Of a stretch of 64,000 nucleotides of DNA, positions 1-64,000 are shown in pieces. Positions within the stretch are counted from its first letter, which is position 1. Every line of letters begins with the position of its first letter. Source of the stretch: Kalaharituber pfeilii (lineage: Eukaryota > Ascomycota > Pezizomycetes > Pezizales > Pezizaceae). The notes under the pieces are model-generated. The model made no database searches, had not been told where the DNA came from, and worked only from the letters and a program-made list of their open reading frames with translations. The stretch is taken from positions 372,001-436,000 of the forward strand of contig WHUZ01000024.1 of the NCBI GenBank assembly GCA_015179045.1, given 5' to 3'. Position numbers and translations under genes: made by a program.

Positions 1-399
1 TCTAACGTAATTTTTAGTAGTGCAATATCTGGGAGCGCGTTCTGAGAATCTAGAAATGTGGCAGCGGGGGGGGGAGGGGGATATGTCGAGATCCTAAAAT
101 CTGGAAGGCGGTTTGAATAAATTTCTGGGAGGTTGAGTGCTCATAAGTGTCTGGGAATGGGAATCTGGGCGACGGGAAGCCATCCAATGGGTATAATGAA
201 ATTGATAAGACGACCAGACAAATCGAGGAAGACATAAAACTAAAGCACATGAGTAGCCGACCTACGAGAGACTAATTTGCGACCTACGAGAGACTAATTT
301 GCGTTATCTGGAAAAAGACAGCTCTGCCAAGAGATGTTGGAAGGGCTCTTGGCGCGGCTGCATCGGGGCGGCTGTGAAGCGGCAATTGGACGGGGAGGC

Positions 400-1265
400 C
401 GGACGGGGTGGTGCGACGGCGTCCGAGAATCTGCTGGCGGGATCGCCGGAGTGGTGGCTGGGGTTCCGGACGTTGGAATGGCTACTCTAGCGCTGCTGGA
501 GTCGGGGGGATGTGATCGGAGGTAATTTGCTTAAGCGACATGTACCTGCAGTTGCTAGAGATAGGGTTGAATTGACAGGTGGTGGGGAGGGGAGGGGAGA
601 GGCTGTCGAGCTGCTGACGGAAGGGTCAATTTTACTATTGTTTTGATGCTATTTGAGAGGCTGTCGGAGGGGGAGCCGGAGGAGGGTAAGAGGGTGGGTA
701 GGACAAGCGGTGAGAGAAGCTGTCAGAGCGGTTAAGAGGTCCGGGGACCGCAGAAGTGCTCCGCCGGAGGTGCCGCTGAAGAGAGTATGTGGCTGCTGGA
801 GGTGTTTTTCTTTTTTTTTTTTTTTTTAATATCATTACTCGCGTGCCGCCCTATGGGCTATGGCGAGGTAAGAGGTAGGAGGCGGTGCAGCGGGTGGTGG
901 GTTGGTGCGATGCGGCGGTGAGATACGACATTGAATACCAGAGTGCGATAGGATAGGGGATGCGACTTGGGGGAACATATGGAGCTTGGGGAGAGGTGAC
1001 CTACAGCTTGGCGAAGTGGAAACGCCGTTGCTGCAGGCAACAACATACGCCATAGAGGGGTATAGAATTGTGGGCCCCGGCGCGGGGAAGAGTGTTGTCA
1101 AGCATTTTGAAAGATGGACTGTAACCCTCCAGTTCAAAACTGATATCAACATCAAGTTCCAACTGGGATAAATTTTTTCTGCTTTTCGCTTTCAATCTAT
1201 TTTCATTTTTATTTTTGTATCATTAACGCAATCCCACCGTTCTGGTTTACAGTACGTATATGCAT
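400..1265. repeat. Dispersed 0.87-kb repeat, copy 1
   Basis: This stretch aligns along its length with 14610-15485. Shared blocks include TCCGAGAATCTGCTGG, GGCTGCTGGAGGTG, ATAGAGGGGTATAGAATTG and the T-rich end CTTTCAATYTATTTTYATTTTTATTT. No coding capacity or terminal repeat is recognised and only short shadow reading frames exist. It may be the internal part of an unknown non-autonomous element or a segmental duplication. Copy 1 carries a retroposon (805-867) that copy 2 lacks. Confidence 0.7.
805..867 (-). mobile_element. Family-1 hairpin-poly(A) micro-retroposon
   Basis: Read on the minus strand this is CTCGCCATAGCCC-ATA-GGGCGGCACGCGAGTAATGATATT followed by about 24 A's. It interrupts repeat copy 1 exactly where copy 2 reads GGAGGTGGGGAGCGG without a break near 15037, so copy 2 is an empty site. 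Only a short duplication (about 4-5 bp, GAGGT) can be seen. Confidence 0.8.
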
Positions 1266-1430
1266 GTTGTAACTGGTACTTTGTTAACTGCTTAGGCAAC
1301 AGACTTAGGCAGAATAGCCTCATGCCAAGACCTGCTGGCTACTAGAAGTAGGCGAAAGGCAAGATTAGAGTGAAGGCGAAATATGACTAAGCAATTTTGC
1401 TAGGTAGGAAGTACGGAGTAGATTACGGAG

Positions 1431-1490
1431 TTTTTTTTTTTTTTTTTTTTTGTCACGTGACCCCGCATACGGCTGTTCGCCATGGCAGGG
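1431..1490 (-). mobile_element. Family-2 hairpin-poly(A) micro-retroposon
   Basis: On the minus strand it reads CCCTGCCATGGCGAACAG, then CCGTATGCGGGGTCACGTGAC and poly(A). The flanks (ATTACGGAG and TTTACGGCAG) look like a decayed TSD. It has the same 5' start as the other short family-2 copies. Confidence 0.75.
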
Positions 1491-1944
1491 CCGGTTTACG
1501 GCAGCGATTGACAGGACATGATCATATACTATCTCAACTATATGAAGCCCTTAAGGGCGAACCAAGTGTAACGATTTTGACATCCCATTGGCGTGATTTA
1601 ATATCGCAATGACAGGACTTAGTATTGCGGGCCACCGGGATATTGCGAACTTCTGATGCCGTACTAGTATTGCGTCAAAGGGAAGAAAAAAGGCTATGAG
1701 TGCAAAGGACCTAGTCTTGTAACAAGACGCTGATTACAAATGACCCTCAGGTGGGCTCAAAACGGGGCTGGAACGTGGGGAGTGCGGTAAACTATCCTCC
1801 GCACATTTTCTAGGCCTATTTGCTGCGTATAAGAATCACCCATTTGGTACAGTATATACCAATCCTATGTCCGTACCAGACACATTTGGAGTCACCATAT
1901 GTCAATGATCCTAGCCTGAGGTCTTGTTGATCTCAATGTGAACC

Positions 1945-1999
1945 TCGCCATAGCCCATAGGGCGGCACGCGAGTAATGATATTAAAAAAAAAAAAAAAA
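1945..1999 (+). mobile_element. Family-1 hairpin-poly(A) micro-retroposon, TSD 16 bp
   Basis: A 55-bp insert: TCGCCATAGCCCATAGGGCGGC, CACGCGAGTAATGATATT and A(n). It is flanked by GATCTCAATGTGAACC (1929-1944) and GATCTCAATGGGAACC (2000-2015), a 16-bp TSD with one mismatch. This is a textbook target-primed insertion, with only the last 40 nt of the parent LINE present. Confidence 0.9.
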
Positions 2000-2070
2000 G
2001 ATCTCAATGGGAACCCAGTTGCGTCGTTCTGGAAAATGTGAGATGTTTGGTGACAATCAGGCTAAGATGT

Positions 2071-2150
2071 ACTCGCTGGTTTAAAAAGTATTGGAACGGC
2101 TGACTTGCGCATAATGAGTCAGCCGTTCCAATACTTTTAAATGAGCGAGT
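2071..2150. repeat. Long near-perfect inverted repeat (hairpin)
   Basis: The arms 2071-2104 and 2118-2150 are reverse complements with only a few mismatches. The inner 21 bp (AAAAGTATTGGAACGGCTGAC) are perfect, and the loop is 13 nt. It could be a collapsed MITE, a cruciform or a small-RNA precursor. No TSD is evident. Confidence 0.85.
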
Positions 2151-3110
2151 AGTGGATGGGCACTATTATACAGTGCATCGGCAAAAGTCTTTGGGACTAT
2201 GCAGTGTGAAAGAACAGCAAAGACGTGCATTTGAGCGGCCCTCCTTGCATATCTTTTTTCAATACTGCTCGAAAATTCACTAGACATATCAATACAGTAG
2301 CTAAAAATTGCAAAAAAGTAATAGACCACATGAGTGGGCGTCACAGAATCTAAATCCTTGCTTGGAATTCAAAAGGAGTTCTTTTGGCTGAGTTGTTGTG
2401 TTTTCTCAAGGGGAGTCCTCTTGAATGCATGCTCGTGACTTCAAGGCTTGGCAAACCGCTTTTCCTTACACTAGTACTGCATAGTCCTTGCCTATGCACT
2501 GTATATAAAGCAGACATCTCTGCTTATGTATACGCACAGGAATACTGGGCTATTATACAGTGTAAAATCATTGTGGAGACATTCTTCAACTATAAAATTG
2601 ACACACATACAGTATGTTCTGGGTGGCTCTGATTCATTCCTCTCGCGAATTGGATGAGATTCACGAGCAGCCCGTTCCTCTCATGAATTGAGCAGTCCGC
2701 TCACGAATTACCAGTGTTAGTGTAGTCGGTTTCTGGTTACGAGACTCGTATTAGTGATTAAAATTGCTATTATTTCCTTTCTTCAGCCACCAGGTTTGTA
2801 TGTCTTGGCTCAACAACTATGATGCTTGTGTAAACCAGCACAGCCGCATTTGCTATGAGCCAACTACAAATATAGATGGTTATATATATAAGCTTGCCAC
2901 TACTAGTTCCTACATAACAGGGTGATGATGTTGCGGGCGCAGCAGGGAGCGACAGGGAGAACGGGGACCTAGACTATTAATTTCGCCGTAATACATCTTC
3001 TAGGTAATGTTACTCCTTGTAGTGGTGAAACGAGAAGGAAAAATCAATACTACCAGTCCATTACAAATTCAATGTTCACCACTACCTTCCGAGCTATACA
3101 ACTGCCTGTT
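2151..3110. other. Non-coding, no recognised feature
   Basis: AT-rich DNA with no credible gene. Clusters of TCGCGAATT / CTCACGAATT words at 2640-2720 resemble the tips of inverted-repeat transposons seen at 44.6 and 45.6 kb, but no matching end was found. Confidence 0.5.
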
Positions 3111-3122
3111 AAGTCCACCAGT

Positions 3123-3182
3123 GGTCCCTGTCATAGCTAGTTGCCTGTAAGAGAGGCTACGTGACTCAAACAAAAAAAAAAA
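3123..3182 (+). mobile_element. Family-2 hairpin-poly(A) micro-retroposon, TSD 12 bp
   Basis: Insert GGTCCCTGTCATAGCTAGTT, then GCCTGTAAGAGAGGCTACGTGACTC and A(n), between perfect 12-bp duplications AAGTCCACCAGT (3111-3122 and 3183-3194). It is a diverged family-2 tail; compare 57030-57084, which ends the 2.1-kb LINE. Confidence 0.85.
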
Positions 3183-3194
3183 AAGTCCACCAGT

Positions 3195-3815
3195 AATATA
3201 CTATTTTTGCGATATTTACTTTCTTGGGGGCACTGGACTACGTGTCTGTCATACTACACAGTGCAAATGAGTTTAGGGACAACAGATGCATGCGTGGCAA
3301 TGTGGAAAATGACAATATTATTGGAATTAGGCGAGTTGCTGCCTCCACTGGGTAGGCTTAACTGCTAGGTACTGAAACAGCTTAAGCGTATAATTCATTC
3401 TTTCTATTGGTGCTGTTGCTGTGAAGCGCAACCTCATATCTTCGCTCAGCTACTCTGGCTCGTGGCAGCCATAGGCAATAATATATCGAGCAACAGCGTC
3501 ATAATTTTCTCTATTTCTCCCGTATATAAAAAGCCATCTTAATCTTCTGTTATATTTGGTATCTATAAATTGATAAAACCATCAGGCAATGCTCTATTAC
3601 CATCTCATTTCTAAAACGAGTATTATAGCATGACCTTTATCGCTTCAAGTCAAACCTGCTCTATCGTCGATTTTCGCTTACTGAACTTCATTGTTATACG
3701 TTCTACTACATTTTGGATTCTTTGTTGCCCACCAGTATTCATGTCTATAAGTCGAGTCTCTTGCAATTTTTCAGCTAATATGCGAAATGACGAAGGTACA
3801 TAATTATTGACTTCT
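3195..3815. other. Non-coding, no recognised feature
   Basis: AT-rich sequence without a gene or repeat recognised here. It ends at the TSD of the ORF1-only retroelement. Confidence 0.5.
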
Positions 3816-3830
3816 TGACTCTACGGCCAT

Positions 3831-5174
3831 TTTTTTTTTTTTTTTTTTTTAATTTCATTACTCGCATGCCGCCCTGTGGGCTATGGCGAGGTTTTATTAA
3901 AAGAAGAATAAACTAACTAAATACATGATGCCCGCGGTTCACATAGTATTGCGGGGGGAGCGGTCAGCAGTCTGAATCATCTCCGTCCTCTTTCAGTCTC
4001 ATACTGGCTCGCCTTGAGCCATCTTCCTCCGAGTCGCACCTTGTCAGTGTCTTGTTTTTCCTCCAAGTAAACCACTATGGAGCTTGTCTTTTTTCCCTCT
4101 CCGATTAGGATGTCTTTTTTCCTTAACCATCGGATCCCAACGATCTTTTTCATGTCTTTATTGTCCTCAGCCAGCCATCTCCTGACGTTGCCTAATTCCC
4201 TTCTCAAGGCGATGCCGTGGATGACTATGCCGGTTTTGGTGGGAGGATCTGGTCTTGCCGAGGGTTTTTTGGTGGCGGTTGGTGGGGGGCTTCGGGGTTG
4301 TGGCGGGGTCGGGGCGGCTGGGGCTGGTGTCGGAGCCGGAGCCGGGGATTGTCTTTTGACCGGGGGAGGGGGTGTCGTCTTCCGTGCTTTTGTCTTCTTC
4401 CTCTTTGCCTTTTCCCTGGTCGGTGGTGGTGTAACGGGCCCCAGGGTGGAGGTTGGTGCCTCCGAGTGTATGGTGTGGATGGGGCTGAGTGTCTGTGGCT
4501 GTGGTGGCGGCGCCAGTGGCTCCGTGTCTACGTTTGTGATGGGGCTGAGCCCCAGCGGCTGTGTCGGCGGAGGCGTCGGCGCCGTATCCACGGTCGTGAT
4601 GGGGCTGAGCCCCATTGGCGTTGGTGGCGGTGCCGGTGCCGGTTCAAATGGCGGTGGTGGCAGCGTGGGCAATGGTGGCGGGGGAAGACGGATTTCTGGC
4701 CACAAGTCTTGGCCCCATACGATCTCTATGATCGCTCCTGGTGTTGGCTCGAGGGATGCCCCGGCACCTTGTGTCGCATGTCTCCAGAGCGACCTGGCTA
4801 TGTCTTTCTCCCAGTCGTAGCCTTTGATGTATAGTTCAATAGACAGGTCCGTCCGCCAGTCTCTCGCCGGGGCGAGAGGGGGGGGGGCTTCTCGTCGTGG
4901 AGGAGGAGGAGGATTTCCTCGGTTGCGCCCTTTTGGAGGCATTCTATTGGTGCTTGGCACAGTGTTGATGTACTGGCAACGGCGGTGGTGAGCTGAGGAT
5001 TCCTCAGAATTTCGCCCCTCGGGGGAAATTTGCAGTGTCGGGTTTTTGGGAATAAAAATCGGATCAAAAGACTCAGCTTGCTGAGAGCTTTCGATCTATG
5101 TGGTTTTCGCTCGGGGGGACGTTGTGGTTGTGGAGTCGCTTCCAAACGCTCGTCCTGTGGTGGTTGTTGAAAGA
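3831..5174 (-). mobile_element. ORF1-only (HAL1-like) family-1 LINE derivative
   Basis: A complete 1.34-kb insert bounded by a 16-bp TSD, TGACTCTACGGCCATT (3816-3831 and 5175-5190). On the minus strand it has about 0.2 kb of 5' leader, one 327-codon ORF1 (4960-3977), about 0.1 kb of 3' UTR and the family-1 tail (GCCATAGCCCACAGGGCGGC, GAGTAATGAAATT, poly A). The endonuclease-RT-RNase H ORF2 is wholly absent, so mobilisation must be in trans. Because both ends are present with an intact TSD, the structure is an inserted unit and not later damage. This is the plan of HAL1 in mammals. Confidence 0.85.
3977..4960 (-). CDS. LINE ORF1-type protein, proline-rich, with RNA-binding-like C-terminus
   Basis: The 327-aa frame starts MPSTNRMPPKG at ATG 4960. 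Residues about 1-100 hold a short conserved head; about 100-230 are low-complexity Pro/Ala with repeated LSPITT(V/N)D(T)-type units; a basic KAKRKKTKARK patch follows. The last 85 residues (IVIHGIALRRELGNVRRWL ... VRLGGRWLKASQYE) resemble the C-terminal RNA-binding fold of fungal Tad-clade LINE ORF1/Gag proteins. No CCHC knuckle remains before the stop. The protein should bind its own RNA and help assemble the retroposition particle. The unbroken frame suggests recent origin or selection. The Gag assignment rests on recalled family resemblance. Confidence 0.7.
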   Translation of the reverse strand: MPSTNRMPPKGRNRGNPPPPPRREAPPPLAPARDWRTDLSIELYIKGYDWEKDIARSLWRHATQGAGASLEPTPGAIIEIVWGQDLWPEIRLPPPPLPTLPPPPFEPAPAPPPTPMGLSPITTVDTAPTPPPTQPLGLSPITNVDTEPLAPPPQPQTLSPIHTIHSEAPTSTLGPVTPPPTREKAKRKKTKARKTTPPPPVKRQSPAPAPTPAPAAPTPPQPRSPPPTATKKPSARPDPPTKTGIVIHGIALRRELGNVRRWLAEDNKDMKKIVGIRWLRKKDILIGEGKKTSSIVVYLEEKQDTDKVRLGGRWLKASQYETERGRR

Positions 5175-5227
5175 TGACTCTACGGCCATTGGTACCATGA
5201 GCCTGTACCATACATGCGAGGTTGCAG

Positions 5228-5271
5228 GCGATTAATGATATTAAAAAAAAAAAAGAAAAAAAAAAAAAAAA
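5228..5271 (+). mobile_element. Extremely truncated family-1 insert (about 15 nt + A), TSD 14 bp
   Basis: Only GCGATTAATGATATT of the LINE tail is present, followed by about 29 A's with one G. It sits between ATGCGAGGTTGCAG (5214-5227) and ATGCGAGGTTACAG (5272-5285). Even the hairpin was not copied. Confidence 0.85.
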
Positions 5272-5644
5272 ATGCGAGGTTACAGTACGCGTTATCCCTT
5301 TCAAAACAAGAAACATGATAGATGGCTGAAGAGCAGCAAAGTCAATAACACTGTGTCAATGTTCCACTGTTGTAGAAAATTTCTCACCTACGAGCCGAAA
5401 AATGTTTTATTCGCGACAGGACTAGTCCTCTTGTGAACGCCCCGGAGCTCTCGCGAACTCAGTCCCCTCACGAGTGGACCGGATTCGCAAGCCGACCAGA
5501 ATAGTACACCCTTTATTGTCTATCCTCTAACCGGCCTGTGGAGCTATGTTGCGTGGATATTTCCTTTCCGAATAAGGAGACTTGGGCTGATCAGCTCCAT
5601 AGCATGATACTGACTTCTATCGGGGAGGATATGTACCTCACTAT

Positions 5645-5718
5645 CGCCCTGCCATGGCGAACAGCTGCAAGCGCGGTTACGGGATATTATTAAAAAAAAA
5701 AAAAAAGAAAAAAAAAAA
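5645..5718 (+). mobile_element. Family-2 micro-retroposon inside the pogo left TIR
   Basis: GCCCTGCCATGGCGAACAGC, TGCAAGCGCGGTTACGGGATATTATT and a 28-nt A tract. It begins at the canonical family-2 5' point. Clear TSDs are not visible, so the host insertion is probably old or was rearranged together with the surrounding 190 bp. Confidence 0.7.
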
Positions 5719-5895
5719 GCGATGTCTTCGATACTTCGTGACTGATCTGCACAAGCATCCTTAGAGGGAGCTATGGTGCTCCGACCGACTATGGGGAAGC
5801 GACCGAGCAAAAAGGGAATTGTGACACAGGGGTAGTCTTAGTGATAGTCTTCTTTCTGAAGGCGACAGCCATGTAGATAGGTATACATCAACAAA

Positions 5896-7341
5896 ATGGT
5901 GAAGTCAAAGTCGAAGTTTAAGGACCCGGAGTCAGATATGAATAGAGCAATTGATTTTGCTCGCAAAAATCCAGATGTGAAAAGATCCTCAGTTGCGCAT
6001 CAGTTCGGAGTGAATCAAGTGACCTTACGGCGAAGACTTAATGGTACACAAAAAGCAAGACGCCATGCACATGTAGAGCAACAATTGCTGTCTGCAGGAG
6101 AAGAAAAATCTATTGTTGAGTGGTGTGAAATTATGGCAGATATGGGATTTCCTTGTCATATTCCTATGTTGGAATCCATGGTGATATTGGTACTAAAGTC
6201 ACGAAATGTTTCACGAATTTTTATTGGGCAACAATGGTATCAGCGCTTTTTAGCACGGCATCCAGATATTCAATATCGTTATGTTCAATATTTGGAGCGA
6301 GTTAGAGCATCTAAATCTGCAGATGCTGCAACTCAGGCAGATTTTTATGATAAGCTTGCAAAGTTACCACCCGGCAGTCTTTATCCAGATCGCATCCCAT
6401 CTCGCTGCTTAATTGTTGATGGACATAGTTCGCATATCCATTACAGTGTTGTAGACTATGCATTAAAGAACAATATTCATATGCTATGTCTTCCGCCACA
6501 TTCTACACACCTTATGCAACCGCTTGATGTTGGCTTATTCTCTCCACTTCAGACTGCTTATGATAATCAACTTCGAGATTTGATATACGACAATCCTACC
6601 AAGATTCTCCGCAAACCTGACTTCTGGGTTCTCCTTAGTGCTGCACGGAAGCTTACCTATACTAAAGAGAACATTATTTCATCTTGGGAGGCAAGTGGTT
6701 GTTTTCCTGTCAATACTGATAGGATTACTACCGAACAGTTCTTATCTGAGGTGCAACCTTCCCCAGAAATACCGCCATCACCTCAACAACTCAAAACTCT
6801 CCATCAACAAGTCGGGGCAACCTTAAATACACCTACTCAGCTTCAGTTGCTGGATCAATATCACGAATTTGCTGAGCAGAAACTCCAGAAGTACCGGACT
6901 ATTGAGCCTAACAACAAAGTGCTACAAAACTTCCGACATGGCAAAGTCTCAGAACCCACCTCACTCAGAGTCATTAATGGAGGCAGAGTGTTAGATCGCG
7001 ACTATGTAATCAAGGAGCAGGCTCGAATTGCTGAAGTTCAGAAGAAGGAAGAAGAGAAGGCTGCACGCAAACAAGCAAGAGAACTTGCAAAGGCACAAAA
7101 ACTTATCAGCAACTCTACTATCACTAGCCAAGCTACACTTACCACTTCTGGGACTGCCACTCAACATCCAGTTGGATCACCGGTATGGCATATTGAAGTT
7201 GGGTACCTTGCTCCAGCAGAACAATACCAGATGTATCGAGAACTTCAATTTTTCCAGTACACAATAGGTACAAAATCTCCATTCCATAGTACCCCTATCT
7301 CTTATTTATATTGCCTTGTCATTCCTATGCCCTTTAACTAA
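5896..7341 (+). pseudogene. pogo/CENP-B-type transposase with in-frame loss of part of the DDE domain
   Basis: The frame is open for 481 codons from ATG 5896. Residues about 10-55 form a Psq-type helix-turn-helix (RSSVAHQFGVNQVTLRRRL). Residues about 60-125 form the CENP-B/Tc5 helix-turn-helix (WYQRFLARHPDIQYR). The DDE_1 core then begins abnormally: after FYDKLAKLPPGSLYP the chain jumps to RCLIVDGHSSHI (second catalytic Asp) and PPHSTHLMQPLDVGLF (third Asp). Family members normally have about 130-150 residues here, including the first Asp (N-M-D-E-x-G). The deletion keeps the frame. A charged coiled coil (KKEEEKAARKQARELAKAQK) lies near residue 385. DNA binding may survive but strand transfer should not. 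Confidence 0.85.
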
Positions 7342-8558
7342 CATTTCCAGGTCCGGGTGGTGTAGGATATGACCAAAAAGTGTAGGTGGTGGGCGTTGGT
7401 TAAGCTGGGGGGGGGGATTGTAGGACTGCGCTATGTTTTGCTCAATTTCTTTCTCTAATATACCTGTATTTTTATTATTAGACTTTTTTTTCTATTGTCG
7501 CTAGGTCATATTCACTTAACTTCATTTTTATTTCCACCCGCAAGGCATGGTTGTTGTGTTGTTCAATGTTGTGTTGAGGTGCGGGGATCACAAATTTGGC
7601 CAAATTTGGTCGGTCGCTTCTCCATAGTCGGTCGGAGCACCATAGCTCCCTCTATCGGAAAGGAAATATAATATCCACGGAACAAAGCTCCGTAGGCCAC
7701 TTAGAGGACAGACAGTAAACGGTGTACTCTATTTGACTCTCAACGGAGTGTTTTCCGGAGACTATCGTGCTGCGTCTCGTATATGCATGTAGCCACGGCA
7801 TCATGTGAGTCCAGTGCGGCATGTTTGCAAGCGTGAAGTTCCCGATAGGCTCGGATTATATGTCCCTGTGATGAGCGCCGGTGCATTGCGTTTACATGGA
7901 CAATATCATCATCAATACAGACAACACAATGGTGATAGCTACGTATCTGGTAGTTTGTACTGTTTGCCGATGAGGGCAATGGCTAGTCTCATTGGAACGG
8001 AATTTGAACGCACCATCCAGGTGCACCACCCTCATGAATCTTAACGCGGCAATTCGTGTACATTAGGGCCGTTGATCCATGAATACACGCTACCTTGGAA
8101 CAGAATTGCGTGGTGCACAGAACCTCTTCGAGATGGCCTGTAGCTCTCGGACCGCATCAGGCAATACGCTTTGACGCTATGGTTGTAAGACAAAGTCTAC
8201 GTAGATCGATTGTTGGAATGCTGCACCGCCTGTCTCAGTGACTATCTGCTATGTCATAGCTGCTGCAGTAACACACTCGTCTGGACTAGTACTAGTAAAA
8301 TTACTTTTTATAGCGGGTATTGCCTTTAGACATGGGATTGTCTGCGTAGATTGCCGAGTATTACATAATTCCGGCAAATAGACTGTCGCGACTGTCTGTA
8401 TGAAGAATTTTCATATGCCCTCAAGATCATTAGAGAGTTCAACCATTCACAGTCATTGATACTGAGCCACCACTGCCGTTGATATGCCCTGTGGTATAGT
8501 TGTTACAGTATTTGTCCGTTCGATGGAGAGACTGCTTCAGACTGCTTGATCATACACA

Positions 8559-9279
8559 ACCGTGAACGACGGAGAGCTGATCGCAATTGGCCAGGCTCTC
8601 GAACAAGAGGGAGAAATAATGGTCGTCTCCGACTCCCGCACTGCAATCGCCAGGATCCGAAAGATAGCCAACGGCGACCCGAACGCAGAAGGCTCGTCCC
8701 GAGAAGTACGAGAACGATGGGAGAGACGTCAAGGACCAAGACATCGCAATAATGTGGATCAAAGCACACAAAGGGGTAGAAGGCAACACCAAGGCGGACA
8801 CGGCGGCTAAGATAGGCACGGCACTACAGTACGAAGAGGACATTGCTACAGAAGCAGGCATCAGACAGGAAGCCAAAAACCTCCGAGCCGACGAAAGGGA
8901 CCGCCTCCGTATGTCCTACCGACCCCTTCAAAGAATAGACAACCGCAGGAGAATCGCAACCCTGGCCGGTATCCTAGGGAACAAGGGACTCAAAGAATGG
9001 AGGCACACCATAGGAAAGACGGACTCCCCGGAATGCCGATGGTGTGGGAGAGCACCCGAGAACCTAGCCCACATAACCAACGAATGTCAGACATGGAAGG
9101 GAAAGATGAAAGACGGAGCGGGAGGATTAAGACAACCAGACAAGGATACGAACATCGGGGAGATACTGGAATGGGCAGGGCAGGAGTGATTATTAGCATT
9201 TATTTTATTCGTTATACCTGTAATTAACTAGTTTATTTATACCTCGCCATAGCCCTTAGGGCGGCATGCGAGTAATGAA

Positions 9280-9303
<24 letters not shown>
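8559..9303 (+). mobile_element. 5'-truncated family-1 LINE, TSD 13 bp
   Basis: A 745-bp insert between perfect copies of TTGATCATACACA (8546-8558 and 9304-9316). It contains the end of ORF2 (RNase H and zinc-binding tail), a short 3' UTR and the family-1 tail GCCATAGCCCTTAGGGCGGC, TGCGAGTAATGAAAT and about 34 A's. This copy ties the family-1 micro-retroposon tail to an RT/RNase H-encoding LINE. Confidence 0.9.
8562..9189 (+). pseudogene. LINE ORF2 C-terminus: RNase H end and CCHC-like domain
   Basis: The frame begins mid-RNase H (ELIAIGQAL, VVSDSRTAI with a catalytic Asp). It shifts near 8700-8750, then continues IMWIKAHKGVEGNTKADTAA with the C-terminal His and Asp of the RNase H site. A zinc-binding CRWCGRAPENLAHITNEC block and the stop at 9189 follow. 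The start is set by 5' truncation, so no initiation codon belongs to it. One frameshift makes it non-functional. Confidence 0.85.
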
Positions 9304-9318
<15 letters not shown>

Positions 9319-10607
9319 CATACACACTAAATTTAGATAGAAAATTGCCAGTCACTCCTGGGCCTCAACAGCAATTTGTCAAGCTCCGACTATAGCTGGC
9401 TTGAGCTCCGAGTCAGCTGCCCCATCGACCCGTCTATCCCGTCGAACGGTGACGTGACAAAAAACTACCATAACAGTGCTTGGCGACCAAAATAACGTGA
9501 TCGACCAATATCACCGAACTCATAAAAATGAGCTAACAGCTGAGACAGCCGCCAATAGCTGCAACAGAGGCAGTCAACCACAACTCTACAGCACCCTACG
9601 TTGAATTCTGCCATGTCGCCATGAGGAAGTTTGTGAAAGTTTGCGAGAAGTTCATATCTACGTACTCATCTTCGGTCTCGCTCATCTATGTCGCCTGCCT
9701 CTATCTAGTATTCACTAGTCAACTTACATTCATTTCTCTCATAGTATGCCACCCTTCTCCTGTCTCGTGCATCCGCGATACCCATAGCACGCGCAGCACC
9801 CGCCACTACACCTGACTTCCGGCACCGTCTTACACAGCAGTCTGCACAATACCAAACAGTCCGTGCAGACTATCACAAGACATCCCACCTGTAAGGTACT
9901 TTAATTGTACGGTCCGGACCACCCATTCCCTCGTGATAGTAGAATGGGTAGTATTGGATAATGATGTATATACAAAAGAATAAAGAGAGTCCGTTAGCAC
10001 AGCAGATACGCAATATTATGCATAGTAGCAGCCAATTGTTTGAGATAGTCAGTGCGACATTCCAACGTAGTCGCTGTCTTACAACCAACGTGAACAAGTT
10101 TATGGCCCGAGAGCGGCAGGAAGAATGCCTACCGGAAGAGGTTCCGCGCAGCGCGGGTTGGTGATTTGCGTACATCGGCTCTGCGGCCAATGTGGAACAT
10201 ACTTCAGATACTTATCACCGTTACCCATTACGTAGCCTCAACATGCGAAGCAGGCTGGCAGTCTGAAACTGCAACTGCATGCAGTTATCTCGAGTATTAC
10301 CTATGACTGTGCTCTACTCAAGTAGTTCCGTATGAGGCGATCGTGCTGCTGGAAACGTCGGGAACTATCTTACCTTCAGCCGAAAACGCACTGTGATTTG
10401 GTTATTTGAAATGATAGCTCGAAAAGGTTGCGTTTTCTTGCACGCCATGCGCGTTTCTCCCATTACGTAGTTCTAGCACTGCGGCCAACTGGGCTGCGGA
10501 GACAAGAGGCCCCACTCTCAGTCCAACATGATTTTTGAGGGAATGACGTTATGGACGCCTCACATATGTGGACGCTCCATCAATTACATGAATATTGCTT
10601 CCTGAAG

Positions 10608-10614
10608 TATAAAA
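10608..10614 (+). promoter_or_regulatory. TATA box of the aegerolysin gene
   Basis: TATAAAA lies 220 bp before the ATG, in a CTGAAGTATAAAAGGAGACC context. CT-rich and CAAGCA-like leader sequence follows, with a possible 5'-UTR intron donor GTAAGT at 10704. Confidence 0.5.
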
Positions 10615-10827
10615 GGAGACCAATACTCCACTCTCACCTAGCGGACACAAGCTCTCGTATCGCAAGCAAACCTCAGCACTTAAACCCAGCACTTCGGCCG
10701 TAGGTAAGTAGTCACCCCAGTTCGTATACTTAGAGATCCAAAGATCCTAACTTCGATATTCAAGCACATTGTCAACTGGATTCAACGCTATCAGCTTTCC
10801 GAAGGACATTGAATCTTAACGATAGCA

Positions 10828-11346
10828 ATGAGCGCGTAAGTGTATCCTCTGCTAAAAGGAATGTCGCGCTATATTGACTGATATGACGTTAGTTCAGAGC
10901 AAACTGGAAAAGAAGCAGCAGCCTACGCTGAATGGTGTTGGATTGCTATTGAGCTGCATAATTATAGTGATCAGTCTCTTTGGATTACAGGACTTGTAAA
11001 GAACTACGGAAAGTTTTATGAGGACCAAAGTACAAGAGAAGAGATACCTGCCTCCAACCACATCGGTAAAGAGATAAAGCCGAAAAAATCATATACTATT
11101 AAGGCTTGCGGCCGCTCCGATTCAGCGACTGGCACTGACGGCTCTGTCACCGTGTCAGAGGATAAGGATGGGAACGAACCAGCTGGGTCAATTTATTGGA
11201 GTGTCCCTTGGGACCAAGTTACTAAGTTCAATGAATTAAGGAAGGCCGGGTCTGAAACAGATTGGTTGTTGGACATTCCGAACGTAGGGAACCACGGAGC
11301 CATCGGAAATGTTAAGGTGGGGTTCATTAAGAAGCCGACAGCTTAA
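10828..11346 (+). CDS. Aegerolysin (Asp-hemolysin-like) family protein
   Basis: Two exons, 10828-10835 and 10893-11346, joined across a GTAAGT...GTTAG intron, give a 153-aa protein without a signal peptide. Family marks are the AYAEWCWIAIEL start, the GKFYED segment, an IKACGRSDSATGTDGS block with the family's conserved Cys-Gly-Arg and Ser/Gly residues, and the YWSVPWD motif. Aegerolysins are small acidic beta-sandwich proteins that bind specific membrane lipids; some act with a separate MACPF partner to form pores, others are linked to fruiting or defence. Length matches the family (about 130-150 aa). No MACPF gene lies in this window. The gene is intact, with a TATA box upstream. Family assignment is from motif resemblance. 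Confidence 0.85.
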
Positions 11347-11790
11347 GGAGGCTGAGCCGGCAATGGAGACGGTAAATTGCGTTTATTGGATGGGTTGTGG
11401 CATTTGTAGTTGCTGGGAAGTCAATTTTCACGTTATAGCAAAGAACTGTTGAGCGCACAATAGGCTGTATTTTCTTCATTTGTATTTCTCGACGGTGATA
11501 ATTGCTTAGTCTAGTTTGATTCTTACGTTTTAGGGGTAGTTTCAGCGAGAAGCAGATTTCACAACAGAATATGCCAGTTAAGCCTATCTTGTTAAGAAAT
11601 GTCGTAACATTATAATTACATCCATTGCAGTGCTTCCGTATAATTCATTCCATCCGATTCATCTATCAATCTCGTGCATGTACTTACGGATAAGTAGTGA
11701 GCGGCACGAGCTAGCTCGAGCCGAGCTCGAGGGTGAGCTCGAGCTGGCCTGGCATGAGCTCGAGCCTAGATTGATTATATATATAATATT

Positions 11791-11855
11791 TTTTTTTTTT
11801 TTTTTTTTTTTTTTATTTCATTACTCGCATGCCGCCCTATGGGCTATGGCGAGGG
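11791..11855 (-). mobile_element. Family-1 micro-retroposon in hAT 1, TSD 14 bp
   Basis: Minus strand CCCTCGCCATAGCCCATAGG, GCGGCATGCGAGTAATGAAAT and poly(A). The TSD is the AT-rich ATATATATAATATT (11777-11790, 11856-11869). Confidence 0.85.
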
Positions 11856-12519
11856 ATATATATAATATTGACAAACTAAACTAAACTAAGCTAAATTTTC
11901 ATCTTTCTCACTACTATCAGCTAAATTGAGCATTTCGAAGTTGTTGGTAGGTCAGAATGAGCTCCAAGTCTCTAAGTATAACGGGGGTGCTTCGTCACGG
12001 CCGATTATGTGAATAAAAAACTTAGAATATATTCTTATACAGAAATAACTTTAAGCGGGAGTGTTACAGCTTTCACTGATAATGGTTCTTCTGTCGGGGC
12101 GGGCCATCCAGCTCAAGTTAAATACTCTTACTGGATCCCATCCTAAGTGCCCTTTCTGACAGTGGCTTTCTACGGAGGCTGAGGCCTTGTTCCAATCTAC
12201 TGGATACACGGTCCGGTCCGTTACCTATCAGGTTTCAGACTTATCAGCTCCTCCTAGCACTAAACCTAGCCTAGTTATCTCTTCTAGAGATAACGGAGTA
12301 GCATTTCTAATTAGGGCCCTGTGGCGGCTTACTCTGCCAAGCCGTAGGTGACTGACAGCGTCCTGTCCTGATCAACCCTAGGCTTCCTGCTTAGTGCTTA
12401 CTATTATTTCCTAATGGTGTTACACTACTAACGGGGCGACCGTTCTAGTAATGACTACCTCATTAGGGGATCATAGACTCTCTATCGACTATGTCAACCT
12501 CCGTGACATTACTCCCTTC

Positions 12520-14041
12520 CTAGTTTCTTGTCCTCAAGATCTTAACCCGGAAATCCCTATCTGCCTGCGGATGTCTGTTATGAAACTCCTTCAAAATTTC
12601 CTCACTTGTTCCAGCCAAGTTCTTATAACCTTCCCATGTTGCTTCCTCATCTGGGTATCCTTCCCACAATACTAAATACTCTACCGGGTGCCCACGTTTC
12701 CTCTTATTTTTTCTGCTTTCAACGATATCCCGAACTACCCAATTGACTTCATCCTCGATTTCTTCTGGGGGGGGTGGAGGGATATGTCGAGTTGGATCTA
12801 GACTTTGCCGATAGGGTTCCAATAAGCTCACATGGAAAACCGGGTGTACTTTCATAGTTGAGGGTAACTCTAGTTTATATGCTCGAGTTCCTATTGCTTT
12901 GGTAATTTTGAAAGGTCCGGCTTTTCGGTGGTCGAGTTTCTTAGAAGGTCGGTGGGATTGCATGTTCTGCTTGCTAACCATGACGAGATCTCCTACTTTG
13001 AGGCTTGGTTGTTCAAGTCTTTTAGTATTAGACCATCGAGTCATCTTGATTCTAGCTTTTTAATTTTTTTTTTTTTTTAAATCACATAACCCCGCTTGTA
13101 GCACGTGGCCATGGCAGGGTGATTCTAGCTTTTTGAATGTTCTCCCTAAGTCGTTTCCAGGTTCCTTCCCAGACTTTCTCTAGAAGTTCGCTGGCAGGGT
13201 TCTGGAATTCGACCTTCCTTAATGGTTCCCAGGACTGGCGAGGTTCAAACCCAAAGTTGGCTTCGAAAGGGGACATGCCTGTTGTTTCAGAGGAGGAGGA
13301 GTTATACGCAAACTCTGCCATAGGCAAAAGGTCTTCCCAATCGTCCTGCTTCCAAGAACAATAGTGTCGTAGATATTGTTCAAGGGTTTGGTTTGTTCGC
13401 TCTGTTTGCCCATCGGTTTCAGGGTGGAAGGCAGTCGATAGCTTTGTCGTAATGCCTAATAGATCCATTAGTGCTTGCCAGAAATGTGAGGTTACCTTTG
13501 AGTCTCGGTCCGAGATGATGTCTTCCGGAAGTCCATGATACTTCCAATAGAATCTCAGAAAGGCTTGGGCAAGGTCTTTAGCGGTAGTGTTAGTGGGGAG
13601 AGGGATGAAATGGGCCATTTTGGTAAATCGGTCAACGATTACCCAAATGATGGTGCAGCCATTAGACTCAGGAAGTTCGGTGATCCAATCCATCGAGATT
13701 GCTGACCAGGGACGGTAAGGTACTTCTAATGGTTCTAGAAGTCCGTATTTTCGGTGTCTGCTTGGTTTGTCCCTTTGGCATGTATCACAAGAGCGTACAT
13801 AATCCTGTACGTCTTGCTCGATGTTAACCCAGTGATAGTTAGCCTTAATTCGGTCCAAAGTCTTATGAATGCCGAAATGTCCAGCGATTTTACTATCATG
13901 GTTATCTCGAAGGATTCTGTTTTTAATTTCCTTATTGTCTGGGATGAACCACCGGTGTTTCCAGAGGAGGAGGTTGTCTTCAACCGTAAAGTTCTTATCC
14001 ACTAGTTGACTCCCTTCCTTGACTGCTTCTCGGGTTTTCAC
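12520..14041 (-). pseudogene. Chromovirus integrase plus chromodomain, split by a retroposon
   Basis: The upstream frame (14041-13082) carries the integrase zinc domain (HFGIHKTLDRIKANYHW ... CDTCQRDK). It also carries the DDE core: DWITELPES with the first Asp, IISDRDSKV with the second, HPETDGQTERTNQTLEQYLR with the Glu. A family-2 insert at 13062-13120 breaks the frame. It resumes at 13044 with a GPF/Y-like region (KAGPFKITKAIGTRAYKLELP, VHPVFHVSLLEPY). A C-terminal chromodomain follows (EYLVLWEGYPDEEATWE, including the aromatic cage region). Chromodomains of this group steer integration to marked chromatin. The gene starts mid-polyprotein and cannot be active. Confidence 0.9.
13062..13120 (-). 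mobile_element. Family-2 micro-retroposon splitting the integrase gene, TSD 14 bp
   Basis: Minus strand ACCCTGCCATGGCCACGTGC, TACAAGCGGGGTTATGTGATTT and A(n), between two copies of GATTCTAGCTTTTT (13048-13061, 13121-13134). Removing it restores continuity of the polyprotein, which dates it after the LTR element. Confidence 0.9.
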
Positions 14042-14280
14042 CCAATATTATTACTATATTAGGTATTTACAGTTTATGAAACCTTGCACTGGCTAAGAAT
14101 TTTAGCGAGCTGGCAAGAAAAACACTAGCATGATCTTGGCTCGTTTGAGCTCGAGCTGGCTCGCTCACTACGGATAAGTATGTCTTCCAATTTGAGACTA
14201 CTACTCCTACAGACTCGATCTGCATATTGCAAGACGCATGTATAGAAACTTGTATTTACCAGTATTAAACATCTGGTGCC

Positions 14281-14370
14281 CCCTGGCATAGGCTTGTAGC
14301 CTGTATGCGGGGTTATATGATCAAAAATAAATAAATAAATAAATAAATAAAAAATAAAATAAAAAAAATA
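14281..14370 (+). mobile_element. Family-2 micro-retroposon with (AAAT)n tail
   Basis: CCCCTGGCATAGGCTTGTAG, CCTGTATGCGGGGTTATATGATC, then about 50 bp of AAAT repeats grading into A/T. The flanks ACATCTGGT and GCACCTGGT suggest a 9-10 bp decayed TSD. Its hairpin AGGCT-TGT-AGCCT is perfect. Confidence 0.75.
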
Positions 14371-14609
14371 AGCACCTGGTCCACCGTGCGTACAATGATG
14401 GATAGCTCTACCGATTAGTTAATTGCGCCCAGTAACGCGTGCTACTGGGATATTGAATTAATTACTTTCTGGATGTCACAACAAAACATTCAGTGACAAC
14501 CACTTCGACAGGACGAGCTCCTGGAAGCCACTTCGCAACCACAATGTCCCTTCCAGCGAAACCTACATAGATTGAAAGCACCCAGTGAGCTGAAGGGGTT
14601 GGGCGGGTG

Positions 14610-15485
14610 GTGGGATGGGGTCCGAGAATCTGCTGGAAGGGCCGTTGGAGTAGCTACCTTAATGGTTCCTGGAGTGCCGGAAGCATGTGTGGCTACTCTA
14701 GCTCTGCTGGAGTTGGGGGATGGGGGATGCGATCGGAAGTAAATAGTTTTAAGAGACATGTTGCTGCAGCTGCTAGAGGGGGAGGGGTAGGATGGAAAGG
14801 CTGTGGTGGGGGGGTGCAAGACGCTGTCGCAGCTGCTGACGGACGGGTCTTCTTTCAATTTTGCTTTTATTTTCGATGCTATTGAGACACTGTCAGAGGG
14901 GGGTCCGGCGGAGGGGGAGTCGGTGGGGAAGAGGCGAGGAGGGGTAGGAGGAGCGGTGAGAGGAGCTGTCGGAGGCAGTGAATCTCGGGGGTCCGCTGAA
15001 AGGTTCTCGGAGGTGCATTACTTGGCTGCTGGAGGTGGGGAGCGGTGGAGTGGGTGGGACGGGGCGATGCAGCAGTGTGATACGCCAGTGTAATACCACA
15101 GTGCGATGGGGATGGGGCGATGGGTGCTGGGACGGAGGGACCGCGGGGAAGGGGAATATATGGGAGCTTGGGATGAGTTCAAGAGGTGGTGAAGTTCTCT
15201 AGCTTTCGAACTGACCTACATATAGCTTGGCGAACTGGAACTGCTGCTGTCTCTAGTGCTGCAGGCGCCATAGAGGGGTATAGAATTGAGGGCCATGGTG
15301 CGGGGAAGAGTGTTGTCAAACATTTTGAAAGATGGACAGCAATGCCACACTTCAAACTAATGTCAATGTCAAGTTTGAACTGGGGTAACTTGTTTTTTAT
15401 TTTTCGCTTTCAATTTTATTTTTATTTTTATTTCTATATCATTTGCGTGAGGCCACCGTTTTGGTTTTCGTTGTATGCATAATGT
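14610..15485. repeat. Dispersed 0.87-kb repeat, copy 2
   Basis: Direct-orientation partner of 400-1265, lacking the retroposon of copy 1 (empty site at about 15037). GC-rich in its first half and T-rich at its end (15391-15440), like copy 1. Confidence 0.7.
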
Positions 15486-15489
15486 GACA

Positions 15490-16430
15490 GACTTACATAA
15501 GTATACCCGGACCCCCCGAGGTTCCCGGGAAGCCAATGTATGACTAAGCAAATCTTAATGGGAGCGGTAGTAGATAAATACTTATACGGAGTACATAAGC
15601 AGCGATTCGATAGGATGCCAGCACATACTACTGTAGTAGTCAGCTGAACGAAAACTTCAGAGGAAGCGGCGTTTTCGACGTACTGTAGTCATTGATCAGA
15701 TTTGATAACAGGACTAAATCTTGTAATTCGGTGACTCCGTATAATATGTATTAGCACCACAGTCGTTTTCATAGCTATACAATTATCACTAATTCTGTGT
15801 GAATGTGAACAATTCCGGGTCCGAAACTTATCGCATGCAGCATTTCACCACAACGCGACGTACGAGTAGCAACACGTACTGACGCACGTTGTACGTTAAA
15901 AACCGCCTACCAAGGAAACCATATATTTCACCAACCAAAGCAGATCTTTCACGCCCTGTTTCGATGTCTAAAGGAAGGACTATCTTTACATTCCGCATCT
16001 GTGATTCTCCAGAAACGTTGTTTTGAGAATTTATAGCTCTATAAATTTTCGCATCATTTCTTGGCATTTCGCTGCAATATCGCCAGTATTGAGTTTTGCC
16101 TAGCGCACCCGAAATAAATTTGATACAAACACTGGTACACTTGAATATAATAATTTTACCTTGTTCAAATGTGCAAGAACTGCCGTGAGGGGATATCTGA
16201 AGGAATAGTGGACTCATTCACAAATTTCATATTCTATTTGAGATGTGAATGCGACAATTCTACAGGAAAACTATCCAAATGTATGCACCAGGTATTTAAC
16301 GACGTTAAGTCAAATAAAGCATTATATATTGAGTGACCTATCGGGAAGAGCCCCTGTCACCTGTTCTATAACTATTGTACAAGACGTTGACGGGAAGTCC
16401 TAAATTTTTCTCCAAAGTACTTTGTAGGCC
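15490..16430. other. Non-coding, no recognised feature
   Basis: No frame longer than about 130 codons and no family resemblance. No repeat was recognised. Confidence 0.5.
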
Positions 16431-16441
16431 CGGGGATTTCC

Positions 16442-16582
16442 TTTTTTTTTTTTTTTTTTTTTTTTTTATGTCAATACTCGCAGGCCGCCCGACGGGCTAT
16501 GGCGAGGTTTTTATTTAAAAATAAAAACAAACCGAAAAAGAAGTCAAAATCCCCACGCTATCTACTCCTAGCTACATGTGGT
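16442..16582 (-). mobile_element. Family-1 LINE fragment, 141 bp, TSD 11 bp
   Basis: Between CGGGGATTTCC copies (16431-16441, 16583-16593). On the minus strand it has about 75 bp of 3' UTR, then CTCGCCATAGCCCGTCGGGC, GGCCTGCGAGTATTGACAT and poly(A). It is one of the few intermediate-length copies. Confidence 0.85.
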
Positions 16583-16709
16583 CGGGGATTTCCATATGAA
16601 TGCACGCCACAACGTCAACGAAAATGTCAGTGTGACATTATTCACAACTTTTTTGGGCAAGGAGAAGTGTTACAGGTGAAGAATAACTTTATCTATTTCC
16701 CCTGCTCGT

Positions 16710-16831
16710 AGGTCTAACGTAATCCAATAATCCTTACCGGCCCAGGCCCCAATTGGCTCTTGCCGGCAAAGTTGATCCAATAAGACAGGTTGTCCATTAT
16801 TACAGGGTCCAAGAAGAGAGATTCGGCTGTA
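16710..16831. mobile_element. Mariner-type MITE, partial copy
   Basis: It shares CCAATAATC, CCGGCAA, GTTGATCCAATAAGACAGGTT and the terminal GAGATTCGGCTGTA with the complete MITE at 58709-58855. The left tip is lost. It abuts the end of the Sin3-like fragment. Confidence 0.65.
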
Positions 16832-16837
16832 ATCCTT

Positions 16838-17925
16838 CATTAATCAGCCCTAGAATCTGAACCTGAATCAGACGCTTCTGCGGCTGCTGCCGCGGCTTTG
16901 GCTTGTGAAGCTGGAACTGGCAGAAACTGCTTGCAATCTTCAAAAAGATCAGGTGCGGAGCTGAACAGTTGGGTAACCTGGGTATAAACATCTTGAATGG
17001 GCATCGATTTACGCTGGTATGTTTGAAGAATTTCAAGGAAATTCCTATATATTTCGGGATGCTGCGAAAACCGATCTTTGACATTTTTTTTTTTTTTTTA
17101 TATCTGTACTCGAATGCCGCCCTAAGGGCTATGGCGAGGGAATCTTTGACCTTGTTTAGATAGCTGATGGCGTGGTTGAACTCCGCCGCAGTTTGCCAGT
17201 CTTTCTTGGCTCCATCCCTCCCGGACCACTAGGCCCAAGGCTTGGAGGGCCAGGTCTGCCAGTGCTGTTAGTGGCACCTGCGACATTTGGAGTTGGGTAG
17301 CACCAGCATGAACTTCCGCTGCCACCTGGCGCTCTTCAAATAACCCTTGTTGCAACTGACGGGCAGTAAGGGGTTCGCGCTGTTGCACAGGAGGAGGACC
17401 TCCGGGCCCATACCTCGGATACATTGGATTTCCCCCCATGGACGATTACCTTGTTCATAGGATCTGGGATGTGCCATCCCATCGCGTGTAATCATAGATC
17501 CCAGTGGTGGCCCTTGCCCAATGGTGGCTTGAATGATTCCTTGAGGGGTTATAACATGAATTGTATTTTGTGCATCACCGGAACACTCAATAATATAACC
17601 AGGGGGCAAGAATACGCTGAATCCTCGAATCAGGTCCACATGTCCAGCAAATAAGGTAGAGACACGTTCAATCACCCCTAGTGTATCGATTCTGTGCATG
17701 TATTTGTCAGTTATGAAATAATCAGGCAGAGCGCAATATCATTATAGGAGATGCTATGCAAGCTAAATCAGGTAAAGAGAGACCTACCTCCTCAACGTGA
17801 AATTTGACATTTTGTTAAGAAATCTGGTGTAGACGTTGGATCGTTGACCGAACTGGAGTTTGGTTTGATTTAAATAGGAAAAGCGTCCTTTACACGCAAT
17901 GGTTGTTGGTAAGCAGCTTGTATAC
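16838..17925 (-). pseudogene. Sin3 corepressor fragment, copy A (PAH1-PAH2)
   Basis: Read right to left, a decayed PAH1 first helix (YLNQTKLQFGQRSNVYTRFL) is followed by an intron. The second half of PAH1 ([33 protein letters not shown]) comes next, then a linker ([19 protein letters not shown]). PAH2 is EFNHAISYLNKVKD, then, after a retroposon, DRFSQHPEIYRNFLEILQTY and VTQLFSSAPDLFEDCKQFLP. A stop lies near 16840. Sin3 is the scaffold of the histone deacetylase complex; PAH domains bind repressors. There are frameshifts in the linker near 17440, a retroposon in PAH2, no HDAC-interaction domain, and an 0.8-kb foldback element at the upstream edge. It is therefore a partial duplicated copy; the true gene should be elsewhere. 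Confidence 0.8.
17083..17141 (-). mobile_element. Family-1 micro-retroposon inside Sin3 PAH2, TSD 9 bp
   Basis: Minus strand TCCCTCGCCATAGCCCTTAG, GGCGGCATTCGAGTACAGATAT and poly(A), between ATCTTTGAC copies (17074-17082, 17142-17150). It cuts the PAH2 coding sequence between NKVKD and RFSQHPEIY. Confidence 0.85.
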
Positions 17926-17927
17926 CC

Positions 17928-18734
17928 AATGAATCCAACAGGCCAGGCCAGGCCAGGCCATGAGGGCCGCCTGGACCGGCCCAGGCGGCCTGAAACAATC
18001 AGGCTAACCGGCTGGTCCAGGCCAGTCAGGCCGGTCCAGACCATTCAGGCCGGTCCAGGCCATTCAGGCTGGCCCAGGCCAATCAGGCCAGTCCAGGCCA
18101 ACCAGGCCATTTAAGTAAATTCAAGCGATTTTAGAACTTAACCCAGGTGAATTAGATTTTAATAGTCCTGGATATTTCCACTATTAGTAATTTGACAGTT
18201 GCGTATTAGGTATCATCATTGAAGAACTGCCCTGCCTTGGCGAGCAGCTGCGCGCGGGGTCACGTGACAAAAACAAAAACAAAAAAAAAAACATTGAAGA
18301 ACTGAGTCCCGTCTGTTGTATTATCTGGGAGGTCCATCATCTCTAAAATATTTCTTAGTATATATACTTGAATATAAAGTGTGATACATACTTGACGAAA
18401 GTCGTAGACCGCTGCTATTTAAAATTCTAGATATTCGGGAGATTCTACTCATTTAAATACTCAAATTAACCTATTAAACGCTGGCCTCAATTCACCTGGA
18501 TAGCTGTGGAGTGATTCATTTAATTGACTTGAAACTGCCTGAATGGCCTGGACCGGCCTGGTTGGCCTGGACCGGCTTGATTGGCCTGGGGCCGGCCTTA
18601 ATGGCCTGGGCCGGCTTGAATGGCCTGGGGCGGCCTGGTTGGCCTGATTCATGTGGGTCAGGCCGGTCCAGGCTGGTCCAGGCGGTTTCAGTCCAATGCA
18701 GATCATGGCCTGGCCTGTTGGATTCATTCGTAGC
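17928..18734. mobile_element. GC-rich foldback element
   Basis: The outer ends are AATGAATCCAACAGGCCAGG and its inverse CCTGGCCTGTTGGATTCATT. The arms of about 180-240 bp (17928-18165, 18482-18734) consist of imperfect tandem GGCCGGTCCAGGCCATTCA-type units, and the inner arm ends CCCAGGTGAATT / AATTCACCTGG also pair. It interrupts the Sin3 copy A sequence. A convincing TSD was not found. The arms are far more GC-rich than the surroundings. Confidence 0.75.
18230..18291 (+). mobile_element. Family-2 micro-retroposon in the foldback loop, TSD 13 bp
   Basis: CCCTGCCTTGGCGAGCAGCT, GCGCGCGGGGTCACGTGAC and an A-rich tail with C interruptions, between perfect CATTGAAGAACTG copies (18217-18229, 18292-18304). 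Confidence 0.9.
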
Positions 18735-18850
18735 GACCTGCGATATGACCGACCTCGCGCCCGCGCCGCTCCCCGGTCGCGGAGAGCTGAGTCTTGGAGA
18801 GTGTCCTCCGACGGAGGCGGGGATTGGGGCCTTGTGGTTCAGAACGTGCA

Positions 18851-18915
18851 GATACTTTTTTTTTTTATCTTTTAATATCAGTGTTCACTTGCCGCCCTAT
18901 GAACTATGACGATTT
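18851..18915 (-). mobile_element. Degraded family-1 micro-retroposon
   Basis: Poly(T), AATATCAGTGTTCACTTGCC, GCCCTATGAACTATGACGAT. It is recognisable as a family-1 tail with several substitutions that weaken the hairpin. No TSD is visible. It is probably an older copy. Confidence 0.6.
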
Positions 18916-19001
18916 AGGTACATGTAAATAACAAGAGAAAATTTCCCGTCCCTCGAGTGTGAATGAATGATAGGAAATGAAACCCGAAAGGCGAAAACCC
19001 C

Positions 19002-19942
19002 CTACTCCCGTCCAGCCCAATCTAGCAGTTCCACCAAAGACTCGCTGTCCTTTTCCTTTCCCTTGGTAGGTCGTAGGAGGTCTGCTTCGCCCCCGTGGAG
19101 ATACTTGTCGTGGGAGTTGACGCTGGTTGAGCAGCCGCATTCCATGTCAGCACCGTCACGCACGGGAATATATAACAGGACCATGATCATAACAGCGCAA
19201 GGCTGAGCAAGGGGGGCGCAAGCAAAGACGGAGGGGGACACAAGAAGCAATTGAATGATGGCTAGGCTGCACCCAGCAACACCACCGCTGCGTAGGCACA
19301 GCGTGCAAAGAAGCACATCGAACGAAAACAGCGCAAAACTCAACCGGTGGAACGACGGAAATCGTGCAATAAAATACCTAACGCAATAAAGAAAAGACGT
19401 ACCTCTTCATCGCGCCCGAACTCCTCCCCCACGAGCCGAACTTCTTGCACCCCGCCGCGCTGCGGATGCCCGCAGCATAGAGCTTCATCTCTTCAAGCGC
19501 GCGCGCTTCAGCGTCCCCCTCGGACTCCTTGTCCTGGGCATCGATATCCTCTGCCACGACGCGTACTCCGCTGTCATGGTGGCGGTGCATCCCGTGGTGC
19601 ATATGCAAATTATGGTGGCCGAACTGCCCATCGTGTTGGTGGTGCCGGTGCTCGTTATCCTCGTCGTCCCCGTCGCCGTCCATATCCGGCACGCCGGCAT
19701 CGGCCATCACGATCTCGCCTTCACCGTCCAAGTCCCTGTCGGCATCAATATCGCCGCTGGACTTGGGCGAGCTGGTTGCCGACGTCGCAGCGGAGAAGGT
19801 TGGGCCCGATAGCCCGCCGGCGGCAGAGGACCCAGCGCCAGCATGAACTTCCGCTGCCACCTGGCGCTCTTCAAATAACCCTTGTTGTTGCAACTGACGA
19901 GCAGAAAGGGGTTCGCGCTGTTGCACAGGAGCAGGACCTCCC
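19002..19942 (-). CDS. Unrecognised His/Asp-rich protein, possibly Sin3-fused
   Basis: Two exons can be proposed: 19942-19403 and 19122-19002, with a GTACGT donor and a CAACCAG acceptor preceded by a GCTGAC branch-like site. The joined frame stays open to TAG at 19002. The first part ([20 protein letters not shown]) is the Sin3 linker of copy B. It continues without a stop into a Ser/Ala stretch, an acidic run (DMDGDGDDEDNE), a His-rich run (HRHHQHDGQFGHHNLHMHHG) and a conserved-looking GVRVVAEDIDAQDKESEGDA segment. The second exon gives a charged tail ending LLDWAGRE. No ATG opens the long frame at its upstream edge; the first internal ATG is near 19710. Function unknown; it could be a chimera or an independent small gene. 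Confidence 0.4.
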
Positions 19943-20990
19943 GGTGTAAGATAGACAGATAGTATCAACTACTGCCTTGCGATGGACCGGAGCGGTGAGA
20001 ACTGGCGGAACGAACGTACGACTAAATGCGAGTGCGAGTGCGAGTGCGAAAAGAAGAGAAGAGAAGAAGGTTGTTGATTGTGTGTGCTAGAGTACAGGAA
20101 ATCTATATATACGATATCGCCTCACGTGCTGCCCTTATCTCCACGTGCCTTCCTTATCCATGCCAAGCTTGCATTAACCCATTCCGTCGTCGTCACCACA
20201 CCGGTCCATACCTCGGATACATTGGATCTCCCCCAATGGACGATTACCTTGTTCATAGGATCTGGGGTGCATCATCCCATCCGTGTAATCATAGATCTCA
20301 GTGGTGGCCCTTGCCCAATGGTGGCTTGGGTGATTCCGTGAGGGGTTATAACACGGATTGTATGTGCGTTATCGCAGCACTCAATAATATAATCAGGGGG
20401 CAAGAATGTGTTGAATCCTCGAATCAGGTCCGCATGTCCAGCAAATAAGGTAGAGACACGTTCAATAACCCCTAGTGTATCGATTCTGTGCATTTAACTG
20501 TCAGTTGTGAATGATCAAGCGGAAGGCAATATCATTATAGGAGATGCTATGCAAGCTGAATCAGGTAAAGAGAGACCTACGTCTGGCTCTTGAAGTCTTT
20601 CATTATGTCAACAAATTTGTTACAGACGTCGGGCTGGTCCGCGAACTGGAGTTTGACTTGATCTAGATAGGAATAGGCGTCCTTTACATTCAATGGTTGG
20701 TAAGCGCCTTGTATACCAGAAGCTGATGTGGCTGCCGCTGCCGCCCCGCTGCTGCTGCCGTCTGCCGTGCAACCGTTGATACTGCCACAGGTGACGGTTA
20801 AGCAGATAGCGGAGGCAAGCTGGCTGCTGAGTGTTCCTGGAACTGAAAGGGTGGGGGGATGCTGGATGTTGGGGAAGGCCCGCCTACATTCAAACCTGGA
20901 TGGTTAAAAGGAGAAGGTCCATTCTGCTCTCCGTCTCGGCTCCTATGCACTCTCGATGTTGACGCCTGTGGAATCTCTAGATCTTCAAAA
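19835..20990 (-). pseudogene. Sin3 corepressor fragment, copy B (N-terminus and PAH1)
   Basis: Right to left: a low-complexity Ser/Ala leader is followed by [20 protein letters not shown] and [24 protein letters not shown]...GCACAG intron (about 95 bp) comes next, then [33 protein letters not shown] and part of the linker. This is the complete PAH1 fold. After the linker start, about 260 bp of foreign sequence (about 19942-20203, with GCGAGT repeats and CACGTG words) interrupts it. The linker then resumes to the point where copies A and B diverge. Compared with copy A, PAH1 is better preserved but PAH2 is absent. Confidence 0.75.
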
Positions 20991-20995
20991 TTAGG

Positions 20996-23073
20996 TCAAT
21001 GTCTAAGTCGCAGCCTGGTGTGCTGTGATTCTAAATTCCCTGAGGATTGAAATACTTCACCTTTAGGAGTGGTGTCATCGTCATCTGAATTAAGGGTATC
21101 CTTGTTTTTGGGTGTCGTCTCATCGTTTTGTGTAGCGGACGAGCCTTCAATGAAATTCATCTCTGAATAATCTGAACTCCCATGATTCCCGGAAGGTTGT
21201 TCAAGGGCGCAGTGGGAGGCTGTTGCCACAGAGCGCAGTTCCGTTGAAAGCCGTTCGGATATAGGGACAGGAGGTATCGATGGACTTGGGTTTGACTGCT
21301 CCGCGGTCTTGTGGCTGCGGAGATCTTGCTCATTACCGTCCATATTAGTATCTTCAAGGCTAATTTTGCTTCCCCAGCGAAGATCAGTTGATAACGTTCC
21401 TAATGACTGGCTAAGGCCTTGATTAGTACGGTGATTAGAAAATAACTCATCCTCTGTACCATCTCCCTGGCTGTTACTAGTATCGAGACACGGTCGAGGT
21501 AATGTAAACAAAGCAATATCGATCAAATGATCGGCAAGATGGTTTCTCAGATTTGAAGGAATCAGACAAGTTGAACAGAATGGGCACTTTTGTTCCGATT
21601 CAGCTGGGACTTCACAATGACTCGAAATAAATGCGAGTTTGTCATGGTTAATATCAGCAGCATTTGCCGTATCTGATAGCACATCATCATGCATCCAGCA
21701 TAGATGGGTATGAAAAGAGGAACGACTACAAAATACTAGGTTTCTGCAATGCTTCAAATTGCACACCCACTCCCGTCGATGATCTTGGAGCTCGTGGTCG
21801 TACCACTCCTTGCGGCTGATAAAAAGTCGGTCTGGCTGTGCACATGACTCGTAAGTACATATATATGGCTGCAAGTCCTCAAGAACGTGTTTCCTAAAGT
21901 AATTGAACATCAGTTCCACTCACATGAAGTACGATTGTATAAAACATACTTCCATTCTCGCCGCCTTGATATCTGCACAATCTTGTGACAGTATGGACAG
22001 GAAAAGTATTGTGGCTTTCCAGAAAGGACCTGATAAGGGTGAGGAGGAGGTGGTATGGTGAACTGCAGCCCTGTGGGCGCCTCAGCAGCGGCGTCGGCAC
22101 AGGTTGAGGCCACAGAAGTAATCATGGATCGGCCAGTTTCAGACTCATGCTCGGGGATGACTTCCAGATGGCCTAATCCTTTACCCCTTGTGTCAAGCCG
22201 TTGAATCGGTTCGACGAAGGTAGAAGCTGTCGTTTCCGACAAAATCGCCACAGAAGGGGCAACGAGAGCACTGACAGCACCACGGGGATCCCCTTTTTCG
22301 AGCTCTTCATCAGCGGCAATCTTATCATGGTGCGTTTTTGAATATATGAAATGCTGTCGTCGTTTTAAATTCGCCTTCACCAGTCTCGAGACAAGAAAAT
22401 CTGGCACGGAACCATTGAACTTATCCTTGAAGCGGAGTCTCTCGTAAAATTCGAAATGTGACACCTCAATGTTGGCGTATTTGTGCATTTTGTCCCGCGC
22501 AGTCGGATTTTGTATGAGCGTGGAGAGCTTGTACAGTGCATTAATGGCATGAGAAACGTCGGAACACACAAAATCGAGATCAGTTTGAGAGACCTCAGTT
22601 TCGATCCCAGCTTGATCAATTATATCCTCAGAAATATCAACTGGGTTGTCACAACTCAACGACAGATGTGCGGAGGCAACGTTTGATGGATCATGACGAA
22701 GCAAAACGAGTGCTGTTGTCAGAATGAATTCAGTAATGTGGCTAAGATAAGATCAGAGGCTGAAAAGGAACCTACTTTCTTCGAGAAAACCTTGCAAGCT
22801 AACAAGAAGTTTAAAGATTATGCAGCGGACATGGGATGCTTCCCGCAGTCGGTATTCTAGGGAAACTTTCCCAACCCGATGTGCTCCGACATTTTGAGCC
22901 CATATGCGGAACCTCCCTCTTTCGTCAACAAACAGGGCTCTGGCATCGGAGCTGAGTTGTTCTGCACTATTCTGTTGGGAAGACTGAGGATAAGAGCATA
23001 TTTCTTCAAAAAGTTTCAGTATATGATGGTAAAGAGGCTTAAAGCGACTGGGACTAGGATCGGTCATGGACAT
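20996..23073 (-). CDS. C2H2-type zinc-finger protein of the fungal acuF-like family
   Basis: Three exons, 23073-22776, 22712-21950 and 21893-20996, with GTAGGT/CAG and GTATGT/TAG introns, keep one frame of 652 codons from ATG 23073. The N-terminal 250 residues are helical and of unknown function (ILKLFEEICSYPQ, HVRCIIFKLLVSLQGFLEE). The centre holds paired Cys/His modules: FSCPYCHKIVQISRRREWKK, YICTYESCAQPDRLF ... WYDHELQDHRREWVC, FHTHLCWMHDD and CPFCSTCLIPSNLRNHLADH ending LIDIALFTLP. This order is typical of a large filamentous-fungal family often found beside NLR-like or DUF7580 genes. The C-terminus is low-complexity Ser/Asp. Role unknown; nucleic-acid or protein binding through zinc modules is inferred. 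It is divergent from the DUF7580 gene. Confidence 0.85.
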
Positions 23074-23795
23074 CTTTGTGCTTGTCTATGTCACGAGGGG
23101 GCAACTGGTTACTAATTATCTCTCGGAAAACAGCATTAGCCTGGCATTCAATACATGATATGTGTAAATGTAATTGAAGTTACCTTTGCGGTATGATATC
23201 TATGCTGAAAACGATCTATCGGAACGGGAGAGTGGAAGAGAGCTGAGGTGGGAACTGAGGGGAATGCTAATGTCGCTTAATTAATCCGGACGGAACAGAA
23301 TGGCTGCTCGGCACTGCAGCTGAATGCTGGGATTATACTACTAGTGGTCGGACACTGCGTAAAACCAGACTAACTGCGTAAGGTATCTGCACTATTCCTT
23401 CTTGGAATGGCGCAGCCAGCAGTCCGGCGAGCACTACGGTCGGAGGGTTGGTGCAACCAGACTAGGCGAGCACAGGTTTATACTATTCCAAAAAATGAAT
23501 AGCGCGACTTATGCAGTGCCCGAATTTTTTATTAAATCAGCGAGTACCCCGCACAAGGCTGAGGTTTGAAATGTGAATCGATAATACAAAGATTCCCTTT
23601 CGCATTACGAGAAGGATAAACCGGTACACAAGTAGTTGTGGACATAATCCATGGAAAGTAACTTGCCTGGCCTTGAATTCGCTGATTGATTTCTTTCTGT
23701 TGAAGTTTCTATTCTCGAGCCACAATCTCGGCGCTTATACACAAAAATTAAGCGGTCGCATCGACCAATACATACCGGAAAACTTCGCTCACAAA
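23074..23795. promoter_or_regulatory. Shared upstream region of a divergent gene pair
   Basis: 722 bp separates the ATG of the C2H2 gene (minus) from the ATG of the DUF7580 gene (plus), so both promoters must lie here. No TATA box stands out. AACTGCGTAA and GGTCGGACACTGCG words occur at 23345-23385. Confidence 0.5.
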
Positions 23796-26200
23796 ATGAT
23801 AACTGGAGTGGAGTGTGCCGGACTTGTCCTAGGAGCCTTTCCTTTGCTAATAGCAGGTCTCAACCTCTATTCCGAAGGGTTAAAAACCATCCGGGGAGCC
23901 AGAGGATTCGTGGCAATTCTCAATCAATATGGTATTGATCTGGATATTGAGCAGGCCAAATTCAACGATACTTGGAGCCGAATTCTTCAACTTGGCAATT
24001 CTCAGGCTCTTAAAAAGTGCAATGCGAATGTCAACTTTGAAGAGCTAGTAAAGCTTGGACAAGGACCATCAGGGCTAGATTTAGGAACAATTCTGTCGCT
24101 GTCATTGCATAATTGTACTGATGATGTGAAAAAGAAGATTGAGGTAGGAATGAGGGAGCTTCATCGGAATTTGGATCAGGTCACAACAGATTTTGGAATT
24201 GAAAGGAATTCAGTGGTAGGTTTAAGAATTTTCTTGATTTATTTCTTTGAGAAGTTGCCTCACTAATTCCAGTATCAACCCACGACTCGCCAGCCTGATA
24301 CGCCTGGCCTGAAACGGCTATTGAAGATGTTGAAAACCGAACTCAACTCCGAATACCGCAACGAGAAATTATCACAAATTCGCAATCGTAACACAGATCT
24401 CAGCACATTTGTGAGTGGAGAATACCAAGCGCAGATTTTAGCAGCTGCACGATCTCAAATTCAGCAGTCCGCCATCAAACATAGAAGTCACACCGCCAAA
24501 GCCAAGCTCTATAATGCTGTACAAAAACAAGCTAGCGCCATCTATCGTGTTTTGCAGGAAAACCTGTCCAAGGCCTGCTGTGGGGTAGGTCACCCTGAAT
24601 TCTCAAAAGTAATTTACTAACTCATGTCATGTCCGTTGTGCAGGTACCCCACGCCACTTCATTAGAACTGGAAGTGAGAGGAGCAACCGAACTCGCCCTC
24701 ACCAATGAGGATTTTGATGTCGAGTTAGAAAACAGATATTGGCGTTTCAAGTTCTGCTTCTCCTTTGAGCACTCTTTACATCAACCTGAGCACTCGAACT
24801 TAATATGTGACCTGGAACTAGCCGGGATTGGTCAACTGGCTGAACTCGTTAGTGGCAATGAAAGAGAGACACGATTAGAAGAGGTGATAATGCCAACATC
24901 ACTCGAGAATATCAGGGGTCCATGCAAAAAAAAGGGCATCTCTGCAATTTCCACGAACAATGTAGCATTGGGAACTCGAGCATGGTATGTTCCCCTAAAA
25001 TATATGGCCTTGTCTGAGCCATTATATCAACAGCAAGCTAATGAATGTACTTCCAGCGGGTCGTTCCAAATGGCGCAATTCGCATGTGTAAGCTCCGCGG
25101 ACGCACCGATCCCACAGGCAGTTGTTAAACTGAACCCCAGCTCCTTCAAGTGGCCCCTTAAACGGAAATCCGTCGAATTGGATCTTCGAATAAGCAAGAA
25201 ATTTCGACAACAGTCAGAAGTGAAAACGGATGACCTCCCGATTCGTCCTAAGCTGCCTCAGACCAACTCGTCATTACTACAAACGCCCGACGTATTGCCA
25301 GGCGCCATGAACAGCAAAGAAACAGAAGGTAACAGAAGCTGTGTGCCAAATATCATAGTTTCAGCACCCTGTGATCTACAGTCATCAACACAATCCCAGC
25401 AAAGTCCCAAATCACGACATCGAAGTTGTAAGGCTTGCACCTTTGCGAATGACGAGGTCATCACTTGCCTCTGCTCAGCAATTCGAGCATCGGCATCCAC
25501 AAAGGGTCAGCAGCCACAAGACCAGCGTTGTGTCGGTCTCCTAACCAGTGTATCAAAGAATGGATTCCGAGTTTGTCCTAGAAGAGGTCAGGGAATTATT
25601 CTGCAATGCAAGCAGATCATCTCACTTCAAGCACTTTTAAGAGATAGAAACCAAAGGGAACCCTCAACTCTAGCCAAACTCAAACTAGGGGTTATCCTTG
25701 CATCCTCAGTTATGCAATTGCATGAAAGCAGTTGGCTCAAGGATGCATGGAGCAGTGCCGATATCTTGTTCAAGCGAGATAGCAGAGGGTCGGCCGCGCT
25801 GCACAAACCGTTTGTGCAAGGGATGCTCCCGTTGCTGGAGCACGACGACAACGCCTCCATGGACGACTGGTCCTCAATTGGCCTTTTCTGCAATGTAATT
25901 TTGCTCTCGCTTGGTGTTGTTCTCCTCGAAATTCACCATTGGAAGTGCATAGATGTGCTTCAGGGCGCCATGACAAAAGCACAGGCATTGCGTACGCTCA
26001 TTCCGGAACTCTTTGAGCTCGCGGGGGCCAACTATGCATGGGCGGTGAAGAGATGCATACAGGGTTTGGAGCATCGAGAGATAGCATTGTCTCATGAAGG
26101 GTTCAAGAATGAGGTCTATCAAAAGATTGTATTTCCTCTAGAAGAAAATTTGAAAACATTCTGTGGAGAATCGGATCTTCAGAAGATATTTGAGGAGTAG
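23796..26200 (+). CDS. DUF7580 domain protein
   Basis: Exons 23796-24215, 24273-24584 and 24644-26200 (introns GTAGGT...TTCCAG and GTAGGT...TGCAG, both phase 0) give a 762-aa protein. It starts MITGVECAGLVLGAFPLLIA, a hydrophobic N-terminus characteristic of fungal HeLo-like/DUF7580 proteins. A helical region follows to about residue 240. The C-terminal third has a pseudokinase-like arrangement: LKLGVILASSVMQLHESSWL, PFVQGMLPLLEHDDN, SLGVVLLEIHHWKCIDVL and YAWAVKRCIQGLEH. Such proteins are linked to fungal self-recognition and cell-death pathways, but this function is inferred from the family. An ATG upstream in the same frame is absent; 23796 is the first. The poly(T) at 26242-26260 lies just after the stop. 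Confidence 0.85.
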
Positions 26201-26595
26201 CGCCATAATTGTATATATAGAGCGCTTTTTTCCATTCCTGTTTTTTTTTTTTTTTTTTCCTAGTTTATGATTGCGGCATGACAACTTTGAATTTCGTCGT
26301 TTCGTGCTTATATTTGGTATTTGCAAGAACAAGACAACCATTACTTACCTGATCACGGTCTAGCGAGTTCTTTTCTTATTTCTTATTTTGCTTTTTTAAT
26401 ATATATTTTCAACATTACGTTTCGCATTATAGAAGTCTCACCCAAGAACTATGGCAAAACCAGGAATTATGCTATCCAATGGCACAGGATGTTGGATTTA
26501 AGCATGCTTTTTACCTCCATTGGTCAAGTAATCCTGCAGACTTCTTTACCCTTTACCCTTCAATACATAGCGAATAGCGACATGCGGGGCTATGT

Positions 26596-26655
26596 TTTTT
26601 TTTTTTTTTTTTTTTATATCATTACTCGCTTGCCACCTGTTAGGCTACGGCGAGG
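26596..26655 (-). mobile_element. Family-1 micro-retroposon with compensatory hairpin, TSD 13 bp
   Basis: Minus strand CCTCGCCGTAGCCTAACAGG, TGGCAAGCGAGTAATGATAT and poly(A), between TGCGGGGCTATGT copies (26583-26595, 26656-26668). The stem CCT/AGG replaces CCC/GGG. Confidence 0.9.
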
Positions 26656-26981
26656 TGCGGGGCTATGTGATTTGCAAACGAATCGCCAGTGGCCCTCAGC
26701 AGGGAACATCCAGGTCAAGTTTACCTAATCCCAGGGCTGTTGTCAAGAATGATGCCCCAGAGCAACGCGTGTCGCCACCGCTTGTGCACAGTTATGGCTC
26801 TACAAGTATGGAGTATCTGGGTATCTGGATGTATATTTTAACGGGCATATTTGTATTTTCGGTAGAAATGATGACAAGATCAAGTATATTGGTAGACCCC
26901 CCGGCGTTCGATGTCCTCGCGCGTGCTCGCAATAATGGTTGATTGCTTGAATCCTCACCTCAGGGGCTTACCCTTCCCGCT

Positions 26982-29378
26982 TCAATGTTCACACAACGAG
27001 AACATACTCCAATTAAACTCCCTATCCTGCTCCACCACCACCTGCTTCCTCTCCTCCATCAACTCCTCTCTCACCCTCTCCGCCTCCTCTTCACTCATTG
27101 GAAATCCATCCACATGCCTCATAATATACCCCTGGACCTCCGGTGTCAACCTTCCAAACACGTCCTGTGCCCTCTCAATCACTTCCTGCCCCCACCAGTC
27201 CCTGCGCTGGGGCGGCACATTAGCAGTGGAAATCACTTTGATGTATGGATCCACCAGGAATAGCGCGACTATCTTGCGGTGCCCTGGTTTTGTAGGGTCC
27301 AACAGCCGAAAGGGCTCGACTTTATGTTGGAGTGTATTAGGGAAGGTGACAAGTCGGCCTTCCCGGGCTGTAATGGATCCGATTTCTTGCACGGCGGGGT
27401 CGTCGTTCTTGCATCCGAAAACTTGCCAGAGCCAAGACCATTGGTACTGTGCGTACGAGATTTTCTCGGCGTCTTTGGGGTCGCATTGTTGGCGGAAGGA
27501 GAGGCGGGATTCGGCGATGTTGTCGAAGTCGTAGTAGTAGATCTGCGGAAACGGAGTGAGAATGCGTATGAGACGGATATTGAAGAGGTGAGTAAGAGGA
27601 GGGATCGGGAAGAGAGACGGAGACACCCACGGTACTCGCACAGATATGCTCATTCTATCCAAAGGGCGCATAAACAAGTATCAAATCAGCCTACTGCCAT
27701 CATCGCAGATACCTCTCTCAAGCAACCCATATATCACGGGCATACATACCATCATGCCCTCTACATGCCATGTCCCACCCTTATACTCTGGCTTCTCCGG
27801 CGTTAGCATGATACTCGCCACCTTGACAACAACCTGCAACCCTTCAAATTGCCCCATTAAATCCACCCCCCACTGCCTCATATACTCGCTATCTTCGCCT
27901 TCAGGCGACTTGAACTCCCCAACCACATCAGGCTGTTCCACTTCGACAAGGTGGTACCAATACCAGTTGCGGCGCGCTTGCCAGTCCTCAATCGTCTCAT
28001 CGGGGCCCTGCACGGGCTCGTCAAGGCATGCAGTATCGTCTGGGCACTCGGTATATTTGATGCGTTGGCGAGTAGTGTTTCTTGTGAGGGTAAGATTCCA
28101 TAGCGGGATGGTGTGGGTTATCAGCTGAGATATTAAGGGATACAGTGGCGCATGGATGGTGGGATGGAGGTTGGGGATGTAGCTTGTTATCCTGCACGTG
28201 ATGCTGTGAGTAAGTATATGGACTTGTTAGGACGCTCGGGATGGGGCTCACGACGGAGGATGCTCACTCTGCGCTTTTCTCGCCCCCTTCGCCAAGTACA
28301 AATTTAACATTGCACGGCAGCCATTGGAACCTCCGACTATATATCACCTCATAGTGCCAGTAGTCCGTCACGTCCGGCTTCGCCTCATCCTCCGAGGGTA
28401 CCGGTACGGTGGCTCCCTCCCCTGCCCTCCTCAGCGCATCCTCGATCTCCAGCGTCCCTTCCGGCAAAATTCTCGTTTTACCGTACACAAGCGGGTACAG
28501 AGAGGGATGCACCAGATCCAAGACCATCCCGTCGGAGCCAGGGTGCCAGTCCCTCTTTGCAGGCGGGATGGCAGCTTCGAGGGCATTGAGCGCGGATTTG
28601 AGGGCTGAGGCGAGAGCTGGAGGGAGCGCGGAGTCGGACTTGACGACGTTATCGGTGTAGACACTAACAGCTCTGGTGGTGCGGAAAAGCGTGGCTTTGT
28701 GACGGAGTTCGGCGATGCAGTAGCGGGCCATGGCGGGGGTCATGGATGGGGCACAGTCTGCGGCGGGAATGGCGAGTGCTTCGGCGATCCAGCGGTCTGT
28801 GATGGCGTCATCGAATACCTAATCGTCATGATATGGGGGAGAAAATTAGCGCATGCACGTCGCCAGGGATGGGAGGCATGATAAGCTACTGAGATGTGCA
28901 TTGGGGTAAAAGATGGCCCGCACTGCATGCCAGGCAACAGACCTTCTCTTCCCACATGTCCTTATCTGTCACAGCATTCATGAACCGCATCATCACGAAC
29001 TCACGCAGCGTCGTCAGCGGCATTCTACCGGTCCCAGCCAGTCAATAAACATCCACACACATTTGCCCACTTGCATTCGCCGACCGCATGCTGCTCCATT
29101 CAGGCTGGTTCATGATCCATCTCTCCTACGTTCTCACAACTCGGGGTTACATACGAAACATATCCACCTCGCAAATCAACTGGATACAGCGCGGTTGGGA
29201 ATAGCAGTGACTTGCCGCGCTCGTTACGTGGGGTGTAGTTAAGCGGCTTGCCGAAACCGGGGAGGGAGATTGTTCCGGTAGTGACGGGGGTGGCGGGGCT
29301 GTCGGCGTCAGAGCTGTCGACATCGTCGGCGAAAGGGATTAGCCCTTGTGTGGGATCATTTAGGAACGTGAGCTCCAT
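26982..29378 (-). CDS. DUF4246 family protein (2-oxoglutarate oxygenase-like)
   Basis: Six exons on the minus strand: 29378-29155, 29024-28943, 28818-28268, 28191-27750, 27654-27631 and 27542-26982. All introns are GT-AG and the sum is exactly 628 codons (627 aa). Exon 1 carries the conserved GFGKPLNYTPRN start. The core GGTWHVEGMM spans the exon 4 end, where a His-x-Glu pair fits an Fe(II) ligand motif. A 24-nt exon encodes NEHICAST. The last exon has YYYDFDNI, HRKIVALFLVDPYIKVISTA and NVPPQRRDWW, a DUF4246 signature. DUF4246 proteins are common in filamentous fungi and of unknown role; oxygenase activity is inferred from the motif. The gene appears intact, and long antisense frames (for example 27279-27806) are shadows. 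Confidence 0.9.
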
Positions 29379-29754
29379 GGCGTAAAGATGTATATGGAAA
29401 ACTGGATTTCGGAGGGATGCAAGAGAAAGAAGGATGCTGACGTGTGATAATTCTATATAATTACAGTTGAAGACGAAGTATCAACGCAGGAAGTGCGAAT
29501 AATTGATCGCATTGTATACTTATATGACCCAGGCCTGAGAGAGACGTGCCTATTTTTGAATTTTTTTTGCGGTTAACGTGTAACGCGTAACGTTTAATGT
29601 GAGTAGAGTACCAGTAGAGTAGGAGCATTGCATTAGTGGCTCACGCCAGTCTAGCACTCCGAAGTTGTTGGCGGGCATTGTACCTAGTCAAGAGGTTCAT
29701 TTGTTTGGCTGGTAGGGAAAATCCTTGTAAGGACACAATAACTTTGTGGTGAAG

Positions 29755-29912
29755 TACAGTCTACCCTTGCTATAACGAAAACCAAAAATCTGGCACTTTT
29801 TTTTCGTTAGAGCAAGAGGAGTTTGAGTGCGAACGGAATAATGGTTCCGTTCAATTTTCGGTATAGCAAGGTTTTCGCTATAGCAAGTTTCGTTATAGCA
29901 AGGGTAGATTGT
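29755..29912. mobile_element. pogo/Tigger-like MITE, 158 bp
   Basis: The tips TACAGTCTACCCTTGCTATA and TATAGCAAGGGTAGATTGTA are inverted and start and end at TA. Further inverted sub-repeats CGTTATAGCAAG/CGCTATAGCAAG lie inside. There is no coding capacity. Confidence 0.85.
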
Positions 29913-29928
29913 ATGTGCTCATTGGGTA

Positions 29929-30545
29929 CCTTCCCCTAAGGATTTATGTGAAATTCAAACCAAATTTTACCAGGTACATTTCCACCGCAAGCAGGCGTTA
30001 GTTTCTCTAAGAACTTGGACGTGACTAAAAATAAATCCAGAAAACTTTTTGTTAAGCAGAAAATTACGCAGAAATTATAAGTCAGCGAACAAGCTGTCAA
30101 TCTACGGAAGACAACATGAGCTCGCAAGCACCATAAGGTCTTAAGAAACAGCCGTTCAAGTTCTGCCGGCAAGCACTGATAGTAGTAAGGCATCAATGTA
30201 TCGAAAAAGCAAAAGCGTAACGGAGGCTGAACTCGGGGTGAAAATTTTTCACTGGAGGGTAAGACTGCATTACTGGATAGTACATATGCAAGCAGGAAAG
30301 GTGCCAATGACGTAAATGTGAATTTAAACATCCTCTATATGGCATAGTGCTTGTAAACTATGCTACTTCTGCAGTAGTGTAAACCAACTAACTGCTTTTG
30401 AAATTTATTGTTTATTGTTTATTCAAGTGAGTTTTTCCCCTCTTTCAAAAATTTTTGTTTCGAACTCTACCAAACAATATACAGGGATACGGACCCAGTA
30501 TTTCAAAGCAGGGGTTTGAATTTCACATAAGCCCTCAGGGAAGGC
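29929..30545. mobile_element. Inverted-repeat element, 0.6 kb
   Basis: CCTTCCCCTAAGGATTTATG, TGAAATTCAAACC at the left is inverted at the right as GGGTTTGAATTTCACATAAG, CCCTCAGGGAAGG. This is a TIR of about 30 bp with four mismatches. A minus-strand frame of 131 codons inside has a hydrophobic start, but it coincides with the element and is probably not a gene. Confidence 0.65.
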
Positions 30546-30652
30546 AGCCATAATCGCCAAGACCAATTAATGTAAAGCACAAGTAGTGGAGCACTCCGTA
30601 CTCAAAATAATTTTCACTACAGTAGCTAGTGGTATCCTAATAATATATTAGC

Positions 30653-30690
30653 CTGTCTCCGGGCTATGAGGGCTTGCCAAGGGACAATTC
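30653..30690 (+). mobile_element. Family-2 LINE 3'-UTR scrap
   Basis: GCCTGTCTCCGGGCTATGAG and GGCTTGCCAAGGGAC match the 3' UTR of the LINE copies at 59819 and 60960 but stop before the hairpin. No poly(A) or TSD is visible, so it is a relic or a shared sequence. Confidence 0.55.
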
Positions 30691-30869
30691 AGGGCTGTGC
30701 GGCTGAGTTTGGATGCATGTCGTTACGTATGTAGTCTAGGTTCTGGCAGGGGAAGCATGACAGCGACAAATCCCTACACCCGCTGACAATCATTACCTGA
30801 TATGTGTTTCATAAATAAAACATTTGTATTTATGACATTTCGGCCTTACTTAATCCGTGGCTTGTACAA

Positions 30870-30947
30870 TGACCCGTAAAAAGTGATTAGGCAATATTGC
30901 GGCAAGTATATCATGCAAGCCTAATCAACAAGACCTTTTACGAGTCA
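30870..30947. repeat. Imperfect inverted repeat
   Basis: TGACCCGTAAAAAGTGATTA and GGC pair with GCCTAATCAACAAGACCTTT and TACGAGTCA across a 26-nt loop. It may be a small MITE relic. Confidence 0.6.
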
Positions 30948-30949
30948 CT

Positions 30950-33900
30950 GCATATCTCTAACTCAGCAGAAATGATGCCAACTGCATTGAAGTTCAATTA
31001 TTTATCGAAATGAGCTTGCAGCAAACTGGTTATGCCTGGCTTTCCGCGTTACTGAAGTGAAAGCATTATCAACCTTTAATTGTATCATGTAGAAGTTTGG
31101 ACTGTAGGAATTGTGTTCTGGCCCAACGTGGCAACGAACGCATCAATTTTGTAATCTTGTGCCGTTGCTAAGTGAAAATAAAAAAAGAATATATCACATT
31201 ACGTGCGCCTTTAGCGGCTGGGCACGAAGCTATCAATATTTCTTTGAGTTACGGTGATTATAAAAATCTTACTGCTGATCGACCCTCGGCAGAAACATTG
31301 GGCATCTCCGGGTGACTTCTAAATGACCTCCGAAAATTCAGGGACTTGTCCAACTGACCTCCAATTACCGAGAAACCCAGTACGCGTCTGTAGAAATCTA
31401 TTCCGCACCTTAGTTTAACGTGCTAACAGGACGATCTGGTGATACACCTTTCCTGAAGGACAGCCACTGGCAGGTCCAAAATCCTTTCCTGGGTCTTAGG
31501 GGCATTGTAATAGAATCACACGTAGCTGTAGATGAGGTTTGTGAAGTGAGAAGGAGCTAGCAAGTCATTGAGAAGAGTGATGTCTGAATAAAGATGGTAT
31601 CCAAAGTGGTATCAGAGCTAGCATCAGATATATAAACTCAGACCGCTGGTGACTCTGGAAGGATTTCGGCTTGCATAGGCTGCTTATGGATAGTTGGCAC
31701 TTGAGCTGTGCCTGCAGTGACTGCAAAATGGACCGGGGCGATTTCTTTACTTGCCATACTGAAAATCCACATTAGACCTGATGTAACGTAGTATACAGCA
31801 TCGGCCTTAACTTATTAGACATTAGGATGGATTAAAATTCATCATATCCCTACTATACTTTTGATTCGAACGTATATTTGATTGTATGACTTTCTATCGC
31901 TGCAGAACATATATGATGATATTGATTTTAACCTCAATTTCGAGCTATTGTTTATAAAACAAGAAAAAAGCGTTGAAAATTAACTACTTACCCCGCTTGC
32001 AACATCACTGAAATTCTACTTTTTAAGGGATCATTGCGAACCATCTCATGAATGAGTTGCCGATATACCAATTCGACGGAAGCGCAGGCAAGTCCGAAAG
32101 GTGGGGGGCAACACTGGAAATCCTTATACCGCGCCATCATCCGCGACAACTGGGACAGCATCGGTAAGGAGAAAACAAAAGTTAATAGCCTTTCGCATCT
32201 ACACCTATCGCATCGTCTTCTCGCAGAAATTGTCGCTATGGAGACGCTGTTCTGGAAATGGGGATCGAATTTGGAAATGTTTCCCTGCCATAGGCTGGTA
32301 GCCCGCACTTGGGTCGCATGAGCTTGAATATAATCTGATGCATAATTTGAGTCCCTTACCTCTGGCCACCCAGAGTCTAATTTGATTCAATAAGACTCGT
32401 CGTTTCCCCATGGGGTATATCTCTCTATATGCAACACCACGTCGTCGCCCCAGAAGCGAAAAACTGGAGTGCGGAATGAATTTTTAATAATTTATGTCAA
32501 ATTTCATAACAATTTAATATCAATTGCAGGCACTACTACTCAAATTCTCATGTTCCGGAAGTGCGCAATACCCCGTTGTGCGCAAATTCGATTCATTAGA
32601 TCGTGGAAGGTTTTGACGTTCTAGCTCGGGTATTTTTCTCCAGACAATTAGTAGGGGTACCGAGCTGAAACACTGCCAGTGCGTCCCCATCGCAGCGCTG
32701 TGGGCATACAGAGAGTATACGGTGATACTACGTCTGAATGTACGAAAGAACCGGATCTAGGCTCGGTGGCTATCAACAGCTAAATGGTAGCTGAGTGGAA
32801 GAAAGGAATCATTCGTATCGTAAATCACAGGAAATAGCATAGCAATAAACAAAATGGCTTGCGAGGAAGAAAAGAAGAAGCGGCACGCCGCAGTAACAAT
32901 CTAACGGTACCGCGCCATGGACTACGATGAGAACCCAAAAGGAGATGAACAGAACCAAAATTAGGAATGATATCATTTGCAACCCGGAAAGCCAAACATG
33001 ACTCCCCTTCAACGATTCCCCATTCTAGCAGCTTACCCCGTTCCTCTCCCTCCCCTTCGGAGGGGTCTTCACCACCTGGTTACTCCCAGGCCATCGTCCT
33101 CCACATCTCACAGGCTTCCCATATGTCCTGTGTGGTTTACTCCGCACCGCCGGAAGTGCAGATATCCTCTTGCGCCACACAAACTGTCTCCTCCGAAACA
33201 TAAATATATACAAATAGTCTTTTCATATTCTATAAATGAAAGGGAAATATCCGTTTGGAAAGCGTGAGGTTTAGGAACAGATTTTTTTGCGGGTTAACGA
33301 TGCTGTTACTATTTGCTTACCCGTTATTGGGGGGGTCCTTGGGCGGAGATGGAGGGAACTGGGATTCCCTGCAATGAGCTAGAATTTTTGACTACCCTGT
33401 TTGTTTTTGTTTTCTCCTATTGTAAAAATATATCCGAGTTTCTGTACCGCATGATGAATGGAATAATTCCTGTGCTACTGTATTCAGAAAGAGCAAAGAT
33501 ATCTATTCAAGGACTACATGGTAAGATTCACTTCCTTTTGTTTCCCAAACTTGCCTTCTGCGGAAGGGCAATGATTTTATTATAGAACCGTAAGGATCCG
33601 AGTCCTGTTTGGTTTGACTTCCGGAAAATTATCGTGCACTGCAATTAGTTTCCTTGAACTTGTGCAGGAGTATCTACAGAGTACAGGAGTATCTACGGAG
33701 TGGAGTTAGTCATTAGTCATCTATCCCCCCCAGTATGTATCCTTGCTTGGTTAAAGAATAGTAATATGAAAAACATAGCTATCGATAGATACAACTGAAA
33801 GAATTGCTCGAGAACACAATTAAATCACTCTTGGAGCAATAGGAGATGAAAAAAGGAATAAATAGTAAACAATACGTAAATAATGCGTCTTTGTCAAATT

Positions 33901-34110
33901 CAGCAATCTTAAAATTCAGCAATCGTCGCAACACGTCCCACCAACACCCACTCCACAACTATCTGCCCTCCACTCTCTTAGCTGCACATCCACTTTGCTT
34001 ATCTCGAACCCCCACTGGACTTGGTGGAGGAAGCATTCAAAGGTCAACATTGTGGCATTGTTTTAACTACTGTATGGGATATATTTAAGCTGTCCATAAT
34101 AGCAGCGTCC
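30950..34110. other. Long non-coding stretch; possible LTR relic near 31.6 kb
   Basis: No credible gene was found. At 31607-31618 TGGTATCAGAGC follows ...GGTATCCAAAG, which resembles an LTR end plus an initiator-Met tRNA primer site. A 180-bp block from TGCTAACAGG (31420) to TATCCA (31603) could be an LTR. No reverse transcriptase follows. The rest (32000-34100) shows nothing recognisable. Confidence 0.35.
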
Positions 34111-37100
34111 TCACGGCCTTACCCACTCTTGCATGGCCAGCAACGCGTGCCTGTTCGAGTTCGTCGTCCTGAACCCGACCAATGGCGACACCCCCTCATG
34201 GTCAACCGCATACGGGTCCACGCCTGCACTCAGCAATAGCCTCAGTATCTTGACCTTACTTGAGGGACGGTGCAGGTGACGGCGATTCAGTTTCGCCAGC
34301 TCCAGCTGAAACACCCCATTCCCAGCACCGTCTTTCGCGTTAGGGTCCGCGCCGTGCCGAAGGAGCCACTTCACCGAGTCCACCTGGTTCAACAGGGCGG
34401 CGTATACCAGCGCGGAGTACACTCCGTCGGATCCGCCAGATCCTTCATCTATTGCCAGATCTTGGCTGCGGGAGAGGGCATGCTGGCGCAGGAGCTCCAT
34501 GGCGGCCACGTTGTTTTCTCGGGCTGCCCACATGAGTGGCGTCATGCCCGCACAGTCACGGAAGCGCAGGTTGACGTTAGGGGCTAGCTGGAGGAGCAAC
34601 CTGAGGCACGCGATTTGGGTGCCTGGCGTCTCGGTGCTGTCGCATGAGGAGAGCCCTGCTCCGCAGACGGCCACCAGTGGAGTGAAACCGCCATGGTTGG
34701 GCTTTTCCGGCTGTCTGCCAGGCCACAGGGTGCGCCAGAAGCAGCCCGAGGCACTCCGTGGCCGCACCCATGGCCGCGCACAAGAGCGGCGTGTCGCCAT
34801 TTCGTGTCCAGAGCCGTCGGGTCCACGCCTGGCATGGCAAGGAGTATCTTGAGGACCTCGTGGTTGTTCTGCGCGGCCGCGACTGACAGCGGTGTTTTCC
34901 CGTAGTTCGTCTTCCTGCCCAGGTCGATGCGCCCCTGCGCACCTTCTAGTATTGCCTGTGCCAGCGCCGGGGGCCCTGCGGCTGCAGCATTGTGGATGGG
35001 TGTGAAGCCTCGCACGTCAGCGGCGTTCGGGTCCACACCGGGGAGGGCCAGTAAGATGCCTGATGATCTTGATATGTCCGTCGAATCTGTCCCGCACGCC
35101 CGAGTCGTGGTTCCAAATGAGCTCCCTCCACCGCTGTCCGTTGCGCGGCTCCAGTCCCCCGGTCGCCGCCTGGCACAGGACGCTACCGCGGTTGCTGGCA
35201 TCGCCGATGTTCAAGTCCGCGCCCGGAAGCTCCAGCAGGGCCCTGAAGGTGTCGTAGTCGCCCTTCCACGCCGCGGTTCCGAGGAGGGTGCGGGACGAGA
35301 GATTCTGCGAGTAGTCATTGGGGTCGAGGGAGACGCGCGGGTGCGCCGCGAGCAGCGGACCATCTCCGGGCTGCTCAAGCTCTCGACCTCAGCGGTTTCG
35401 CCGATGCTGGCGGAACCTCTGGAAGCTGGTCGAGCAGGAGCTGCACCATTTCGAGGTTGTCCTGGCATATCGCGGTCTCCAGCGGCGACTGGCACGCGTC
35501 AATACTCCGCTTCCAGATTGTGTCTCTGCGCAGGTCCTCCCGCGAAAGTAGCAGCCTGACAAGCTCGAGGTTCCCCGTCTCCACGGCAGTCTGCAGGGCT
35601 GTTGGCGCCAGAAACATCGAGTTGCGGACAGCGTTCACATCCACCATGCCGCCGCCGCGCTCCAGCAGCAGCGCCGCGGCCCTCGCTGCCTCAGCGGGCC
35701 AGTGAGCCACCAGCCCCAGCAGAGCTGCGCTGGTCCCGTCTTCATGCACACTCAGCGCCTCTATCATCTCCGGCAGCAAGCGCCACCAGTGTCTCCAGGC
35801 ACTCCATTCGCCGCCGCACCTCCTGCAGCTGCCGCAGCGACACTCTGGCCGAGCATCCCGACTTTGTGCCCATATCCTCCCTGCGCATCCACAGCACGTT
35901 CTCCAGCACGGTCTGTCCGCCCATGTCCCTGTGCATCCAGACTGCCTGCACCGCACCGTCATCCCACAGTGCTTCTCCTGCTACCCGCCGCGCCATCACA
36001 TATTCCAGTATCATCTGGACAACTTCCTTGTGCGCATTCCTGCATGCAATTGAGAAGGGCGTCTCCTGCGAAAAGGCATGCATAGACATCAGTGACTCTT
36101 TGACAACCTTGTGATTGTGCCCAAGCAGGTACGCCACGCTTTCAGCGTCGCCTGCCTTTGCCGCTGAAAACAGTAGCGCGTCCCGCATGCGGTCCACCTC
36201 CTGCTGGAACCACGCGTGCTGCATCAGGAAGCTCGACACTGTCTGCACATTTGTGGCCTGCTCTGCTGGGCCGTCCTCCAGCTCCTCCTGATCTGCATTG
36301 CGCTCGCACCATCCAAGCATCAGAGCCGTGCTGCCCCTACCATCCCTCATGCCCAGCTTGCTAGTCACCCACTCCTCCCGCTGCACCGCCTCCATCTTCT
36401 CTGCATGCTGCTGCATCCAGTCCAGGACCCACTTCGCAATCCCAACCTGCCCCCTCAGTGCTGCAAGCTGCAAAACGCTCCACTGGCTTGGGTCCTTCGT
36501 CCTCTCAAAGGGGTCCATTCCGAGCTCCTCCACCAACATCCTCACAGCCTCCTTCCAACCGCACCACGCTGCGTAATGCACTGGAGTCCATCCTGCTCCG
36601 TCAAACCATTCCCATCGCGATTTTCTCTCTGACATCTCTTCCTTTGCTAGTCGGACCACGCTCTTCAGCACCCTCAAGTTCTGTCCCACTTCATAATCAC
36701 CGCCATCATGTTTCTTCCCCTTCCCCTTCCCCTTCTCTTGAAAGGCACCACCACCCATCCAACCACAGTTCTGTTCCTGCTTCCAAATCCTTTTGCAACT
36801 GTTACCCTCCGCTTAATCTCCTCACTCATAAACAGCTCTACAAGCTCCTCATCCCCCTCCATGCTGCCCATGCTAGTGCCGTGCGGCCTTCTGCATCAAA
36901 CACATTCAAATCTACCCTCCCTAGGATCATCCTCTCCCACCGCTGTGTATTTGCTCCCTCCCCTCCCTGCCTCCCTTTCCTCTCCTTCCCAATTCCAAAA
37001 CCTCTCTCACCACATCCACCCCCAGCCTTCCCTCCACCCTTCCACCGCACACATCCACAATAATAATGCCTCCAATCCCTTAACCACCCTCACCTCATCC

Positions 37101-37421
37101 ACACTCACCTCATCCATGCTCGCCTCCTCTTTTCTTCCCTCCTCCACACATCCCAACTTCCTCACCTCTGCCTCCAAGAACCCCTTCACCACTCCCACCT
37201 CTTCCTCACTCATCCCCAATGTCAAAAATCTCAACGCATGAAGTGCATGCGCAAATCGCCTCCCACTGATGTCCAAGTCCCATGAATCGTTGGGCGGTTT
37301 CCTGTAGCATACAAATAATCCCCCTCCCCCCCGTCTCCATCCCTCATTCTGGGATGAGGTGAAGGGGAGCAGGAGGACAAATACCTCAGCTCATGTTAGC
37401 CATTGCATCGTATACCAAGAA
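34111..37421 (-). pseudogene. Large ankyrin-repeat gene, copy 1 (frameshifted)
   Basis: The minus-strand coding sequence moves among frames. It starts with a helical N-terminal region (FLTLGMSEEEVGVVKGFLEA). Repeats follow from about 36935 (VDLNVFDAEGRTALAWAAWR) through GWTPVHYAAWCGWKEAVRML, VLQLAALRGQVGIAKWVLDW, ELVRLLLSREDLRRDTIWKR, GMTPLMWAARENNVAAMELL and VDSVKWLLRHGADPNAKDGA to the stop at 34111. At least four frame changes occur (near 37040, 36860, 35760 and between 35200 and 35400), mostly one base in G/C runs. Ankyrin repeats are protein-binding scaffolds; in fungi they are frequent in recognition proteins. Copy 2 (48947-51886) is collinear at protein and promoter level. Start codon uncertain, and some exons may be missed. 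Confidence 0.75.
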
Positions 37422-37424
37422 GTC

Positions 37425-38500
37425 AAAGGCATGGGTGGATATGCGGATGGGAATTGGAAAATAAATCGCACAATAACCTACATGACTTCCATCCCTTTGT
37501 GTATACGCTTATCTCTCGAAGCCTAATTATCTACTCCCCACCCTTTTCGTTTCTTCCTTCACACTTCAATTCCCGAAATCCAGTTAACTCTCAGTACCCC
37601 GTTATCTTTTTCACTTCCGAAAATACCGCAAATGCCACGCAAAAGACTAAAGCTTTTTGCTTGTCAGCAAATGAAATAAATATTCTGTAAAAGCCGCGTC
37701 GTTGTTTTTTCGCACCTTCCGTTCTTTGGTCAAGGGGTCTGCCCCGTAGAGATTGTGAACGCTGGGATAAATCCTTCAACTAGACTTTTGCAAGGTAATA
37801 TACGCAGGAGGTCTCTCAATCCTATAAGTACAGAGAAGTACAAATTCGGGCGGCTGGTTTGTCTGTAAGATTTTCAGCCGCACAAAGCACGTTAGTCATG
37901 TCGATCATCTCCATGGTGTGTTACACAACCTGTTGTGACTGCAATATCGGTTATTATTAGCTTCGTTCCCAGACATCGAAAATGGAGGAGAAAAAATATT
38001 TTGTCGTTCATATCATATTCGCTTAGCATTCCCAATAGCAGCTGCAGATCTGAGTCCGAAACCACTGCAAGCGATAATCAATCTCTCAATGGTAGTGATT
38101 CACCAAACGCTGCGTTCGAATTTTTCGCCAATGTTCCTGAATCGGTCCGCTGACTATGCCAGCTTGTCCAGAAACCTTAAATAGGTTTAGTCATATTTTA
38201 AAAAAGAAAGTAAAGCAAAAATTAAAAATGGGTTCCAACCGATGATCATCGCTAGGATTCTAACTCCCAAGAGATAACCGCTGGAGCCGGAGGATTACAA
38301 TCTATTATATTTACTTTCAAGATGCCAGATAAGAGCCGTTCTGGGACACTGACTGTGTGACTTTGGGGTAGGCTCAGGCTTTCGCGCTTTTTTGCATTGA
38401 CTATCATGAATGCACCAATGAGTGGTAGATTGCCTCATGGGACTGGTGCCTGGAGCTTGATCAGACGGTGCCTGTCTCGGGGCCATAAGGACTTCGGTCC
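37425..38500. other. Upstream region of ankyrin copy 1; non-coding
   Basis: Sequence at 37700-37800 (TTCCGTTCTTTGGTCAAGGG) matches 52040-52070 upstream of ankyrin copy 2, so the duplication extended into the 5' flank. Nothing else was recognised. Confidence 0.5.
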
Positions 38501-38520
38501 AGGAGCAGTGTTTACACAGC

Positions 38521-39150
38521 ATGAGTTCCGCAGTAGCCTCAGCTTCCACCAGTGCCTCCAGGCCCCTTATCAATAGCAACCAGAAGGGCCAACTAATGTT
38601 AGATCAAGCCATCAAGGGCTTCACCCAATTACGTACCCCGCAACAAAAAGCCACGATCCAAAATGGGCCACCTCCCGAACGAGAACAAATCCGTGAATTG
38701 ACAACTGAAATCGCCGATAAGATCCTTCTCAAATTCCAGGTCAAGAAATATGTTCGTAGAGTCTAGCAATTTCTTGAGCTTCTTCAACAATATTCCTCCA
38801 TTATAGACACATTTGTTTCAAGCGAGCCAAAGGTAGCTGCCTTGGTTTGGGGCGGGGTAAAGCTTCTTATCTTTGTAAGTTTATATAAAATCGCATGCTT
38901 TTAAAACCTGAAAGTTTATGTAATTCCTCAGGCTGTTCATTGCATGGTGTACATATAGCTAACATTTATCGTTCCTAGACGGCACTCAATTACTTCCAGT
39001 ATTTCTCAAAACTAACGGCATTGCTGGAACGAATTGGAAAGCTTGTTCCGATTTTCGACAAATTCGAGGAGCTATTCGATAGTAACCTCAAACTCAAGGA
39101 TGCTGTAGCCGAATTCTCTTACAAACTGTCATATATTACATATTCATTAT
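38521..39150 (+). pseudogene. N-terminal piece of a fungal NLR (NACHT-type) gene
   Basis: ATG 38521 opens SASRPLINSNQKGQLMLDQA, IKGFTQLRTPQQKATIQNG and ILLKFQVKKYVRRV. A TAG then stands where the continuing reading (QFLELLQQYSSIIDTFVSSE) implies one codon was lost. After VWGGVKLLIF a GTAAGT...TCCTAG intron leads to TALNYFQYFSKLTALLERIG and FEELFDSNLKLKDAVAEF. This is the N-terminal helical domain found before NACHT domains in fungal STAND proteins. Homology ends near 39120, so the NACHT and repeat parts are gone. Together with DUF7580, C2H2 and ankyrin neighbours it points to a recognition-gene neighbourhood. Confidence 0.75.
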
Positions 39151-39654
39151 TACAAGATTATATATGTGCGATCTGCAGCATCATTCATATCTCTATACTA
39201 TTGCTCACCTAAGCACTCATAGGTAGTCTCATAATACTATTCTGTATCTTTGAATACCCATAAATTGAACCTGCTGTTTATTCTATTCTATCACTAGTAT
39301 TATTGGGCTATAATCGCCATTATCTAGTTGATGTAGTTGGCAGTAGTAAAGGATTTAGCTGTTGTACAATACCCGGCTTCCCAGTTTTAATTTCCACAAT
39401 TATAGGGAGTATACCTACATAATATAATACAAAAATCTAAGTGGTGAAGATGTAAAAAACTTATTACAGATGTCATAAATGCATATCCTCAATTGCTAAA
39501 GCTTCACTAAATTATTGGATGCACAATGGGCTAAAATACCTGAAACTCCTCCTCATTACCGGAAACTCTCCGGACAGGCAGATTCTGCCTGCCGCTCTCG
39601 GACCTCATCAGACGATAAACTTTACGCCATGACACTGTGACACAGGTACCAACA

Positions 39655-39656
<2 letters not shown>

Positions 39657-39687
<31 letters not shown>

Positions 39688-40530
39688 TCACATAACCCCG
39701 CTTACAGCGCCAAGCCATGGCAGGGTCCCTGGGCAAGCCCTCGAAGCCCGGAGACAGGCTTAACAAACAAAGAACTTTCTATCTACTTCTACCACCTGAT
39801 TCCAGAAACCTCCGGACGGACCTTCCGGTTTCTGCCTCAAGGAGGCCCCACTATATATCCCCCCTCTCCCCTCTCCCCTCTTCCCCACACTTTCGCAAAC
39901 TTCCCCGACGGCAAATTTCGCAGTTTCCTCCACACCTTCGCAACCTGCGAATTTTTCCCGACCCGGGTCGGTAAACCGCGCGGCGCACTAAAAACCCTCC
40001 ACACCTTCGCAAACCGGCCCGAAAATTATCGCACGGCGCGCTCCTAAAACTTGATCCCGGAAAAGAACCTTTCCAACTCATCCCACTCCTCCCCATTCTC
40101 TGCCGTCCTTTTCCAGTTCTTTTCCACATCCCCCCATCCTCTGAAGCCTTCTGGGCGAAACCTCTGCTGACTGCACTGGAAGGCTAGGTGCGCCCCCGTC
40201 TGTGCCTCCCCGCAGCCGCACTTCTCCGATTCCGCCGCTCCCATCCTCTTCAACCACACCCTGCATCTTCCTCTCTCCAGTCGCAATGCTGTGAAATTGG
40301 ACACCGCTGTCCTATTCCACTCCATTACTTTCCCCTTCCCGAAACCTTCCACCTCCCTCCTCTCCTTCCTCCACGCCTTAATCCTCTGGCGCACCCCGCT
40401 CCCGGTGGCCACCTCTTTCCCTTCCACCGCCGTCCCCTTCTTTGCCCACTCATCAGCCTTCTCATTCCCTGCAATTCCGATATGAGCCTTGACCCACATC
40501 AGTTTCGCATCCCCTCCCTTCTTCTTCCTC
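39657..40530 (-). mobile_element. 5'-truncated family-2 LINE in the Mutator TIR, TSD 9 bp
   Basis: An 874-bp insert between ACCAACATT copies (39648-39656, 40531-40539). On the minus strand it has the RNase H end of ORF2, a 3' UTR of about 0.35 kb and the tail CCCTGCCATGGCTTGGCGCT, GTAAGCGGGGTTATGTGAT and poly(A). It links the family-2 micro-retroposon tail to its parent LINE. Confidence 0.9.
40044..40530 (-). pseudogene. LINE ORF2 C-terminus (RNase H end, zinc motif)
   Basis: The frame is open from the truncation point to TAG at 40044: LMWVKAHIGIAGNEKADEWA with the RNase H His and Asp, then a basic linker KAWRKERREVEGFGKGKVME. A zinc-like CGCGEAQTGAHLAFQC follows and the stop comes after ERFFSGIKF. 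The apparent start at 40538 uses host TSD sequence. Near-identical endings occur at 59200 and 60840. Confidence 0.85.
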
Positions 40531-41712
40531 ACCAACATTGTGGGGTAGGTAGATCAAATGTTGGTACTTGTTACCAGCATTTAGTAATGCAAACTAGAGG
40601 CTGGGCATAGTCCGTGCGAGAGGTCAGTGACCTGGTGTGGCAACAGGGTATCTTCTCTGTTGAGAGGACAGTTTTGTAGGGAAAACAGCAGCGTTTCTCT
40701 TGGGAGCCTAGGTAAATAGCAATGTAGCCACAGCCTTTCAACCAACGCATGCTATTACAGCAACAAATGCTGGTAACGAGTAGTATTACTTATTGTATCA
40801 ATACACGTTTCCATGTCACAACAAGCTTGGACCATTGTTTGAATTGCAGACAATTCCAATCACTTTAATTCATTCTAGACGGCTATTAACTACATCAACC
40901 AAACCTACAGCATCAATGTCTCAAGCTGCTGGATTGTGATCATTGCGAACGCTGGAATATTGACCCATGGTCAAACGGCGCCAGCTGGATTCTCAACTTC
41001 ACATATTCTAGTGAGGTAACCTATTTTGTTTTTGTCTCTGCCATAGGATTGTAGCTTCTATGCGGAACAAAATTATTTAAACAGAGCAATATCATGCCAA
41101 TCTTTCTAGCGAAGAATTCAAGCCTGTCAAGCGGCGTAGCTCATCCAGCAGTTTCAAAATTGTCAAGCTTTGCAAGATATCTTAAAACTTTTACTACATA
41201 CACGTGCACCTCAATTGCACACCCTCAAAATGCTCTGCACTACAAATGAATAAGCTCTTGTCCATCAGGAGTAGTGTGCTCCAAATGTAAGATCCTACGA
41301 GCACGAGACAGCGCAAGACGAAGCCTACCAGCAGTGACCGAACTGACGAGCAAGTAATATGACAGAGTGAGGTACTACAGGAAACCCCAAATTTCATTTT
41401 TGTTTCTTCATCTGCGCATTAATTCAGATCTATTTTTCCATTTTTCATTTTTTACTTAACTGAGTAATCATGCATTCAAACTAGTAGATCACAGCATGGG
41501 CCGACATTTGGTAGCCAGTGGGCACGGTACGCACTTACGTCACTAGTCCACTGTAAAACTTGTTTTGCCATATGCCTGTACCAACAATTGATCATACCTA
41601 CCCCATAATGTTGGTACCTGTGTCACAGTGTCATGGCGTAAAGTTTATCGTCTGATGAGGTCCGGGAGCGGCAGGCAGAATCTGCCTGTCCGGAGAGGTT
41701 CCGCTCATTACC

Positions 41713-42820
41713 TGCTCAGCTAACTTCTACCTCTAGTTCCAGGCATGTAACTTCTGCTAGAATTTCCACAGCATGCTGTAATTATGCTAGATTATTGCCT
41801 TTATGGAATTGAACCTCTACCGGGTTAAAAATTGCATAGAAAGACATTCTGGGTATAATTATGGTCAGAATTCCTGCTTTCTCGGTAACCTACCCATTGG
41901 CCCCCACCCACTCCAGTACACAGACCACTACCACCCCACATGTCTCACTAACTCCAATACCCCACTCTCGTGCCATTGAACTACCTTGAGCAAGTGGAGA
42001 AAGTAGTAATATGAAGGTATTAAGAGCATAGGGGGAATAAATTTAATTTTCAATTCTGTAAAAATATGTGACCCGCTTCTGCGTCGTGACCCGCTTCACC
42101 ATAAAATACAGTATGCACTAGATTACCTACACGCCCACTACACGCGTACTCTATAGTTAACTTCGAACTCTTCCGGTCCCCTCTCGAATCCGGTGCGCTC
42201 GCGAACGGACCGGTCCCCTCGCGAGCGGACTCAGTTCCCCACAGAGCCCCCTTCCCCTTCTCTTGTCGCTGGGGGCCTATAAGCTATATGTTGCCTCCAG
42301 CCCACTAGGCTCCATACCCTGCAACTGTGCTAGATGTGCCGCCATCTCCTCCTCCTCTCCATAGCATCTACATTCTGGGCGGTCTACCTTGCCTGCTTAG
42401 TGTCTTCATGCGCTCAGGCCTTTTCCTCTTAGAAGACCCACCAGGGTGCGTGCCGAGCTCGAACAGAGCTTTCTTTCAAGCTACTCCCACTGCTTCCCTG
42501 GTCGCGCAAAGACCAAGCAACTAGTTTTCCACTCCATAGACCAGAATTAAGATCAGCAGGTACATTGGCCAGCGGACGTTGCTACTGCAGTTGCAAACCA
42601 GCCAGGAGTACCTACCAGCTGAATGGTGAAGGACATAAGTTGAAGCAAGACCTAAATCAAGGCATCCTCAGGATCACCAACCACGTTGTGGTAGGGAACT
42701 ATATCCCTCAATGAACTGTTCAAGCATCATATTACTTTCTACTGAAACCAGAAAAGAACAATACAAATGACTCGGAATGACTAGACGGAGATACCCATCC
42801 ATATCAAGTGCAACCATGCC
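41713..42820. other. Non-coding, no recognised gene
   Basis: 42160-42245 is rich in TCGCGAAC/GGACCGGTCCCCTCGCGAGC words, like 5400-5500, and may be the end of an inverted-repeat element; no partner was found. The rest shows nothing. Confidence 0.45.
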
Positions 42821-42822
42821 GA

Positions 42823-44019
42823 TCAGTTGGACCCTGGCTTCGAAATTGCCTCAACCAAATCCTGCATTAGCTCCCACTCATCGATTATCATTTCCATCTT
42901 CTTAATTTTTTCCCCTTGCTTCCCAAATAAACTAAACCTCCGGACACAGTCCGCCGAAACAATATATACCCGCTTGTCAGGGTTCAGTTCTCCTTCCTCT
43001 AAATTTGTCCTGACGCTATCTCTTGTACTATCGATCAATATACGTTTCGCCTTCTCCAATGCAATGTTATAATCTTCCACCTCCTCCTCTGCATCGCTGC
43101 CATCCGTATCATACCCAAGCTGCTCATGCATGATGTTGGAAAGGTGTTGATTAGCCTTGGATCGAACAATGAGTGATGGAATCTTGAAGTACTCGCATTG
43201 TTGCAGAATTGCAATGTCCTGTGTTGTAAAGCGGGTGTCCATGACAACAATGATCAAGTCGAATATAAAGAGTCCATGGGCGTTAAAATACTGTGGTCCC
43301 GGAATGCTTAAGGTGCCAGCACCTGGGACATCATACCATACAAACTGATTTCGCGGGGCTGCTGTGCTGGGATCAGGGTAATAGGTAATTTTGCTGGTTG
43401 TCTCTGTGACACCAACTTCAGCTGCCTTCATGTCTTTGTTATAAAGCCCTCTAAATGCATTGACCAGAGATGACTTTCCAGACCCAGCTATTCCAGTGAT
43501 TGCACAATGGACTTTTCCTTCGCCGGGAGCAAGTATTTGTCGAGCCCTTACCCACTCTTCCTCAGTTGGCCAAACCTTTGGACTTACGCCCTTCTGGAGA
43601 AGCCTCAAGTTGGATTGCAGTAATTCCTCTCTTTCTCGGTGGTGTCGTTCCAGTTCTTCTGCAGCAGCTTTCTGCGCTTCCTCCTTTTCCCGGAGTTCCG
43701 CTAGCATACGCTCCTGTTCTCTTTGTAATTGCTCTCGCTCCTGCTGTCGTTCTTTCTCATTATGTTCGGCTTGTTGTTGCATCTCTCTCTGCATGCGTTC
43801 ATTTTCTTCTTTTTGGCACCGTAAGGCTTCTTCCTTCTCCTTGAGTGCCTTCTCCCGTCTTTTCCTCTCTGCAGCTCGCTTCTTTGCTGCGACAGCATTG
43901 CGGTGATGGGCCTGCTTTTCATAAGTAGGTGTTGAACAATCACGTTAGAAAGGCTCCAATAATTGCACAACATCGGCAGTGAGGGGCAAACTTACGCCCC
44001 CGCTATGAGATGCACCCAT
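42823..44019 (-). CDS. IRG-like (interferon-inducible GTPase family) protein with myristoylation-type N-terminus
   Basis: Exon 1 is 44019-43996 (24 nt). A GTAAGT...AAAAG intron of 81 bp leads to exon 2, 43914-42823, giving a 371-aa protein. Exon 1 encodes MGASHSGG, with Gly2 and Ser6 as in N-myristoylation sites. Residues about 10-130 are a long basic/acidic coiled coil (KRRE, QQQEREQLQRE). The GTPase domain has the P-loop GIAGSGKSS, a switch/ETT segment (VGVTETTSKITYYPDP) and DVPGAG as G3. FDLIIVVMDTRFTTQDIAIL is typical of IRG/AIG-type GTPases, and the G4 position reads RSKA. A membrane-tethered GTPase is inferred. Animal IRGs act in cell-autonomous immunity, but a fungal role is unknown. 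The gene looks intact. Confidence 0.85.
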
Positions 44020-44449
44020 AGTTTGATCTTTGGTGAAAAAAAAAAAATAGCTATAAGTGGGATGGATTTTGTGCGAGATTCGGATGTTCAGGACTACTTA
44101 AGTACAACTCTTGGAATGCTCGCCCGCCAGCGATAGAGTTGCTTGATTATCATCTGGCAATCGTTGAATGGTACAAGGAAAATTCATGATCCCTGGGTTC
44201 TCTACTCCTAGCTGTTATCAGCTAACCCATTTATATGCATATTGAGTCTTACGCCCATCATTTGAAAATCCCTGCTGCAAGTTCAATGATATGTTTCATA
44301 TCGGAGTTACCTGGCAATTCAAATCGGAACTTGCTCGCGGATCCCTAGAAGATTCTGCGTGCAGGGGCAGGGATCAAGCCTGCGGGAGGCCTAATCAACT
44401 GATCGGTTTCGCAAACGCTAGCAGTGTGGCATCCCAATCGTTATTTTTT

Positions 44450-44505
44450 TTTTGTTTTGTATCATTACTCACATGCCGCTCTATAGGCTATGGCGGGGCT
44501 AAATA
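44450..44505 (-). mobile_element. Degraded family-1 micro-retroposon
   Basis: Minus strand AGCCCCGCCATAGCCTATAG, AGCGGCATGTGAGTAATGATAC and an A tract with one C. The hairpin retains GCCT/AG-GC pairing with one mismatch. The TSD is unclear. Confidence 0.65.
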
Positions 44506-44618
44506 CATAGGAAAGTATTGAAATAACACTCAAAAGCATAACGATTAAACTCTCACAATTGAAACTCACAACTCCCGCGAAAGAGCAAGAACCTGGCACA
44601 TAACTAATGCTCTCACCT

Positions 44619-45690
44619 GTTCTGGCCTACCGACGAACATTGCGGTTCGCGAATCGGCCAATTCGTCGGTGGGCTGGCTGATTCGCGAATGGGCCAGCCC
44701 ACCGACGAACACTGGTTTAGTACAAGTACCACTAGGTACCTCTACATACTACCAGTGATTGAGTATAGAGATACATTCTGCTACCAGCGTTAATTGATAA
44801 ACCAGTTACTGTGTGCTAGCACAGCCCTATTGCCACTGACAGGTTGCCACCTACAAGTTGCCACTTGAAAGTTGCTTTCAGTGATAGTTGCTAATATGAG
44901 TAGCAAGTTGCTACTTCTTACCCACATACTAGAAGATAATACGAACAATTTAATTAATAATTCACTACGCTTCTAGACTACTCTAGTTAAGAATACAAAT
45001 TTGTAATTATAACTGAATTATTGTTAACCGAAACAATAGAAGAAAATTACTAACCAAACATGCTTCTAGTATTCTTCTTACTCTAAGCGAAATTTTGGAG
45101 TGTTATCTTCATAGGTAGAGATATCCGGAATCCTCCGCCATTTCTGGTATTATATTGTGGCAGTAACAGGGATTGCGTTGATGTCAATAATGAAAATTTT
45201 GGTGGTTGTATTACCAGAAACAGTAGATAATAAGATCCCTGCAAGTGCCAAGTACCCACTGTAAGCAACCTCATCATGATAAAACTTGTCAAGACAAAAA
45301 TTTCATGTTCTTGTCTAGGTACCTGTTCTTCGCTTCGTTGTACATGCATACGTCAAAAAGGCTAAATGTTCTTATTCTTGTAATAAAAGCAATACTAGTC
45401 GATGTACTAACCAGGAGAATGAGAGTGAATATAGTACTATTTTTTGTACATAGATGACTGCGTAGGGGGATAGGAGACTGTGGAAATTGCTTAGTCAGCT
45501 GTATGATAGATCACTATTATATTAAATCATAAGCGAGTATATATATTACATATAGGTACATCGAGGTACATTCATGTTCGCGGCTGGGCCAGGTGTTCGT
45601 GGCTGGGCTGGCCCCGTGAAAAACACCATATGTTTTTCACGGGGCCGGCCGGTTCGCGAACCGGAAAATGTTCGTCGGTGGGCCAGAACA
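44619..45690. mobile_element. Inverted-repeat transposon rich in TTCGCGAA palindromes
   Basis: The left end GTTCTGGCCTACCGACGAAC, ATTGCGGTTCGCGAATCGGCC is inverted at the right as GGCCGGCCGGTTCGCGAACC, GGAAAATGTTCGTCGGTGGG and CCAGAACA. A 5-bp duplication CACCT flanks it (44614-44618, 45691-45695). Several exact internal palindromes are present (44662-44709, 45610-45664). No transposase frame was recognised. Related ends occur near 59.1-59.9 and 61.5 kb. Confidence 0.7.
45610..45664. repeat. Two perfect palindromes
   Basis: GGCCCCGTGAAAAACA (45610-45625) pairs perfectly with TGTTTTTCACGGGGCC (45631-45646) over a 5-nt loop. CCGGTTCGCGAACCGG (45649-45664) is a perfect 16-bp palindrome. They lie in the right end of the inverted-repeat transposon. 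Confidence 0.9.
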
Positions 45691-46111
45691 CACCTATCTA
45701 CACACCCGATCAAATTGCAACAGTGAGTCCCCGCACCCTTCTCTCACCTTCGAAGGGTCTTTCAGTGCTTTCAGACCCTTTCTTCTCCAGGTCCCGCACC
45801 GATCCCATGTAAAGTTGCAGGGTGGATAGGTGCATAGAGTAAACGGAGGAGTACATGAAATGGCATGCATTGAGCAAACAGCAAACGGCATAGGCACAAT
45901 GAAGAGGAGGAAGCAAACACTGATTGCTCGTTTGCATGACTTTTTCATGTTGTCAGTTAGTGCTTCTGGGGAACCCTTCGAGAGGCCCTTCAGCTCCATT
46001 TTTGTAAAAACGCAGCCAGTGAATATCAGATCCGTGATCTCCGTGTCTCGGTATTCCCCGTGCCGTGCTTTTGTTTGTATCATTGTCCCTTGGGCCGCCA
46101 AACCCTTGTTG

Positions 46112-46166
46112 ATTTTTTTTTATTTTTTTTTTTTTATTTCATTACTCGCAGACCGCTACGGCGAGA
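46112..46166 (-). mobile_element. Family-1 micro-retroposon with its hairpin tip deleted, TSD 12 bp
   Basis: Minus strand CTCGCCGTAGCGGTCTGCGA, GTAATGAAAT and poly(A), between AAACCCTTGTTG copies (46100-46111, 46167-46178). The apex GCCC-loop-GGGC has been removed, so the copy went through a template lacking it or lost it afterwards. Confidence 0.85.
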
Positions 46167-46178
46167 AAACCCTTGTTG

Positions 46179-46330
46179 CACCATCTTCAGTATGTTCGGC
46201 TGTCTCCTCCTCTTCCCTGCACCACCTGCATTCTGGGCTACCCGCCCCACCCACCCTGTGCCTCCATGCCCCTTCCCCCCCAACAGTCCCGCTAGTGTAG
46301 CAGTCCGCGGTCCCAGCCTCCACAAATGCC
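46179..46330 (-). pseudogene. Family-1 LINE ORF2 C-terminal scrap
   Basis: Minus-strand frames give RTATLAGLLGGKGHGG, and in another frame SPECRWCREEEETAEH. These match the C-terminal RNase H/zinc block of the LINE at 8559-9303 (IATLAGILGNKG, SPECRWCGRAPENLAH). There is at least one frameshift. Micro-retroposons lie at both edges. Confidence 0.65.
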
Positions 46331-46334
46331 AATC

Positions 46335-46391
46335 GCCATAGCCCATAGGGCGGCAAGCGATTAATGATATAAAAAAAAAAAAAAAAAAAAA
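46335..46391 (+). mobile_element. Family-1 micro-retroposon, TSD 16 bp
   Basis: GCCATAGCCCATAGGGCGGC, AAGCGATTAATGATAT and A(n), between perfect TCCACAAATGCCAATC copies (46319-46334, 46392-46407). The insert starts exactly at the first base of the hairpin. Confidence 0.95.
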
Positions 46392-46409
46392 TCCACAAAT
46401 GCCAATCAT

Positions 46410-47296
46410 TATTGGATATTGCCATTGTGGGCAAATGAATTGAACTTGTTCTTCAAAGTAAATAATTGAGCAGGTTAGCTACGCATATCTGTCTTTCGAG
46501 TAATACTTCATAAATGCACTACTTTTTTTTTTATATACTTCACCGAGTACTATTGAGTACTACCACAGTAGACTCCCAATTAAAGAATGTCATCTGGAAG
46601 AGGATAAATTGTTATATTAAATATATTCTTATATAGAGCTACTGTATTTTACCACCTTGTGACGTACACCAGCATTGGACTGACGTTTTCTACCACCACT
46701 GCCCTCCTGGTCGAGCATATATCTCAATAGTATCTGCAACAGAGTTTTGTATGTGCTTTTCAGGGGAGATAAGGAAAGGATCATTCTTCGCATTTGACAA
46801 CTGTATTTGCTCCAAAAAGATAACGTAGTTGATTAATGGCACAGTATTGTTTTTTTTGTTTTTTTTGATATCTTAGCATGCATTTGTACAGTAAAAGTAC
46901 TCCAGAGCGTCGAATGCAGTGCTTCCATTTAATATTCACTATAATAGCTATATAATATGGGAAGAGTGTCTTTTCGATAGTCTCTCTTAATGTATAATGG
47001 CTGGTTCATGCATCAATTTGCCATTTGAAGTAGTTTCTCTATAGAATTAGTACATATAAATAATAAATATGAGACTTGTGAATCACGCCGCCACGACTTC
47101 TTGGTGCAGTTCTCACATCTTTGAATAAAGGTAAAAACCGTAAAATTATCATGTTCACGAGTTCCAATGTTTTTTTATCAAACTTATGTCAGATGCAGTA
47201 AGTAGAATTCAAAACTGGCGATATTGCAGCGAAAAATATATGCCAAGACATGATTTAAAAAACCTTTTATTTGCGCCATCATAATTCTTCAAACAG
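46410..47296. other. Non-coding AT-rich stretch
   Basis: No gene and no recognisable repeat apart from short T runs at 46521 and 46850. Confidence 0.5.
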
Positions 47297-47310
47297 AACA
47301 TGTCTCGAGA

Positions 47311-47407
47311 TTTTTTTTTTTTTTTATATATCATTACTCGCAGGCCGCCCTAAGGGCTATGGCGAGATTAGGTACATGTATGATAAGAGTAAGGAAAAAA
47401 TCAGAAA
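47311..47407 (-). mobile_element. Family-1 LINE tail, 97 bp, TSD 14 bp
   Basis: Between AACATGTCTCGAGA copies (47297-47310, 47408-47421). On the minus strand, about 40 bp of 3' UTR (including CATGTACCTAAT) precedes CTCGCCATAGCCCTTAGGGC, GGCCTGCGAGTAATGATATA and A(n). Confidence 0.9.
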
Positions 47408-47846
47408 AACATGTCTCGAGAATTGAAGATGCACAATGTTAGGATTAACCCATGCTCTAGGTTAATGTAAGGATATAAAAAAAGTCTGGTTTGGTTATGA
47501 GATATATGCTCTCCCATGTCGGCAGTCTTAGTGTAAACCACGCGTCAGACGAGAGCGTACGTCGCAAGGCGGTGCATACAGTAACTACAGGAAAGCCTCG
47601 AGCTCTAAGAGATATATACAGGAAAGTCGTGCAATATAAAAGAGATGGAAAACAGGTTGACAAGATGTCTAGAACTAAAGAGAACAAAGTCCAGAAAGTA
47701 CTAATAGAATGACTTGAAGGACACAAAATCAGTAATTTTTTGCTTTATCTATTTTGTCGCATTATTTTCAGCTCTTGCAATGCGTTTTCGATGCCTCCCG
47801 TTATAGAATAGTTGCTGAAATTGACCCACCTTCACCCAATCATAGT

Positions 47847-47924
47847 CGCCCTGCGATGGCGAACAGCTGCAAGCGGGGTTACGTGATCTAAAAAAAAAAA
47901 AAAGAAAAAAGAAAAACAAAAAAA
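47847..47924 (+). mobile_element. Family-2 micro-retroposon, TSD 13 bp (decayed)
   Basis: CGCCCTGCGATGGCGAACAG, CTGCAAGCGGGGTTACGTGATCT and an A-rich tail with G/C interruptions, between ACCCAATCATAGT (47834-47846) and ACCCAATTGTAGT (47925-47937). Confidence 0.85.
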
Positions 47925-48545
47925 ACCCAATTGTAGTTATATAGCTGCAAAGTTTCGATTTGCCGCTAAGACTACTTGGTGTGTCATGCAATGCGGTGCA
48001 GGGGGACCTCCGCATCAGAATGTTTATCTGAACGAGGAGCCAAAAACTCTTTCCTTGAATCTCATTAATGTTATACTCTACTTTGTTCATCCTCTGGATA
48101 AAGGGATTGACCACTCACTACATTAGACAGCTCCTTGCCTTGAAGCTTCGTTGAATATAACAATATATATGGCGACTACGCAGAGAAATTTAAGAATATC
48201 CCGTATATCAAACATATTCATTTTGTACAAGGGCGGGGGGCAGTAACATTCCTATATGAAATGAATTCCTCTGTCGGAAATACTATTATCGAGACTCCAC
48301 TGCAAGAGGAGAGACTCGACTTATTACCAATGACGCAAAATAATATGGCTCTTGTGTCCCTCACACCAATAGGCATCCATTGAGGGGAAAATGGACCAAG
48401 ACTGGATGGCTTTGTCATATTACTTCGCTGTGTGAATTCCTGCATGCAAGATATAAGAGGTATTAGGTCCATCATATATGCCAATAAGGAGGAACTCGAT
48501 AAAAGAATACAGAGTGAAGATGTTTTCAGGTATAACATTCATCTT

Positions 48546-48682
48546 TTTTTTTTTTTTTTTTTTTTAAATTTCATTACTCGCGTGCCGCCTGATAGGCTAC
48601 GGCGAGGTGTTAGGTACATAAAGAACAAATAGTAACTGATAAATCATAAAGAGACGTAGAGTGTGTGAAACAAAGAAACTAG
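48546..48682 (-). mobile_element. Family-1 LINE tail, 137 bp, TSD 12 bp
   Basis: Between AACATTCATCTT copies (48534-48545, 48683-48694). The 3' UTR includes TTTATGTACCTAACA; the tail is CTCGCCGTAGCCTATCAGGC, GGCACGCGAGTAATGAAATT. The stem is again CCT/AGG. Confidence 0.9.
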
Positions 48683-48946
48683 CAACATTCATCTTAGGAG
48701 CTATTGAAGAAGAAAAGATCTCGTATCAAGACTGCGATTCACATGTCGGAATTTTGTCCTTGCTGTGTACTCACTACACTAGGCTACTCATACTTAATAT
48801 AGTAATTCCTTACCACCGAATTCCTACAGTACACACACAACTAACCAAAGAATCACAAGATCCTGTGCACTCTCTTGCCAAATGCCCTTCTACCCTGTTA
48901 TCTCGAAACTCAACAACCTGACATCCACACAACTGCAGCAGCGTCC

Positions 48947-51886
48947 TCACGGCCTCAGCCACTCCGGCACCGGCACCCACTGCACCGCGCGCCTCTGCTC
49001 CGCCACCAGTGACGCCCTCGCATCATCCACCGTCGACGGGTCTGCGCCTGCCCACAGCAGCAGCCTCAGTATCTTGTGCTCACTAGCATTACAAAGCTGT
49101 AAAGAACGGCTACGGGACATGAGCGACTCCAGCAGCACCTGAAATATCCCTCTCCCAGCTGCGTCTTTTGCGTTCGGGTCCGCGCCGTGTCGAAGGAGCC
49201 ACTTCACAGAGTCCCAGTGGCTGTGCACGGCTGCGCACGCCAGCGCCGTGAACTTTGCGCTGTGTTGCAATTGGCCGGAGACTTCGTCGATGGGCAGGGG
49301 TTGGCCTTGAGAGAGGGCGTATTGGTGCAGGACTTCCATCGCACCAACATTGTTGGCCTTGGCGGCCCGCATGAGGGGTGTCATGCCCGACTCGTCGTGG
49401 AGTCGCGGGTGGACGTCGGGGAGCATCTGCAGAAGTAGTTTGAGGCACCAAATATAGTTGTCTATGCGAGTTCCTTCCCTCTTAAAAATGCTTCTGTACG
49501 TGATGCGCCCTGCAGAGCATAAAGCTGCCAGCGGGGTGCATCCGAATTTGTTGGGCGTGCTGGCTGTCTGCCGGGCCACAGGGTGCGCCAGGAGCAGCTC
49601 GAAGCACTCCTTGGCCCCATTGATGGCTGCGGCCATAAGCGGTGTGTTGCCGTCCGAGTCCGGGGCCGTCGGATCCACGCCCGGGATGGCGAGTAGTAAC
49701 TTGAGAGCCCCGTGGTTGCTGACAGCAGCCGCGGCATACAGCGGCGAAGTCCCACCATGCGGGCCGCGTCTCCTGTTCAGATCGATGCGCCCCTGCGCGC
49801 CCTCCAGCAACGCCTCCACAAGCACCGGGGCCCTGAGGCCGCAGCTCTGTAGATGGGCGTCAAGGCCTCCCAGTTTGTCGCATCTGGGTCGACGCCGGGC
49901 GCGCCCAAAATGTACTCAATGATCTTGACGTGTCCGGCGCACCCGTCTGGCTCGGCCAGGCCATGGCGCCACTCCTTGCGCTTGTACAGCCCCCCGGTTG
50001 CTGCCTCGCAGAGGACGCAGGTGCTGCGGCCCATGGCGTGGCCGGTGGGCACCTCCACGCCGGGGAGCTCCACGAGGGCCATGAAGGTATCGTAGTCGCC
50101 CTTCTGCGCCGCGGCCTCGAGAATGGTGGGCCGCGTGGGGTCCTCCGTCGAGTAGTTATTCGGGTCGAGGAAGATGCGCGGGTGCGAAGCGAGCAGGCGC
50201 ACCATCTGGGGAGTGCCCAGGCTCTTGACGCGCGTCTGTATCCTCCCGTCCTGGTGGCAGCCCCGGGGCTGCCATGCCGCCGATACTGGCGGGCCCTCCG
50301 GAATCAGGCCGAGCAGCAGCCGCACCATCTCGAGGTCGCCGCGCTTTATCGCAGTGTCCAGAAGCGACCGGTCTTTGCGGCGGGGAGAGCTATGGGCCCA
50401 GATCGTGTCCCTGGGCAGATCCTTCCGCGCGAGCAGCAGCCTGGCAAGCTCGAGATTCCCCCGGCCCACCGCAGCGCTGAACGCGGTCGAGCCGAGGCTG
50501 TCCGCACCCGCCGTGGTGGCTCTGGCAGACTCTAGCTGTCCAAGCAGATACGCCACGCTGTCTGCATAGCCCATCCACGACACATAAGACAGCAGGCCGA
50601 TCCCTTTGCGGCGCACCTGCTGCTCGGACCACTTGCACTGCAACAACAAGCTTGCCACCGTGTTCCTCGAGGCATCCTCCTCCTCGTCAGCGAACCCGTT
50701 GCTCGAATTCAGATCCAACGCCGTCCAACGCCAAGTGTCCTCCATCCACACCCTGCCCGCCGCCCACTCCTCACGTTGTGCAAGCTCCATCTCCTCCGCG
50801 CGCTGCGTAACCCACTGCAGAAGCCACTTCACAATCCCAACCTCCCCCTGTCTGCCGCGATATGCAAAACACTCCGTGACTGCTGCTTCGTTGTCTCAAA
50901 AGGGTCCATGTCAAGCTCCTCCACCAACATCATCACAGCCTCCTCCCATCCACCCCATGCTGCATAATGCGTCGGCATCCATCCTGCCCTGTCAAACCAG
51001 CCCCACTGTGATCTTCTCTCTCCCACCTCCTCCTTTGCTCGCCTGACCACGGCCTTCAACACCTTCACGTGTGGCCCCATTGGATAATTACCATCACGGT
51101 GATCATGTCTTCTCCACTGCCCTGTCTCCCTCCACCAATAAGGTTCCACTGCCCATCCAACCACAGTCCTGTTCCTGTCCCCAAATCCCCTAGCAACCGT
51201 TACCCTACCCTTCACCTCCTCACTCATAAATATCTCCACGAGTTCTTCATCCCCCTCCATGCTGCCCATGCTAATGGTGTGCGACCCTCCTCATCAAACA
51301 CATTCACATCCATCCTTGCTAGAATCATCCTCTCCCACTGCCATCCACCTACGTCCTCTCCTTCCTCCTTCCCTCCCATCGCCTCTCCCAACCCCAACAT
51401 CTTCCTCACTACCCCCGCCCCAACCCTTCTCCCCTCCCTTCCCTCCCTCCCCACTGCACACACCCATAATAAAAATGTCTCCAGCCCCTTAATCACTCTC
51501 ACCTCATCCACCATCTCGTTATCTTTCCTGTTCCTCTCCCTCCACGCCTCCTCTGCACATCCCAACCTGACCAGTTCCGCCTCCAATAATCCCCTCACCA
51601 GTCCCAACTCTTCTTCACTCAATCCCAATGCGAAAAACTTCAATGCATACAATGCGTATGCGATCCTCTTTATGCCAATCTGTAATGTGTGCAACAAATG
51701 CCCATGTGGTCTCCTATAGCATAAAATGTGCCTCCCCCTTCCACCCCCACCTCCGTCCTTTAAGGACGCGGTGAATGGTTGAGGGGGACAGAAACATATA
51801 GTCATGTTAGCCACTAAATCATGCGCAGAACCAAGAATGCCAAAGGGGATGGTTATGAATGGGGATATGGGGTTAGAGTCTCGCAA
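48947..51886 (-). pseudogene. Large ankyrin-repeat gene, copy 2 (three single-base frameshifts)
   Basis: From the right the frame covers a Leu-rich N-terminal region (YALYALKFFALGLSEEELGL). Repeats follow (VNVFDEEGRTPLAWAAWRG, WMPTHYAAWGGWEEAVMMLV, STAFSAAVGRGNLELARLLL, LLDTAIKRGDLEMVRLLLGL, SPLYAAAAVSNHGALKLLLA, NTPLMAAAINGAKECFELLL, VKWLLRHGADPNAKDAAGRG) and a C-terminus at 48947. The three breaks, near 51235, 50855 and 49825, each equal one missing base in a G or C run; closing them in thought gives one frame of roughly 950 codons. Copy 1 has the same break at the 51235-equivalent but not at 49825. It is either a pseudogene or an intact gene with homopolymer base-call errors. Role: protein-interaction scaffold. 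Confidence 0.75.
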
Positions 51887-52356
51887 TAACCTACAGGTTG
51901 AATTCCTCCATTGCTATATCCAAACTTTTGTCGCCTAATTATTTATTTGCTGCCCTCAAAGCTAACCCACAATAGACGAACGTCCTTTTTCTTATCAGCA
52001 ATCTGAGTAACAATTGTTTAAAACCCCGTTTTTGTTTCCGTGTCCTCTGTTCCTTCGGTCAAGGAGTTTTTTTCGACCGTGAATTCCTGAATAAATACTT
52101 CAGCTGCACATCCAATGTGTTGCCCCGCCAGTAACACTGAACTAGTACATTATAGATTAAGCGTGTTACACTTGAACTCCTGAGCTTTGTACTACACAGC
52201 GCAGCATCTCAATTTCGTACGGCTGAGCAACCCCACTCCTCTGCTATGCTTCAGCAAACACAAGGTTATAAATAGACATATGCAACTAAAATCGCAAATT
52301 TTCACTCTAAATGAGGCGTTTTTCGCTCATCCGGCAAAATAACAGCGCTTCAGCTT

Positions 52357-52414
52357 TTTTTTTCTGTTTTGAGTCACGTAACTCCGCATACAGGCTACCA
52401 GCCCATAGCAGGGT
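52357..52414 (-). mobile_element. Family-2 micro-retroposon, TSD 13 bp
   Basis: Minus strand ACCCTGCTATGGGCTGGTAG, CCTGTATGCGGAGTTACGTGACTC and an A tract, between perfect AGCGCTTCAGCTT copies (52344-52356, 52415-52427). Confidence 0.95.
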
Positions 52415-53347
52415 AGCGCTTCAGCTTCAAAAGCAATTTAGAGTGAGACGCCTCATCCTTGGCGGGTTTCCTATCACAGCCGCCAGACCCTGTATCAATA
52501 GAGGCATACTACTACTACTTGCTGTACATTGATTGGCCGTTCACAACACTTTCTGCACCCAGCGAGTGCACATAACAATTATTGTAATTTTAAATTTAAA
52601 ACATCATGTTTGATAGGATATTGCATTTTTTATATTTGTTTGAAGAAAGTGTGCTTGCTAGAACTCTCTTGGACCACCAAGTGGTCGCTAAAATACTGTA
52701 AAGGCAGGCACTGCATACATAATCTCTTTGCAGGTAGTGAGCAGCACGAGCCGAGCCAGCTCGAGCCCGAGCCCACGCGAGCTAGCTCGAGCTTGAGACA
52801 GCCAAGATCACGCTAGTGTTTCTCTTTTTTTTTTTTTTTTTTCTATATTATACTGAAGGGTTGTCTTACCGTGTATAACTCGGGCCCCTCGCTATACTGG
52901 CCAATAGATGTCTATACTTTGTAGCTATGACCTCTACAAGTGGCTTCTGATCAGCACTTTCAATAAAACTGTGCAAATCTCTGTCAACTTGAGTAAGTCG
53001 TCCCATCAAACTAATCAAAATAAAGATAGCTTGACTTCTACGATATTCTCCTGAATTAAGAATAAATCTATCTTAAAACTACCTCCTCACCTTCACCCCT
53101 TTACAACTCCGCAACTTGACAATGCGAAGGTAAGAGTCACTTTTATTCCATTGGCACTACTATATTAATACTGAAAAAAATATAGGTTATCGGGTTGTAC
53201 TCTACTAAACTTGCTACTTGAGGAACTTGAATGCTATGGTGGATAGCCTAATAGGTAAGTGAGGATGCACTATACGACTCAGTGAAGGGTTCAGCAAGCA
53301 ATTCATTATGTGAGCTAACTAGCAGCTTAGCAGATGAGTTAGAAAGT

Positions 53348-53566
53348 TCAACAAACAAGTTCAGCATGTAGTTCTACAAGCGATTCGGCAAGTGATTCGG
53401 TAGGGGATTCAGCAAGCACTTTAGCGGGGGATTCAGCAGGCACTTGAGCGGGGGATTCAGCAGCGGATTCAGGACATTCAGAAGCCAATTCAACAAGTGA
53501 TTCAGCAGGCCATTCAGCGGGCGATTCAGCAAGTGATTCAGCAAGGTGTAGTTGATGGGTGGGCAA
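53348..53566. repeat. Degenerate 12-nt tandem array (GATTCAGCAAGT-like)
   Basis: About 17 units of GATTCAGCRRGY in tandem; the minus strand could encode AESL/AESPAE repeats, but no start or longer frame supports a gene. Confidence 0.75.
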
Positions 53567-53694
53567 CTGGGAAAGTTGAAAGCTCAGAAGAGATAGTGAG
53601 CGTGGTGGTGGGATTTTAGCTATAGTTAGAGTAGTTGATTAGATAAAGTTGACAGATACAGTTGTTGTAAATATAACTGCAGCGGAGGAATGCG

Positions 53695-53756
53695 AGTATC
53701 CAGATAGGAATATGACACCTAAGGAAGTATCCAGATAGGAATATGACACCTAAGGA
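53695..53756. repeat. Tandem duplication of 32 bp
   Basis: GTATCCAGATAGGAATATGA and CACCTAAGGA occurs twice in a row immediately left of the Tigger-like element. It may be a footprint of repair. Confidence 0.8.
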
Positions 53757-54447
53757 TACAGTCTAACCTTGCTATACCGGACGAGTAAAAACCTGGCACT
53801 TTTTGTCTGCTATAGCAAGGTTCCGGTATAGAATAAAATGCTTCGCAAATGTAAAAAAGAGGTGGCAAAAATATGTATAGAAATTACTGGAGTAGGAAAT
53901 AAACAAGTGCAGCAAACATTAACTCAATTAAAGTCTATTCAACATGCATCGCTCTCACCGCCTAGAAGAGGTCAAGCCTTACAAGCTCTTAGGGAGCATT
54001 AAATATGCAAGCATTGACTAGAGCCAAAACATGCTACGCCGTCACGCTGACTGTTTCTCTAAAAGCCCATCAATTCACACCAAAGAAGCAGCAAACTCTA
54101 CAACAATGTTCCAGCCTTCCAGCAGCAGCAGCGACAGCAGTGGTAGCAGCAATGGTGACAGCAGTGGCAGCAGCAGTAGTGGCAGCAGTGGTGGCAGCAT
54201 CGGTAGCAAGTGATAGCAGTAGCGGTGACAGCAGTAATGGCAGCAGTAACGGCAGCAGTAGTGGTAGTTAGCATTGACGGCAGCAGAGTGGTAAACAACC
54301 AGTCTAAGTGGTAAAGTGGAGTAGTCTAAGATGTATTAGTATTAGTGTGTCCGGTATAGCAAATATTATTTGTATGGAGACAGGGTCTGGAGGTTTTTGT
54401 CCGGTCCGGTAGTGTTAGGGCGTCCGGTATAGCAAGGTTAGACTGTA
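53757..54447. mobile_element. pogo/Tigger-like non-autonomous element, 0.69 kb
   Basis: TACAGTCTAACCTTGCTATA, CCGGA at the left is inverted at the right as TCCGGTATAGCAAGGTTAGA, CTGTA, with TA at both ends. It contains a GCA-rich tract and short frames that look like a worn helix-turn-helix start (near 53841), but no catalytic part. Tips resemble the 29755-29912 MITE. Confidence 0.85.
54121..54265. repeat. AGCAGT/GGCAGC microsatellite
   Basis: Imperfect trinucleotide array (AGC AGC AGC GAC AGC AGT GGT ...) inside the Tigger-like element; it yields low-complexity Ser/Gly or Ala/Val in shadow frames. Confidence 0.9.
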
Positions 54448-54540
54448 GTAGAGACCAATTTTAAAGGTGCGGGTCTTGATAATACAGTGCTATCCTTCGG
54501 TGTTAAGTGTACACCTCTGTCAGTTTTTCTCCTCTTGATG

Positions 54541-54630
54541 GCACCCCCTGGGGTGCATCACCCTAGGCGCGTCACCTCCTAGGCGCGTCACTTCTCTAGG
54601 CGCGTCACTTCCCTAGGTGCGCCACCCCCC
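54541..54630. repeat. CTAGGCGCGTCACYTC tandem repeat
   Basis: Four to five 17-18 bp units with CCTAGGCGCGTCAC cores. Just after it, CGAGCGAAGCGAGTGGGG (54649-54666) resembles GCGAGCGTAGCGAGCGGG at 57217-57234. Confidence 0.8.
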
Positions 54631-54929
54631 CTAGCAGTTGTATAGACCCCCGAGCGAAGCGAGTGGGGTCTCTCAGGGAGCATATGTGCAAGCGGCTGAA
54701 AGAGTATGCTCAAACTCACCAGAAAAGATTCTCGCAGTCACGATGGTGCCATTTGCTACTTCGTTTTTTTTTTTTTATATATATCATTAATCGCATGCCG
54801 CCCTCCGGGCTATGGCGATGTTTAGTTACATATGAAATAAAAGGAAAGTTAGATATAAAAGTAGAAATCCCCAGAAACTCCTATGTGAAGGGGAAGTGAG
54901 AATAACAACAATGACAATACCAGATACAA

Positions 54930-57084
54930 CGGTGGGGCAGTGTGGATTATGGAGGATGTCAAGGGAGGCTTTGGGAACACACGATGGGATATGGTCAAGC
55001 ACCGAGTACAGGGTTCTAAAGCTGAGAAATGGTTACCCTGGTTAGAAACCTTCTTCCGGGAGCGAGAGTTTGAAGTGGAATGGGATGGACAGGTGAGGGG
55101 CAATGGCAGATCGAATGTAGGCGTGCCGCAGGGCTCGCCTTTATCCCCAGTTGTGTTCCTCATATACATGGCACCAATTCTAGAAGAGATGGAAACAAAG
55201 GTAGCTACAACAGTGAGAGACTGTGAAGTGGAGCTGCCCTCATTTGTAGATGATATGAACTGTGTTATTCTGGATTGGGAAGGAGGAAAGGATATGAGGA
55301 GAATTGGGGAGAGAATTGCAGGAGTACTCAGGGAGGTTGCTGAAGCTCACGATCTACCACTGGAGACCTCAAAGGAGGAGGTCCTAGTCATGGGTAAGAA
55401 GGCCAAGAGAAGGGCAGATGTTGAGAGGTGCAAGTGGCTAGGGGTGATTTGTGATAGCACTCTTGATTTCGACCTCCACTGGAAAAGCCGGATCGAGAAA
55501 GCCAGGAAACTCATGGGCGCGCTGTCTGGGCTAGGCAACTCTCAATGGGGTATGAGTCCTATCTCATGGAGAAAGGCTTATACAGGCATGGTAAGGGCAG
55601 TGGCCCTTGGGGGTCCGAAATTGGGTGGAGAGGCCAGAAGCAGTGGAGAGAGGAGTTTGAGAAGTTGCAGTATCAAGCACTCCGCAAATGCACTGGTGCA
55701 GTCCGAGGGGCAGCGAGAGTAAAGGTCGAGGCCATTGCTGGAGTAGAGAGTGTAACGACGATTCTCGATCAAGGCCAAGCAAGATATGCACTAAGATCAG
55801 TGAGGGACCCTACAGGAGTTGGAGATTTATGGCCGGAAAGCTTCACTGGAATGGTAGCCCCAGACCCAGACAGAGAGGGTGAAAGGGGGAGGGACTGGAG
55901 AGACTTTAGCTTGAGTTATGCTACAGACAAAAATGATGGGTTTGAGTCAGTAGCTGGAAAGATTGCCAGCACTCTCGAGGTCAATGAGGAGGAGAGAGTG
56001 TCCTGGGGGCGAGATGTACACCTACCACAGACAGGCATTGAGGTCATTGACCTCAAGTTGTGCAAGGAAGACGCCCCAGCCAAATGGGAAAAGGCCATCA
56101 ATGAGGCAAAGGGTGACTCGGTGGCTATTTTTACAGACGGCAGCCGCAGTGAGGAAGGCGGTGTTGGTGGCGGATGGTGCTGGAGGCAGGTGGTAGCAGG
56201 TGAGTCAGAGGGGTCCCGGTGGGTAGGCACAAAGGCAACTGTGTGGGACGGTGAGGTCTCAGGAATGAGGGGTGCCCTTGAAGCAGTTGATGGCAGTGCA
56301 AAAGTACTACTACTCGCAGACTCTCAGGCAGCTATCAGTGCAGTCCAGAAAGCAGGAAAAACTGGCAAGGCAAGAACCGCAGACCTAGCGCGGGTGATAG
56401 AGCTGATTGCAGAGAGGCGGCGGAGGCTAAGGAAGGCGGATGCAGTGAAGCTGGCATGGGTCAAAGCCCACGTGGGGATAGAAGGCAATGAGAAGGCGGA
56501 TGAGTTGGCCAAAGAGGGGGCCAAGGGCATGAGGTATGATGGGCAGGCCACTGAGGGTGGGCTGCGTCAAGAGTTAGTTCGAAAAAGAAAAGAGGAGAGG
56601 GGGCGTGCAGGGTTTGGGAAGGGCAAATTCGTAAAGTGGGGCAGGAGAGCACTCACAAATTACACATGGCTGCGGACTGGAAAAGGCGGAGCTATGTGGA
56701 GGAGGATGGTCAGTGGCGAGGAGGTACAATGCACATGTGGTGAGGCATGGAGTGCTGAGCATGTGGTGTTCAGATGCACAGAACTGGAGCGGCCCCAGAG
56801 GAAGAACAAAAATGGGGCACATGTCACCTGGCAGTCCTGGGAGGACCTAGAGGAGAAAGGATGGAAGCAAGAAGGCGTGGAAGGTGACTCGGTCGAGTAC
56901 TGGTTTGCCTGCCTCGATCTGGGGTAGCCGGGGACCGGGGGACGGAGGGCACTGGGTGCTCAAGGGTGTATGTAGATTCCGTAGTTAGTTGTCTCAAACT
57001 TGGCCCGGGTATATGGGTCCCTGCCATAGGCTGGTAGCCTGTATGCGGGGTTACGTGATTAAAAAAAAAAAAAAAAAAAAAAAA
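54930..57084 (+). mobile_element. Family-2 LINE, 2.16 kb, TSD 13 bp
   Basis: Between perfect ATACCAGATACAA copies (54917-54929, 57085-57097). It contains the second half of RT, RNase H, the zinc motif and the tail GTCCCTGCCATAGGCTGGTA, GCCTGTATGCGGGGTTACGT and A(n). It is the longest LINE in the window and the youngest layer of the hAT 2 nest. Confidence 0.95.
54940..56927 (+). pseudogene. LINE ORF2: reverse transcriptase C-terminal half and RNase H, one frameshift
   Basis: The first frame (to about 55610) holds RT motif B, GVPQGSPLSPVVFLIYMAPI, and motif C as FVDD (most relatives have F/YADD). The thumb-region WLGVICDSTLDFDLHWKSRI follows. A one-base shift at the TTGGGGG run near 55605 leads to the second frame: EFEKLQYQALRKC, then RNase H with Asp in IFTDGSRSEEG, Glu in WDGEVSGMRGA, Asp in LLADSQAAI, and AWVKAHVGIEGNEKADELAK. 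The RNase H catalytic set is complete. The C-terminal zinc-like CTCGEAWSAEHVVFRC precedes the stop at 56927. RT motifs upstream of B, and the endonuclease, are lost to truncation. Confidence 0.9.
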
Positions 57085-58708
57085 ATACCAGATACAAGTA
57101 GAGATCCCTGGAAACTCCTGTGTGAAGGGTTTGCTACTTCGTGACATCACTGCAGAGCCCCTAACCCCGGTTGCAAGCTCTGCCTCAGCTCCCCCTACAT
57201 GCTCTGCCCCCATTGCGAGCGTAGCGAGCGGGCATTCTCTCGTTTTTTTATATCATTACTCGCATGCCGCAGTGTTTCTCTTGACAGCTCGCTAAAATGC
57301 TTAGCCAGCGCAGGGTTTCATAAACTGTAAATACCTAACATGGTAATAAATTAGAGACTCGGAGCTCATTCTGACCTGCCAATAACTTCTATAAATATCA
57401 AAAGTAGTTCAATTACATAGACCTATATCAAGTCTTTTATGTTTAATATCTCTCAAGGTCTTTAGAAGGTAAGTTGCATATTGAAAGAGTGTATATTAGG
57501 CCTCTATTCTCTCTATCCTCTTGAAATTCTTTTCTCTTTGCTACTACCCAATATCAAGACTTCGAGACTCATACTATGCTTCAAGACCCTTAATCCTCAT
57601 ACTACACTTCAAGATTCTTGTTCCTTATACTACATTAGCAATTTATCAATATGACAACCCATTCTATATCAATTTATAATGCCTTTCTTGCCAACCTAGC
57701 TGGCCAATATTCTTTAATTAAAGATTAGCATACTGTTTTGAACTCTTATGAAAGATGTATGATTTTGCGGCGAAAAATATCAGATAATGAGCACGAAATT
57801 TTATATATGTGTATTGTTTCAAGACTTGGCACGTCAAAAGCTGTACAACAACCACATCCATGTTACTGCACTATTTTCGGAAGTCACATGCATTAGTTCC
57901 ACTTTCGCGTCAGCTAGTAAACGCCACAGAATTAAAGCAACGAATACTATCTGAGATGATGGTTCCAACAAAGCGAGCTAAACCAGAGGGCTTTTCCGAA
58001 ACACGTATTGTGAACTCCTTTGCCGCTTTCTTATCTCAACAAAGTCACCAATCAAACTAGCAGAAAAGGCATCATTTCTAGAGCTCCTCCCCAAAGTTCG
58101 AGCCGGGATGTCGCCAAATCTAGACCACATGGCATGAGAGTATTTAGCACTACCTGCCTCCTCTGTCCCCTCCGAACAGATATTCTCGTAGGTAAGTATT
58201 TCAACATAATACTATCTCTAGCTAAGCTGACAATTTACTACAGGCAGGCGAAGTTCTCAACACACGCCGAAACAGAATGGAAGGTGAGACTATGAGCGCT
58301 ATCATGTGCTACTGAATTTAGCAGATAGCAGTGATAAGAATGAAGCTGTAGAATAGTTTAGATTAGTTATTAATATCATGTAATCAAGGCTCGCTGGCTC
58401 GAGCCCACCTTCTATTTGACGAGCTCGGCTCGAGTCGAGCTCACTTACTCACGAGCTGGCTCGAGCTCACCCTCCAGCTCGGCTCGAGCTAGCTCGTGCC
58501 GCTCACTATTTGCAGGAGCCATTCAGCTATATTTATGAAAGATCAACACGCTTGACTCATAATGTTACATACTCGAGTATTGCCAACACAGTATTGGTAG
58601 CGTTGAGTTGGATGATAATTAACCATGGTGCCCGTTTTGCACCCTTCCCCCACGACCAAATGCAGTCATGTATCACAGAATATATATGGCGCAATGAATG
58701 AAACACTA

Positions 58709-58855
58709 TACAGTTGAACCTGATAAGGCCGAGATCGGTAGGGTTTTGTCCAATAAGACAAATATCCAATAATCGTCACCAGACCATCTGGCTCAGGCCG
58801 GCAATGTTGATTCAATAAGACAGGTTAAGGATCCAACATGAGAGATTCGACTGTA
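58709..58855. mobile_element. Mariner-type MITE, complete, 147 bp
   Basis: Ends TACAGTTGAACCT and AGATTCGACTGTA are inverted and bounded by TA. The partner is the partial copy at 16710-16831. Confidence 0.85.
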
Positions 58856-59199
58856 TTGGAATTATTTTAAATATTTTCTTTAATTTTTTGTTTACTAATA
58901 AATTTTATAGGGCTACATCCGTGGCATCTACAGTTGTATCAGCTCTCTGCCCTGTGAAATAAGCCCCTCTAGTTCGTATAATTAAATACCACTCTCCGCT
59001 GCATTCCACTTGTCCACGCAATAATGTCAATGGTACTGTGAGTATGAGATTGCATGATTAGATTTATCCTTGGTAGTAGAGCGCTTCTCTATACTCATTA
59101 CCAGCAGCACATAGAGGTACCTAGTGCTACTTGCAAAACAGTGCCCGCGGCTCGGCTTGCCATTTAAATGGGGCTGGCCGGTTCGTGAACCGCAATGTT

Positions 59200-59910
59200 G
59201 GGCGACATGGAAAAGAATTGGAAGAGAAAGGCGGAGAATAGAGAGGAGTATAATATCTTAGAGAATTTCTTTTCCAGGGTCAAGTTCTAGAAGGTAGGAG
59301 AGCGGGGGTCAACGGCGCGGTGAGGCCATGTACGTAGGAATTTTCTTTTAGTGTTACGGTTTCTACGATAATGTAGTAAATATGAGGGTGTAACTTAGGA
59401 CAACGCTTGGTGCTTGACCTTTCGACAGGGCAGCTCTAGCTGGCCCTTCTTATAGTCAATCCGGCGTGCCTTCCTTCTATTGTCTCTCTATGCTATGATA
59501 TCACGATGTTCTATCTATAGGCATTCCTCAGCCACTGCCTCGCCTCATCTAGAGGTCCATCCGGTGGCTCTGCTCCTGGAGGTCCGTTCAGTGGCTCTGC
59601 TCCTGGAGGTCCATTCGGTGGCTTTGCTCCTAGAGGTCCGTCCGGTGGCTGTCGCTACGCTCTGACCATGCCGGCATTCCTTGTGATACACATCCGTGCC
59701 CGACCCATGTTTCATTGCCAGACTGCAGCTATCGGTTGATCAGGCCGAATTGTCGCTAGTAGCTTTACAGGCCAATGTGGGTGGATATCCCCTTCGCGGG
59801 TAGACCCTGACATTTAGCCTGTCTCCGGGCTATGAGGGCTTGCCCAGGGACCCTGCCATGGCTTAGTGCCATAAGCGGGGTTACGTGATTTAAAAAAAAA
59901 AAAAAAAAAA
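59200..59910 (+). mobile_element. 5'-truncated family-2 LINE, 711 bp, TSD 15 bp
   Basis: Between perfect GTGAACCGCAATGTT copies (59185-59199, 59911-59925). It starts in the last codons of ORF2 (DMEKNWKRKAENREE ... ENFFSRVKF, stop at about 59290). A 0.55-kb 3' UTR with a 27-bp tandem repeat follows, then CCTGTCTCCGGGCTATGAGG, and the tail CCCTGCCATGGCTTAGTGCC, ATAAGCGGGGTTACGTGATT and A(n). Confidence 0.9.
59552..59650. repeat. 27-bp tandem repeat in a LINE 3' UTR
   Basis: About 3.7 units of GAGGTCCRTYCGGTGGCTCT, GCTCCTG. It is absent from the equivalent UTR of the LINEs at 39657 and 60351. Confidence 0.85.
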
Positions 59911-60350
59911 GTGAACCGCAATGTTCGTCCGTAGGCTAGAACATGCTTGATATTTGCAGAGGTATCTTGAGTACTGTACTCGATGTGGCAAACACAAACT
60001 TGGCATCAATGCCTTCCATGATATATCTATTTTTATACATCTTAAATGGCGGAGAATTTCGAATATCTCTGCCCATATAGGTATGAAGCTAAAATTTATT
60101 CAAATGCAAGAGAAATACCTATAGCAGATCTGGTAACTTTTGTAGAATTTTTTTACTAACAGAAATATAATTTACTATATAGAAATTTAAAAAGCGCAGT
60201 AAAAAAAATTAGTTTATTAATATTAGCCTCTAGTATTGCACTGATAGCAGCAGAAGTTACTAGTAGCCAGTAGTGCTTTACCAGTAACGATGTGATAGTG
60301 GCAAGCAAGCAATATAATAGTGGGAACAAGGGCAGGTAGCAACTTGTGTA

Positions 60351-61031
60351 GCTATTTGCTTAGATTCTGAAGCTGCTGTCATGGCGATTCAGAAGGCAGG
60401 CAAAGAGGGAAAGGGGAAGACCGAGGATGTGAGAAGGGTGGTGGATGCGGTGGCGAGGAGGAAGAGGAAAGGAGGGGATGCGAGACTGATGTGGGTCAGG
60501 CAAAAAAGGGGACAGCGAAGAAGGGTAGGGAGGTGGCCACCGGGAGTGGAATGCGCAAGAGGATAAAGGTCTGGAGGAAGGAGAAGAGGGAGGTGGGAGG
60601 ATATGGGAAGGGGAAGGCCATGGAGTGGAACAGGATGGCAGTGTCTAATTTCACTGCCTTATGCCTGGAGAGAGGGAGGTGTGCGGTATGGTTGAAGAAG
60701 CCGGGTGGCTGAATCGGATAAGTGCAGGTGCAGGGAGGTGCAAACAGGTGAGCACCTCGCTTTCCGGTGCAGTCACCAAAAGAACCGTCCAGAAGGTTTT
60801 GGAGAATGGAAAGACATGGAAACGAATTGGAAGAGAACGGTGGAGAATGGGCAGGAGTATGATGTATTGGAGAATTTCTTTTCCAGGATAGGTTTCTAGA
60901 GGATAGGGGAGCGGGGGATGACGGTGAGATGACATCATGTATGTAGAAATTTTCTTTCAGCCTGTCTCCGGGCTGTGAGGGCTTACCCAGGGGACCCTGC
61001 CATGGCTTTGTGCTACAAGCGGGGTTATGTG

Positions 61032-61071
<40 letters not shown>
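60351..61071 (+). mobile_element. 5'-truncated family-2 LINE with internally deleted RNase H, TSD 10 bp
   Basis: Between AACTTGTGTA copies (60341-60350, 61072-61081). The frame begins CLDSEAAVMAIQKAGKEGKG and reaches LMWVRQKRG. KAHIGIAGNEKAD is deleted, and the frame shifts to KKGTAKKGREVATGSG and again near 60700 before EVQTGEHLAFRC. The tail is CCCTGCCATGGCTTTGTGCT, ACAAGCGGGGTTATGTGATT and about 38 A's. Confidence 0.9.
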
Positions 61072-61075
<4 letters not shown>

Positions 61076-61200
61076 TGTGTATGCTAGCTATGCGACAGCT
61101 GCAATGGGACTGTGGTAGCAAGGAACTAGTAGTAGTATGTCCGCTATACTGATTTTTCATACCACATGGAGGTACGGAGGTACCTGACGGTCCTTGTGTT

Positions 61201-61465
61201 CTTTTTTTTTTTTTTTAAAAAAAAACCCGTAACCCCGTTTGCAGCGCCAAGCCATGGCAGGGTCCCTGGGCAAGCCCTCCAAGCCCGAGACAGGCTTAAC
61301 AAAGAAAGTTCTCCATACACCTCCCCGTTCCACCCCTCCCTCTCCCCTTCTAGAACCTGGTTCCCCAACCTTCCGGATGGTTCTTCTGGTCTCTGCATCG
61401 GAATGCGAGCTGCTTCCCTATTCCACTCCCTGACCTTCTCCTTCCCACATCTCTCCACCTCTACA
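61201..61465 (-). mobile_element. Short family-2 LINE fragment, 265 bp, TSD 11 bp
   Basis: Between GTCCTTGTGTT copies (61190-61200, 61466-61476). The minus strand has a scrap of ORF2 (GKEKVREWNREAA), UTR and the tail CCCTGCCATGGCTTGGCGCT, GCAAACGGGGTTACGGGTTT and A(n). Confidence 0.85.
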
Positions 61466-61686
61466 GTCCTTGTGTTGGGGCGTTGTTCCAGTCAGTTCTC
61501 GAATAGACCAGGTTATTCAGGAATTCGTCCGTTCACGAAGAGAGAGTAGGTTCGTGAACTGACAAAGATTCTCGGCCAGGCTAAAACATCGCCACCATAG
61601 CGTTCTAAAGCTGACTTCCGCCACATCATTCTCTTAACGTCCTGGCACAGCTAGTTATCCTTGAGACCGCACCACAGTTAAGAATA

Positions 61687-63098
61687 TGTCTCCAGTATAC
61701 AAACCGTCAGGTTGGCCTATTACATTCGGAATCAATCAGGTACACCTGGTAAAATACTCTTTATCCACTGTCAAGCCACTTTCTTTTCGCATTGGGTCAA
61801 TACATCTCCCAACGTCAAGACCTTTACCACCCTTCTGGATTGCGCACACAGCCATGGCGTAAGCCCTGACCCTGCTGTTTTATGTGTAGCATGGCTGCTA
61901 AACGGTCTTAGGCGCGAGCGTGGTTTCCTCCGCAGCGACTTTTTCAAGATAGTCCTCAAGGACAGTCCTCCAAAACCAACTGACGCGCCAGATGTTGCAC
62001 CTAGTACAGGATCTGGGCAAGGTCCGACAAACCCGGAATTTTTCGTTCACAAGTCATTGTTAGCGTCGCTGTCTCCAGAGCTCCAGAAGCATACCAACAA
62101 TGAGATGCGGGAGGGCACGGAGGGAGTGATGGAGTTAAGTGAGGTTGATGAGTCGACAATGGAAGCGTTCCTGGAGTGGGCGTATTTCAAGGACTATACT
62201 GTGTAAGTGTTATTCATTTCATCTACTGAAATTTGATATGACGTGCTTTACCTAGGAGAAAGCGTCACAGCTGACGTGGTGATACCGTACTAGTCCCCTA
62301 CCCAAAACGACCTCCTCAGTAATAAGGCATACAAAGATGTATGTCCTGGCCGACCGCTTCAATACCGTCATCCTCAAGAACCTTGCATACTCAAAATTGA
62401 CTGCTTTGCTGGCCGACATCGGAATGATCACTGCGGAGACAGACGTTGTGGCCCTGATGGAGGCAGTGACATATGCCTACGATAACCTTCCATATTCAAC
62501 TGTACCTCTGCCTGCAGATGCTTCTGTTTCTCCAGAGAAGTTGCTGGAGTATTTCTCGCAATACATCTCGTGGGCATTGGATGTCTTCCGCACAAACAAG
62601 CAATTTCAGGCGCTACTGGTGAATTCTACCGACTTTGTTAAAGCGCTAGTGACGAACTCCCGGGGCGCCGCCGCACCTCCATGGATACGGAATCTCGCAT
62701 CAGATGCCGCGAAGGCCGGTTCAACAGCTGTTCAGATCTCTAGTGAAGCTAACACAACACACATTTTGAGTCGCTCATGCACCTGCGGTTACTCAGGAGT
62801 AATGAGCATCATGTGCGGTAGCTGCAATCACATCGACCATGAAATTGGTACACGAGTAGAAGTATACAATTTTGACCTCGGCCTTATCGGTGAAGAGAGA
62901 ATATCGGGCACCAAGAAGGATTATAATTACACTTGCAAGTGGTGCAAATACAATCAGCAGTATAGCTCCCATAATAATGCGTTCTTCTACAACCCAAAGA
63001 ACGGACACAGTAAGTCTTACGCAGCAAATACAGGTTATTTGCACTGCCGCAGGTGCAGGAAAGCGGGCTGGGAAGGTACCATGACTGTTTTGAATTGA
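61687..63098 (+). CDS. BTB/POZ domain protein with Cys-rich C-terminus
   Basis: Proposed exons are 61687-61706, 61936-62202 and 62294-63098. The last intron (GTAAGT...ACTAG) is well supported because both sides join in frame (DYTV to PLPKTTSSVIRHTKMYVLAD). The first exon is weaker (GTCAGG donor), but the sum is 364 codons without a stop. BTB marks are DFFKIVL, FFVHKSLLASLSPEL, TMEAFLEWAYFKDY and KMYVLADRFN, as in fungal BTB proteins of about 300 aa. The C-terminal 130 residues hold CTCGYSG, CGSCNH, CKWCKY and CRRCRKAGW, a putative zinc-binding tail I do not recognise. BTB proteins dimerise and can serve as Cullin-3 adaptors; that role is only possible here. A retroposon sits 14 bp after the stop. 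Confidence 0.8.
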
Positions 63099-63112
63099 AG
63101 TTGGCTCTTAGG

Positions 63113-63175
63113 TTTTTTTTTTTTTTTTTTTTTTTGTCACATGACCCCGCATGCGGCTCTTCGCCATGGCAGGAC
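63113..63175 (-). mobile_element. Family-2 micro-retroposon just after the BTB stop, TSD 10 bp
   Basis: Minus strand GTCCTGCCATGGCGAAGAGC, CGCATGCGGGGTCATGTGAC and poly(A), between GGCTCTTAGG copies (63103-63112, 63176-63185). It lies in the probable 3' UTR of the BTB gene. Confidence 0.9.
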
Positions 63176-63362
63176 GGCTCTTAGGATAATTTTGCGACCT
63201 TAGGGTTTCTGTGGTTTACTGCAACTCCGCACGGGATTTAGAAGGATTTGTGGTTTAAATGAGACTGGAAATGTGTTTGGATGGAGCTGTAGTCTGCATA
63301 ACCAACGATATAACAGGGCAATTGATATGAACGCATAAGCCTCATCTATGTACCCACCTCAT

Positions 63363-63424
63363 TCTGTTTTTTTGTCTTTTTTATATCACGTAACCCCGCT
63401 CGCAGCTGTTCGCCATAGCAGGGC
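63363..63424 (-). mobile_element. Family-2 micro-retroposon, TSD 13 bp (two mismatches)
   Basis: Minus strand GCCCTGCTATGGCGAACAGC, TGCGAGCGGGGTTACGTGATAT and an interrupted A tail, between GTACCCACCTCAT (63350-63362) and GTATCCATCTCAT (63425-63437). Confidence 0.85.
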
Positions 63425-63719
63425 GTATCCATCTCATGCACCAGCGGGTGAAATTGCATGAAGGTCGCTGTTCTGATGGGTCAGATGGGAATGCGCTGAA
63501 TACCTATTTAATTAAGAGGTGATTGGGCATCTGTTTGCATAAGTACAAACTTCCACTCTCGCTATATATGGATACTAGTATACACTTTTCATTTGTTTAT
63601 GAATGCCTTGCGATATTATTACAGTAGCGTTAGTTTTGCTTCTATAATATTCATATCACGTGCAACCTGGGCACCACACAGCGCTTGCGGCGACATAAGT
63701 GCTGCCTTAATTGATTGTG

Positions 63720-63953
63720 GTGTACCAGTGATCGCTGCTACAGTAGCTCAGCAGGAGGCACTTCACCGAGTCCACATGCTTGAGGTAACCGGCGTGCGCC
63801 AGTGCGGTGCAGTTTCCGTCGAATTGGCCGGACCTTCTATCGAGGTCTTGGCCTCGGGAAAGAGCATGTTATTGCATGGCGGCTGTGTTGTCGGCGTTTG
63901 TAGCCCATGTGAGGGGGCGTCATCCCTATATTGTCGCTTACATGCAAGTCTTA
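63720..63953 (-). pseudogene. Ankyrin gene scrap, copy 3
   Basis: The plus-strand order CAGGAGGCACTTCACCGAGT, CCAC ... GTGCGCCAGTGC ... GGGAAAGAGCATG ... GGCGGCTGTGTTGTCGGCGT ... CATGTGAGGGGGCGTCATCC parallels 34365-34550 (ankyrin copy 1) and 49190-49390 (copy 2). Frames are broken. The homology is cut at 63953 by a family-1 retroposon, so more of copy 3 may lie beyond the window. Confidence 0.7.
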
Positions 63954-64000
63954 TTTTTTTTTTTTTTTTTTAATATCATTAATCGCATGCCGCCCTAAGG
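63954..64000 (-). mobile_element. Family-1 retroposon, cut by the window end
   Basis: Poly(T), AATATCATTAATCGCATGCC, GCCCTAAGG: the start of a family-1 tail in minus orientation. Length and TSD cannot be judged. Confidence 0.8.

Follow-up and report, generated by a model that had tools for sequence, protein, structure and literature searches.

Short Retroposons of a LINE 3′ Hairpin and Poly(A) With Fixed Starts in Kalaharituber pfeilii

Short Hairpin Copies and Their Parent Elements

We identified two families of short retroposon copies in a 64-kb stretch of the Kalaharituber pfeilii genome (the window). The short copies of family 1 (F1) and family 2 (F2) consist of a LINE 3′ hairpin of about 40 nt followed by poly(A), and many are flanked by TSDs (Table 1). 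The first-pass annotation of the window had named ten short F2 copies, and each of these places (10/10) has a tail of the F2 or F2-like type ending in an A-rich stretch. As it had stated, most short copies carry TSDs: these were seen at eight of the ten F2 places, some of them imperfect; the copy at 1431 has a weak TSD, and that at 5645 has none. The F2-like copies at 3123 and 52357 are strongly diverged, and their isolated sequences no longer give the standard hairpin fold. The five longer F2 copies that had been counted besides the short ones lie at 39725, 57020, 59851, 60995, and 61262.

About six of the "at least seven" F1 copies that had been described as starting at a fixed place are supported. 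Starts 0–5 nt before CGCC with a TSD are found at 1946, 11851, 17136, 26652, and 46334, and the sixth copy, at 46154, has an internal deletion. No TSD was found for the copy at 865. Two copies in the window seem to begin within the hairpin (5223, F1, and 57268); copies of this kind look like stopping of the reverse transcriptase (RT), which speaks against the model that we favor below. The F1 parent-type element contains no RT and has GACTCTACGGCCAT repeats on both flanks. An Rfam scan of the window at the gathering threshold gave 0 matches, and thus no known RNA.

Table 1. Short copies and parent elements in the window.
Feature	Position	Strand	Remarks
F2 hairpin-only copy	1431..1491	-	poly(A) 1431-1451; weak TSD
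F2-like hairpin-only copy, diverged	3123..3184	+	TSD GTCCACCAGT, 10 bp, direct reading
F2 hairpin-only copy	5646..5718	+	no clear TSD
F2 hairpin-only copy	13064..13120	-	perfect TSD, 15 bp
F2-like hairpin-only copy, AAAT-rich tail	14281..14371	+	imperfect TSD
F2 hairpin-only copy	18229..18291	+	perfect TSD, 13 bp
F2 hairpin-only copy	47848..47925	+	13-bp TSD, 2 mismatches
F2-like hairpin-only copy, diverged	52357..52414	-	TSD of ~13 bp, direct reading
F2 hairpin-only copy	63113..63175	-	perfect TSD, 10 bp
F2 hairpin-only copy	63363..63424	-	imperfect TSD, by eye
F1 hairpin-only copy	1945..1999	+	16-bp TSD, 1 mismatch
F1 hairpin-only copy	11789..11855	-	14-bp TSD, AT-only
F1 hairpin-only copy	17084..17141	-	TSD, 2 mismatches
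F1 hairpin-only copy	26595..26655	-	perfect TSD, 13 bp
F1 hairpin-only copy, AT/GCGAT stem type	46332..46391	+	perfect TSD, 15 bp
F1 hairpin-only copy, inner stem deleted	46113..46166	-	direct reading
F1 copy, apparent start inside hairpin (outer stem, 3′ strand)	5228..5272	+	
F1 parent-type element	3831..5175	-	proline-rich ORF1 (3977-4960), 3′ UTR, F1 hairpin, poly(A)
F2-group LINE	54940..57085	+	RT and RNase H reading frames, 3′ hairpin 57020, poly(A); 54940 is not an established 5′ end

Start Positions of the Short Copies in the Genome

A pattern search of the K. pfeilii genome identified 2,414 exact F2 hairpins and 2,063 exact F1 hairpins, and the reversed patterns gave 0 matches. For F2, a census was made of the first 100 listed exact hairpins, on two contigs (C1 and C2), and all 100 places were matched; copies L001–L008 are outside all counts. 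A start at the hairpin base together with a TSD was found for 49 of the 100 copies, and 6 copies start at the base of another hairpin (H3), a second fixed start 36–39 nt upstream. A further 37 copies extend into the LINE, and 8 were left unclassed by the script. The TSD score cut-off was ≥7 at the hairpin base and ≥9 elsewhere; 46 hairpin-base copies remain when ≥9 is applied throughout, 3 of the 49 scoring 7–8. At ≥9, 46 of the 57 starts within 130 nt fall in one 8-nt window (p ~1e-45 for 8 of 131 nt). The TSDs at the hairpin base are 10–14 bp long in 47 of 49 copies, and pairing the left flank of one copy with the right flank of another gave no false TSDs at the base (0/394 and 0/400). Among the 37 extended copies, stops between H3 and 130 nt are weak candidates only (69 and 87 nt). 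These counts are the scripted ones. Inspected by eye, three of the unclassed copies start at the hairpin base (L131, L134, and L169), two do so doubtfully (L139 and L045), and three are LINE copies that carry changes or a deletion (L041, L132, and L145). Two copies that the script counted as extended, L161 (offset 32) and L162 (offset 29), lie by eye at the H3 base, the matched stretch entering the element.

The ratio of hairpin-only to extended copies in the census differs strongly between subfamilies, being 32 vs. 1 for GTCA tails and 17 vs. 36 for GTTA tails. The GAACAGCTACAA subfamily comprises 18 hairpin-base copies, 2 H3 copies, 1 unclassed copy, and 0 extended copies in the census, and longer LINE copies of it are present elsewhere in the genome (L100, L101, and L103). 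One longer LINE copy was found for GAACAGCTGCAT. For the CACGC type (GAACAGCTGCAC), no member occurs among 100 listed extended copies, and 21 extended-like places were found by genome-wide pattern match alone; in view of these matches, hairpin-only lineages without a LINE parent, as suspected for this type, were rejected. Every F2 subfamily with at least three census copies has extended, extended-like, or two-hairpin copies in the genome lists. The dependence of the hairpin-only share on the subfamily (GTCA vs. GTTA) is not derivable from the model favored below.

For F1, the first 63 listed copies except C1:549732 were analyzed (n = 62). Fourteen of these begin 0–5 nt before CGCC, and the remainder are scattered or longer, the scattered ones starting between 15 and 113 nt. 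When a TSD score ≥9 was required, 14 of 24 starts fell in this 6-nt window (p ~2e-13) and the others were spread. A start about 5 nt before GCCAT is common to F1 and F2; in F1, offset 4 is the commonest (6/24) within the range of 0–5. The F1 boundary is fuzzier than that of F2, and F1 also contains scattered truncations. In 152 kb of unselected sequence (the window and nine other loci), most tails of both families keep the 5′ half of the hairpin (F1, 31/36; F2, 21/23). Of the seven tails without it, two are no starts inside the hairpin: 46154 has a deletion, and L009 223 is diverged.

The smooth distribution of starts that had been named in advance as speaking against a fixed start was not seen, as a peak is present in both the F2 and the F1 samples, and the spread truncation points of ordinary 5′-truncated LINE copies were not found for the short copies. 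The fixed start holds well beyond the window. The original picture of it needs amendment: F1 is scattered and fuzzier, F2 has a second start, and a few copies begin inside the hairpin.

Structure of the 3′ Hairpins and Their Upstream Regions

The start position lies at or beside the first paired base of the predicted fold. In the F1 hairpin, changes on both sides of a pair were counted in 13 cells, within 2 of the 9 pairs, vs. 3.6 cells in shuffles. The corresponding numbers for F2 are 13 vs. 3.5, of which 10 are in hairpin H2 and 3 in H3; a +1 slide still gave 11 both-side changes, but with only 50% paired cells. Hairpin H1 of F2 hardly varies, partly since copies were picked by exact H1. Compensatory changes in a conserved 3′ stem-loop, as in stringent-type LINEs, are thus seen for F1 and for F2 H2.

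The F2 start lies about 5 nt downstream of the end of H2. Over 43 long copies, folding of the 45 nt preceding the F1 hairpin is weak, with a mean of -2.1 kcal/mol and a median z of +0.19; for the 45 nt preceding H3, the mean is -6.5 kcal/mol. Since the H3-H2 stretch itself has a z of only -0.18 relative to shuffles, a z near zero is no proof of absent structure. No match to an HDV-like ribozyme or other Rfam family was obtained up to E 5 at five loci with long copies, and a self-cleaving ribozyme or known RNA family was rejected on this result and that of the window scan. A SINE head (tRNA, 5S, or 7SL, with a pol III promoter) was not found, the left flanks of the hairpin-base copies being unlike each other.

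Junction Bases

The bases at the junctions were determined for 62 F2 hairpin-base copies, a set that serves junction bases only and not shares. It includes additional copies from places without CAGGGR (L131–L150) and from the GAACAGCTACAA list (L111–L130, known extended copies skipped). Base -1 is a purine in all 62 (G48, A14), the same as in the LINE, and mostly tracks the LINE tail type (G in 43/44 GTCA copies). Base -2 is T29, C20, A7, and G6, i.e., a pyrimidine in 49 of 62 copies, whereas the LINE base there is G, which is kept in 6 of 62. At positions -3 to -13, pyrimidines make up 37–58%. Copies with at least two extra bases (n = 22) have a pyrimidine at -2 in 18 cases and as the last TSD base in 11. 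Because the position of the pyrimidine (-2) does not shift with the end of the TSD, a preference in second-strand cleavage was rejected as its source. In F1, a pyrimidine occurs at -5 in 18 of 24 copies (p 0.02), and the last TSD base is likewise a pyrimidine in 18 of 24; as the two are indistinguishable, the F1 junctions do not separate run-off from a mid-template stop, and the F1 pyrimidine may stem from second-strand cleavage preference. As offset 0 occurs in just 9 of 49 copies, microhomology was rejected as an explanation for the fixed start. A new transcription start at -1 was also rejected, as the preceding LINE base is G and not a pyrimidine, a judgement made on sequence alone.

The pyrimidine at -2 of F2 resembles an untemplated purine added to the cDNA when an RT runs off its template. 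The R2 RT is reported to add non-templated bases on finishing a template (PMC8857657), and a preference of it for purines is described in PMC11789487. This run-off habit is taken from another LINE group, which counts against its use here. The first-pass annotation had offered two explanations, a regular RT stop directly beyond the hairpin and, as template, a discrete processed RNA of roughly 45 nt. The F2 junctions lean to the processed RNA, because the template G is absent beyond the start in most copies and an untemplated pyrimidine is usually there.

Origin of the Short Copies

The short copies match the 3′ end of LINEs in the same genome and have the A-rich 3′ tail and TSDs of TPRT products, and we regard them as a variety of LINE-mobilized retroposon. 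Of a mid-template stop and a discrete RNA that starts at the hairpin, we favor the latter, at close to even chances: that the LINE RT copies, to its end, a short RNA with a fixed 5′ end beside the hairpin is about as probable as all other explanations together. According to this model, the conserved hairpin, which is seen in the sequence at the LINE 3′ end, would end the transcripts and probably be held by the LINE protein, by analogy with stringent-type LINEs. The upstream RNA would be cut or trimmed to the fixed place and more rarely to the base of H3 on its 5′ side, as the two starts suggest. The RT would then prime on poly(A), run off the RNA 5′ end, and add one untemplated purine, as suggested by the F2 pyrimidine, and the copy would be joined with the TSD, mostly 10–14 bp, that is observed.

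Abortive TPRT is a possible explanation that we nevertheless hold to be somewhat improbable. Here, an RT anchored by the hairpin copies the last hairpin base, loses its anchor, and leaves an intact LINE RNA. Starts at or beside the first paired base are consistent with this, as are two starts at two stem bases, a few copies that seem to stop within the hairpin, and the spread of F1 starts across 6 nt. However, F2 has an untemplated pyrimidine at a constant position, as expected from run-off, the GTCA copies of F2 begin at -1 though -2 is predicted to be paired (0.98, four long copies), and the 37 extended F2 copies show no more than weak stops upstream of H3. Pausing of the RT before a strong hairpin just upstream, comparable to template switches of the Magnaporthe LINE MGL, is improbable. 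The position of H2, the folding upstream of H3, which is not structure-free, and the MGL chimeras, reportedly switching beside predicted hairpins (PMC2104539), would agree with it, but the sequence upstream of the F1 hairpin folds weakly and F1 has a start peak all the same, so that pausing was rejected as a general cause. The GCC*A/U switch motif, as given in PMC2104539, is also absent from the junctions by eye.

We give as little credence to an independent ultra-short SINE family, in which short copies are transcribed and beget new short copies. Some subfamilies do contain far more hairpin-only than long copies, GAACAGCTACAA with its 18 vs. 0 extended being an example, but long copies exist for GAACAGCTACAA and GAACAGCTGCAT and extended-like places for GAACAGCTGCAC; in addition, base -1 mostly follows the LINE tail type, and neither a head nor an Rfam RNA was found in the window. 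Random 5′ truncation of LINEs, with the fixed start an artefact of how copies were chosen, is highly improbable. The scattered F1 starts would fit it, but the peak persists in copies listed by hairpin alone and the LINE motif CAGGGR precedes only 884 of the 2,414 exact F2 hairpins in the genome. For the F2 census it was rejected outright on the clustering of TSD-supported starts.

A bolder version of the short-RNA model is tentative, and we consider it rather unlikely as a whole. Cleavage about 5 nt before GCCAU in two LINE groups might free a polyadenylated hairpin RNA of ~40 nt that is the mobile unit itself, the smallest retroposon known and more numerous than the extended copies of the family to which it belongs; the untemplated purine at the cDNA end would then record run-off from an uncapped RNA.

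Comparison With Known Elements

Short LINE copies may arise by template decay or by the enzyme falling off. The short copies are similar to 5′-truncated LINE copies in having a LINE 3′ end, poly(A), and TSDs but no coding part. The truncated copies described in PMC3747384 have varied truncation points and sizes of 100 to 1,000 bp, whereas about half of the F2 census begins at one place, with a core of ~40 nt. As described for Mg-SINE (PMC2104539) and AfuSINE2-1a (PMC5063351), mobilization is likely to proceed via a LINE-like 3′ end; unlike in these elements, no tRNA or 5S head was found in the short copies and the tail is the whole element. Without such a head they are not SINEs in the strict sense. 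The claim that the core is smaller than any SINE stands as a statement of size and does not amount to proof of a self-propagating SINE, because all F2 subfamilies with at least three copies have extended, extended-like, or two-hairpin copies. Like the Drosophila R2 SIDEs, the short copies are non-autonomous, begin at a defined point, and carry the LINE part that is recognized at the 3′ end. The SIDEs are reported to fuse a 5′ self-cleaving ribozyme to the 3′ end (PMC3414825), whereas the short copies have no Rfam match and no separate 5′ part. The MINE chimeras of Magnaporthe (MGL and WEIRD RNA) are similar in that a fungal LINE RT leaves its template at preferred hairpin-associated sites. In MINE, the RT is described as jumping to another RNA, leaving 230–5461 nt of MGL (PMC2104539); in the short copies no second RNA is seen and the end lies ~40 nt from the tail.

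In the open-access literature, no description of ultra-short SINEs, of such LINE copies, or of Kalaharituber repeats was found. Should the template be a trimmed RNA, the smallest LINE-mobilized unit would be a hairpin and a tail, which bears on the origin of SINEs, and a short trimmed RNA that is itself copied would rank with the smallest known mobile units. The copies form an unusually clean natural record of the endpoints of LINE reverse transcription, in which F2 endpoints are fixed to the single base and, by estimate, readable in more than 1,000 copies.

Abundance and Start Sites of the Hairpin Families

A search of the genome (78.0 Mb in 360 contigs, including the window) identified 2,063 exact copies of family 1 (F1, the CGCCATAG... 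hairpin followed by poly(A)) and 2,414 of family 2 (F2, the CCCTGCC... hairpin followed by poly(A)). The reversed-pattern control for both hairpin families gave 0 copies in the same genome. The F2 census consisted of the first 100 listed exact copies, which were all fetched and whose rows were verified as those 100 places. A scripted call placed the start at the hairpin base with a target-site duplication (TSD) in 49 copies and 36-39 nt upstream of the base in 6, while 37 ran on into LINE sequence and 8 were left unassigned by the script. The share of hairpin-only copies in this census agrees with the genome-wide count, in which the LINE motif CAGGGR directly precedes only 884 of the 2,414 F2 hairpins. 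In the commonest hairpin-only F2 subfamily, CAGGGR is present in 6 of the 43 copies listed through contig C19, namely three with a start at H3, a hairpin farther upstream (L081, L098, and L099, the last assigned by eye), and three longer LINE copies (L100, L101, and L103).

For F1, 14 of 62 copies start 0-5 nt before CGCC. Ten further starts with a TSD score of at least 9 lie at 15, 33, 52, 53, 59, 77, 85, 108, 113, and 113 nt, and the rest are longer or have no clear TSD. Compared to an even spread over 131 nt, and with one common TSD threshold for both families, the start peaks are significant for F2 (46/57, p about 1e-45) and F1 (14/24, p about 2e-13). Extrapolation of the census shares, which derive from contigs C1 and C2, gives an estimated ~1,200 F2 and ~470 F1 hairpin-only copies with the exact hairpin.

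Both stringent-type LINEs, which carry 3' stem-loops, and SINEs with the same tails are described as established (PMC3747384), R2 SIDEs are reported to have 5' ends made by a ribozyme (PMC3414825), and preferred template-switch sites near predicted hairpins are reported for MGL of Magnaporthe (PMC2104539). Searches of the open-access literature found no account of hairpin-only retroposons that start at a fixed site.

Structure of the Hairpins

Folding predicts three hairpins at the 3' end of F2. The outer stem of H1, the hairpin of the short copies, is predicted to have 7 bp beginning at the start base, and no covariation was seen in the rows examined, in which H1 is nearly invariant and which were mostly selected by exact H1. 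H2, the next hairpin upstream, varies between subfamilies with compensating changes at two pairs (6/23 and 4/23 rows). The stem of H3 begins at AAGCC or GCC, the site of the second F2 start, and in 7/24 rows both of the outermost pairs are disrupted. The F1 hairpin has an outer stem of 5 bp and an inner stem of 4 bp. Among 30 distinct copies, one pair per stem shows compensating changes (C-G to A-U in 8, C-G to U-A in 5); the cells changed are above shuffles (13 vs. 3.6), the count of covarying pairs (2) is not. The F1 and F2 hairpins are alike in sequence (ACCUCGCCAUAG vs. RCCCUGCCAUGG), and the start lies 5 nt before GCCAU in F2 and at about the same place in F1 (offset 4 being commonest). 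We infer that the two hairpins probably share descent.

Source of the Short Copies

Among the short copies, the commoner hairpin subfamilies are also represented by long or two-hairpin copies, and the tail type mostly predicts base -1 (GTCA: G in 43, A in 1; GTTA: A in 13, G in 5). The CACGC type gave a first impression of a LINE-free lineage, which is countered by 21 extended-like places. LINEs rather than short masters are thus the likely source of the short copies. The short-copy share differs between tail types: in the F2 census, GTCA tails comprise 32 hairpin-base, 3 H3, and 1 extended copy plus 3 without scripted assignment, and GTTA tails 17, 3, 36, and 5, respectively.

Origin of the Fixed Start

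All of the 62 hairpin-base F2 copies compared begin with a purine (G in 48, A in 14), as does the LINE at this position. The next base outward is T in 29, C in 20, A in 7, and G in 6, where the LINE has G; still farther out, pyrimidines make up 37-58%. A purine in the cDNA corresponds to a pyrimidine on the element strand. The pyrimidine position is fixed regardless of the reach of the TSD (18/22 there vs. 11/22 at the TSD end). The R2 reverse transcriptase (RT) is reported to add non-templated bases to cDNA once the template is completed (PMC8857657), with a preference for purines (PMC11789487). Because the F2 pyrimidine stands at a fixed place and R2 RT adds purines to cDNA, we favor, by analogy and with roughly even probability, RT run-off from the real 5' end of a short RNA. 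F1 is neutral in this respect: pyrimidines occupy position -5 in 18/24 (long copies mostly have A, 42/66) but are just as frequent at the last TSD base, and the starts are spread over 0-5 nt.

A serious rival to run-off is that RT on LINE RNA loses its hairpin anchor while copying the hairpin and stops. Copies with an apparent start within the hairpin (at 5223 and 57268 in the window, L016 4063, L012 6299, and L108) support it and suggest that RT does sometimes stop there. Except for L016 4063, these were noted as very short insertions, and L012 6299 and L108 are located in the poly(A) tail of another element or immediately behind it. Stalling of RT by structure lying ahead, upstream of the start, is argued against by the weak folding of the 45 nt preceding the F1 hairpin (mean -2.1 kcal/mol, median z +0.19, 43 long copies). 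For the 45 nt preceding H3 (35 copies), z is likewise +0.18, though the energy is -6.5 kcal/mol. Little weight can be placed on z by itself, since the H3-H2 stretch (-11.7 kcal/mol) scores just -0.18.

Other Elements in the Window

The ORF1-like protein has at least 134 genome matches, some copies being fragmented, and in four cases on C2 such a frame is followed, 97-124 nt downstream, by an exact F1 hairpin. The database relatives found were 7 K. pfeilii proteins only. The F1-tailed element appears to represent a non-autonomous LINE family with ORF1 only, comparable to mammalian HAL1. The GTPase match seems unexpected for a fungus.

Elements and frames in the window
Feature	Position	Strand	Details
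F1-tailed element, ~1.3 kb	3831-5175	-	ORF 3977-4960, proline-rich ORF1-like protein; no RT
Tc5/pogo-like transposase frame	5896-7341	+	DDE_1 and HTH_Tnp_Tc5 matches
LTR retrotransposon integrase-like frame	13064-14041	-	Runs into F2 hairpin-only copy; perfect 15-bp TSD; integrase label from reading the protein by eye
Ankyrin-repeat frames	34111-36758		Apparently frame-broken; Pfam match for 35742-36758, remainder judged by eye
Interferon-inducible GTPase frame	42823-43794	-	IIGP, E 1.7e-21
Ankyrin-repeat frames	48947-50832		Apparently frame-broken; judged by eye
RNase H part of LINE frames	55545-56927		K. pfeilii protein matches: 94% identity (82% query coverage) and 100% identity (57% coverage); host very probably this desert truffle
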